Source: Nereocystis luetkeana (taxonomy: Eukaryota; Sar; Phaeophyceae; Laminariales; Laminariaceae). Taken from it: 64,000 bases of DNA. The stretch lies in contig JARUPZ010000003.1 of assembly GCA_031213475.1 (NCBI GenBank), forward strand, positions 9,202,509 through 9,266,508, given 5' to 3'. This document shows, piece by piece, positions 1 through 64,000 of this stretch. Below the pieces are notes generated by a model. The model was not told where the DNA came from and did no database searches. It saw nothing but the letters and a program-made list of their open reading frames with translations. The position numbers were made by a program, and so were the translations under genes. Each line of letters begins with the position of its first letter. The first letter of the stretch is position 1.

Positions 1-53
1 TCTGTACGAGGCTGAACACAGGAAAAGAGCAAGTCTTCGCACACTTGTGCAAA

Positions 54-3000
54 ATGTTCAGGTTGGAAATTACCAGGGCAGGATCAACACCGACGCGCGG
101 GAAGGCCGCCTGCTTGGCTCTCGTCGCGATTGCCGTGGGATCGCAGGCCCAGAACCTTCCCGTCCCTCCTCTACCATACTCTTACTCTGCTCTGGTTCCG
201 TTCATCAGCGAGCATGCCCTCAGGGTGAGAAGTAAGACTGATGTTTGGACTGCACAACTGCAGACTAGGACTGAAATATCCCACGACTACGTTTATGCAT
301 GAACGAACATGGAGCATGCCCAAGTGCAACTTGAGCAAGTTTGATCGATGTGTTGCTGCTTTTCTGTGCCCCGTGTGTGCGAGCTGTTTCGGATCGTGGG
401 GTCTAGACGTGCTCAGCGCACGTGCAGAGAGTCGGTCTGCGCAGGCTCCAACCTTCAAGGTTGTTGGCGCAATTATTGTCAGGGTTTCGAGCTTGGTTAC
501 GAGTGACGAGCGTACCGGCATTACGTTGAATAAGCTCTACCATACTTTTTATTCTACAAATTTGGATGCAGGACGCGGAGAGATTTCGTATCGCAGCAGC
601 TTATCCTGTACCAGGTACTTCTCACTGCTGTAGTACCAGGTATACCACCCAAAGCGTGTGCGATCGCTCTGTCACACGCAGCTTGCAAAGATGAGTTTCG
701 AGGTAGTTTTTAATATCACAGCGGAGGTGTCTGTTGTACGTGCAGCAAACTCGTATAATAAATTGTAACAGGTCGCAGTTGTTGTACGCAGTACATAGAA
801 CTACTTAATAGATATCTCTTTCTCTGAGCGTGCTCGGTTGGTACATCCCTGGCCTCTCAGAGCTCCCACTTCGAAATCGCCCCCTTTCATTACTTGCTGG
901 ACCTTTCCAGCGGTTGTTTCTTTTCTCCATTTCTGTCTTGGCACTCTCGGTCCTTTCTTCTTTTTTTCTTTCGTTTCGTGTCCGTGCGTGTACTCCGAGT
1001 ACGGGCGATCCCGGCGCCGTCGCGGGTGTCAGCGGGTGCTGGCGGGTAGAGGGGGGGTGCCTAGGCGTTGCGTGTGCCTCGAGACACGAGCGATGCATGA
1101 ACGAGCTCTGTCTGGCTTCCATTTGTTATTTGGGATGGAGTATGTACGAGTTATAAGGGTCGTTCGGGAATCCAAGATAACATTCAAGCGGTGCTTATTT
1201 TTGCGACCACGCTAAAGTTGAAGGAGGGAGTTGCGCAGTCTGAGCACCAACGTTATCGAGCTGGCGAACGACGGCCACGGTGAGCACCGGGCTTCACGCG
1301 AGGCGGGCGACAGGGCTGATTGTGGCAGAGAGTGAGAAAGGAGCGGGCGGCGTACGAGACTGAGAGAGAAGCTCTGCTGTTGGATTTTTTTTCCTCTTAT
1401 TTTTTGACCGGTGCAAGGCGTTCCAATCGAGCAGAAAATTACTACGTGAGGGGACGGGGATCTTTTTTTCGTTCCGAAACTTCGGTTTCATTTTCACTGT
1501 TTTTTCGGTGCTGCTGTTGTGCCGTGCTGTGCTTTCTCTTTCGTACATACAGCAGTTACTCGAAGTAAGAAAATAAGTGCCCTACGTACCTTGGGTATGT
1601 ACGTACGTACGGCATGTGAGCGAACCGCCCGCGTCGCGAAGCGTATGCGGCGTCCGAGCTGTTTTCGCATAATTTTTTTGGAGTGTTTTTTTTCCTTCCT
1701 GAGCGAGCTTAGCGGGCAGCATAGGCCGCCCACGGAGCGAAGAGTATGATACGCATGAAATCTTGAGATCTCTCGACACAGCAGCGTGGGCGTAGCCCAT
1801 CATACCCGTATAACACGAACGACAACACACCTCCTCGGACGAAGTTTAAAACTGATTTTGATGATGCTGCTACAGCTTACGACAATACCTACAACAGTGA
1901 CGACAGGATCGAACAGGTGGTTCAGTTGCAGCTATATACCTGGTATGCACTTACGTTGCTGCTGTGTCCTTGATATTCGAGCTACGGCACATATTGCTAC
2001 GAGGATAGGTAGGTCACTGCGACTGTTTGTCGTGTGAAACACACCACGGCGTGCTACTGTTACTTCTGCAGCAGATTAGTGTTACTTCAACAGCGACTTG
2101 GTAGTACTGACTCTTCTGCGGTGAAGAAGTGTTTTCGCAGACAGTATGATACGAGTAGAGATTTTTTAATAGGCTTCTGTGCCAGATAGCTCTGCGGTCT
2201 ACATAATACCAGCTAACCTTAGCGTCGTGGCTCCAGCCTCTACATAGCCCTATGCGGCGTCCCCGGTGGCTTGGTAGGTGGTCCGCGTGCCTATCAAGAT
2301 CAATTTCGTGGGTTCAAGTCTCACCGAGTGCATGCTCGTGGATTTTTCTTGCAAAAAAGAAATTGATTAGCGGAAAGCGCAAGAGCGTGAGTTAGCTACA
2401 TTCGATGAAAATCGACGAGCAGTGGGAACGCTGAACCCTATGCGCGGCAAAAAATAAAGGCACGTACCGGGGGGGAGAAGGGTGGACACCTGTGACCACG
2501 GCTTGTCCAGAAGCTCGTTGAGGGTGAAAACCTCCCATGAGTAACGCTGGAAGGTAAAAGTGATGTTGAAACAAGAAAAAAAAACAGTACGCGACCCCCT
2601 AGAAGATCCTCAACGAGTACGTACTGCTGCTCTTGCCCAAGCTCTCCCCAGGACGCAGCCCCCTGCGGGGCCGTCTACGAGTACGTACTGCTGCTCTTGT
2701 TTTTTGTTGTGATGGACGAGAGGTAAACAGTTAACATAAGCAGAAAAGCTCCTCTTGGAGATGCATACTTGGTGCGTTAGAACCCAGAGCCCCCACCTCC
2801 ACCCTATAGTCAAAGCTCCGATAACGGCGAGGCGCCCTGACAACAATCCCCACTTAACATTCCAGGTATGATGGCAAATATTTGGTATAGGATAAAATGC
2901 AGAAAACGGGGAGTGCCATGAAACCCCGCCCGTGTGGTTCCAGTGTTCGGAGAAGTGTGATTAAATTACATTAAACATACCCTACGTGAACCATACTGTG

Positions 3001-6000
3001 TAACCGTCACCCTAATGGCGGCAGACATATAACTCCTACAAGTATTGCAGTAAAAATTATTTTACTGCTACAGCAAGCACCACACTGCATTATCAATACA
3101 CTACTCAAATCAGCTCTATCAATGCAAACACAACACATAGCCCTTGCTTTACAGCGCACTCTTCAACGGAGGATATTTGAGGGTTTCTTTGGTGTACGAG
3201 CTGATAGAGAAGGACAGTTTTTGTCTACGGAGGTATAAATTGCGCTCGGATCCAACATCATTATAGTAGAGCGGTTTTTTAGGGTGTATTGTGTTGTCCG
3301 GCTGTTTGCGCGCGCTCGGCACGCGATGATAAATTATTTACTTGTCAATTTGCCGCTGCAGCTCCGGAGGTCGGGAAATGTTGCATACGCCAGAGAATAG
3401 AGCTTTTTACGAGGACTGCAATCAGCACTGTGACTACTGCTACACTGCAGTTGTACCTCATCCTTCGTTTTTGTGGGCGGACTTCTTCCGGGGACTACGT
3501 CGTATTCGAACGGCGGAAGATTACCGGGAAGTCCCCGCAAGACAGTCGAATCCCCCTTCCCTTGCGTCAAGTTCAAGTACTTCGAGACAAAATACTACGC
3601 CGCCCGCACCTACCTCGACCCATCATACAATGCGATGTCCGCAGGTGCATCATCTTGGACACCATGCGTCTTACACCTCGCAGCTAAACGCTGTGCTGGA
3701 GCATCTGCGCTGGAATCCGGAACTCAAGCACCTGGCCAAGATGGGTGTCGACGAGCTTCTGCACAATCTCGACCTTGTACCAGAGGGTGCGTGACGGTGG
3801 CCGCCGACAACGAGGACGCTTAGCGCGTGCGACTTAAAAGCAGGCTGCGCGCGTCTTTCTAGGGCGGAGAGGAGCGGACGCGGACCGTTCCGTGTCACTG
3901 CTGATGCCCCCCGTATTTTTAGCACAACCAAAGTGTGTCACTGATCATCGCCCCGTCGAACTTACCATAGATTTTCACGAACACGTTTCACAGCCACCAG
4001 ATATTTAAATCTGTAAAACTTGTGTTGGGGGAGAGTGGGGGCGGGGGGGTTCCAGACTCCCACCACCGACGATATAGTAGTGCGTTCTTGGCGGGTGATC
4101 TATTGCTGTGGTAGTGCGATTTGACCATGGTTGTCGGGTCTTTATGTGCTCGGTAAATTTGAAACCCTGGCTTCCTTGAGGCGTGTTGACGTCTTCCAAG
4201 GTATTGACAATATTTAACGAGGGCGTTGATGAACGGGGGCCGTATTGCTTCGATCGAGCAATGTCGGAATGAACCACTTGTGCTGCTCCGTCGGGACGGT
4301 GCGGGAGGTTCCATGACGAGGCACAGGCTGGAGGGCGGCGACCGACATGTTCCATTCTCACCTCTCCCACCCGCCCGCCCCCGGAATGGCACATTCGGTA
4401 GCAAGCCCTCGGTTTCACGTTCACTCCGCCTCTCTCTCTCATGCCTTCCGTTCGACTGTCATGGGCTTGTTATTTGGAATCGAGCAGATTACCGACAGGA
4501 TGCCCGTCGCGCCGGGGGTGGCTTCGTGAACCACGACCTCTTCTGGAACGTGCTGTCGCCGTGGGGGGGGCACCCGCCGAGCCAGGACTCGGACACTATC
4601 CAGGTGACACATCCTCTCCTCTGTTTTTTGCTACTCGTACACGAAGTATTGGTACTGTGCTTGATATAAATAATCGACAAATTGGCGAAGCGTGTCGAGG
4701 GAGGTGCAAAGACTACGACTCTTGCTACGAACGTGAGATAAAGTTAGCGCCTTTTCTACCACCCGCCCCCCCCTCGGCTCGGAGGCTCCTTCGGTCTCCT
4801 CCTGCGTTCTTGTGCCGCCGGATATCGCCCCCCAGCTGCGGCAGTGCTGTTGCCATCTCGACACGATTTTCGCGCGTGTCGTTTCTGAGAAAAATATTGT
4901 GGCCACCGAGGTTACCAGCCGGCTTTCGCGGGGACTATTAATATGTAGGACGTGTAATTGAATCGAGTGCCCCCAGGGGTTGAGTGGCAGTATATCAGGT
5001 ACAGCTGAGCTTCACACGTACCCCGGTGTTTGCAAACGTTACGACCGTGGACAGGAGCGTCGCTTGGCCAGCGTCATCGACAAGTCGTTCGGCTCTTTCG
5101 AAGATATGCAGTACGCTTTCTCCAACGCGGCGTCGGTGTTTTCGGGATCGGGGTGAGTGATGACTGCCGCCGTGTCCACGGCGTTTTTTCCATCCTCCGG
5201 TCAAGCTCTAGCGAACGTAGCAACGGCAGCTCAAGGTTTTTTTCCCCCCCATTCCGTTGGCAGTAAACCCATACAGCTGTGCGGGCCAATCTCCTGGACG
5301 CCCCCTCCGCCCCTTGAAAGGAGCGGGCAACCCGAGATGTGGGATGAAGACGAGTAGAAAGAGATCGCATAAATTGGCATCTCGGAAATATCACGCTACC
5401 ATGTTGTTCGTGGTTGGATATTGCACCTTTCCGGAAGATCGGCGGTCAAGGTCGAATTTTCCTAGAACGGAACACGGCGGCGCAACCTCCCCCCTCCCCT
5501 GCCGATTTCCCCCGTGGTCCACCCGTGAGCCGTGTCCGACTTTCATGCTAAGCGTCGCGGCGTTTTCTTGCTGGTGTAATCTTTGCTGTCCGCTACAGAT
5601 GGGTATTCATGTACTACGATCACGAGGAGGCAAGCCTCGACATCGTCGTGACGGAGAACAACAACACGCCTGCCATGAACCCGAAAACCACCCCCATCCT
5701 GGTGCTCGATCTGTGGGAGCACGCATACTATCTAGACGTGAGCCCGTGTGTAAATCTCATCTGTTCGTCGATAGGCTAGAGATGAATCTCACAGACGCTT
5801 GGGGGCATCCGGGTATACCTTCTCGTTCGCTGAACCGTTAGTAAATTCACTCTCGCCCGATCTGCTACGATCCCGGCATACACGGATTACCTATTAAAAG
5901 TGATCAGCGAAGGTGCTCTCCGAACGGCTCTCTCTCACTACGGCCGTGTGATAGGCGATGAGCGATAAACGCTGCTGCTTGGCGGTGAGCGTAGCCATGC

Positions 6001-6527
6001 CTCCCGACGGTAGTTGCTGTTGTCTGCAGACGCCGCCTGGTAGCAAAGCAAAATACCGCCTGCACGTTAAAGACGAGCGAACGGTATAGGTTGATATAAT
6101 CTTGGACCCATCCCTTGAGCGTCATCCACGGACAAGCTTCGCGCCCGTCGTATCACGCATGGCGGAGCCTTGCTACTTGAATATATCGGCATGGCGTATT
6201 GTTGAATAGCCTTTTGGATATTGCCGCTAGAGTGCAAAAATCGCAACACGCTTTCATAATACATAAGCAAAGCATGCAACGATAGCTTGTTTCCACGCGC
6301 GCCGCGATGCCTGATGCGATCCCTCTTGGCCTCGGTTGGCGCCTTATTTATATTTCTGGACCTGGGTTTGCCGCCGTCAGTACGAAAACCGCAAGGACGT
6401 GTACATCACAAACTTCTGGGGGTCCGTGGACTGGGCTAGAGTGTCCACTCGCTACGCGGAGGCGTCGGGAGATGTCGTGCCGGAAGCCTTGCCCTCGCCT
6501 GAAAGGCAAGTTTTTGCAGAAGGCTAG
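54..6527 (+). CDS. Fe/Mn superoxide dismutase, six exons, complete
   Basis: Converts superoxide to peroxide and oxygen. Exons: 54-224, 3645-3786, 4488-4603, 5055-5152, 5599-5737, 6381-6527. All introns are GT-AG and phases agree, giving 270 residues. The ATG at 54 opens an N-terminal extension whose hydrophobic stretch (CLALVAIAVGSQA) looks like a signal or organelle-targeting peptide. The SOD fold starts at PVPPLPYSYSALVPF. Metal ligands expected for the family are His59 (VHHLGHHASY), His120 (GGGFVNHDLFW), Asp213 and His217 (DLWEHAYY). GSGWVF and the C-terminal FWGSVDWARVSTRY are also family signatures. The GGG before VNH resembles Mn-type enzymes, but the usual NQD motif is replaced by an Asn-rich stretch, so metal choice is open. 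Intron 1 (225-3644) contains a SINE. A GC splice donor at 6506 offers an alternative C-terminus. Family identity is firm; location in the cell is inferred. Confidence 0.93.
225..3644 (+). other. SOD intron 1 (3.4 kb)
   Basis: A long GT-AG intron with donor gtgaga at 225 and acceptor ending at 3644. Apart from the SINE at 2258-2584 it holds poly-T and poly-G tracts and three copies of the palindromic word TACCWGGTA (609, 634, 1937). No exon-like segment was recognised. Confidence 0.7.
2258..2584 (+). mobile_element. tRNA-derived SINE, copy 1 (in SOD intron 1)
   Basis: The tRNA-like head begins CGTCCCCGGTGG. It has an A-box-like TGGCTTGGTAGG at 2267-2278 and a B-box-like GGTTCAAGTCT at 2311-2321, set in a good T-arm (GTGGG/CTCAC). 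A unique body and an A-rich tail follow. A second copy lies at 9645-9984 with roughly 90% identity by eye. The internal polymerase III boxes and A tail are what define a SINE. No clear target-site duplication was found. Confidence 0.8.
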
Positions 6528-7351
6528 CACGAAAGCGGGCCACGTTACGCAGCGGTGGAGACACTACGTACGCGCGCGGGGGGGAGGTTATGCGCGCGGG
6601 GGGGGGAAGCTGTACACACCGCTGGATGCACGCGAGGGAGTAAGTCTATGTGTCGTTATCATGGCGCGACCACAAGCGATTTGGAGGAAATTTGGTTTCT
6701 TTAGGGAGGTCATTTATCACCTGCGCAGAAGTGAACAACCCGCCAACAAGCGCAACCTTCTTGATAGGTTGTGCATGCCTGCACGCTTCAGGCGGCAGGA
6801 TGAGTGCGTCAGCTACGCGCCGCAATAGCCAAGCATGCGCATCAACCCTTGTTGACTCAACTTAACGGGGACCTCCTGTCCTCGGGCTTCCGCATATGGT
6901 CTATCGCTCGCGGGAATGCATTGGTAGTCTGCCAAACGCGATGTGCTGCACACAATGACAAGTACAGAGAAACATCCCGCAGGGGTCTTCTCTCAGCATG
7001 TAGATGCACCGCAAGCACGGGCGTGCGTGCGTTTTTACCAGCTTCCCAAATGGCACAATATTGATTTGGTCGAAATGGCGAAAGTAGCGCTGCGGTCAAA
7101 CATCCAGCAAAAGCTACGAAGCGTCCGGCTCTTTGTTTTTTATTCCGATAGCCGGGCGTCACGCGCTGTCTGTCATGTACACGTGTTGCTGCATTTTTCT
7201 CCGGAGTTTTGGTCGGTGTTCAATCAATCTCATCCCTCCGCTGTCTGAGGTAACCCCGGCCCTCGACACCGTTGTGACGTCGCTGTTGCATTCGTCCTGA
7301 TCTGGTTGGTTGCCCTTCGTTCCTGCGCTCGCTCGCACGCCCGACCGGCAG

Positions 7352-7424
7352 GCGCGAGAAGGAGGCCGTCGGGTTGACGCCAGCTTTGGAGGACGCCGAC
7401 AAGGCTTTGCTGGCGGAGGTGTGA
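7352..7424 (+). other. candidate alternative terminal exon of the SOD gene
   Basis: Inside the last SOD exon, GAAAG is followed at 6506 by gcaagt, the best consensus for a GC-AG intron donor. A pyrimidine-rich tract ending in CAG at 7349-7351 precedes an open stretch. Joined in phase, this would replace the short tail RQVFAEG with an acidic helical tail containing EAVGLTPALEDADKALLAEV and a stop at 7422. Reading straight through gives a stop at 6525. Both forms are possible, and only transcripts can decide. Confidence 0.35.
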
Positions 7425-8762
7425 GGACGGCGTCCCTCAGCACTCTGCACAAGGGGTCGGTGGCGTCACCGCTGTCGTGATGCCACGATATTTCTTTGTA
7501 CCATATTTTTGTGTTAGTTGTATACCTGGTAGTCTATATTGGCCTGGTATTCACCGTCTCGCGGTTTGTTGCTCGCTGTGCTGATGTATGGTAGCCCGAA
7601 GCTCGGGACACACAGTATTAGCTGGCCCCGTCGGTAGAGGGTGGTGTTGCTGCGGCCAGGAGGATGAGGAGAAGGAGGAACGGGGGAGGGATAAAATAAA
7701 CCATGACACGGCCGCCGCCGGTCTTTGAGGGGAGCAACCCCCAGGAAAAACGAAGCGCAGTTAGCAAAGGGTTCAAGTCTTCGTGCGTTGAGCTTTCAAC
7801 CCGAACCATCGGCAAACGTCGGAGGAAACAACCTACCTGGTACAAGATATCGACAGAACATCTCGACGGCGCAATTTTCATTTTTTGTCGGCGTTCGTCA
7901 CGTCGTCCGCAACCACGTGCCCATCATGTCTGGGTGCGGTGGAGGGCATGCTGCGAGGAGGAACCATTCGTCGTTCGACCTTCGGAACATCAACGCGCTA
8001 CGTCGAGCAGAACGCTCATGTGTACACCCCCCTTGCATCATTTGCGCAAAAACCTGCATCACCGAGCCTATACGTGCTGTGCCTCCACGGGGCTGCATAC
8101 TCGTTCTGCAACCCCCCCCCCCCACAACACAAATACCCGATGGGATATTGGTTAACATGTGATCCTGTTCATTCATGTGCGACAGCTCGGTTGCGTTCTC
8201 TGTGCTGTGCCTCCAAGAAAAGCGACACCCGACCCCGCCCGTAACCGATGCAATATCAATACATTCAAGGATCAGCTACAGCTGTCCCCCGCGGTTGTTT
8301 GGTGTCTCCCCGATCTCAGTCCTGCCCAAGCCCTTAGAGCCAGAGCTCGGTTCGCGTCGAACGACGTGAGCGTGGGTCTGCTGATCGGGTTGCCCAGTCA
8401 GCTCTCGCAACGAATGCCCTGTGCATCATGGGCATACACGGGCATAGAAAAGGGTGCACAACTTACAGTAGTATGGCGTTCGCACCTTGTTTCGCAACAT
8501 TTTCCTTGTACTCTTTTGGCGCCTCCCTCTAGTCTATATAGTTGGAAGGCTGTTCGTAGGCCTAATTATTAATAGTGCTTGCTCATTATGGTGGGTGAGC
8601 CCTCCGCGCGTAATTGCGAACCCAATCGTACTGCTGTGTGCCTGGGACGCTGCTTGCCTTGATTGGGCTGACATGTCGTTGTTATGATCCTGTTATGTAT
8701 GAGGCTTAGATTGGGTAGGCGATTGGTTAACCTTTTACCTTTAGCCCAACGGACTAATACCT

Positions 8763-8830
8763 TAACAAATGGCGTCGTCGGCAGGACTGGAACCTGCGCG
8801 TGAAATCACAATGGGTTTCCTTCACATTGT
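8763..8830 (-). other. tRNA-like 3' half, possible SINE or tRNA relic
   Basis: Read on the minus strand, GCAGG TTCCAGT CCTGC forms a perfect five-pair T-arm with a B-box-like GGTTCCAGTCC (8784-8794 on the plus strand). It is followed by CGACGACG and CCA. No matching 5' acceptor strand or convincing A box was found, so a working tRNA gene is unlikely. It may be a tRNA-derived SINE head or a tRNA fragment. Confidence 0.3.
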
Positions 8831-9223
8831 CGCATGTGCGCATACTATTAAGATCTATACTGTGTGCTCGGTGCAGCTGGGCGCAACGGAATTTACTCAA
8901 AGGTCTCGCGTCCGCGAGGGGTGGCAATCGGGGGGAATGTGTAATATTGTTACAGGTTGCAGACTACGACACACTTCACTTGAAAATGAAGACAGAAGCT
9001 GGGCTGCGGGCTACCAGGTACAGGAGAAAAAAAAACTCTACTATAATAATTACGGGGGACCATTGTGAACAGGACCTCGAAGAAAAAAAAGGTGTTGAAG
9101 AGCCATAATATATTATCGGTACAATTGAAGCCAACAACAAACAGATGAAGCCCAACTACAATATTAGCCACAGGGAGGTATTGTGTGTTCTTGACATTAA
9201 GTTTACGTACCCGCTATACCCGT

Positions 9224-9321
9224 GCGGGAAGGGGGGAGAAGAGCCTGCTATGTGACCCCGGATCTGAGTTACGAGTTGGAAGGAGAGAGAGAAGATGTGC
9301 GAAGATAATAAATGGGATGAG
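9224..9321 (+). repeat. dispersed repeat, copy R1 (SINE-like 3' module)
   Basis: About 100 bases shared with copies R2 and R3 (opposite orientation). The shared core holds GAAGAGCCTGCTATGTGACC and GATCTGAGTTACGAG. It ends in GGGATGAG followed by a CAA simple-repeat tail. The three copies end in different A-rich tails, which suggests retrotransposed 3' ends. Together with R2 it forms an imperfect inverted repeat with a spacer of about 150 bases. Confidence 0.6.
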
Positions 9322-9470
9322 CAACAACAACAACATCCAGCGCAACCAGTGTCCGTGCCGATTCTTCAATCCTAGAAAGATGCAATTGAAGTTCTGTGGT
9401 CACAAAAGCATACCACAGGTATTAATAGTCAGTTGTACACCACAGAGATACTTTTTTCTTTTTCTTTTTC

Positions 9471-9611
9471 TCATCCCATTCATTATCTTCGCACATCTTC
9501 CTCTCTCTGTCTCTCCTTCCCACTCGTAACTCAGATCCGGGGTCACATAGCAGGCTCTTCTAGCCCCTTCCCGCTACGGTACGTGCCTTCATTTTTATCG
9601 CGAGAAGATTA
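9471..9611 (-). repeat. dispersed repeat, copy R2
   Basis: Reverse-complement copy of R1. On the minus strand it starts near AATCTTCTCGCGATAAAAAT, contains AAGGCACGTACC (also present in the SINEs at 2.46 and 9.86 kb), and ends in an A/G-rich tail. It shares its full length with R3, including the 5' part that R1 lacks. Confidence 0.6.
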
Positions 9612-9644
9612 TTATTACGAAATATAATATTTTTACCTGGTACA

Positions 9645-9984
9645 CGTCCCCGGTGGCTTGGTAGGTGGTCCGCGTGCCTATCAAGATCAATTTCGTGGGT
9701 TCAAGTCTCACCGAGTGCATGCTCGTGGCTTTTTCTTGCAAAAAAGAAATTGATTAGCGGAAAGCGCGAGAGCGTGAGTTAGCTATATATATTCGATGAA
9801 AATCGACGAGCAGTGGGAATGCTGAACCCTACGTATGCGCGACAAAAACAAAAGGCACGTACCGGGGGGGAGAAGGGATGACACCTGTGACCACGGCTTG
9901 TCCAGGAGCTCGTTGAGGGTAAAACCTCCCACGAGTAAAAATAAAAGGCTGGAAAGTAAAAGTGATGTTGAAAAAAAAAAAAAA
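9645..9984 (+). mobile_element. tRNA-derived SINE, copy 2
   Basis: Same head, A box, B box and body as the copy at 2258-2584, ending in a pure A run. Small insertions distinguish the two (for example an extended TA stretch near 9785). It lies only about 33 bases from repeat R2, so this is a local cluster of short retroelements. Confidence 0.8.
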
Positions 9985-11817
9985 TGGATTCGACGGGCAC
10001 GATACATACACATTCTATAAAATAAGGAAAACAAAGGTATTCACATTTAACATCAATCGTACCCTGGTAGCAGCGAAGTGTATCTGGAACCTTTCAGCCG
10101 ACCATGGTAAGTGCGATCGGGTGCTGTCCAATCAGAGGGAGGGCGAGGAAGCCGTTCCCGAGTGTAATAATAATATTTCGTGTACCTAACTAAATGGCTC
10201 AAAAGGGAGGTGTATCTGCTACTGCTGTGTTTGGCTTTTACTCACCTGCTCATCACATATTAAAATATTCCACATGATCGACACCGACGGAATTTCGAAT
10301 TATAATCCGACGGAGCGGAACGAACGGACGATCTCATCTGGAAGATGGGTGATAATGGACGACAAAGGCGCCGCGTTGCCCTGGTTGTTTGAAAACTGGA
10401 CAGCTTGGCGGGCACATTCTGTGGGCTAACGAGCTTCGATCGTCCTCCTGCGGTGGAATAGACGCGCTGGCAAGAATGTCTACGCAACAAACTTCCTCTC
10501 CTCTCCAACGTTCCGTGGTTGGTGATGCTCAAGTCATCACCGCTGCTTCGCAGCTTGCTTCTGCTACTGCCTCCTCCCGGTCGCAGGCGACGCCGCCGCT
10601 TGACACAGGGCAACACGCTCAAGCCCCGTCCGGGGCTAGTACCCAAGACCAGACAGCAGCAGCAGCGGCTGTGACTCTGCAGCAAGCAAGAGCAACTCCT
10701 TCTGTTGGTGAGACAAGTACCTGGTAGTTGTTATGGGTATCGCGTTATTTTCCTGCTCTTCTTGTTGTTTCAAGTAATGCACCAGAACTGCTTCGTATTA
10801 TACCAGTACTAAAGAGTCAGTACATAACAGTTTAATAGTACTTGTGCACCAGGTACGAGTACTGCTACCTGTACCGTGCTTGATTCACAGGGTATACAGG
10901 TATAATAGTATTTTGATTTGATTTCCCGTGCTTCGCTGCCATTCTACTGCGAGTGATCTCGCAAGCCGCCACACCGCCAGGCGTAAGGTCCACCCTCATT
11001 GTTACCCAATACGACAACCCCACGAAGAAGGCCAACACGAACTTATGCCCCGCTTCTCCCCGTGCGGCCTGCGGGGCTACCCTTGCGCTTCGGTCGTCAT
11101 GTTGATCTTCAGTCATGTCTGTTTTAGTATGCCTCGCGGGACACCGGCTCACCCGGCCGCCACACGACCCCCCGCGGCCGCGCGATCGCAGTGGCACGCC
11201 CGCCCCACATGTCAGCCCACAGTGTCCCCTGCGAAAGAAGAGGCGCCGCGCCGCAGCCAAACTCACCGAACGGGAAACGTCAAAAGTTGCTCTCCCTGGG
11301 ACGGGCTGCTACGTAGGCCCCTGGGGGGCCGAGGGGTCATGAATAAATGGAATTCCAGTACGATACAGCAACAAACAACAAACTTCTGTAAGTTGTACCT
11401 GGTATGAAAGTATTCACTCACCATGTACCACTGTCCTGCTATATACCATGGCGGGTGGGTACGCGGGTGGGTGGATGATGGGAGGTTTGTTGGTACATGG
11501 ATGAGTGGGTGAGTGGATGCGTTGTTGGGTGTGGATGTGTGACGTCACAGCAACATTTTTTTTTTCAAGTCCGCTGGTGGTGTTGCGACGTACCACTATT
11601 AATTTTTCATACTGTACATATAACTCTCTTGAATGACAGAGCGGCCGGAGGTGAAAACCGATCGTTTCTACAGTGGTGGTGATACTGCTCTAATTGTCGC
11701 GCCGTCTTTTATTGCGCTGCTGGGATGGATGCCCTCCGTGCCTAGACACGCGGCCACTGAAGTTCCTTATTCCACGGTGCGGTATGGGCAGATTTTTATT
11801 TTTTTTATTTTTATTTT
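9985..11817. other. unassigned stretch with exon-like segments
   Basis: No gene is recognised. Exon-like hints: an open segment up to 10,105 ends at a perfect GTAAGT donor, with frame containing NINRTLVAAKCIWNLSADHG. An open segment 10,389-10,727 is rich in Ala, Ser and Gln and has an AG before 10,404. A GC-rich open segment 11,115-11,342 contains the basic stretch RKKRRRAAAKL. They could belong to one unrecognised gene or be chance frames. Two TACCWGGTA words lie at 10,718 and 11,396. Confidence 0.3.
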
Positions 11818-11954
11818 CCATCCCATTCATTATCTTCGCACATCTTCTTCTCTCTCTCCTTCCAACTCGTAACTCAGATCCGGGGTCACATAGCAGGCTC
11901 TTCTCCCCCCTTCCCGCTACGGTACGTGCCTTCATTTTTTATCGCGAGAAGATT
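11818..11954 (-). repeat. dispersed repeat, copy R3
   Basis: Minus-strand copy of the same repeat as R1 and R2, very close to R2 from GATAAAA through GGGATGG. Its own tail is an A/T-rich run (11,790-11,817 on the plus strand). Different tails on otherwise similar copies are consistent with independent insertions. Confidence 0.6.
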
Positions 11955-12029
11955 TCAGCCTTTTCTTCCCTCGTCGACTCGCATCGAATTGTGCCTACCC
12001 ACGCTGCAAGGCGCTCTCAACAATTGAAT

Positions 12030-12137
12030 CCCTTTTTTTATTTTTGCAAATAAAGTCAAAGTCCGACCCTCCTAGGGCTCGAACCCAGGACTCAAACAAG
12101 TAGAATTCGAGGTTAACCACTTGAACCACCGGGGCGA
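12030..12137 (-). mobile_element. short tRNA-headed SINE or tRNA-derived sequence
   Basis: On the minus strand the sequence begins GCCCCGGTGGTTCAAGTGG. It has an A-box match TGGTTCAAGTGG (plus-strand 12,117-12,128), a B-box match GGTTCGAGCCC (12,075-12,085) and a paired T-arm CTGGG/CCTAG. The 3' acceptor strand does not pair with the 5' strand, and an A/T-rich tail follows. A tRNA-derived SINE is more likely than a tRNA gene. It abuts the left LTR of copia-2. Confidence 0.5.
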
Positions 12138-12341
12138 ACGGCAAGGTAGACAAGCCGGAAGCCTTTCCTCAGAAGGTACGTCGGTGGTGAAGGGACTCCC
12201 TGTAGATACATATACAATAGAAAGAGATCAAGCAGATCGAGGAGTGCGTCGGTGTGCAAACACGACGACATGATATAACACGTATATCGATACTGCTGTA
12301 TGTAACGCCAATTTGCAAATGCCTACCAATATGTGCAACTC

Positions 12342-12578
12342 TGTTCGTAGAGTCCAAACCTGGATGCCCTGACCACCACGTGGTCTGATGAGATTCTTTA
12401 TAGTCGTTGTATTAGAGGACAGAGGAGGAGAGAGAGAGCGGAGCCTAGCTCGTAGCTCGGGGCGGAGAACGGAGTGCTCGAACTCTCCTCATGAACACAC
12501 GGCAAAATTCACAATAACGCCTGCGAAGATATACGCAACCCTCTACAACCGTCGCTGCTGGAACGATCCAAACGAACA
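12342..12578 (-). repeat. copia-1 3' LTR
   Basis: 237 bases, near-identical to 18,179-18,422. Bounded by TG...CA, adjacent to the AACTC target duplicate on the outside and a purine-rich tract on the inside. Confidence 0.93.
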
Positions 12579-15500
12579 CCCCCCCTGGCTCTTCACAGCA
12601 GTGACGAGACCGAAGAGACATTTAAGACTTGCTAGGAGCTAAGAACAGCCAACGACAGTCCCGCAGGAGGAAACCCGGCCACCGGGTAAAAACCCCCTGT
12701 ATAACACATATACTCCAAACCATTACAATTGAACAACGGCCGCATTCCAAACGATGACCATGGCCAGAAAATAAAATGCCAAGCTGTGCCCTACTCCCCC
12801 ATGCCCCTCAAAGTAGCGCAGGGTTGGCGACCTGACAAATTATTCCTCGCATCACTCAAACATGGTACTCATCGAACAATGCCCATACCCCCTTATTCGC
12901 CGTCCAAGGGCAGATTCAACAAGAACCTACGATGAGACTTAAAAGGGGTCGCAGCAAGGGATTTCGTCAAAATATCCGCGTGCTGCTCTTCCGAAGCTAC
13001 GAACTGAATGTCGATCTTCTTAGCACGAAGTAGCTCTCTGACAAAATGAAAGCGCACGTCAATATGCTTACTCCGCGCAGAACTAAAAGGGTTCTCAGCC
13101 AACGCTATGGCCCCCTGGTTATCCTCGAAAACCCGAACACATGATCCGCTTAGCTCTGGACAAATAAACGACAACACCGCGCCCGTAAACAAAGCTTCCT
13201 TCACCCCTTCACCCAGGGCGACATATTCTGCTTCTGCTGTCGACAACGTAACACACCTCTGCGTGCTACTTGCCCAACTGACGGCCGCACCCCCTAGGGT
13301 AATTACCGTCCCCGATACCGAGCGCCTATCGTTCGACTTACCGGCATAATCAGCATCACTATACGCTGTCAAATCCAATCCCGAACCCCGCACAAAAGTC
13401 AATCCCATAAACCTGGTCCCATGGAGGTAAGCCATTATCTTCAAAACTGCCTTCCAGTGCCTCTCCGTTGGGTTGTGGGAGTGGCGCGCCACAGCACGCA
13501 CAGCGTTCGAGATGTCCGGCCTCGTCATGGTCGACAGCCACATCAAGCTGCCCACAGCCTCCCTGTACGGCCAGTCTCCTCCAATTTCGCCCTCCTCTCT
13601 TGGACCTAGTTCCACACCGGGGGTCGCGGGGATGTCAGAGGATGAGTTAAGACCAAAACGATTCAGCATGCTCTCTATAAACGCCTTCTGCGTAATCTCC
13701 AATGTTCCCAACTCCCAGTCGCGTTTGAAAGCACAACCAGTATACCAAGTCAGTTCGCCGAGGATATTTGTGGGGAATTTCGTAACTAGCGCGGCATGGA
13801 AATCTCTGCATGTCTCGTCCGATCCTGCGATCACGATGTCATCTACATGGACGGCCATGATCAGTTCTACCTTGCCGTCCACAACCACGCGAAAAATACA
13901 CGGGTCAAACCTACACTGCTCCATACCGTACTCTACCACGGTTTCCACCAATAATCCGGCCCACTGCCGTCCGCTCTGCTTTAGACCATACAGTGATCTG
14001 TTCAAGCGGACGATCCTTCCTGACACGTCACCACACCCACCGGGTAGTTTCATGTATATCTCGGCGTCGAGTTTCGCGCGAACAAAAGCTTGCGCGACGT
14101 CTAGATGAAAAATATTCAGACCATATTCGTTGGCAACAGTCGCCAGAATTTTAACTGACGCTGACGAAGGAGTTGGTGCAAACGTTTGAAAGTAATCTAC
14201 GTCCTGCACCTGGCTAAAACCCTTAGCCACAAGTCTGGCCTTTGTCTTTACTATCATACCATCCTTATCCGTCTTGTAGGTGAACACCAACTTCGCGCCT
14301 ACAGGTTTCCGCCCTCGTGGCGGTGTCGCGGCTTCATATGTACCGGTCGTTTTGTGACCGTCCAACTCAATTTGCATGGCCTCGTGCCACGCCGCTTATA
14401 TATCGGGAACGCTCTACATCTGCTACGGACTGCGGGGGCGGTTCTACGTCTTCCGGGAAACCACTCGGCATGCACACGCTCAACTCCCCTTTATTCTCCA
14501 CGGCAGGTCCTCCGGCCATCAAGGCCACTGCGTCCTCCGTCGTCCATGACGTACGATTCAGGATACTCCCAGGCGTCGTCCACCACTCGTACGCTGCCGC
14601 AAGCAGCGCGTCTGCGGCTCCTCTGTCCATCTTTAGCTGGTTCACAGCAGGTTCACCCTCCAGGCGTTGGCTCTGACCCCGGGTCCGGCCCTGTACTGTT
14701 GGAGGGAGCCGTCCCCAGCTGCTGAGCTCGTGTGCTGGCCTGCCCGACAGGATCGCGGGAGGGCCCTCACCGTTCCCTTGGCCGGTGTCGGAGACTGATG
14801 CTGCACCCGGGTCGCTTTCGGCCCTTCCTGGCGGGACCGAGGAGGCGTCCACGGCGCCCCCTTGAGACGAACCCATCGTCTCGGCTGTTTCGGCCCTCCC
14901 CCTCGGGGCCGAGGAGGCGTCCATGGCGCCCCCTTGAGACGAACCCATCGTCTCTGGTGTTTCGTCGCCGGCCTCGCCGGCGACAGGTACCTGATGTATG
15001 CGCTCCTGCATAAACGCGTCCAGGTCAAAGCCCCACGTCACGTCGAGGTCGTTCAAGTGAGCCAGACCGTCGTCCAGCTCATTCACCACCCCCCCACCAC
15101 CTCGATCCGACGTGCTCACGTCGTCCGCCTCGGACCCCCCCTTTTCCGTAGACAGGGAGTCATTCGCCTGGGCAGGTACAGGTGGTGCAGGCGACACGCG
15201 TTGCCAGGTGACATTTCGCGTGATTAGCACAGTGCGTTGCCTCGTCAATACTCGTACTGAGTCTCGGGGGTAGTGGGGTGCAGGGCCAAGGTAAAAGCAC
15301 TCTTGTGCTTTCACCTGTGACTTGTTTTCCCTCTTCACCTTGCAGTAGCCAGGCTTGAGAAAAGGTAGTAATACTACCGGGGGGGGGCTACCATGCCACA
15401 TCTCATGCGGCGACTTGCTCTCAGGGTTAGCTGTCGTTGCTGTGCGGTTCAAGGCGTCACACGCCCAGTGGGACGCTTCCGCCCACAATGACGCAGTGGC

Positions 15501-18178
15501 CGGGAGTTGCGTGCCGGGAAAAAGCTCTTTAGCCTGGATTCGGCCCGCCATTGCGGCCGTCTCGATCAAACCCAGCGCGCGCTCTGCTACTCCGTTAAAT
15601 TGGGGGCTGTCGGCTGTCGTAAATTCCTGCTTGATCCCTCGTGATCTACACAGGTCGCCAAACTTGCCTCCGCGGAATTCGCCACCTCCATCAGATCAGA
15701 CGATTACCACAGTAGAAGAGACACCATCTGCACGAGAATCCGCAAGAAACTGCTCGAACAATTCCGTGGCGTCCGACTTGTGGCGCATGAAGTACACCCA
15801 CGTATACCGTGAAAAATCGTCGCGCACTATCAGAGTATACCGCTTTCTTCCGAGAGACTCTACCACCTTAGGTCCACTCAAATCCACAAAAACCCTCCCA
15901 AGCTTCTTAGCTGCTCGTGTGTGTGTGGACTGCTTGATACCTTTGCGGAGACCCTTCGCCATGGAGCACCCTCTGCACTCCAGCAGCTTTCCCTCGAGGA
16001 CAATCCCTTGCTGCTCCGCGGTCTTGCGGAGTAGTACCTCATGGGAGTGTCAAGCCGCGCAGTGGAAATCATTGATGTTGATCGCAGACTTGTGGGGCGG
16101 TTGCCCCGGGGCGAGTACAGCACAGGCAGTTTCCCCACAACTGCGGTCGACCCGGTAGCCGTACAGGCTGAAAAGGGTCCCACTCAGCGGAAACACGATC
16201 GAACGCTCTGACTTGAGCCTGACTACAACCCCCGTGGGGCGCCCTTCGAAAGTGTGACCGTTTTTGACGAGAGTGGGCAGGGAAAACAGGTGGTCGCGGA
16301 GATCCGGCACGTGCGCAACATTCGTAAGCAGCACTTGCACGAGACCATTTCCGGACCAAAAGACAACGCTTATGTCACCGTAACCTTCAATCGATCGAGT
16401 GGATCCATCGGCGATTCGCAGTTCCAGGTTGCCTTCTCTATAGTTGATCATGCAGTCTGCTGAGGGCGTCATGTGAGTAGATGCATCACTATCGCATATC
16501 CATGCCTCGTCTCCTACCTGCCAACCAGGTTCCCCTTCCCCCGAACCATCACCGTTCTTGCTTGCTTCCTCGGCCTTGAAAGCTGAGGCCTGGACCGTAC
16601 CTTTCTCTTGGTCGTCGTCCCTTGCCCCAACCTCGCTCGCCACCGCCATGACAGCTTCTTCTTTCGATGAGGGGCAGACATCAGCAGCGTGCCCCAGCCC
16701 GTTGCATCGACTGCAGCGGTCCATGGACATGGGGCAGGCATCCGCAGAGTGCCCCCCCCGTCCTTGGCATCGGCTGCATAGCTTCGCCGTGCAGTCGCTC
16801 TTCCAATGGCCCTTCTTGCCACACCTATGACACTTGCCCACTGGAGTACTTCCGCTGGTGGCTTTGGCGCTGCTGCCCCTGCCACCAGCAGCCGCGGCTG
16901 AACCACCACCGCCCTCGTTGGTGCCTCTTCCACCTCGTCCAGGCTGTCGCCGCCGTCCGCCGTTTTCTCTGCCATTGCCTCCACCTTGTCTGCGACCACC
17001 GCCACTGCCGCCGGCGTTCATAGCATGGCCTGCGTGGCCAGCGTTGGACCCCTTCTTCCTGTTTCCAGAAAGTCGGTGATGCCGTTCTCGAACAGCCTTG
17101 ATGATGTCATCACGGCCGATGTTGTCACGTGATGCCAGGTTCCGAGCCTCCACCTCGTATTCAGCAGGCAGAGCGTCAATAAAAATGGTGCACAGCATAT
17201 GGTCGTCTACTGACATTCCTGCTGCGCGCATTTCCGCGGCAAGATCCTCGATCCTGCCCATCTCCTCGAGCGGGTTGCTCCCCGGCGCTATCCTAAAGCT
17301 ATTTAAGCGCCTCGAGAGGTCCGACTGGGCCCCCGTCGTTTGAGGGCCGTACCACGCAAGGAGAGCGTCCCACGCTTGCCTCGGCGAGGTACACCTGTGT
17401 AAAATGCTCTTGTCGCTCTTGCTTTTGAGCGCAGTCGACAGGAAATTCCACGCCAGAGTATGCACGTGCACACTTTCGCGGCTAAACCCCCTAGCGACAA
17501 GCATCGAGTTCTCAGTGTCCAATTCCCCTACGGGAATGTACTGCGGTGGATCTGACACGAAAGCAGACAAGAAACCAACTCCTTTGGCGTAATACCTAGC
17601 GTCTCTTGTCCAGGAGTTGAACTCAGGCTTCAGCCCACTAAACGATGGCACAGGAGTATGTTTGAATGCCAAATGACGCGAGAGAGGTAGATCAAATCCA
17701 CCCTCCAACTCACCGCCAGGGTATGCACCCCATTCTCCAGTCCTCCCAGGCTGGTCTGGCTGACCCCTCGGTGGGCCAACCTCGACAGGCAACGCAGTTC
17801 TTCCGCGTCCAGTTACTCCCAAATCTGGCGAGGCGCCCTCACGCAAATTTGTCTGATATTCTGCTGCAATATTCCGTGCCATGCCTACAGCAGCAGCAGG
17901 GGTTTTTCTTACAGCAGCGGGCACTATCCCACGCGGGATTTGCCCAACAGCAGCGCTTCCCTCAGCGCTGCCGGACTCCGATCGGCCGTTGTTCCTCGTG
18001 AACTCGGCCATCATTTCCCTCATGGCGTTCATCATCGACGCCTGACTGTGCTCAATCGCCAGCTTTACCTCGCGCCTCAGATCTTGCTCACCCGGAGAAT
18101 CGTGCTCCACGTGAGCCGACCTCTCCGAAGGCATCTTGGCACCTGGTACCAGACCTCAAACGTTCAAGCACACTAGTG

Positions 18179-18422
18179 TGTTCGTAGAGTCCAAACCTGG
18201 ATGCCCTGACCACCACGTGGTCTGATGAGATTATTTATAGTCGTTGTATTAGAGGACAGAGGAGGAGAGAGAAAGCGGAGCCTACCTCGTAGCTCGGGGC
18301 GGAGAACGGAGTGCTCGAACTCTCCTCATGAACACACGGCAAAATTCACAATAACGCCTGCGAATATATACGCAACCCTCTACAACTTGTAACCGTCGCT
18401 GCTGGAACGATCCAAACGAACA
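18179..18422 (-). repeat. copia-1 5' LTR
   Basis: 244 bases, TG...CA, pair of 12,342-12,578. The gag reading frame begins about 45 bases inside it on the minus strand. Confidence 0.93.
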
Positions 18423-21400
18423 AACTCCCTGCAACGTGACGTAAAGCAATGATGCTGCACTACGAGTGCAACTAACAGCCCCCCTACTCGGTGCTCAGCA
18501 CGAGACTAAATCACGACCAATATGTTGACAGACGAAATCTAGCATCAATGCTCATCACAAATTTCTGATACAAACGCCAGACTTGTTTTTATTGATGCTA
18601 AATATCAAAATCCTCGCAGTAAGTTCCGGACCTTAACACATCACTCAAATTCGTCAGGAAATACGGTGGAACTAAAAAGAAACCTTCGTCAGGAAATCAG
18701 TATGCTGTTATTCCGATGCTACATGGATGACCACAATATCCCATTGGAAAACAATCTTAAATGATGATGACGCACGTCGATATGTTTCCTATTTGAATTG
18801 GTTATCGGATTCTGTGCCAACTGCACTGCATCTTGGTTGTTCTCAAAAACTTTCATGCATGGTACGCCTCCAAATAAAACACCAAACATGCCTCATAGAA
18901 AGAGCTTCCTTGGCGTACTCAGACATGGCCACATACTCGGCCTCTGTGATTGAAAGCGTAACGCATCTCTGCGTCCAAGAAAACCAGCTTACTGCTGCGC
19001 CTCCACACATTACTACTCCATCAGATACTGACCTCCGATCGGTCGCCCTACCGGCATAATCCGCATCGGCAAATACCTCTAAATCTCATCCACAACCTCG
19101 TTGATAAGTAATACCAAGATCACTCGTGGTCCTCAAGTACTTCAAAATATTCAACGCTGCTCCCCAGTGCACGGATTTCGGTGCATGGGCATACCTGGCT
19201 ACTGCTCTCACGGCATTCGAGATATCGGGTCTAGTCTGGTTCGCAAGCCACATCAAGCTACCTACTACCTCGCGAAATGGCCAATTACCCTCAGGCTCAT
19301 CCCTCTCGAATACTTCAAGCTTCAGACCAACCACAGCCGGAATCGTCCGGTTAGAGACAATACCAAACTTCTCCACGATCTTGTCGGTGAAAGCCTTCTG
19401 TAAAATAGTCAATAAACCCTTGCTCTTTTCCCTGGAAAAATGGCATCCTGCATACCAGCGAAGTTCACCAAGATGGTCGATAGGAACTAGCTTATTCAGG
19501 CCCTCACAAAGGCGGTCACACCTTCTCTTACGTCCAACTGCGAAAATGTCATCTACATGTACGACAGCAATAGCAGATACAGAACCATTTTCAATCAAGC
19601 GCAGAACACATGCATCGGCAGCGCACTGCTCAAAGCCAAGAGTTTTCACGCGGGTGAGCAAACGACTGTGCCACGAGCGCGATGCTAGCCTAAGGCCGTA
19701 AAGACTGCGGTTCAAACGTACTACCTTACCAGACATGTTACCGTAGCCCTGTGGCAAACGCAGAAAAACATCCTCTTCAACATTCGACTGAACAAGCGCT
19801 TGCTCGGCATCGAAATTACACAAATCCAAATATAGTTCACACACTGTACGTAGCAGCCAGCAAACGGATGCAAGCCGCGGCGGGTATTGGGGCAAAAGTC
19901 TCGAAGTAATCTATTCCTTCACGCTGACTAAAACCTCTTGCTACTAGTTTTGCCTTTGCCTCCGTCACTCTCCCATGTTCGTCCGTCTTCCATGTAAATA
20001 CCCATTTCGCTGATGTCACGTTCGCACCCCTTGGCTGCTAAGCCTCGCCAAAAGTTCCCGTGTCACATAGACCGAGATACTCTTTTGCCGCCGCCTCGCG
20101 CCAGGCGTCCCTGAACTCGGATGCGGTCGCATAGGCGAACGAGGTCGGCGCAGACAGTTCGCCCGCCGGACACGTCGGCAATTTAGCAAGAGGCTTGCGA
20201 GGCGGGCGTTGCTCCACAATCGCCTCGGCAATGTCGGCTTGGTTCGTCAGCATCGACAACAGGCCCCTTCGATGGGCTCTGCTTTGCGCTCGCGTCCGCT
20301 CTGGTTATCGCTCATCGCCGTCTCCCGGCCCGCACAGGTGGTTGCCCAGCTGGCGAGTAGCACAGTATGACGATGGTTGCGGCGACGATGGCGGAGACGC
20401 CGTGGACGTTGGCGGTGTAGAAGGTCGTTTCTACTGCTGTTACGGCAGCGTCGGTGGCGTGGATGCCGGTTCCGGAGGGTAGATATTAACGAACTCCCCC
20501 TCCCCGGCCGGCTCGGGTAGCGTGAATGGCTCCCAAGGGTACGCCCTCGTCACATCGCGGGTATACACACACCGCGCCGGACGGAAGCTTGACTTGAATG
20601 ACGGCGACGGTGGTTGCTTCCGCCATTCAGGTAAAAACACATCTCAGCTTTGGGTTCCACCTTACTGTCGCGGCGAACACCGCAGTAACCGGGCTATAGG
20701 AACGGCGGCATTGACAGCGGCGGCACCGTGCCATAAAATCGGCTCCATGGCGAGGCACGGCCCGGGTTGGCTTCCGTGGCAGATCGGTTTAGCGCGTCAT
20801 TGGCCCAGAAGCACGCTTCGGCCTATAGAGAGGCATTCGCAGGCGTTTGAACGCCGGGAAAAAGGCACGGCGCCTCAAGACAGGCGGCCTGCGCGGCCTC
20901 CTGGGCAATGGCCAGACCTCTCTCCACCACACCGTTCAGCTGCGGCGTGTCCGGCGTGGTGAATTCTTGCCGGGTGCCGCGATCGTCACACAATTCCCTG
21001 ATCGCTCCACCACTAAACTCGCCCCCACCATCAGATCGGACGCACTCGACTACTGATGGCTTCGCGCTGTCACGAATATCGTTTAGGAACCGCCCGAATG
21101 TTGCACCGGCGTCGGACTTCTGCTTCATGAAATACGTCCAGCCAAAACGTAAGAAGTCGTCCTTGATGAGCATAATATAAAGTGCACCTCCAACGGACTG
21201 GGTGGGCTTAGGCCCCGCCAGGTCGATAAACACCCGTTGCAAAGGGCGCTCCGAGCGAGTGAGAGTGGTCTTTCGGAGAGGCTGGCGCTTCCCCTTGGAC
21301 ATCGAACACCCCCCACAAGGTCGAAACTTTCCTGTTAAGCGAAACCTCAGTTTCTTAGCAGTCTCATGTAAGATTCCGGGATGGGTGTGCGCATACGATA

Positions 21401-22935
21401 CATACATATCGTTGATGTCCATGGACCTAATGTGCACGGGCATTGTTCCGGGGGCAATGGTGGCGGCGGCAACCGGGGGTACCTCTACGACCCCCGATAC
21501 GACAGGCGCTGAAACAGCCTGCTGCTGATGTACCCTGCGTGTGGCAGGTAACTGGCTACCAACGTCATTTCTCGGGAAAACAAATCGCCCGGGCGTCACG
21601 TGGACACGGGCGGGATCAATGATCACGGCCTGCTGCTTCCCTACGGTGTGAAGAGAAAAACAAATTCACCCCCAGGCCAGGAACATGCGCCACGGTGTTT
21701 AACGTGACCACCACGTTTTCAATACTATGAAAAACCAAATATAATTTACCGTAACATGTAATGGGTAACATTTCGAGGCCATCCACGATCACCTTGTCGT
21801 TATTTGCAGAGGGGGGGACGCAGTCATACATGCCGGCACAATCAGCAGTCATGTGCATGCTGCTACCACTGTCGTTGATCCATGCCTCGCGATCTTTGTT
21901 AGTGCGAGAAAAATAGGATTGTCCCGTTAATCCATACCTGGTATTTACCAGACGGCACCAAGCACGCCATAAATTGTTGGGGGTGCTGGTGTCAACCGGA
22001 GGGAGAAGACGAGTACGTCGGTACCGTGGTGGACGTAGAGGTAGACGAACCAGCAGAAGTCGGTGGCGGAGGTGGCGGTGCGACGATTGCAGTATTGCCC
22101 TGCCCAACAGTACTCTTGGGATTTGGGGTGATAATAGCCGTGCACTCGGTGTGTCGTCCGGGTTGATTACACCTATAACAAATCACCTGAGGCCGGGATT
22201 GTGGGAAGAAGACCCCGTTGCTCCCTTTAAACGGCTGCCGCTCGGCTCAAGGCTGATGCTCTCTCTGGAGTGCCCCTCCCTCCGCGGGCACCACCGCGGC
22301 CACCCCTATTCCGATTGCTTCGGCGGCTGCCACCATACCTTGGCCGCCACAACCCTGAGCGCCGGCGAACAAGGCATTCTGGCGCCTCGCCGGCTTTTCA
22401 ACTTGCATTTCGGCTAAGCGGTCCCGAAGGATTTCCTCAAGCTCGTTGCGGGGGAGGTCGCGACGCCTGAGCAAAGCACAACATTCTGTGTCGTAGTCGT
22501 CAGTTAGATGGCGTACGAAATGACGGCGGAGCACAACCTCGGTTTTGTGGACATCGAAGCACGCCAGCATATTCCCGGCATCGTCTACGCGATCGCACCA
22601 TACCAACGGATCTTCCGCTTTTTGCATGTGGAGGTTCTCAAATTTGCGAGTCACAAATCTCGTTGGGCAACCCCTCTTCGGCTCAAACCAATCCTCGACG
22701 ACTTTCCAGCCGCCACCCGGCGACCCTGCCTGGAAGATCTTATAGGCCAGCGGAGCGAAACCTACTCCTTCGACCAAAATAGCCCAAGCGCGTGTCGCAT
22801 CGTCTATCTCGCGGGTGGAATGTCGTTGCCGCAGCTCGCTGGGCATGACTCTATCGTCCCCGACGAGGATTGGGTCAATTCGCGGCGCAATTGCTTCTCG
22901 GCAACCAAACATATATAGGTGCAACACAATCTTAA

Positions 22936-23024
22936 CCCCTTTAGAACCGCGGTCCCGTTTAGGGACAAAACTACTTGAAATTTGACTGGTTTGTCCCCAG
23001 AACGGGACGGCGGTTCTAAAAGGG
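22936..23024. mobile_element. piggyBac-like MITE inside copia-2 (unit A)
   Basis: An 89-base element flanked on both sides by TTAA (22,932-22,935 and 23,025-23,028). Its ends are inverted: CCCCTTTAGAACCGCGGTCC on the left and the near reverse complement on the right. The inversion continues through GTCCCG...CGGGAC and GGGACAAA...TTTGTCCCC, so most of it folds into a hairpin. TTAA targets and CCC-starting ends are typical of piggyBac-type elements. It has no coding capacity. Confidence 0.8.
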
Positions 23025-23451
23025 TTAATATTATTTCGCTACATCGGCTACTGTGGTGCTTCCCCGAGAAACTTCGGCACCTTTCGCCGGCTGGATATGC
23101 ACCTGATCGAACTTCAGGCGGTGGCGGACTCGATCGCTGTCCCCTGCTGCGGGCATCCTCGCTTGCCCCTTGCAGCGCCGCCAGCTTCGCGGCCTGCTCC
23201 GTCACCTGCGCGGATGAGCATCCATCGCGGTAGCCTAATCGACCAGTTGGAGCCTTTGAGCTGCAACCTGCTTCGTGAGCTCGTCGACCTTGCGCATCAG
23301 CGCTTTCTGGGACTCAGCCATCTGATGAACAGCCCTATCGTTCGCCTCGGTCAATCCTTCCGAGCGCGACCGTTCCTCCTAGATATATCCAACCGGATAT
23401 TACCAGCTGATCAGCACGCTAGCGCGTTCCTGATTCCACGGTATGGACAGA

Positions 23452-23701
23452 TAGACAAGCCGGAATCCTTCCCTCAGAAGGTACGTCGGAGGTGGGGGGA
23501 CTCCTTCTAGATAAATATATTAGAACGAAATCAAGCAGTTCGAGGAGTGCGCCGGTGTGCAAGCACGACGACATGATATAACACTCACCAGGTATCTCGA
23601 TACTTTTGTATGTAACGCCAATTGGCAAATGCCTACCAATATGTGCAACTCCCTGCAACGTAAAGTAAAGCACTGCTGCTGCCCTACGAGTACAACTAAC
23701 A
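23452..23701 (-). repeat. copia-2 5' LTR (unit A)
   Basis: 250 bases homologous to the split LTR at 12,147-12,341 and 18,428-18,477. The end at ...CAACTAACA is fixed by the purine-rich tract next to the partner LTR; the other end is set by loss of similarity and is less certain. Confidence 0.85.
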
Positions 23702-24113
23702 ACTGATTTTACCACCGGCTCCCCGCTCTCTCCTTCTACTCCCGACACTTGCGTGGGTATCCTCTCTCTCATGGTATATGTATTACCTGTACTGCTCGTA
23801 GAAGAGTCTGGCTTTGTCCAGTGCGGTATAAAAGTTCCACTCGTTGTTGTACGTCGTCTTCGCGTGTGCGGTAGAGACCGACTTTGCTTCTTCCCCTTGT
23901 TGGTTAGAAATGCAATATATGATATGTGTGAGTCCGAGTCACCAAAGGGATTACGGTCTTGCAAATCCAACGCGCATGTACATGGAAGTTGCGTGCGTTC
24001 CATGACGCGCCTGCGGGTGGCAGGGGAAGGAGCGCAGTCGGTCTCCGCCGCACTCCTGAAGACAGGGGGAAGGGGTAAACTACTACTGTAGCCTAGTCAG
24101 TCAGCGCGAACTA

Positions 24114-24286
24114 AGTAGCCTATTAATAGTAGGTCAGCCTACCCCTTCTTACCAACAAGACCGCGATATGTGGGGTGCGAGGTCTGGCGCCCGTTGACGA
24201 CGGCTAGCTGAGTAGCCTATAATAGTAGGTTATCTCTTCTAACCAAATCTGCGGGGCGGGGTCTAGCTCTTGTCGACGACGGCTCT
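24114..24286 (+). repeat. diverged two-unit tandem repeat (unit A)
   Basis: Units of about 97 and 76 bases. Both start AGTAGCCTAT, continue AATAGTAGGT, share CTTCTNACCAA and GGGG-GAGGTCT-like text, and end near GACGACGGCT. Also present at about 44,224-44,396 in unit B. Confidence 0.6.
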
Positions 24287-24808
24287 GCCCGAGGACGGCT
24301 GTGGGGCTTCATCGGTGGCGCTGCCAGAGCGCGATGGCACTGCCAAAGCGCCTCCCAGCATTCGGGCCACGTCGCCCACGACTTTTAGGTGGTTTTCTCA
24401 TCATAGTCGTGTAAGCATCGGCTAGCTGGTGCTGCAGATGTTCTCTTGCTCGTGCGCCGAGGTCTTCCCTACCCAGTTTGGAGTTTGGCATTTTCTGCGT
24501 GCCAACTCTGTACCGCGTGCTTTCTGAGGCTGCCTGAGCAACTCCCCGTCAGGGAGCCGCGCGCGTGCTGACCCTCTCCCCGACCGTGGCTCGACTTGAA
24601 CGAACGTGTTCTTGTCTAACTCCTGCCCCGGCGTTTAGCCTCAACACTGGCCCGTCGACCGCTCTCTCGGTCCTGCATTGGTGTGCACGTGTTTATATGT
24701 GCGCTGGTGGGGTGACGTTCCTGGTTCTGGCGCGTGGAAACTGAACTGACTGCTTCCTGTGGGTTTTGTTCTGTACCGAGAGGATAGACGGCCCTTTGGA
24801 AATGAACC

Positions 24809-24946
24809 TGCGGCGTTATCGTTACTGACGGATGGAGCGGAAGCGGGGTATGTGGCCCTCTACTCCTGCAAGTATGTGACCCTTCTGCGGAATCGTTACT
24901 GACGACTGACGCGGAGGTGGGTTATCTGGCTCTCTGCTCCTGCTGG
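24809..24946 (+). repeat. second diverged tandem duplication (unit A)
   Basis: Two units near 24,809-24,872 and 24,885-24,946. Both contain CTGCGG, ATCGTTACTGACG, GCGGA, GGGT-AT-TGGC and CTCCTGC. Also present at about 44,919-45,056. Confidence 0.55.
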
Positions 24947-25598
24947 TGTGCATACTAATGTGAACCCTAGCCTTCGGCGAGAACGGCACAGCCGCGACTG
25001 TTTTTTTCAAGTCCGAAGAGAGATTCTAGCCCTCTGTTCACATCATGCCTGCTGTACTGAATCCTCTGCGACCTCTGTCAGCGATGGGTAGAGCTGTACA
25101 CCTGTAGAGCGCTACAATACCTCTTGGGCCTGTTTGATGCACGCAGGGTATGGTAACTGGTCGCAATGTCGATACACCGGGTAGAGTCGCTAAAATATGG
25201 AGAGTACGTACCGTTATAATACTTATCTAATCGTCTGTAGCAGCAGTGCCGGGCACTACGGCGGTGATGCTTGCGTGTTGTACAACACTACTACAGCACT
25301 AGTCGGACGCGATGAGTGCAGCAATGGAAATAAACGGGTGGACACATACTGTCTGAGCCAGATCTCGGCAACACTTTCGATGCCTTTATTGTGCCATCCT
25401 GCTGGGTGCGTCCGCTTCTTACCGTGCATACTTACACACCAGGGACCGTTGGCTTGTTAGTGATTGACCAAATTGTTTTACGCACATGTAGTATAGCAGC
25501 GGCAGTAGTACATGTTGTATGCTGGCTGTAGAGCCAGTAGCAAACATCCTCCTAGTGATGTCGTCCTATCCATTGTGACCTTGTTTTTATTGGGACAG

Positions 25599-28500
25599 GA
25601 GGTGGCACCTACAATACCGGGCATGTCTTCCAGATCAAGGGACCAGGAGAGGAAACATGGGAGTCGGTATGCGACGAACTGATAACGCACTTCGGCAAGG
25701 GAGGGTACCGACTGCTGCGCAACAGTCGTACGCGGGTAAGAACGTACTTACTGCCCATTTCGTGTGCCCGAAGACGGAAAATAAATACTTCACTCTATTT
25801 TCATTGTTGCTTGTGCTGCGCTACCCACTACCTGGTAGACTTGACTGGCGCAAGACAACCAACAGCATCTGCGAGCGGTTTCGATTCTCGTCAGCAATTC
25901 TCATTCATCCAAGAATTATATTTTCAGCGTAATGAGAGTTTCATGTGCTCTTAGACATATTCTACATGGCGTGAGGTTCGCTCCGGAGAATGCTGACGAG
26001 ATTCGGCGGTGCTTCGCGCCCAACAGTAGTCTATATTGTGTTGGTTATGTAGCGCAAGATACCCAACGCCTCCCACGGTGTGGTCACCTCGTATATAGTG
26101 TTGTGAAAACCATGCTCTTGTCCCAAGCATACCGCATCTACGTTGGCTGATACGGCGATGCATATATATATATCTAGAGTACACGTGTACCGGGCATACC
26201 GCAGTAGCCAAAAATTGTTCTGGGTTGGTGCCGGACCAGAGCAAGCATAGCACAGTTGGTGCCGACATCTATTCAAAGTACCAGACACTGGTACGTGTCA
26301 CGCAACCTGCAGGAAGCCGAATTCCGGTCCCCGTGTCGTTTTTTTGCCTTATTTAATGCAATCTCGCCGGCAGCTACCGAAAAAGAAGGGGGATAACTCG
26401 CCTGGACTTGCTCGACACTCGAGCATCCGCGTGGAATGCGAAAGTTTCGGGCCACCCAGAGAGACCGTCAAGGCTGAAAACGCCAGTGGCCGCCGTATAC
26501 GATCGTCGAAGAAGGTGATCTGCAGCCTGAAATTCTAGTGCCGATTCGGCTGGACCCCCCCCCCCCCGTGTTAGAGGAGGCGAAGTAATGCGACGTAGAG
26601 GAGTTTGGTTCTCTCCTGTAGATAATCGCGAGAAACAATATTAGCAAAAACAAAAAGTATGCAGAGCATGGAAAAAACGTACCGAGCGCCTAAAGGTTGG
26701 AGATGTCTCTGTCAGGAGTAGGAACGGTGCTCCGTCTCGAACGGGATGCGTGGTCAATGGTGAACTGGGTAAGGCAAGCAACATATGAGCGCCCCGCCCC
26801 CCTAGAGGAAGGGCACAACGTTGACTACTGAAGTGTAGGCGCATGCTACAGTATGGGTAGCGCCTGCTTTTTCCGAGGCGTCTCCGCTTGCGGACTTCTA
26901 CTCCTGTTTCAACTTGTACAGCGTATCATATGTGTATGATACTTTCGCGTGCTGATCTCACATACTTTTTATTTTTTGTCTGAGGGGTACGATTAGTTTC
27001 AGTTATAATGTGTGCTATTTACGTTCGTGTGTTTTTTCCTCCTGACGTAATAATTCACTCCAGAGTTATTGGAGCCTGGCCTGTCACCACGGACTGCATT
27101 TTATTGTGGCGATAGGTTATTGTAAGAACATCAACAGCAACAACAACAACCTACTTCGAGGGAAAATGCAAACTTAGTCCATGCGCAATTCCATGGGCTA
27201 CATAGGTATCTAACGAATGGTTGTATAACACGTGATGGGTTCAAACTATATCGGGTAGAAAGTTCGAGAGTTGAGGAGCTCCGTCAGTGATTAATGTTCG
27301 GGCCCGCAAGTGCAACGTCTACCGTAGCGCGGGCCCGTAGGGTCTCATCATTGATTGCGGCATATCGCATCGTCTCGTCTATGGCAGCTTGGTTTTCACA
27401 CGTCTCTTCGTGCCTCGCATCGACTGTTGGGTGTTTTTGCAGGTTGGCTGCGGTTTCAGGCTCAACATCAATTGGAACAAGTCGGGCACGGGCCCGACTA
27501 TCGGCAAGGTGCGTCAAGCGGTGCATATGCGTCGGTACGAGTGCGCGAGGGTTGACGACATTAGTGTGTCGAACAGGCCGCCCGTATTTGCGGTCGACGG
27601 CAGGTCCTATTGGCTGTTTTGCGTAGCTTTCGTCCATGTTGACCGGAGTTTATCACCCTGAACTTCGGCGATAAGTTGAAACGTTCCTCCCGCTCGTTGT
27701 GCAGCGTCAACGAGCTCCTGACTTTTTGTGACCAAGCAGCTGAAGATCGGCTTGAGAACTATTCAAAGTCTGTTGTGCTGCTACTTGCTGCGTAGCTGTT
27801 CTGTGACAATGTGTTGCATCTCTCATGATACTTTTATCGCCGCATAGAAAAAACTTGTGACATTTGTTTTTTAATCTTCCAGGTGTGTCTGGTCCACAAT
27901 CACGACCCTCCTGCGGAGGGACCAGGGCTCATGAGTTACGAGGATGTGAAGGCTTCGGAAGGCGCGATTCGGGATCTGTGCAAGACCAACCTGACCACTG
28001 TCAAAATCTGCCGTTTCCTGGAGCGAGATAACCTCGCCCTTGGCCCTGTTGGGAGGATGCAGGCGAGAGTGGAAGTTATTGTTAATGTGTACCCATCATC
28101 GCTGTGCTTGATTGACTCGGTGGGCCCATTCCGTCACCGCTATGTCCTGGTAGGCTTAACCCTAATACGCTTTTCGTTCGAGGGCGACAGATACAGCAAC
28201 CCTTACACGTAAAAAAACAGGCATAGTGTAAGGATGCTGTTGTTGGCACGGCGTTGCATGCTTCGCCAAGATGTTCCTCGTTATGGGCCTGTCGTTGCCA
28301 GTATACGTGCGAGTGCTGACGTCAGCTGGTGGGCATATCCAGTCCATGTTTCACCGGAACGTGCACACGTTACCGCTGTGATGCCAGATGGTGCAGTCAT
28401 GTCTACGACGTGGTCCGGCCGCGACAAAATGTTTGATAGTACACTATCAAGACCTATGCCAATGGAAAAGAGAAGTCCAAGAGTTTTTTTTCAAACATAT

Positions 28501-31384
28501 TGCTTTAAAAAAACAGCCAAAAAATTCCTCGTACCGCCGCTGTCGGAACAAAAAGAAAAAATGTTTGATTTTTTTAAGTATTTTTTCCCAACGGCTGGAG
28601 GCGGCGCAATTTGTTTTTTTCTGGTTGCAAATTGTCAACACCCTGATAGAAACAAGCTCGTGCGACGATCGACGCCCGATCTCAACATAGACGCAGCCCA
28701 CGGCCAACTCTCTCGGTCTCCGGCAAGGCCAACGAATGTAGATGACGACCTCGAAGATATCAGGTGGATCCATGGTCTAGGGGGCGAGAGCTTGCCGGCG
28801 GCGTCCTACGGTATCCTCCCCAACCTGAAAAAAGGTCTATTTTTTGCCATCCGAGACGGATGGAGAAGTTGTGTCTTCTCTATTTTGCACACCAGCGGCC
28901 ATTTGTTTTTTGTCATACGCCCGCAACATGACAGCGGCCATGGTGCGAAGACGGTGAGCCTAGGGTGGGTCGGAGCCCCTAACGAGCGCACTCCGTTCAG
29001 AATTCATGACGCAGTCGTTGGTTTTGTCGATCGATGACTGTCAAGGACTCGGAATCTCGCCGCTTCAAACCAAACATCCGCCTGAGTTTTTCTCAAGCCG
29101 ATGTTGGCCCAACATCGGCCCCAGATTTGCCTTTTTCGGGCTTTTCCAAAAGTTTGGAACTTTTTTTTTTTGTAAACGTGCCCATAGGAAGCGTGTTCTA
29201 AAAATTTCTGGAGTGTATCTTTGCAATTCAAACTATTTATTGATACTTCGCTGTACCATTGGCATAGGTCTAATACCCCCTCAGTGCATTTATCTTCCCG
29301 AGAAATATCCCAGGCCCGTCGGGGTTGGCCCTCTTGGGACATGAGAGGGGAAAGATGACTATAAAAAAGTAACGATTACAGCAACGGCCACTGCGTGATT
29401 GGGGGAGGGTACAAATGGGTGTCGGAGTTACAATGCAATGAAGTCACGAGGCACGGGCGCAACAATATCCTACCCGCACTGCTGGGTGGTCATGCTGCTC
29501 GTGGAGGGTTTATAACGCCAAAGTTGATATTGCTTTGGTAGCTATCCCAGGGTCCCAGAGAGGATAAGGTTACGCAGGATTTACGTCAAGTGGATTTCCA
29601 GCGTTTGCCGAAAGTGGACCAAGTCGTGGACTGCTGGACAGCCCTCACATGTGTAGGACTTGCTCGTATTGCACCCCGCGCCCGACCTCCTGTTGGGGAC
29701 TGCACGGATTGTAGTACACTATATCTCCACCTGAATCCGTGGGTAGGAAACAAACGTCCGCAGGTACTTACGCCGCCAACGGGGTGCGTGCAAACACTTC
29801 GATCAATATTCGTCGAACCCAGCCATGACTGATACCCTGTCGTTTTCACGTGCCTTTGTTTTTACTCGCAATCCGGCACCGCAGGTGGCGAATGCAGTGA
29901 GGAGGATCCGAGCGGAAACGAACGACGCACAAAATGGCAGTGAGGACCGTGTGTCGATCAACCAGGACACCCAGAAAAATATTGAGCCTCCCGCGGAGAG
30001 TGCGGTCGGGCATTCCTTTGCCATCGGGGGCGCAGAATGGGAGGAGGGGCACAGTGCGAAACGTGTGGTGGCAGCAATCGTGTACGCCGACCTCATGGCC
30101 GTGGGGAAGAAGTTCGCGACCCAAGCGTCCAGTCAGGTGCGCACCTTGGAGGCCGCCGAGAGGATTATATTGGAGCTAAAGGCCGCCTTTGACGTAGCGC
30201 TAACGACAGAGCTGGCCGCCGCCAAGCGTGCAGACGCGAAATCGAAGGTGGTCTCCTCGGGCGCCCTTCCCCCCGCTTCTCGCAAGACTGTCGCTCCAGC
30301 AACTGCGCGCGCCATCTCAGCAACCGCAAGCGCCCGAGCGTCCGCACCTGCGGGCAAGCGCGGGCGCGGGGTGAGTGGAGGGAGGGCTCTGGGGGGTTGT
30401 AGGGGGCGGGGAGGGCGGGGACGACAGGGAAGGCGGGGCGGGCGGGGCGGGCAAGCGGCGCCCTTGTGTGTTCACGAGGAAATACTCGACAGAGGAAGTG
30501 GGAGCCCTGATAACGTCGATGGTGCTGAGAAAGGTGCTGATAAGACGGCCGCTTCTACAAGACCTGCTGCGCCAGAATTCAACCACGTTGGCGGAATGGG
30601 TGGCGTTGGCGTACTTCCTGAAGGACCAGCCGCTGTTGCAGCGTCGTCTCAGAATGTCCCCACTGGAGCCATCGATGTTGCTATCGACGCCGGTCTGAAC
30701 AACGGGGATGTAAACTTGCCTGGGGAGTGCCCGAGCACAGATTCTCGTCAGGCGACAGGGGCAACCGGCTCCGCCTTTCATCCTGGAAGAGTCGGCCGAA
30801 GAGACTGCCCCCTCCCACCATCCGGCCGCTGCAACATTGAGACGATTGCTGGGGTTGGCAGCTGTGGGTCCGACCAGGCGTGGAGTGGCGTTGGAAATGT
30901 TGGTAGTGGCCATGGCTCCAATCGGGCGTGGGGCGGTGGTGATGGTCATGGAGGCCATGTGGTGGGGATTGGTGGGAGTGTTGGTGTTGGCTTCGATGGC
31001 TCCAATCGGGCTGGGAGTGATGGTGTAGGAGTCGGCCAAGGCTCCATTCAGCTAGGGAGTGGTGGTAGCGTTGGTGACCATGGCTCCGGCCTGGCGCGGA
31101 AGGGTTGTGGTGTTAGCGGATACGGCTCCGATCAGTCAGGGAGGGGTGATGGTGTTGGTGTCTATCGCTTCGGTAACGAGGGTAGTGTTGGAGTTGGCGT
31201 AGGCAGTGGCGGTGTTGGTGTTGGTTCCGACAGCAATCAAGTCGGGAGTGGTGGTGGAGGTGTCTATGACAGAGCGGCTTCGTCAGGCATGACCGTATCT
31301 GAAGATATCTGCTCTCCTCTCCGTTCCAAGGAAGTCGGATCGGCCAAACGACGTAAAAGCTCAAGGGTAGAGGGTAGAGGGTAG
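25599..31384 (+). CDS. FAR1/MULE-type zinc-domain protein with Gly-rich tail (unit A)
   Basis: Probable DNA-binding nuclear protein. Exons: 25,599-25,735, 26,374-26,514, 27,443-27,508, 27,883-about 28,062, 29,885-31,384 (stop). The internal joins are phase 0; the first exon is incomplete upstream. About 673 residues are visible. Exons 1-4 give the pattern of FAR1 / MULE N-terminal domains: a TWESVCDELITHFGKGGYRL segment, then Cys in IRVECESFG, Cys in VGCGFRLNINW, and CLVHNHDPP supplying His-x-His. A helical segment (IRDLCKTNLTTVKICRFLE) follows, then VANAVRRIRAE. No MULE transposase or SWIM motif follows. Instead there is an Ala-rich helix, an RGG-like patch and a degenerate Gly-rich repeat. 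The exon 4 donor is uncertain (GC at 28,063 or GT at 28,069), and a strong GTGAGT at 30,371 could split the last exon. A domesticated transposase-derived factor is my inference. Confidence 0.62.
30840..31260 (+). repeat. coding minisatellite, Gly-rich (unit A)
   Basis: Imperfect units marked by GGCTCC followed by variants of AATCGGGC and GGGAGTGGTGG, spaced tens of bases apart. In frame they encode degenerate Gly/Ser/Val repeats such as GSNRAGSDGVGVG. Same sequence at about 50,950-51,370 in unit B. Confidence 0.6.
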
Positions 31385-33525
31385 AGGGAAGCGCCTTGGT
31401 CTTGTGCGTCAGCCGCTTTCACGTAACGAATGATAAGCTCATTCGCACAGTTCTATCCCTAGTACGGATCCTGCTAAATCGGAATATTGCGTAGTCGGCA
31501 ATTGCTGCCATGCATTTTGCGGGAGGTTCGCTGTTCACTTTCTCCGTTGTCAGGTGTGAAGTGTGCATACACACATCATAGGCATATATTTCGGCAGCCC
31601 CACCAATGCTTACTATTTTTTTTACTTCTTTGCTGTTAACTGTACATCGAGAGGGGGCGCTTCGGAACACTTTCCACTCTACTCACTTATGGTGCGCATC
31701 ACTGTTTGTGCCACGATGCGACCACACCATTTAGGTCTAGCTTCGATCGAGGTACGTCGTACGTAGACACCAGGTAGATAGATTTGTGTAGTTGGTATTC
31801 CCCATTTAATTTGAAAGCGATTTTCTTGCAAATATGCACAGAGTGGGGGGTTGCGCAACTGCCTGTGGTTTGCAGGGACGAGGAAGGCCAGCAAATATTA
31901 ACAGATACCAGGTACCAGGTATTAATAGCAAGATTGCAAGGCGACCCACTCGAAGACGAAGAACGAGCACAGACACATACGTAGATGATACGAAGACAGC
32001 AGTGCGAACAGAGAAAAAACGGAAAGGCGAGAAATACGTCGCGGAGGGCTGTTGCTTTGGCCGAAAAATACGCTTGGTTGCCCCTTGGGTCTGTTCGGAG
32101 TGGCAGTTCCCAACCGAAGTCTTTCCCCTATTAAACCCCAACTCCAACCCTCCCCACCACCCCGATCGTCATTCACGCACGCAAGTACTCGCACGGTGCG
32201 CGTTTGTCGAGACTGATCAAGTGGCTTGGGTGACGAACGAAACGTGTTACCTATTAATGGGCTTGATGTTACATTGCCGCTGCTTGCTGGTGTGTGTGTT
32301 TTCATTTGTATATAAATTGTATCTGCGTTCTAGCTTTCAAGTGACTAGGTGTATATACGTACGACCTCAGAGTCTATTGTTTTTGGCCGCTTCCGTACGG
32401 TTCTGAAAATATTGGACAAACAAATTCCTCCATACATGAGCATCTGTCTAATAATAGGGAACAGCAAGGCAACGCATATCGTTGGCCCTGTGCATTACTG
32501 ATTTTCCTTTAACTTCGCGGGTTTCGTATGATTTTCTTGTCCGGTCGATTTTGGACACAAGGTACCACACCTCAGATCATCGATTCCCTCTTGATCTACT
32601 CCATTTTTCAAGGCAGATAAATCCGAGCATAGATCTACGATCGTACTGCTGTAGTACTATCCCAAAAATGGTATGATCTACAGCAGGAGGAGCTGGTCTT
32701 GTCGGGTAGGACCCATATAATCCCACGACGACCTACAGCACAGCAGAAGTAAGAAGATGTATGCTTCCTGGGTTGGATACGCACGTACTATGCAGATCCT
32801 GCACAACCTCTAACTATACGGCAAACGGGGAACTAGGACGATGTGTCCGAGGTGTGCAAGGTGCAAGGTACCCCTCGATCTTCCGTTCTTCCAATTTCCT
32901 ATGATGTGCGTGATGTGTGTTTTCATCACCTCCAACAAACGCAAGTGTTTGTTTTTGAAAGAAACAAATCAAGGTACTTGGTACAGGTTGTATGTGCCGG
33001 TACTCTACATTCAATTCCAATGGTGCACGTACCAGCAGCCACTGGATATTTCATATTTCTCCTTCTATTTAGGTGTATCTTGTGAATAGAGCAAACGCAA
33101 TGTTGCCGAGGTATCATAGGCGCACACATCATACCGCCGGGTAAACCGTGAGTTGGTGTGCCGTGGTGTGTGCTTCAAACTGGGCTATGACGGTAAAAAA
33201 AACTCACACGTAGCCCATAGCTTCGAACACACCGGGTCTTTTAAACTAATTCGCACTGTCAATATACCGCCTCCTAATACTCTGAACTCCCCACCAGTTT
33301 CTTTTCCGTAACAATTCCCTCTCTCGCCCGCAGCGGTACGTAGCTGTGCCTTGCCGGTTGGGTGTTTGATTCATCAAGAGGACGCGGTTGTATCATCTTG
33401 AATATCTAGTCGAACTTTTCTGCGCGTGCTGTTCGGGATTCTCGTGCTCTCGGGATAGTTAAATCGCAAGGAGAAGCCGCCTTGCGTCGCAAGCAAAGAC
33501 ACAACAGGAGCAGCCAGGAGTCAGG
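31385..33525. other. spacer between the FAR1-like gene and beta-adaptin (unit A)
   Basis: Nothing recognisable as a gene. Two overlapping TACCWGGTA words occur at 31,906-31,921. Short frames (up to 190 codons at 31,834-32,406) show no domain. It presumably contains the 3' end of the FAR1-like gene and the beta-adaptin promoter. Unit B equivalent is 51,495-53,636, differing by one extra base near 52,848. Confidence 0.5.
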
Positions 33526-34390
33526 ATGGCGGGCAGAGCTGTGCGGGCACCGGGAGGAAGCGACTGGCGGCTCTTTACAACAACGAAAAAAGGTACCCGT
33601 GGTGGAAGAGAGCAATATGCGTAAATCACGGAAGCACCTTGCCTGTTGTTGTCTGTGGGGCTTGGTCGGCACGATGCCGAGATTTGTTCCTCTCTTTCGA
33701 AGAGCCGGCATTCCGATAAGGACGCTGCTGGAACACTCCCAGCTCCCAGCAGATGTTCCGCCCCACCGCCCTGTTGATGAGGTGACGTCTTACATGGGCA
33801 ATCAGGGCTTTTGTCGTATATTCCAGGTAAACATCGTCCGACACCTGTCAGGGAGACCTATGGACTGCTGTGGGGTAACAGGGCAGATGTGTTCCATCTT
33901 CGCTTATCCTCCGAAAGAACGGCTGTGCGCGGCGGTTCCCTCTGCCTGGCTTCGGGCCTTGGGGAAGTTGTCATGGATGATGGGACTTCTCAACACCCTG
34001 TTTTACATCCGAAGTTCCTGGAGATGGTTCATCTGATGACGATGCATCCAAAGGGTGCACACGCGGTAAACCTGCGGATACAGACAGCAGCAGTGGAACA
34101 TGGTTGGGCTGAATGCAGATAGTCTCTCTGCACCCCGAACTGTTTGTTGTGTTTCTGTGTTGTGACCGTCACCCGCCAGTTTACGAGTTACGAGTTCGTA
34201 TATACCGCGTGCATAACAGCTTCCAGTATCGTAGTGTGAATTCGCCGTTCGCTGGATTTTTTCGATATTTGTATCATGATACTATTAATATTAGTAGTGG
34301 TATTAAATATCATACGAGTATTGGCGTACGAGAGGTATTTCTTCTCGTATCGCGGGTCGTCGTTCGGACGCGACCGGTGTAAAACGACTT

Positions 34391-34392
34391 TG

Positions 34393-34472
<80 letters not shown>

Positions 34473-34474
34473 CC
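34391..34474 (+). repeat. (TGCC)21 microsatellite in adaptin intron 1 (unit A)
   Basis: Pure TGCC repeat of 84 bases. Unit B has the same length at 54,502-54,585. Confidence 0.97.
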
Positions 34475-35105
34475 GCCTTCTGCCTGCTGCATGCCTCCAA
34501 ATTCCGCCGCCGTTTCGACGTGTGCAGTCTGCAGTCTGCCAGTGTAGTCGGTATATAGTCTGTAGCTCTAAAGCCTACCAGTACTCGTATCATAGCTCTA
34601 AATGTGAAGGTTTACTTGGTACGTCACACACTGCTGGATATAAAGAGCAGACTGGAGCAACGACAACAAGCGATTACCCTGGGCATCTATACGTACCTGC
34701 ACTCGGTAATCGCACGAAGGCCCATATTTTACTACTGCTGCGCTTAGGCATGTGGGCCTTGCTGGGCCTCAGGAAACAACGCGTTCGACGCTAGGCAACA
34801 GTCACTGACGTGTTGCTGCTGTAAGTACTGCCCGGCTCGGGTCAGTTGCAAATTCGCGCGTTTCTATTACGGAACGGAACGACTGCGGCCTACATACCTC
34901 CTGGTGCAGAAGACGGGGTCGGGATTCAGGCTCCCTTCCCCGCCTCTGATGCAGGCGCTTCTATTTGCATGCTGGCGCTCAAGCTGTTCTCTGCGCTATT
35001 TGTGCCCAGCCACCGAAGTTTTGGCGCCACCCGCACCTCCGTTTACATTATCCTGCTCCCTGTTGCCTGCCTTCTTGCCTGCCTGCCTTCATTTGTTCCT
35101 TCCCT

Positions 35106-35291
35106 CCTTCCTTCCTTCCTTCCTTCCTTCCTTCCTTCCTTCCTTCCTTCCTTCCTTCCTTCCTTCCTTCCTTCCTTCCTTCCTTCCTTCCTTCCTTCCT
35201 TCCTTCCTTCCTTCCTTCCTTCCTTCCTTCCTTCCTTCCTTCCTTCCTTCCTTCCTTCCTTCCTTCCTTCCTTCCTTCCTTTCTTCCTTCC
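35106..35291 (+). repeat. (TTCC)n microsatellite in adaptin intron 1 (unit A)
   Basis: About 186 bases of almost pure TTCC, a strict pyrimidine strand that lies 91 bases before exon 2. It is 24 bases (six repeats) longer than in unit B. Confidence 0.97.
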
Positions 35292-38200
35292 TGCCTTCCT
35301 GCGTGTGGTGCATTCGTTTCGTCGCTTTTTCTACGTTTGTACTGCCGCGACGGGACACTCTGTGGCTTTGTGCGCGAGCCAGGCGAGACTCATGAGCTCC
35401 GCGAGGAGCTCAACTCTCCCAACCGCGACAAGAAGAAGGATGCTATCAAGAAGGTGAGTAAGCGGGATCAACACCATTTTTTCCCCCTGTTTTTTCGTTT
35501 GCGAGACGGCCCAAGGGCTGCCGGCGCGGTGCAGACAGCGCAGGCCGCTTTGCATGTGCCCACGTCGGTCTATTGTCGCAAGGTTAAGGTTTCCCTTGAG
35601 GATGCGGTTGGCTTGAATTCCGGGCGTGTCGCGAGTTGAAAAGGGGGGACACTAGCGTTCACATGTCTTACGAGCGTGTGTGAAGTTGGCTGCGGTTCGT
35701 TGTGCCGCTGCTGTTGGACTGCTGTGCTCTGCGCCGGTGCCTTGAATTCCAGAGAAAGTTCGGGTTTAATCCGCCCAGATTGTAGGATGGCATACACACG
35801 CGGACACACGGAAGCATCGTTCGTGCATGACATCAAGGGAGAATCTTGAAGCGTGGCTGCTGGTGTACCGTGGCTGCCTCAAACAACAGCGTTTTTGAGG
35901 GTGGCGTGGTACGGCAAATACAGCAGCGGAGCAAAATAAGCTGCTGGCAATTTTTGGGTTTCCATGGCCCTGCTCGGCTCGGCGGGCGAAACTCAGTTTC
36001 CTTGAACAGGAGGTGGCTCGCGCGACTTTGGGCGCCCAAAGCAAGCGCCACGGAGCTCGGCTGAGGCCCAAATGTGTGCCGTAGTTGAAGTGCGGGGCGT
36101 CTGCGTGTTCCGCAACCGGAAGCGCGAGAAAAGACCTGCGAGCGGCGGAGGAAAGCCTCCAAATGTGCAAAACGAAATATGTTTTTGGTACCTGTACAAA
36201 GAGGAATGCGTGGTAGAGACTTCGCGTTGTGTAGACAGCATGGGTGCTTACTACCGCTGTATGTACCATGTACCAGTATTCTGGTAGTATGTGTTCGTTA
36301 ATTTATCTTTATGCGCCAATATCCGTTGCATATGTGTCGACACAGATAGCTGTTGCCGGAGCGCACTACTGTTACTAACTACAGTAGGCCATTCATCAAC
36401 TCCGTCTAGAACGAGCAAGCCTCGCCTGTCAGTTAGCGTGCGCCGTCTGCCGTCGCAGCGTCACTCGAGCGCATGGTGATACACGTCGCTTCACAATGGT
36501 CTTGAGACGGGAACACCCGCACCCGCGGTGTTGCCGGCCCGGGCAGTGCGTGAGCCCTCTCGTTTATCGACAGCGATGTCGACCGGTGCTTTTGGACGCG
36601 ACGCGCGGGTAGCTACTTTAGCTGCCATGCCGGCAGTGCCAAGGAAACGCTACGCCAAGAGTTAATAAAACAGTACTAAAAATAGTACCTGTTAGTCTGG
36701 TTGTGTCACTGGCTGCGGATAGAAAAACCTATCTGTCGTCGTTCGGGCGATGGCGGCGCCGCGCAAGGCGTCAACTTGGGCCCATTTGCCTAACCGTTCC
36801 CGGACGTTTCTAGCCTGCGGGTAGAATGTTCCCTGCAGACAGAGCAGCTCATTTGACGGAACGTCTACGTGTCGGAACCAAACAGAGCCACCACGTCCAG
36901 GCTAATTTACACATTCATACGTATCCATCGCCTGGCGAGTCTTGTAGCGGGGTCTCGCCCCCCCTGCTCCCCCCCCCACCCCCCCTATGCCCCCTTCCCT
37001 CCCCCTCCCTACCAGCACCTCGACTTCCTATCCGCCGACATATTCCAACCACATTATGAGACTACTGCTGTACTGTACGAAGCATACGATGCGTGCGTTT
37101 CAACGAATTTGCTGCCGACAGGTCATTGCGAACATGACCGCAGGGAAGGACGTGGCCATGCTTTTCACAGACGTCATCAACTGCATCCAGACGGGTGAGA
37201 GAGCGGTGTCTAAACTGCAGCCCCCACCCCCGCTTCGGGTTTCGTCGGAGGCGTGTTTGGCGGACTTACTTTCGTGCTTTCTGCGTGTTTTGTCGGTTTC
37301 GGTATCGCGACAAAATGTTAGCTCCTCATGACCGCAGTTTCGTGCGGATAGACCCGCGTACAGACAGCAGCAAGGCCCGAAGAAGGACGGAGCTTGTGCA
37401 CACGACTCCGACACCTGTTTGGGTCAGCTTCGAAAATAGAGCCGGTGTAGCAGCCCCGCACCGCTACCACCCGCGCGTCGCGAAACGTTGTCGCCTCGAT
37501 GAGCCTTGGCCCGCCTTGCTTAGAGCACTTTCGTGACGAGGGAAAACCCCGTGCACGTTCGCGGCCGAACGGCGGTCGCCCAACTGATGTAAGCACCAAT
37601 TTTGATATTTTTGAGATTCACGTGTTTTTTAGTGTTCGTTTTTTTGCGTTTTTATGAGTGCTTCCGTCGAAACTGGCAATTGAGACTGGCGGACGAGCCA
37701 CGGCGTTTGCTCACGTCTCGACGACAAAGACCACGTACCTCCTGCTGTTGACGACGAGAGCGCTGGAATATGGCGGCGAAAAAGGTGCCGTTTGGTGGCG
37801 TAACGCTCTCCAGGTGGTGCCCACGTCGCGAGGCTGTATACATTTTGAGGGTCGGTCGGCCGTTCAAGGGAAGTTTGTCTCACCTGTACGAAGGAGTCCA
37901 AGCCGTCCTTTTGGATAGGGTCGATTGAACACCGAACCCATACCCCCCCCCCTCTGCCCTCCCTTCCACGCGACGGTATTGACCTCTCGCGTCGTCCGAA
38001 ACCACCCCTCCCCGACAACGACTACGGCACCTGCGCCGCCGCGCCGGGAGCAGAGAACATCGAGCTGAAGAAGCTGGTGTACCCGTACCTGATCAACTAC
38101 GCCGAGACGCAGCCGGAGCTGACCCTGCTCGCGGTGAAGACGTTCGTGAAGGACGCCAACGACCCGAACCAGCTCATCCGCGCCCTGGCGCTGCGCGCGA

Positions 38201-38615
38201 TGGGCTGCATCCGGGCGGAGAAGATCATGGAGTACCTGTGCGAGCCGTTGAGGAAAGCACTTCGCGACGAGGCAAGGACGGCCGCGCGCTGGACACCTGA
38301 CGGAGTACTTTTGTTTTGCGGCTGTATCTATTGAGTTGTGCATTTTTACGTACTGTAGTACTGTGTCCTCTTACCTCTTCTTTTTGTGTGCTGTTTGCTG
38401 TTGCTGTTGTGATCGTTGTTGCTGTTGCGTTTGCTTTTTTTTTGTGTGTCTTGTCATGCTCGTGGCTTGTCGCTCGCGGCGTTGCAGGCGTGCCCACGCC
38501 GTGGCTTCATGTTTTGTGTCCCCGCGTTGGTGTTAAGACAGAAAACTGCTGCCCGATGACTTCTTGTTGACGCCCGCTGGCCCGTGAACCGCCCCCCGCT
38601 CTCTTACGGGCTCTT

Positions 38616-38647
<32 letters not shown>

Positions 38648-38648
38648 G
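38616..38648 (+). repeat. (TTG)11 microsatellite in adaptin intron 4 (unit A)
   Basis: Pure TTG tract of 33 bases, 50 bases before exon 5. Same length at 58,703-58,735 in unit B. Confidence 0.95.
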
Positions 38649-39089
38649 CGTTTGCGAATCCGTTTGCGTGTCCCCGTGTTATCGGCATGTGTTCGCAGGA
38701 CCCTTACGTGCGCAAGACCGCCGCGGTGTGTGTGGTGAAGCTGATCGACATCAACGCCGACCTCGTGGAGGACCAGGGGCTCCTGCAGATCCTCAGGGAC
38801 CTCATCTGCGACCCCAATCCGACGGTGTGAAGCGGGCTCGCGAGCTCCCCCAGTCTGTTTGTGTGCCCTTCCGTCCGTCCGCTCATCCTTTTGGTTTTGT
38901 TTTTTTGTCCTCACCCATGAAAGCGAGGGCTGGATGGCCCGCCATCCTCTCCCTTCTTCGTGCCTTGACCTTGTTTTACCCTGCTGCCTGCCGTTAGACC
39001 GTGTCGGCCCGTTGTACGGCTACTGGTGGGGCTGGAAGGTTTTCGCGGTTGTCGTTGATTGGTTGGTCCCGCTGCTCTCGGCGCTCTGT

Positions 39090-39150
39090 CCTCCGATCGG
39101 TCGCCCACACATTACTACTCCATCAGATACTGACCTCCGATCGGTCGCCC
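39090..39150 (+). other. unit A/B junction with 17-base templated duplication
   Basis: The beta-adaptin intron ends at ...GCGCTCTGT. Then CCTCCGATCGGTCGCCC (39,090-39,106) appears, followed by the start of the copia-2 segment. The same 17 bases recur in their native copia-2 place at 39,134-39,150. The extra copy thus looks templated from 44 bases downstream. The identical arrangement occurs at 59,177-59,237. Confidence 0.92.
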
Positions 39151-42100
39151 TACCGGCATAATCCGCATCGGCAAATACCTCTAAATCTCATCCACAACCT
39201 CGTTGATAAGTAATACCAAGATCACTCGTGGTCCTCAAGTACTTCAAAATATTCAACGCTGCTCCCCAGTGCACGGATTTCGGTGCATGGGCATACCTGG
39301 CTACTGCTCTCACGGCATTCGAGATATCGGGTCTAGTCTGGTTCGCAAGCCACATCAAGCTACCTACTACCTCGCGAAATGGCCAGTTACCCTCAGGCTC
39401 ATCCCTCTCGAATACTTCAAGCTTCAGACCAACCACAGCCGGAATCGTCCGGTTAGAGACAATACCAAACTTCTCCACGATCTTGTCGGTGAAAGCCTTC
39501 TGTAAAATAGTCAATAAACCCTTGCTCTTTTCCCTGGAAAAATGGCATCCTGCATACCAGCGAAGTTCACCAAGATGGTCGATAGGAACTAGCTTATTCA
39601 GGCCCTCACAAAGGCGGTCACACCTTCTCTTACGTCCAACTGCGAAAATGTCATCTACATGTACGACAGCAATAGCAGATACAGAACCATTTTCAATCAA
39701 GCGCAGAACACATGCATCGGCAGCGCACTGCTCAAAGCCAAGAGTTTTCACGCGGGTGAGCAAACGACTGTGCCACGAGCGCGATGCTAGCCTAAGGCCG
39801 TAAAGACTGCGGTTCAAACGTACTACCTTACCAGACATGTTACCGTAGCCCTGTGGCAAACGCAGAAAAACATCCTCTTCAACATTCGACTGAACAAGCG
39901 CTTGCTCGGCATCGAAATTACACAAATCCAAATATAGTTCACACACTGTACGTAGCAGCCAGCAAACGGATGCAAGCCGCGGCGGGTATTGGGGCAAAAG
40001 TCTCGAAGTAATCTATTCCTTCACGCTGACTAAAACCTCTTGCTACTAGTCTTGCCTTTGCCTCCGTCACTCTCCCATGTTCGTCCGTCTTCCATGTAAA
40101 TACCCATTTCGCTGATGTCACGTTCGCACCCCTTGGCTGCTAAGCCTCGCCAAAAGTTCCCGTGTCACATAGACCGAGATACTCTTTTGCCGCCGCCTCG
40201 CGCCAGGCGTCCCTGAACTCGGATGCGGTCGCATAGGCGAACGAGGTCGGCGCAGACAGTTCGCCCGCCGGACACGTCGGCAATTTAGCAAGAGGCTTGC
40301 GAGGCGGGCGTTGCTCCACAATCGCCTCGGCAATGTCGGCTTGGTTCGTCAGCATCGACAAGGTCCCTTCGATGGGCTCTGCTTTGCGCTCGCGTCCGCT
40401 CTGGTTATCGCTCATCGCCGTCTCCCGGCCCGCACAGGTGGTTGCCCAGCTGGCGAGTAGCACAGTATGACGATGGTTGCGGCGACGATGGCGGAGACGC
40501 CGTGGACGTTGGCGGTGTAGAAGGTCGTTTCTGCTGCTGTTGCGGCAGCGTCGGTGGCGTGGATGCCGGTTCCGGAGGGTAGATATTAACGAACTCCCCC
40601 TCCCCGGCCGGCTCGGGTAGCGTGAATGGCTCCCAAGGGTACGCCCTCGTCACATCGCGGGTATACACACACCGCGCCGGACGGAAGCTTGACTTGAAGG
40701 ACGGCGACGGTGGTTGCTTCCGCCATTCAGGTAAAAACACATCTCAGCTTTGGGTTCCACCTTACTGTCGCGGCGAACACCGCAGTAACCGGGCTTTAGG
40801 AACGGCGGCATTGACAGCGGCGGCACCGTGCCATAAAATCGGCTCCATGGCGAGGCACGGCCCGGGTTGGCTTCCGTGGCAGATCGGTTTAGCGCGTCAT
40901 TGGCCTAGAAGCACGCTTCGGCCTATAGAGAGGCATTCGCAGGCGTTTGAACGCCGGGAAAAAGGCACGGCGCCTCAAGACAGGCGGCCTGCGCGGCCTC
41001 CTGGGCAATGGCCAGACCTCTCTCCACCACACCGTTCAGCTGCGGCGTGTCCGGCGTGGTGAATTCTTGCCGGGTGCCGCGATCGTCACACAATTCCCTG
41101 ATCGCTCCACCACTAAACTCGCCCCCACCATCAGATCGGACGCACTCGACTACTGATGGCTTCGCGCTGTCACGAATATCGTTTAGGAACCGCCCGAATG
41201 TTGCACCGGCGTCGGACTTCTGCTTCATGAAATACGTCCAGCCAAAACGTAAGAAGTCGTCCTTGATGAGCATAATATAAAGTGCACCTCCAACGGACTG
41301 GGTGGGCTTAGGCCCCGCCAGGTCGATAAACACCCGTTGCAAAGGGCGCTCCGAGCGAGTGAGAGTGGTCTTTCGGAGAGGCTGGCGCTTCCCCTTGGAC
41401 ATCGAACACCCCCCACAAGGTCGAAACTTTCCTGTTAAGCGAAACCTCAGTTTCTTAGCAGTCTCATGTAAGATTCCGGGATGGGTGTGCGCATACGATA
41501 CATACATATCGTTGATGTCCATGGACCTAATGTGCACGGGCATTGTTCCGGGGGCAATGGTGGCGGCGGCAACCGGGGGTACCTCTACGACCCCCGATAC
41601 GACAGGCGCTGAAACAGCCTGCTGCTGATGTACCCTGCGTGTGGCAGGTAACTGGCTACCAACGTCATTTCTCGGGAAAACAAATCGCCCGGGCGTCACG
41701 TGGACACGGGCGGGATCAATGATCACGGCCTGCTGCTTCCCTACGGTGTGAAGAGAAAAACAAATTCACCCCCAGGCCAGGAACATGCGCCACGGTGTTT
41801 AACGTGACCACCACGTTTTCAATACTATGAAAAACCAAATATAATTTACCGTAACATGTAATGGGTAACATTTCGAGGCCATCCACGATCACCTTGTCGT
41901 TATTTGCAGAGGGGGGGACGCAGTCATACATGCCGGCACAATCAGCAGTCATGTGCATGCTGCTACCACTGTCGTTGATCCATGCCTCGCGATCTTTGTT
42001 AGTGCGAGAAAAATAGGATTGTCCCGTTAATCCATACCTGGTATTTACCAGACGGCACCAAGCACGCCATAAATTGTTGGGGGTGCTGGTGTCAACCGGA

Positions 42101-43811
42101 GGGAGAAGACGAGTACGTCGGTACCGTGGTGGACGTAGAGGTAGACGAACCAGCAGAAGTCGGTGGCGGAGGTGGCGGTGCGACGATTGCAGTATTGCCC
42201 TGCCCAACAGTACTCTTGGGATTTGGGGTGATAATAGCCGTGCACTCGGTGTGTCGTCCGGGTTGATTACACCTATAACAAATCACCTGAGGCCGGGATT
42301 GTGGGAAGAAGACCCCGTTGCTCCCTTTAAACGGCTGCCGCTCGGCTCAAGGCTGATGCTCTCTCTGGAGTGCCCCTGCCTCCGCGGGCACCACCGCGGC
42401 CACCCCTATTCCGATTACTTCGGCGGCTGCCACCATTTCCTCCAGCACCTTGGCCGCCACAACCCTGAGCGCCGGCGAACAAGGCATTCTGGCGCCTCGC
42501 CGGCTTTTCAACTTGCATTTCGGCTAAGCGGTCCCGAAGGATTTCCTCAAGCTCGTTGCGGGGGAGGTCGCGACGCCTGAGCAAAGCACAACATTCTGTG
42601 TCGTAGTCGTCAGTTAGATGGCGTACGAAATGACGGCGGAGCACAACCTCGGTTTTGTGGACATCGAAGCACGCCAGCATATTCCCGGCATCGTCTACGC
42701 GATCGCACCATACCAACGGATCTTCCGCTTTTTGCATGTGGAGGTTCTCAAATTTGCGAGTCACAAATCTCGTTGGGCAACCCCTCTTTGGCTCAAACCA
42801 ATCCTCGACGACTTTCCAGCCGCCACCCGGCGACCCTGCCTGGAAGATCTTATAGGCCAGCGGAGCGAAACCTACTCCTTCGACCAAAATAGCCCAAGCG
42901 CGTGTCGCATCGTCTATCTCGCGGGTGGAATGTCGTTGCCGCAGCTCGCTGGGCATGACTCTATCGTCCCCGACGAGGATTGGGTCAGTTCGCGGCGCAA
43001 TTGCTTCTCGGCAACCAAACATATATAGGTGCAACACAATCTTAACCCCTTTAGAACCGCGGTCCCGTTTAGGGACAAAACTACTTGAAATTTGACTGGT
43101 TTGTCCCCAGAACGGGACGGCGGTTCTAAAAGGGTTAATATTATTTCGCTACATCGGCTACTGTGGTGCTTCCCCGAGAAACTTCGGCACCTTTCGCCGG
43201 CTGGATATGCACCTGATCGAACTTCAGGCGGTGGCGGACTCGATCGCTGTCCCCTGCTGCGGGCATCCTCGCTTGCCCCTTGCAGCGCCGCCAGCTTCGC
43301 GGCCTGCTCCGTCACCTGCGCGGATGAGCATCCATCGCGGTAGCCTAATCGACCAGTTGGAGCCTTTGAGCTGCAACCTGCTTCGTGAGCTCGTCGACCT
43401 TGCGCATCAGCGCTTTCTGGGACTCAGCCATCTGATGAACAGCCCTATCGTTCGCCTCGGTCAATCCTTCCGAGCGCGACCTTTCCTCCTAGATATATCC
43501 AACCGGATATTACCAGCTGATCAGCACGCTAGCGCGTTCCTGATTCCACGGTATGGACAGATAGACAAGCCGGAATCCTTCCCTCAGAAGGTACGTCGGA
43601 GGTGGGGGGACTCCTTCTAGATAAATGTATTAGAACGAAATCAAGCAGTTCGAGGAGTGCGCCGGTGTGCAAGCACGACGACATGATATAACACTTACCA
43701 GGTATCTCGATACTTCTGTATGTAACGCCAATTGGCAAATGCCTACCAATATGTGCAACTCCCTGCAACGTAAAGTAAAGCAATGCTGCTGCCCTACGAG
43801 TACAACTAACA
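39105..43811 (-). mobile_element. copia-2 fragment (unit B)
   Basis: Amplified copy of copia-2 from the start of the RNase H region to the 5' LTR (43,562-43,811). It lacks the 3' LTR because the unit boundary cuts the element. Broken, like its parent. It contains the MITE at 43,046-43,134. Confidence 0.9.
43046..43134. mobile_element. piggyBac-like MITE (unit B)
   Basis: Same 89-base hairpin element with TTAA flanks, carried along in the second amplified unit. Confidence 0.8.
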
Positions 43812-45708
43812 ACTGATTTTACCACCGGCTCCCCGCTCTCTCCTTCTACTCCCGACACTTGCGTGGGTATCCTCTCTCTCATGGTATATGTATTACCTGT
43901 ACTGCTCGTAGAAGAGTCTGGCTTTGTCCAGTGCGGTATAAAAGTTCCAGTCGTTGTTGTACGTCGTCTTCGCGTGTGCGGTAGAGACCGACTTTGCTTC
44001 TTCCCCTTGTTGGTTAGAAATGCAATATATGATATGTATGAGTCCGATTCACCAAAGGGATTACGGACTTGCAAATCCAACGCGCATGTACATGGAAGTT
44101 GCGTGCGTTCCATGACGCGCCTGCGGGTGGCAGGGGAAGGAGCGCAGTCGGTCTCCGCCGCACCCCTGAAGACAGGGGGAAGGGGTAAACTACTACTGTA
44201 GCCTAGTCAGTCAGCGCGAACTAAGTAGCCTATTAATAGTAGGTCAGCCTACCCCTTCTTACCAACAAGACCGCGATATGTGGGGTGCGAGGTCTAGCGC
44301 CCGTTGACGACGGCTAGCTGAGTAGCCTATAATAGTAGGTTATCTCTTCTAACCAAATCTGCGGGGCGGGGTCTAGCTCTTGTCGACGACGGCTCTGCCC
44401 GAGGAGGGCTGTGGGGCTTCATCGGTGGCGCTGCCAGAGCGCGATGGCACTGCCAAAGCGCCTCCCAGCATTCGGGCCACGTCGCCCACGACTTTTAGGT
44501 GGTTTTCTCATCATAGTCGTGTAAGCATCGGCTAGCTGGTGCTGCAGATGTTCTCTTGCTCGTGCGCCGAGGTCTTCCCTACCCAGTTTGGAGTTTGGCA
44601 TTTTCTGCGTGCCAACTCTGTACCGCGTGCTTTCTGAGGCTGCCTGAGCAACTCCCCGTCAGGGAGCCGCGCGCGTGCTGACCCTCTCCCCGACCGTGGC
44701 TCGACTTGAACGAACGTGTTCTTGTCTAACTCCTGCCCCGGCGTTTAGCCTCAACACTGGCCCGTCGACCGCTCTCTCGGTCCTGCATTGGTGTGCACGT
44801 GTTTATATGTGCGCTGGTGGGGTGACGTTCCTGGTTCTGGCGCGTGGAAACTGAACTGACTGCTTCCTGTGGGTTTTGTTCTGTACCGAGAGGATAGACG
44901 GCCCTTTGGAAATGAACCTGCGGCGTTATCGTTACTGACGGATGGAGCGGAAGCGGGGTATGTGGCCCTCTACTCCTGCAAGTATGTGACCCTTCTGCGG
45001 AATCGTTACTGACGACTGACGCGGAGGTGGGTTATCTGGCTCTCTGCTCCTGCTGGTGTGCATACTAATGTGAACCCTAGCCTTCGGCGAGAACGGCACA
45101 GCCGCGACTGTTTTTTTCAAGTCCGAAGAGAGATTCTAGCCCTCTGTTCACATCATGCCTGCTGTACTGAATCCTCTGCGACCTCTGTCAGCGATGGGTA
45201 GAGCTGTACACCTGTAGAGCGCTACAATACCTCTTGGGCCTGTTTGATGCACGCAGGGTATGGTAACTGGTCGCAATGTCGATACACCGGGTAGAGTCGC
45301 TAAAATATGGAGAGTACGTACCGTTATAATACTTATCTAATCGTCTGTAGCAGCAGTGCCGGGCACTACGGCGGTGATGCTTGCGTGTTGTACAACACTA
45401 CTACAGCACTAGTCGGACGCGATGAGTGCAGCAATGGAAATAAACGGGTGGACACATACTGTCTGAGCCAGATCTCGGCAACACTTTCGATGCCTTTATT
45501 GTGCCATCCTGCTGGGTGCGTCCGCTTCTTACCGTGCATACTTACACACCAGGGACCGTTGGCTTGTTAGTGATTGACCAAATTGTTTTACGCACATGTA
45601 GTATAGCAGCGGCAGTAGTACATGTTGTATGCTGGCTGTAGAGCCAGTAGCAAACATCCTCCTAGTGATGTCGTCCTATCCATTGTGACCTTGTTTTTAT
45701 TGGGACAG
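43812..45708. other. spacer between copia-2 and the FAR1-like gene (unit B)
   Basis: Same content as 23,702-25,598. It differs by a handful of single bases, all in its first 600 bases. Confidence 0.5.
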
Positions 45709-48700
45709 GAGGTGGCACCTACAATACCGGGCATGTCTTCCAGATCAAGGGACCAGGAGAGGAAACATGGGAGTCGGTATGCAACGAACTGATAACGCAC
45801 TTCGGCAAGGGAGGGTACCGACTGCTGCGCAACAGTCGTACGCGGGTAAGAACGTACTTACTGCCCATTTCGTGTGCCCGAAGACGGAAAATAAATACTT
45901 CACTCTATTTTCATTGTTGCTTGTGCTGCGCTACCCACTACCTGGTAGACTTGACTGGCGCAAGACAACCAACAGCATCTGCGAGCGGTTTCGATTCTCG
46001 TCAGCAATTCTCATTCATCCAAGAATTATATTTTCAGCGTAATGAGAGTTTCATGTGCTCTTAGACATATTCTACATGGCGTGAGGTTCGCTCCGGAGAA
46101 TGCTGACGAGATTCGGCGGTGCTTCGCGCCCAACAGTAGTCTATATTGTGTTGGTTATGTAGCGCAAGATACCCAACGCCTCCCACGGTGTGGTCACCTC
46201 GTATATAGTGTTGTGAAAACCATGCTCTTGTCCCAAGCATACCGCATCTACGTTGGCTGATACGGCGATGCATATATATATATCTAGAGTACACGTGTAC
46301 CGGGCATACCGCAGTAGCCAAAAATTGTTCTGGGTTGGTGCCGGACCAGAGCAAGCATAGCACAGTTGGTGCCGACATCTATTCAAAGTACCAGACACTG
46401 GTACGTGTCACGCAACCTGCAGGAAGCCGAATTCCGGTCCCCGTGTCGTTTTTTTGCCTTATTTAATGCAATCTCGCCGGCAGCTACCGAAAAAGAAGGG
46501 GGATAACTCGCCTGGACTTGCTCGACACTCGAGCATCCGCGTGGAATGCGAAAGTTTCGGGCCACCCAGAGAGACCGTCAAGGCTGAAAACGCCAGTGGC
46601 CGCCGTATACGATCGTCGAAGAAGGTGATCTGCAGCCTGAAATTCTAGTGCCGATTCGGCTGGACCCCCCCCCCCCCGTGTTAGAGGAGGCGAAGTAATG
46701 CGACGTAGAGGAGTTTGGTTCTCTCCTGTAGATAATCGCGAGAAACAATATTAGCAAAAACAAAAAGTATGCAGAGCATGGAAAAAACGTACCGAGCGCC
46801 TAAAGGTTGGAGATGTCTCTGTCAGGAGTAGGAACGGTGCTCCGTCTCGAACGGGATGCGTGGTCAATGGTGAACTGGGTAAGGCAAGCAACATATGAGC
46901 GCCCCGCCCCCCTAGAGGAAGGGCACAACGTTGACTACTGAAGTGTAGGCGCATGCTACAGTATGGGTAGCGCCTGCTTTTTCCGAGGCGTCTCCGCTTG
47001 CGGACTTCTACTCCTGTTTCAACTTGTACAGCGTATCATATGTGTATGATACTTTCGCGTGCTGATCTCACATACTTTTTATTTTTTGTCTGAGGGGTAC
47101 GATTAGTTTCAGTTATAATGTGTGCTATTTACGTTCGTGTGTTTTTTCCTCCTGACGTAATAATTCACTCCAGAGTTATTGGAGCCTGGCCTGTCACCAC
47201 GGACTGCATTTTATTGTGGCGATAGGTTATTGTAAGAACATCAACAGCAACAACAACAACCTACTTCGAGGGAAAATGCAAACTTAGTCCATGCGCAATT
47301 CCATGGGCTACATAGGTATCTAACGAATGGTTGTATAACACGTGATGGGTTCAAACTATATCGGGTAGAAAGTTCGAGAGTTGAGGAGCTCCGTCAGTGA
47401 TTAATGTTCGGGCCCGCAAGTGCAACGTCTACCGTAGCGCGGGCCCGTAGGGTCTCATCATTGATTGCGGCATATCGCATCGTCTCGTCTATGGCAGCTT
47501 GGTTTTCACACGTCTCTTCGTGCCTCGCATCGACTGTTGGGTGTTTTTGCAGGTTGGCTGCGGTTTCAGGCTCAACATCAATTGGAACAAGTCGGGCACG
47601 GGCCCGACTATCGGCAAGGTGCGTCAAGCGGTGCATATGCGTCGGTACGAGTGCGCGAGGGTTGACGACATTAGTGTGTCGAACAGGCCGCCCGTATTTG
47701 CGGTCGACGGCAGGTCCTATTGGCTGTTTTGCGTAGCTTTCGTCCATGTTGACCGGAGTTTATCACCCTGAACTTCGGCGATAAGTTGAAACGTTCCTCC
47801 CGCTCGTTGTGCAGCGTCAACGAGCTCCTGACTTTTTGTGACCAAGCAGCTGAAGATCGGCTTGAGAACTATTCAAAGTCTGTTGTGCTGCTACTTGCTG
47901 CGTAGCTGTTCTGTGACAATGTGTTGCATCTCTCATGATACTTTTATCGCCGCATAGAAAAAACTTGTGACATTTGTTTTTTAATCTTCCAGGTGTGTCT
48001 GGTCCACAATCACGACCCTCCTGCGGAGGGACCAGGGCTCATGAGTTACGAGGATGTGAAGGCTTCGGAAGGCGCGATTCGGGATCTGTGCAAGACCAAC
48101 CTGACCACTGTCAAAATCTGCCGTTTCCTGGAGCGAGATAACCTCGCCCTTGGCCCTGTTGGGAGGATGCAGGCGAGAGTGGAAGTTATTGTTAATGTGT
48201 ACCCATCATCGCTGTGCTTGATTGACTCGGTGGGCCCATTCCGTCACCGCTATGTCCTGGTAGGCTTAACCCTAATACGCTTTTCGTTCGAGGGCGACAG
48301 ATACAGCAACCCTTACACGTAAAAAAACAGGCATAGTGTAAGGATGCTGTTGTTGGCACGGCGTTGCATGCTTCGCCAAGATGTTCCTCGTTATGGGCCT
48401 GTCGTTGCCAGTATACGTGCGAGTGCTGACGTCAGCTGGTGGGCATATCCAGTCCATGTTTCACCGGAACGTGCACACGTTACCGCTGTGATGCCAGATG
48501 GTGCAGTCATGTCTACGACGTGGTCCGGCCGCGACAAAATGTTTGATAGTACACTATCAAGACCTATGCCAATGGAAAAGAGAAGTCCAAGAGTTTTTTT
48601 TCAAACATATTGCTTTAAAAAAACAGCCAAAAAATTCCTCGTACCGCCGCTGTCGGAACAAAAAGAAAAAATGTTTGATTTTTTTAAGTATTTTTTCCCA

Positions 48701-51494
48701 ACGGCTGGAGGCGGCGCAATTTGTTTTTTTCTGGTTGCAAATTGTCAACACCCTGATAGAAACAAGCTCGTGCGACGATCGACGCCCGATCTCAACATAG
48801 ACGCAGCCCACGGCCAACTCTCTCGGTCTCCGGCAAGGCCAACGAATGTAGATGACGACCTCGAAGATATCAGGTGGATCCATGGTCTAGGGGGCGAGAG
48901 CTTGCCGGCGGCGTCCTACGGTATCCTCCCCAACCTGAAAAAAGGTCTATTTTTTGCCATCCGAGACGGATGGAGAAGTTGTGTCTTCTCTATTTTGCAC
49001 ACCAGCGGCCATTTGTTTTTTGTCATACGCCCGCAACATGACAGCGGCCATGGTGCGAAGACGGTGAGCCTAGGGTGGGTCGGAGCCCCTAACGAGCGCA
49101 CTCCGTTCAGAATTCATGACGCAGTCGTTGGTTTTGTCGATCGATGACTGTCAAGGACTCGGAATCTCGCCGCTTCAAACCAAACATCCGCCTGAGTTTT
49201 TCTCAAGCCGATGTTGGCCCAACATCGGCCCCAGATTTGCCTTTTTCGGGCTTTTCCAAAAGTTTGGAACTTTTTTTTTTTGTAAACGTGCCCATAGGAA
49301 GCGTGTTCTAAAAATTTCTGGAGTGTATCTTTGCAATTCAAACTATTTATTGATACTTCGCTGTACCATTGGCATAGGTCTAATACCCCCTCAGTGCATT
49401 TATCTTCCCGAGAAATATCCCAGGCCCGTCGGGGTTGGCCCTCTTGGGACATGAGAGGGGAAAGATGACTATAAAAAAGTAACGATTACAGCAACGGCCA
49501 CTGCGTGATTGGGGGAGGGTACAAATGGGTGTCGGAGTTACAATGCAATGAAGTCACGAGGCACGGGCGCAACAATATCCTACCCGCACTGCTGGGTGGT
49601 CATGCTGCTCGTGGAGGGTTTATAACGCCAAAGTTGATATTGCTTTGGTAGCTATCCCAGGGTCCCAGAGAGGATAAGGTTACGCAGGATTTACGTCAAG
49701 TGGATTTCCAGCGTTTGCCGAAAGTGGACCAAGTCGTGGACTGCTGGACAGCCCTCACATGTGTAGGACTTGCTCGTATTGCACCCCGCGCCCGACCTCC
49801 TGTTGGGGACTGCACGGATTGTAGTACACTATATCTCCACCTGAATCCGTGGGTAGGAAACAAACGTCCGCAGGTACTTACGCCGCCAACGGGGTGCGTG
49901 CAAACACTTCGATCAATATTCGTCGAACCCAGCCATGACTGATACCCTGTCGTTTTCACGTGCCTTTGTTTTTACTCGCAATCCGGCACCGCAGGTGGCG
50001 AATGCAGTGAGGAGGATCCGAGCGGAAACGAACGACGCACAAAATGGCAGTGAGGACCGTGTGTCGATCAACCAGGACACCCAGAAAAATATTGAGCCTC
50101 CCGCGGAGAGTGCGGTCGGGCATTCCTTTGCCATCGGGGGCGCAGAATGGGAGGAGGGGCACAGTGCGAAACGTGTGGTGGCAGCAATCGTGTACGCCGA
50201 CCTCATGGCCGTGGGGAAGAAGTTCGCGACCCAAGCGTCCAGTCAGGTGCGCACCTTGGAGGCCGCCGAGAGGATTATATTGGAGCTAAAGGCCGCCTTT
50301 GACGTAGCGCTAACGACAGAGCTGGCCGCCGCCAAGCGTGCAGACGCGAAATCGAAGGTGGTCTCCTCGGGCGCCCTTCCCCCCGCTTCTCGCAAGACTG
50401 TCGCTCCAGCAACTGCGCGCGCCATCTCAGCAACCGCAAGCGCCCGAGCGTCCGCACCTGCGGGCAAGCGCGGGCGCGGGGTGAGTGGAGGGAGGGCTCT
50501 GGGGGGTTGTAGGGGGCGGGGAGGGCGGGGACGACAGGGAAGGCGGGGCGGGCGGGGCGGGCAAGCGGCGCCCTTGTGTGTTCACGAGGAAATACTCGAC
50601 AGAGGAAGTGGGAGCCCTGATAACGTCGATGGTGCTGAGAAAGGTGCTGATAAGACGGCCGCTTCTACAAGACCTGCTGCGCCAGAATTCAACCACGTTG
50701 GCGGAATGGGTGGCGTTGGCGTACTTCCTGAAGGACCAGCCGCTGTTGCAGCGTCGTCTCAGAATGTCCCCACTGGAGCCATCGATGTTGCTATCGACGC
50801 CGGTCTGAACAACGGGGATGTAAACTTGCCTGGGGAGTGCCCGAGCACAGATTCTCGTCAGGCGACAGGGGCAACCGGCTCCGCCTTTCATCCTGGAAGA
50901 GTCGGCCGAAGAGACTGCCCCCTCCCACCATCCGGCCGCTGCAACATTGAGACGATTGCTGGGGTTGGCAGCTGTGGGTCCGACCAGGCGTGGAGTGGCG
51001 TTGGAAATGTTGGTAGTGGCCATGGCTCCAATCGGGCGTGGGGCGGTGGTGATGGTCATGGAGGCCATGTGGTGGGGATTGGTGGGAGTGTTGGTGTTGG
51101 CTTCGATGGCTCCAATCGGGCTGGGAGTGATGGTGTAGGAGTCGGCCAAGGCTCCATTCAGCTAGGGAGTGGTGGTAGCGTTGGTGACCATGGCTCCGGC
51201 CTGGCGCGGAAGGGTTGTGGTGTTAGCGGATACGGCTCCGATCAGTCAGGGAGGGGTGATGGTGTTGGTGTCTATCGCTTCGGTAACGAGGGTAGTGTTG
51301 GAGTTGGCGTAGGCAGTGGCGGTGTTGGTGTTGGTTCCGACAGCAATCAAGTCGGGAGTGGTGGTGGAGGTGTCTATGACAGAGCGGCTTCGTCAGGCAT
51401 GACCGTATCTGAAGATATCTGCTCTCCTCTCCGTTCCAAGGAAGTCGGATCGGCCAAACGACGTAAAAGCTCAAGGGTAGAGGGTAGAGGGTAG
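45709..51494 (+). CDS. FAR1/MULE-type zinc-domain protein with Gly-rich tail (unit B)
   Basis: Second copy of the gene at 25,599-31,384. Exons: 45,709-45,845, 46,484-46,624, 47,553-47,618, 47,993-about 48,172, 49,995-51,494. The only coding difference I see is in the first visible exon: the Asp of SVCDEL in unit A is Asn in unit B (45,783). Splice sites and the long last exon are unchanged, so both copies look equally able to be expressed. Confidence 0.62.
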
Positions 51495-53636
51495 AGGGAA
51501 GCGCCTTGGTCTTGTGCGTCAGCCGCTTTCACGTAACGAATGATAAGCTCATTCGCACAGTTCTATCCCTAGTACGGATCCTGCTAAATCGGAATATTGC
51601 GTAGTCGGCAATTGCTGCCATGCATTTTGCGGGAGGTTCGCTGTTCACTTTCTCCGTTGTCAGGTGTGAAGTGTGCATACACACATCATAGGCATATATT
51701 TCGGCAGCCCCACCAATGCTTACTATTTTTTTTACTTCTTTGCTGTTAACTGTACATCGAGAGGGGGCGCTTCGGAACACTTTCCACTCTACTCACTTAT
51801 GGTGCGCATCACTGTTTGTGCCACGATGCGACCACACCATTTAGGTCTAGCTTCGATCGAGGTACGTCGTACGTAGACACCAGGTAGATAGATTTGTGTA
51901 GTTGGTATTCCCCATTTAATTTGAAAGCGATTTTCTTGCAAATATGCACAGAGTGGGGGGTTGCGCAACTGCCTGTGGTTTGCAGGGACGAGGAAGGCCA
52001 GCAAATATTAACAGATACCAGGTACCAGGTATTAATAGCAAGATTGCAAGGCGACCCACTCGAAGACGAAGAACGAGCACAGACACATACGTAGATGATA
52101 CGAAGACAGCAGTGCGAACAGAGAAAAAACGGAAAGGCGAGAAATACGTCGCGGAGGGCTGTTGCTTTGGCCGAAAAATACGCTTGGTTGCCCCTTGGGT
52201 CTGTTCGGAGTGGCAGTTCCCAACCGAAGTCTTTCCCCTATTAAACCCCAACTCCAACCCTCCCCACCACCCCGATCGTCATTCACGCACGCAAGTACTC
52301 GCACGGTGCGCGTTTGTCGAGACTGATCAAGTGGCTTGGGTGACGAACGAAACGTGTTACCTATTAATGGGCTTGATGTTACATTGCCGCTGCTTGCTGG
52401 TGTGTGTGTTTTCATTTGTATATAAATTGTATCTGCGTTCTAGCTTTCAAGTGACTAGGTGTATATACGTACGACCTCAGAGTCTATTGTTTTTGGCCGC
52501 TTCCGTACGGTTCTGAAAATATTGGACAAACAAATTCCTCCATACATGAGCATCTGTCTAATAATAGGGAACAGCAAGGCAACGCATATCGTTGGCCCTG
52601 TGCATTACTGATTTTCCTTTAACTTCGCGGGTTTCGTATGATTTTCTTGTCCGGTCGATTTTGGACACAAGGTACCACACCTCAGATCATCGATTCCCTC
52701 TTGATCTACTCCATTTTTCAAGGCAGATAAATCCGAGCATAGATCTACGATCGTACTGCTGTAGTACTATCCCAAAAATGGTATGATCTACAGCAGGAGG
52801 AGCTGGTCTTGTCGGGTAGGACCCATATAATCCGCACGACGACCTACAGCACAGCAGAAGTAAGAAGATGTATGCTTCCTGGGTTGGATACGCACGTACT
52901 ATGCAGATCCTGCACAACCTCTAACTATACGGCAAACGGGGAACTAGGACGATGTGTCCGAGGTGTGCAAGGTGCAAGGTACCCCTCGATCTTCCGTTCT
53001 TCCAATTTCCTATGATGTGCGTGATGTGTGTTTTCATCACCTCCAACAAACGCAAGTGTTTGTTTTTGAAAGAAACAAATCAAGGTACTTGGTACAGGTT
53101 GTATGTGCCGGTACTCTACATTCAATTCCAATGGTGCACGTACCAGCAGCCACTGGATATTTCATATTTCTCCTTCTATTTAGGTGTATCTTGTGAATAG
53201 AGCAAACGCAATGTTGCCGAGGTATCATAGGCGCACACATCATACCGCCGGGTAAACCGTGAGTTGGTGTGCCGTGGTGTGTGCTTCAAACTGGGCTATG
53301 ACGGTAAAAAAAACTCACACGTAGCCCATAGCTTCGAACACACCGGGTCTTTTAAACTAATTCGCACTGTCAATATACCGCCTCCTAATACTCTGAACTC
53401 CCCACCAGTTTCTTTTCCGTAACAATTCCCTCTCTCGCCCGCAGCGGTACGTAGCTGTGCCTTGCCGGTTGGGTGTTTGATTCATCAAGAGGACGCGGTT
53501 GTATCATCTTGAATATCTAGTCGAACTTTTCTGCGCGTGCTGTTCGGGATTCTCGTGCTCTCGGGATAGTTAAATCGCAAGGAGAAGCCGCCTTGCGTCG
53601 CAAGCAAAGACACAACAGGAGCAGCCAGGAGTCAGG
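51495..53636. other. spacer between the FAR1-like gene and beta-adaptin (unit B)
   Basis: Same content as 31,385-33,525, with one extra base. Nothing recognisable as a gene. Confidence 0.5.
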
Positions 53637-54501
53637 ATGGCGGGCAGAGCTGTGCGGGCACCGGGAGGAAGCGACTGGCGGCTCTTTACAACAACGAAAA
53701 AAGGTACCCGTGGTGGAAGAGAGCAATATGCGTAAATCACGGAAGCACCTTGCCTGTTGTTGTCTGTGGGGCTTGGTCGGCACGATGCCGAGATTTGTTC
53801 CTCTCTTTCGAAGAGCCGGCATTCCGATAAGGACGCTGCTGGAACACTCCCAGCTCCCAGCAGATGTTCCGCCCCACCGCCCTGTTGATGAGGTGACGTC
53901 TTACATGGGCAATCAGGGCTTTTGTCGTATATTCCAGGTAAACATCGTCCGACACCTGTCAGGGAGACCTATGGACTGCTGTGGGGTAACAGGGCAGATG
54001 TGTTCCATCTTCGCTTATCCTCCGAAAGAACGGCTGTGCGCGGCGGTTCCCTCTGCCTGGCTTCGGGCCTTGGGGAAGTTGTCATGGATGATGGGACTTC
54101 TCAACACCCTGTTTTACATCCGAAGTTCCTGGAGATGGTTCATCTGATGACGATGCATCCAAAGGGTGCACACGCGGTAAACCTGCGGATACAGACAGCA
54201 GCAGTGGAACATGGTTGGGCTGAATGCAGATAGTCTCTCTGCACCCCGAACTGTTTGTTGTGTTTCTGTGTTGTGACCGTCACCCGCCAGTTTACGAGTT
54301 ACGAGTTCGTATATACCGCGTGCATAACAGCTTCCAGTATCGTAGTGTGAATTCGCCGTTCGCTGGATTTTTTCGATATTTGTATCATGATACTATTAAT
54401 ATTAGTAGTGGTATTAAATATCATACGAGTATTGGCGTACGAGAGGTATTTCTTCTCGTATCGCGGGTCGTCGTTCGGACGCGACCGGTGTAAAACGACT
54501 T

Positions 54502-54503
54502 TG

Positions 54504-54583
<80 letters not shown>

Positions 54584-54585
54584 CC
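54502..54585 (+). repeat. (TGCC)21 microsatellite (unit B)
   Basis: Same pure TGCC tract in the second unit. Confidence 0.97.
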
Positions 54586-55216
54586 GCCTTCTGCCTGCTG
54601 CATGCCTCCAAATTCCGCCGCCGTTTCGACGTGTGCAGTCTGCAGTCTGCCAGTGTAGTCGGTATATAGTCTGTAGCTCTAAAGCCTACCAGTACTCGTA
54701 TCATAGCTCTAAATGTGAAGGTTTACTTGGTACGTCACACACTGCTGGATATAAAGAGCAGACTGGAGCAACGACAACAAGCGATTACCCTGGGCATCTA
54801 TACGTACCTGCACTCGGTAATCGCACGAAGGCCCATATTTTACTACTGCTGCGCTTAGGCATGTGGGCCTTGCTGGGCCTCAGGAAACAACGCGTTCGAC
54901 GCTAGGCAACAGTCACTGACGTGTTGCTGCTGTAAGTACTGCCCGGCTCGGGTCAGTTGCAAATTCGCGCGTTTCTATTACGGAACGGAACGACTGCGGC
55001 CTACATACCTCCTGGTGCAGAAGACGGGGTCGGGATTCAGGCTCCCTTCCCCGCCTCTGATGCAGGCGCTTCTATTTGCATGCTGGCGCTCAAGCTGTTC
55101 TCTGCGCTATTTGTGCCCAGCCACCGAAGTTTTGGCGCCACCCGCACCTCCGTTTACATTATCCTGCTCCCTGTTGCCTGCCTTCTTGCCTGCCTGCCTT
55201 CATTTGTTCCTTCCCT

Positions 55217-55378
55217 CCTTCCTTCCTTCCTTCCTTCCTTCCTTCCTTCCTTCCTTCCTTCCTTCCTTCCTTCCTTCCTTCCTTCCTTCCTTCCTTCCTT
55301 CCTTCCTTCCTTCCTTCCTTCCTTCCTTCCTTCCTTCCTTCCTTCCTTCCTTCCTTCCTTCCTTCCTTTCTTCCTTCC
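55217..55378 (+). repeat. (TTCC)n microsatellite (unit B)
   Basis: About 162 bases; the shorter allele of the tract at 35,106-35,291. Confidence 0.97.
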
Positions 55379-58300
55379 TGCCTTCCTGCGTGTGGTGCAT
55401 TCGTTTCGTCGCTTTTTCTACGTTTGTACTGCCGCGACGGGACACTCTGTGGCTTTGTGCGCGAGCCAGGCGAGACTCATGAGCTCCGCGAGGAGCTCAA
55501 CTCTCCCAACCGCGACAAGAAGAAGGATGCTATCAAGAAGGTGAGTAAGCGGGATCAACACCATTTTTTCCCCCTGTTTTTTCGTTTGCGAGACGGCCCA
55601 AGGGCTGCCGGCGCGGTGCAGACAGCGCAGGCCGCTTTGCATGTGCCCACGTCGGTCTATTGTCGCAAGGTTAAGGTTTCCCTTGAGGATGCGGTTGGCT
55701 TGAATTCCGGGCGTGTCGCGAGTTGAAAAGGGGGGACACTAGCGTTCACATGTCTTACGAGCGTGTGTGAAGTTGGCTGCGGTTCGTTGTGCCGCTGCTG
55801 TTGGACTGCTGTGCTCTGCGCCGGTGCCTTGAATTCCAGAGAAAGTTCGGGTTTAATCCGCCCAGATTGTAGGATGGCATACACACGCGGACACACGGAA
55901 GCATCGTTCGTGCATGACATCAAGGGAGAATCTTGAAGCGTGGCTGCTGGTGTACCGTGGCTGCCTCAAACAACAGCGTTTTTGAGGGTGGCGTGGTACG
56001 GCAAATACAGCAGCGGAGCAAAATAAGCTGCTGGCAATTTTTGGGTTTCCATGGCCCTGCTCGGCTCGGCGGGCGAAACTCAGTTTCCTTGAACAGGAGG
56101 TGGCTCGCGCGACTTTGGGCGCCCAAAGCAAGCGCCACGGAGCTCGGCTGAGGCCCAAATGTGTGCCGTAGTTGAAGTGCGGGGCGTCTGCGTGTTCCGC
56201 AACCGGAAGCGCGAGAAAAGACCTGCGAGCGGCGGAGGAAAGCCTCCAAATGTGCAAAACGAAATATGTTTTTGGTACCTGTACAAAGAGGAATGCGTGG
56301 TAGAGACTTCGCGTTGTGTAGACAGCATGGGTGCTTACTACCGCTGTATGTACCATGTACCAGTATTCTGGTAGTATGTGTTCGTTAATTTATCTTTATG
56401 CGCCAATATCCGTTGCATATGTGTCGACACAGATAGCTGTTGCCGGAGCGCACTACTGTTACTAACTACAGTAGGCCATTCATCAACTCCGTCTAGAACG
56501 AGCAAGCCTCGCCTGTCAGTTAGCGTGCGCCGTCTGCCGTCGCAGCGTCACTCGAGCGCATGGTGATACACGTCGCTTCACAATGGTCTTGAGACGGGAA
56601 CACCCGCACCCGCGGTGTTGCCGGCCCGGGCAGTGCGTGAGCCCTCTCGTTTATCGACAGCGATGTCGACCGGTGCTTTTGGACGCGACGCGCGGGTAGC
56701 TACTTTAGCTGCCATGCCGGCAGTGCCAAGGAAACGCTACGCCAAGAGTTAATAAAACAGTACTAAAAATAGTACCTGTTAGTCTGGTTGTGTCACTGGC
56801 TGCGGATAGAAAAACCTATCTGTCGTCGTTCGGGCGATGGCGGCGCCGCGCAAGGCGTCAACTTGGGCCCATTTGCCTAACCGTTCCCGGACGTTTCTAG
56901 CCTGCGGGTAGAATGTTCCCTGCAGACAGAGCAGCTCATTTGACGGAACGTCTACGTGTCGGAACCAAACAGAGCCACCACGTCCAGGCTAATTTACACA
57001 TTCATACGTATCCATCGCCTGGCGAGTCTTGTAGCGGGGTCTCGCCCCCCCTGCTCCCCCCCCCACCCCCCCTATGCCCCCTTCCCTCCCCCTCCCTACC
57101 AGCACCTCGACTTCCTATCCGCCGACATATTCCAACCACATTATGAGACTACTGCTGTACTGTACGAAGCATACGATGCGTGCGTTTCAACGAATTTGCT
57201 GCCGACAGGTCATTGCGAACATGACCGCAGGGAAGGACGTGGCCATGCTTTTCACAGACGTCATCAACTGCATCCAGACGGGTGAGAGAGCGGTGTCTAA
57301 ACTGCAGCCCCCACCCCCGCTTCGGGTTTCGTCGGAGGCGTGTTTGGCGGACTTACTTTCGTGCTTTCTGCGTGTTTTGTCGGTTTCGGTATCGCGACAA
57401 AATGTTAGCTCCTCATGACCGCAGTTTCGTGCGGATAGACCCGCGTACAGACAGCAGCAAGGCCCGAAGAAGGACGGAGCTTGTGCACACGACTCCGACA
57501 CCTGTTTGGGTCAGCTTCGAAAATAGAGCCGGTGTAGCAGCCCCGCACCGCTACCACCCGCGCGTCGCGAAACGTTGTCGCCTCGATGAGCCTTGGCCCG
57601 CCTTGCTTAGAGCACTTTCGTGACGAGGGAAAACCCCGTGCACGTTCGCGGCCGAACGGCGGTCGCCCAACTGATGTAAGCACCAATTTTGATATTTTTG
57701 AGATTCACGTGTTTTTTAGTGTTCGTTTTTTTGCGTTTTTATGAGTGCTTCCGTCGAAACTGGCAATTGAGACTGGCGGACGAGCCACGGCGTTTGCTCA
57801 CGTCTCGACGACAAAGACCACGTACCTCCTGCTGTTGACGACGAGAGCGCTGGAATATGGCGGCGAAAAAGGTGCCGTTTGGTGGCGTAACGCTCTCCAG
57901 GTGGTGCCCACGTCGCGAGGCTGTATACATTTTGAGGGTCGGTCGGCCGTTCAAGGGAAGTTTGTCTCACCTGTACGAAGGAGTCCAAGCCGTCCTTTTG
58001 GATAGGGTCGATTGAACACCGAACCCATACCCCCCCCCCTCTGCCCTCCCTTCCACGCGACGGTATTGACCTCTCGCGTCGTCCGAAACCACCCCTCCCC
58101 GACAACGACTACGGCACCTGCGCCGCCGCGCCGGGAGCAGAGAACATCGAGCTGAAGAAGCTGGTGTACCCGTACCTGATCAACTACGCCGAGACGCAGC
58201 CGGAGCTGACCCTGCTCGCGGTGAAGACGTTCGTGAAGGACGCCAACGACCCGAACCAGCTCATCCGCGCCCTGGCGCTGCGCGCGATGGGCTGCATCCG

Positions 58301-58702
58301 GGCGGAGAAGATCATGGAGTACCTGTGCGAGCCGTTGAGGAAAGCACTTCGCGACGAGGCAAGGACGGCCGCGCGCTGGACACCTGACGGAGTACTTTTG
58401 TTTTGCGGCTGTATCTATTGAGTTGTGCATTTTTACGTACTGTAGTACTGTGTCCTCTTACCTCTTCTTTTTGTGTGCTGTTTGCTGTTGCTGTTGTGAT
58501 CGTTGTTGCTGTTGCGTTTGCTTTTTTTTTGTGTGTCTTGTCATGCTCGTGGCTTGTCGCTCGCGGCGTTGCAGGCGTGCCCACGCCGTGGCTTCATGTT
58601 TTGTGTCCCCGCGTTGGTGTTAAGACAGAAAACTGCTGCCCGATGACTTCTTGTTGACGCCCGCTGGCCCGTGAACCGCCCCCCGCTCTCTTACGGGCTC
58701 TT

Positions 58703-58734
<32 letters not shown>

Positions 58735-58735
58735 G
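58703..58735 (+). repeat. (TTG)11 microsatellite (unit B)
   Basis: Second-unit copy of the TTG tract. Confidence 0.95.
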
Positions 58736-59176
58736 CGTTTGCGAATCCGTTTGCGTGTCCCCGTGTTATCGGCATGTGTTCGCAGGACCCTTACGTGCGC
58801 AAGACCGCCGCGGTGTGTGTGGTGAAGCTGATCGACATCAACGCCGACCTCGTGGAGGACCAGGGGCTCCTGCAGATCCTCAGGGACCTCATCTGCGACC
58901 CCAATCCGACGGTGTGAAGCGGGCTCGCGAGCTCCCCCAGTCTGTTTGTGTGCCCTTCCGTCCGTCCGCTCATCCTTTTGGTTTTGTTTTTTTGTCCTCA
59001 CCCATGAAAGCGAGGGCTGGATGGCCCGCCATCCTCTCCCTTCTTCGTGCCTTGACCTTGTTTTACCCTGCTGCCTGCCGTTAGACCGTGTCGGCCCGTT
59101 GTACGGCTACTGGTGGGGCTGGAAGGTTTTCGCGGTTGTCGTTGATTGGTTGGTCCCGCTGCTCTCGGCGCTCTGT

Positions 59177-59237
59177 CCTCCGATCGGTCGCCCACACATT
59201 ACTACTCCATCAGATACTGACCTCCGATCGGTCGCCC
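59177..59237 (+). other. unit B/C junction, identical to the A/B junction
   Basis: Same join, with the 17-base copy at 59,177-59,193 and the native one at 59,221-59,237. Identity of the two joins shows that both units descend from one rearrangement followed by copy-number increase. Confidence 0.92.
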
Positions 59238-62200
59238 TACCGGCATAATCCGCATCGGCAAATACCTCTAAATCTCATCCACAACCTCGTTGATAAGTAA
59301 TACCAAGATCACTCGTGGTCCTCAAGTACTTCAAAATATTCAACGCTGCTCCCCAGTGCACGGATTTCGGTGCATGGGCATACCTGGCTACTGCTCTCAC
59401 GGCATTCGAGATATCGGGTCTAGTCTGGTTCGCAAGCCACATCAAGCTACCTACTACCTCGCGAAATGGCCAGTTACCCTCAGGCTCATCCCTCTCGAAT
59501 ACTTCAAGCTTCAGACCAACCACAGCCGGAATCGTCCGGTTAGAGACAATACCAAACTTCTCCACGATCTTGTCGGTGAAAGCCTTCTGTAAAATAGTCA
59601 ATAAACCCTTGCTCTTTTCCCTGGAAAAATGGCATCCTGCATACCAGCGAAGTTCACCAAGATGGTCGATAGGAACTAGCTTATTCAGGCCCTCACAAAG
59701 GCGGTCACACCTTCTCTTACGTCCAACTGCGAAAATGTCATCTACATGTACGACAGCAATAGCAGATACAGAACCATTTTCAATCAAGCGCAGAACACAT
59801 GCATCGGCAGCGCACTGCTCAAAGCCAAGAGTTTTCACGCGGGTGAGCAAACGACTGTGCCACGAGCGCGATGCTAGCCTAAGGCCGTAAAGACTGCGGT
59901 TCAAACGTACTACCTTACCAGACATGTTACCGTAGCCCTGTGGCAAACGCAGAAAAACATCCTCTTCAACATTCGACTGAACAAGCGCTTGCTCGGCATC
60001 GAAATTACACAAATCCAAATATAGTTCACACACTGTACGTAGCAGCCAGCAAACGGATGCAAGCCGCGGCGGGTATTGGGGCAAAAGTCTCGAAGTAATC
60101 TATTCCTTCACGCTGACTAAAACCTCTTGCTACTAGTCTTGCCTTTGCCTCCGTCACTCTCCCATGTTCGTCCGTCTTCCATGTAAATACCCATTTCGCT
60201 GATGTCACGTTCGCACCCCTTGGCTGCTAAGCCTCGCCAAAAGTTCCCGTGTCACATAGACCGAGATACTCTTTTGCCGCCGCCTCGCGCCAGGCGTCCC
60301 TGAACTCGGATGCGGTCGCATAGGCGAACGAGGTCGGCGCAGACAGTTCGCCCGCCGGACACGTCGGCAATTTAGCAAGAGGCTTGCGAGGCGGGCGTTG
60401 CTCCACAATCGCCTCGGCAATGTCGGCTTGGTTCGTCAGCATCGACAAGGTCCCTTCGATGGGCTCTGCTTTGCGCTCGCGTCCGCTCTGGTTATCGCTC
60501 ATCGCCGTCTCCCGGCCCGCACAGGTGGTTGCCCAGCTGGCGAGTAGCACAGTATGACGATGGTTGCGGCGACGATGGCGGAGACGCCGTGGACGTTGGC
60601 GGTGTAGAAGGTCGTTTCTGCTGCTGTTGCGGCAGCGTCGGTGGCGTGGATGCCGGTTCCGGAGGGTAGATATTAACGAACTCCCCCTCCCCGGCCGGCT
60701 CGGGTAGCGTGAATGGCTCCCAAGGGTACGCCCTCGTCACATCGCGGGTATACACACACCGCGCCGGACGGAAGCTTGACTTGAAGGACGGCGACGGTGG
60801 TTGCTTCCGCCATTCAGGTAAAAACACATCTCAGCTTTGGGTTCCACCTTACTGTCGCGGCGAACACCGCAGTAACCGGGCTTTAGGAACGGCGGCATTG
60901 ACAGCGGCGGCACCGTGCCATAAAATCGGCTCCATGGCGAGGCACGGCCCGGGTTGGCTTCCGTGGCAGATCGGTTTAGCGCGTCATTGGCCTAGAAGCA
61001 CGCTTCGGCCTATAGAGAGGCATTCGCAGGCGTTTGAACGCCGGGAAAAAGGCACGGCGCCTCAAGACAGGCGGCCTGCGCGGCCTCCTGGGCAATGGCC
61101 AGACCTCTCTCCACCACACCGTTCAGCTGCGGCGTGTCCGGCGTGGTGAATTCTTGCCGGGTGCCGCGATCGTCACACAATTCCCTGATCGCTCCACCAC
61201 TAAACTCGCCCCCACCATCAGATCGGACGCACTCGACTACTGATGGCTTCGCGCTGTCACGAATATCGTTTAGGAACCGCCCGAATGTTGCACCGGCGTC
61301 GGACTTCTGCTTCATGAAATACGTCCAGCCAAAACGTAAGAAGTCGTCCTTGATGAGCATAATATAAAGTGCACCTCCAACGGACTGGGTGGGCTTAGGC
61401 CCCGCCAGGTCGATAAACACCCGTTGCAAAGGGCGCTCCGAGCGAGTGAGAGTGGTCTTTCGGAGAGGCTGGCGCTTCCCCTTGGACATCGAACACCCCC
61501 CACAAGGTCGAAACTTTCCTGTTAAGCGAAACCTCAGTTTCTTAGCAGTCTCATGTAAGATTCCGGGATGGGTGTGCGCATACGATACATACATATCGTT
61601 GATGTCCATGGACCTAATGTGCACGGGCATTGTTCCGGGGGCAATGGTGGCGGCGGCAACCGGGGGTACCTCTACGACCCCCGATACGACAGGCGCTGAA
61701 ACAGCCTGCTGCTGATGTACCCTGCGTGTGGCAGGTAACTGGCTACCAACGTCATTTCTCGGGAAAACAAATCGCCCGGGCGTCACGTGGACACGGGCGG
61801 GATCAATGATCACGGCCTGCTGCTTCCCTACGGTGTGAAGAGAAAAACAAATTCACCCCCAGGCCAGGAACATGCGCCACGGTGTTTAACGTGACCACCA
61901 CGTTTTCAATACTATGAAAAACCAAATATAATTTACCGTAACATGTAATGGGTAACATTTCGAGGCCATCCACGATCACCTTGTCGTTATTTACAGAGGG
62001 GGGGACGCAGTCATACATGCCGGCACAATCAGCAGTCATGTGCATGCTGCTACCACTGTCGTTGATCCATGCCTCGCGATCTTTGTTAGTGCGAGAAAAA
62101 TAGGATTGTCCCGTTAATCCATACCTGGTATTTACCAGACGGCACCAAGCACGCCATAAATTGTTGGGGGTGCTGGTGTCAACCGGAGGGAGAAGACGAG

Positions 62201-63888
62201 TACGTCGGTACCGTGGTGGACGTAGAGGTAGACGAACCAGCAGAAGTCGGTGGCGGAGGTGGCGGTGCGACGATTGCAGTATTGCCCTGCCCAACAGTAC
62301 TCTTGGGATTTGGGGTGATAATAGCCGTGCACTCGGTGTGTCGTCCGGGTTGATTACACCTATAACAAATCACCTGAGGCCGGGATTGTGGGAAGAAGAC
62401 CCCGTTGCTCCCTTTAAACGGCTGCCGCTCGGCTCAAGGCTGATGCTCTCTCTGGAGTGCCCCTCCCTCCGCGGGCACCACCGCGGCCACCCCTATTCCG
62501 ATTGCTTCGGCGGCTGCCACCATACCTTGGCCGCCACAACCCTGAGCGCCGGCGAACAAGGCATTCTGGCGCCTCGCCGGCTTTTCAACTTGCATTTCGG
62601 CTAAGCGGTCCCGAAGGATTTCCTCAAGCTCGTTGCGGGGGAGGTCGCGACGCCTGAGCAAAGCACAACATTCTGTGTCGTAGTCGTCAGTTAGATGGCG
62701 TACGAAATGACGGCGGAGCACAACCTCGGTTTTGTGGACATCGAAGCACGCCAGCATATTCCCGGCATCGTCTACGCGATCGCACCATACCAACGGATCT
62801 TCCGCTTTTTGCATGTGGAGGTTCTCAAATTTGCGAGTCACAAATCTCGTTGGGCAACCCCTCTTCGGCTCAAACCAATCCTCGACGACTTTCCAGCCGC
62901 CACCCGGCGACCCTGCCTGGAAGATCTTATAGGCCAGCGGAGCGAAACCTACTCCTTCGACCAAAATAGCCCAAGCGCGTGTCGCATCGTCTATCTCGCG
63001 GGTGGAATGTCGTTGCCGCAGCTCGCTGGGCATGACTCTATCGTCCCCGACGAGGATTGGGTCAATTCGCGGCGCAATTGCTTCTCGGCAACCAAACATA
63101 TATAGGTGCAACACAATCTTAACCCCTTTAGAACCGCGGTCCCGTTTAGGGACAAAACTACTTGAAATTTGACTGGTTTGTCCCCAGAACGGGACGGCGG
63201 TTCTAAAAGGGTTAATATTATTTCGCTACATCGGCTACTGTGGTGCTTCCCCGAGAAACTTCGGCACCTTTCGCCGGCTGGATATGCACCTGATCGAACT
63301 TCAGGCGGTGGCGGACTCGATCGCTGTCCCCTGCTGCGGGCATCCTCGCTTGCCCCTTGCAGCGCCGCCAGCTTCGCGGCCTGCTCCGTCACCTGCGCGG
63401 ATGAGCATCCATCGCGGTAGCCTAATCGACCAGTTGGAGCCTTTGAGCTGCAACCTGCTTCGTGAGCTCGTCGACCTTGCGCATCAGCGCTTTCTGGGAC
63501 TCAGCCATCTGATGAACAGCCCTATCGTTCGCCTCGGTCAATCCTTCCGAGCGCGACCGTTCCTCCTAGATATATCCAACCGGATATTACCAGCTGATCA
63601 GCACGCTAGCGCGTTCCTGATTCCACGGTATGGACAGATAGACAAGCCGGAATCCTTCCCTCAGAAGGTACGTCGGAGGTGGGGGGACTCCTTCTAGATA
63701 AATATATTAGAACGAAATCAAGCAGTTCGAGGAGTGCGCCGGTGTGCAAGCACGACGACATGATATAACACTCACCAGGTATCTCGATACTTTTGTATGT
63801 AACGCCAATTGGCAAATGCCTACCAATATGTGCAACTCCCTGCAACGTAAAGTAAAGCACTGCTGCTGCCCTACGAGTACAACTAACA
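59192..63888 (-). mobile_element. copia-2 fragment (unit C)
   Basis: Third copy of the same truncated element, with 5' LTR at 63,639-63,888. Left part resembles unit B, right part resembles unit A. Confidence 0.9.
63123..63211. mobile_element. piggyBac-like MITE (unit C)
   Basis: Same 89-base hairpin element with TTAA flanks in the third, partial unit. Confidence 0.8.
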
Positions 63889-64000
63889 ACTGATTTTACC
63901 ACCGGCTCCCCGCTCTCTCCTTCTACTCCCGACACTTGCGTGGGTATCCTCTCTCTCATGGTATATGTATTACCTGTACTGCTCGTAGAAGAGTCTGGCT

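Follow-up and report, generated by a model that had tools for sequence, protein, structure and literature searches.

A three-unit head-to-tail array in the Nereocystis luetkeana assembly, with templated joins, a hybrid middle unit and truncated beta-adaptin copies that may be under positive selection

The assembly of the brown alga Nereocystis luetkeana contains three adjacent units in the same orientation, each running from the middle of a decayed copia retrotransposon (copia-2) into an intron of a beta-adaptin gene. We consider it probable that this array goes back to one repair-type duplication, which gene conversion and unequal crossover later reshaped; the truncated adaptin may in addition have come under positive selection. 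An array of this type is an ordinary, known kind of structure, whose record is here unusually complete, and the pattern of substitutions in its exons is the interesting part. Among the literature matches listed on tandem or segmental duplication in brown algae and on partial duplicates of adaptin, none describes such a case.

The window, i.e. the whole stretch of DNA analysed, spans 64,000 nucleotides (C3:9202509-9266508, contig JARUPZ010000003.1) of a genome of 465,085,209 bp in 1987 contigs. A further 40 kb of right flank was fetched, giving 104 kb in all with no N gaps; extended coordinates continue the window numbering. Self-BLAST of the window aligned 19003-43923 with 39105-64000 at 99.67% identity across an alignment of 24,932 positions, and 19003-23813 with 59192-64000 at 99.77%. 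These are the coordinates at which the sequence-only reading had seen the block 19,003-39,104 repeat at 39,105-59,191 and begin again from 59,192. That reading had counted at least 2.2 copies of a head-to-tail amplification; the amplification stands, and the assembly has three copies, the last unit reaching 15.6 kb past the window end:

19003-39104: repeat unit A, leftmost, 20,102 bp; its left side joins native copia-2
39105-59191: repeat unit B, middle, 20,087 bp; left part mostly C-like, right part A-like
59192-64000 in the window, to about 79,641 in extended coordinates: repeat unit C, followed by native beta-adaptin intron

The units share a novel join, and native sequence lies at both outer ends, as in a head-to-tail segmental tandem duplication; the three-unit repeat is real in the assembly. 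Native copia-2 lies to the left of A and native beta-adaptin to the right of C, which bears out the direction proposed earlier for the event. Three probes were searched against the 465-Mb genome. The copia start of the unit matched three places near 100%, with the next best at 87% (40 of 215 candidates scored); beta-adaptin exon 3 matched three places, all inside the array (six of six candidates scored); and window positions 27300-28299 matched three places (three of three candidates scored). No fourth near-identical place was found in the genome by these three probes.

The repeat also covers a whole gene that had been called FAR1-like. The family name found no support, as none of the three single ORFs tested gave a FAR1 or MULE match, or any other Pfam family, with exons taken singly; a string containing HNH in this gene may suggest FAR1. 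In the window, no Rfam family reached its gathering threshold and scanning detected no tRNA. To the left of the array, two pairs of dispersed repeats share about 91-92% identity (2258-2584 with 9645-9984, and 9452-9610 with 11801-11954).

The left boundary of the array falls inside copia-2, which is itself split by a second element:

12342-18422, minus strand: copia-1, an LTR retrotransposon nested in the copia-2 3' LTR, outside the repeat unit
12144-23701, minus strand: copia-2, decayed, split by copia-1 and severed at 19003 by the repeat boundary

Copia-1 has TG...CA ends, a 5-bp target duplication (AACTC), RVT_2 and Gag domains, and LTRs at 12342-12578 and 18179-18422 that differ by 4 substitutions in 237 aligned bases. 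The copia-2 LTR pieces (12144-12341 plus 18423-18477, and 23449-23701) show 25 differences in 246 aligned bases, and this higher divergence fits the nesting of copia-1 in copia-2. Homology to the copia-1 pol crosses 19003 in unit A, up to query residue 478, and stops at the join in unit B, at residue 386; the left end of the original locus is thus fixed. The copia-2 frame had been described as running smoothly across 19,003 in unit A only. The homology does so, but the frame is interrupted by stop codons. Relatives of the copia-1 pol were found neither in viral contigs by a pattern scan nor in phages by tblastn. A scan of genome contigs returned a copia pol with 93% identity to the copia-1 pol on contig JALZUO010000045.1, which is filed under an Oligoflexales bacterium MAG and is probably host-DNA contamination of that MAG. 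The copia-1 coding frame carries a 72-base tandem repeat of 2.1 copies at 14816-14964. Within copia-2, an imperfect palindrome of about 105 bases at 22928-23032 is 80% identical to its own reverse complement and is perhaps a small inverted-repeat element; in the right flank, strings resembling its translation occur near 94.2, 96.3 and 97.4 kb.

At the other end, the unit closes within the beta-adaptin gene, of which units A and B retain just the first exons:

35382-35456, plus strand: beta-adaptin exon piece, unit A, 1 changed codon relative to C
37122-37196, plus strand: beta-adaptin exon piece, unit A, 1 changed codon relative to C
38053-38271, plus strand: beta-adaptin exon piece, unit A, 8 changed codons relative to C, all nonsynonymous
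38699-38827, plus strand: beta-adaptin exon piece, unit A, 3 changed codons relative to C, all nonsynonymous
55469-55543, 57209-57283, 58140-58358 and 58786-58914, plus strand: truncated beta-adaptin exons, unit B

These four pieces, the only ones found in A and B, encode 164 residues matching AP-1 beta (E = 8.7e-73), and an immediate stop codon follows 38699-38827 if the intron is retained. The first four pieces match AP-1 beta in both A (246.6 bits) and C (275.8 bits). To the right of C, up to about 95.2 kb, Adaptin_N was detected in six of ten ORFs and B2-adapt-app_C in two of ten, several single exons scoring below the curated cut-off; an Adaptin_N trunk together with a beta appendage characterises the beta subunits of AP-1/AP-2. 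Unit C therefore apparently leads into a complete beta-adaptin gene, and the earlier description of 3'-truncated copies is upheld, with first exons only in A and B and the rest of the gene to the right of C.

The two internal joins between units carry a short insertion copied from nearby:

39090-39105, plus strand: templated join A/B, 16 bases copied from copia 19032-19047 and flanked by adaptin intron and copia 19004
59177-59192, plus strand: templated join B/C, identical to the A/B join

The joins are identical in the 100 bases compared on each side. Where the native intron of adaptin, as seen in C, has CTGTCCTCGGATCGATC, the internal joins read CTGTCCTCCGATCGGTCGCC and then CACACATT, and the copia at 19032 reads CCTCCGATCGGTCGCC. 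The source of the insert begins 28 bases off in the copia, and entry is at a CCTC microhomology. Across the 104 kb, on both strands, the 16-mer occurs only at 19032, 39090, 39134, 59177 and 59221. Microhomology combined with a short insert templated from the flank is what defines a join of polymerase-theta type or of replication template-switch type. We thus read the joins as a templated-insertion scar, from which the polymerase theta pathway may be named; a replication template switch would leave a similar scar, and the data do not separate the two. By the simplest path, the adaptin end would have annealed at CCTC in the copia, 16 bases would have been copied, and the end would then have slipped back to 19004 and continued onward.

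Duplications of this kind are known from Caenorhabditis elegans. In the excerpts of the two reports used here, brc-1/brd-1 mutants form tandem duplications, most of about 10-20 kb, via polymerase theta-mediated end joining, and helq-1 duplications range from about 100 bp to 10 kb with joins said to bear polymerase theta hallmarks (PMC7368036; PMC8654963). The array resembles them, as far as those excerpts go, in its head-to-tail copies and its microhomology, and worm deletion joins carry nearby-copied inserts (PMC7368036; PMC8654963). Unlike the duplications of the brc-1/brd-1 and helq-1 mutants, it represents one event in a natural genome, with a putative pathway named from the scar.

The three units are a mosaic of one another. 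The sequence-only reading names neither this mosaic, nor the insert at the joins, nor the protein-changing exon differences described below; the mosaic and the exon differences come to light only with the flank to the right of the window. Units A and B differ at 29 places, 27 of them within the first 6.7 kb (binomial p = 2e-11), so that an even spread is ruled out; no substitution separates them over the last 13.4 kb. In the three-way alignment, the odd unit out is A at 8 substitutions and one indel in 19284-20806 and C at 21806; in 23928-25673 it is A at 7 substitutions and C at 24931 and 25128. Two tracts depart from this:

22278-23840: A equals C and B differs, with 10 substitutions and a 10-base indel; interpreted as gene conversion
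25674-29524: 3.85-kb tract in which A, B and C are equal, with 0 differences; the switch point of B lies within it

Given the divergence of about 0.5% between A and C to its right, the identity of the second tract has a chance probability of 2e-8; it may mark a recent conversion or a spot where an assembler could cross over. From 29525 to 39104, C stands alone at every substitution (55 in 29525-39087), and the indels of this right side also mostly single out C, the exceptions being position 32724, where A is without one base and B matches C rather than A, and a CCTT run of three different lengths, in which A and B differ by 24 bases.

When an unequal crossover takes place within a tandem duplication, the middle unit becomes a hybrid, its left part derived from the right-hand parent and its right part from the left-hand parent. 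Unit B has this composition: at the sites of A/C substitution it equals C at 15 of 18 in 19003-25673 (and A at the other 3), and equals A at 55 of 55 in 29525-39087. The order of B and the polarity of its two halves thus support unequal crossover. The three exceptional sites on the left and the 32724 indel deviate from what a crossover alone would give, and the tract of A/C identity would require an additional conversion.

Alternatively, an assembly error, a concern already raised in the sequence-only reading, may have left one unit too many: the genome would carry two true units, or a pair of haplotypes each with two, and a loop walked twice or a haplotype switch in the 3.85-kb tract would account for the third. 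B does turn from C-like to A-like within the very tract where all three units are equal, the lack of substitutions between A and B in the final 13.4 kb agrees with an artefact no less than with a recent event, and a double pass through the tract would give the same gross order of A, then a Y-left/X-right hybrid, then Y, where X and Y are the left and right original units. A pure loop, however, predicts that the left part of B equals that of C, and 13 substitutions and one 10-base indel separate them; it also predicts equality of B and A on the right, where we found the 1-base indel at 32724 and the 24 bases in the CCTT run. The middle unit is hence no exact recombination of the other two, with 14 departures in its left part and 2 in its right part, although haplotype mixing could still explain these departures. 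In addition, the probes found no stray near-identical copy, all three matching the array only (40 of 215 candidates scored for the copia-start probe), and a haplotype switch would presumably still need a real two-unit array.

The direction of change at individual sites also bears on this alternative. For polarisation, each site was compared with 1-5 further copia-2 copies, at some sites only 1-2; positions 22278, 22679 and 23372 and those to the right of 23701 lie outside the polarisation. Derived bases are common to B and C at 20599, 20806 and probably 20264, to A and C at 22317, 22878, 23606 and 23673, and to A and B at 21806, a single site where the mutation may have occurred repeatedly; B alone is derived at 23586 and probably at 23517. 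Each pair of units thus shares derived bases at a different place, which points to exchange between separate sequences and argues against an artefact. We regard the assembly explanation as unlikely, and unit B as probably present in the cell.

In the history that we favour, break repair or a template switch would have linked an intron of beta-adaptin with the middle of copia-2, copying 16 bases of nearby copia as the join formed and leaving X and Y head to tail. These would then have diverged by about 0.5%. An unequal crossover in the 3.85-kb identical tract, between Y of one chromatid and X of another, would have produced three units, in which A is X, B is Y on the left and X on the right, and C is Y; gene conversion would have shifted further tracts among them. 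The hybrid middle unit is that of unequal-crossover triplications in general, from which the array differs by the extra exchanged tracts overlaid on it. Only C continues into the rest of beta-adaptin, and A and B are left with exon pieces for a fragment of at least 164 residues and solely amino-acid-changing substitutions. Unit C is longer by about 432 bases at 74836-75272 (extended coordinates), a stretch that ends in an (AAC)n run and is missing from A and B; it had no match in the sequence compared and is possibly a mobile element, or else reflects a deletion in A and B.

In the adaptin exons, the divergence of A/B from C is about six times that outside them. Over their 498 bp, A/B and C differ at 14 sites in 13 codons, and all 13 codons change the amino acid (dN 0.037; 0 changes at 116 synonymous sites). 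The excess was noticed after the fact and counts are small, but exons differ at 14 of 498 positions against 41 of 8970 non-exon positions in 29525-39087 (OR 6.3, p = 6e-7), and a local control over 37122-39087 gave 13 of 423 against 8 of 1537 (p = 7e-5). A control open frame at 29747-31381 has 4 synonymous and 5 nonsynonymous codons. Of the 13 changed codons, 12 encode in unit C the residue found in human AP-1 beta, and none does so in A, as judged by eye from the alignments. A rate of nonsynonymous change above the synonymous or neutral one, here post hoc and from small numbers, is what selection on a partial duplicate would give, and the A/B fragment is possibly under positive selection, for a changed or a disabled form. 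Tentatively, and at somewhat below even chances, we suggest that a truncated beta-adaptin was born with the duplication, that positive selection has been shifting it towards a new role or towards a form that no longer poisons the AP complex, and that recombination spread it to a second unit.

The truncated copies could instead be plain pseudogenes, the exon excess being due to chance or to a locally raised mutation rate. Truncation has removed most of the protein, the all-nonsynonymous pattern taken by itself has a simulated probability of 0.018, and some replacements look disruptive, such as the leucine to proline at 38083, which puts a proline in a helix and looks damaging rather than improving. 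The absence of a stop codon from the fragment is a weak sign, a stop being expected in only 31% of simulations. Against decay stand the exon divergence, about six times that of neighbouring non-exon sequence in both the local and the overall comparison, and the concentration of human AP-1 beta residues in C. Neutral decay should not outpace the adjacent introns, which makes selection on the fragment the preferred reading, and the pseudogene explanation, while a serious one, seems to us doubtful. Conversion from another beta-adaptin gene could also place changes mainly in exons. Such a donor was rejected, since exon 3 is found at only three places in the assembly, all in the array (six of six candidates scored); an old paralogue should moreover have brought synonymous changes too, of which none is seen, and this origin is highly improbable.

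The protein-changing pattern has precedents in EXOV and HvARM1, as the portions of the two reports consulted describe them (PMC8824575; PMC6092874). EXOV of Arabidopsis is a 5' partial gene duplicate with 22 replacements in the partial copy against 3 in the parent; a McDonald-Kreitman test was reported as positive selection, no sweep was found in the portion consulted, and the pair also has 20 synonymous differences, with an overall Ka/Ks of 0.486 (PMC8824575). The algal fragment is likewise a duplicate of the 5' part of a gene with replacements concentrated in the partial copy, but it has no synonymous differences and is known from sequence alone (PMC8824575). HvARM1 of barley, a partial duplicate of an armadillo-repeat E3 ligase, is like the algal fragment a partial copy of a helical-repeat interaction protein, and differs in that its function was tested (PMC6092874).

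Much of the history of the array is still legible, from the repair scar at its joins and the hybrid nature of its middle unit to the tracts exchanged between units and a neutral clock inside the array. If the reading of the truncated adaptin is true, it would be a partial-duplicate gene near its birth, for which the non-exon sequence of the unit serves as the clock. Selection on the fragment, if real, would show how a new short protein can emerge from a core trafficking gene shortly after a random break, and the array would then allow adaptation to be tested against escape from dominant interference.
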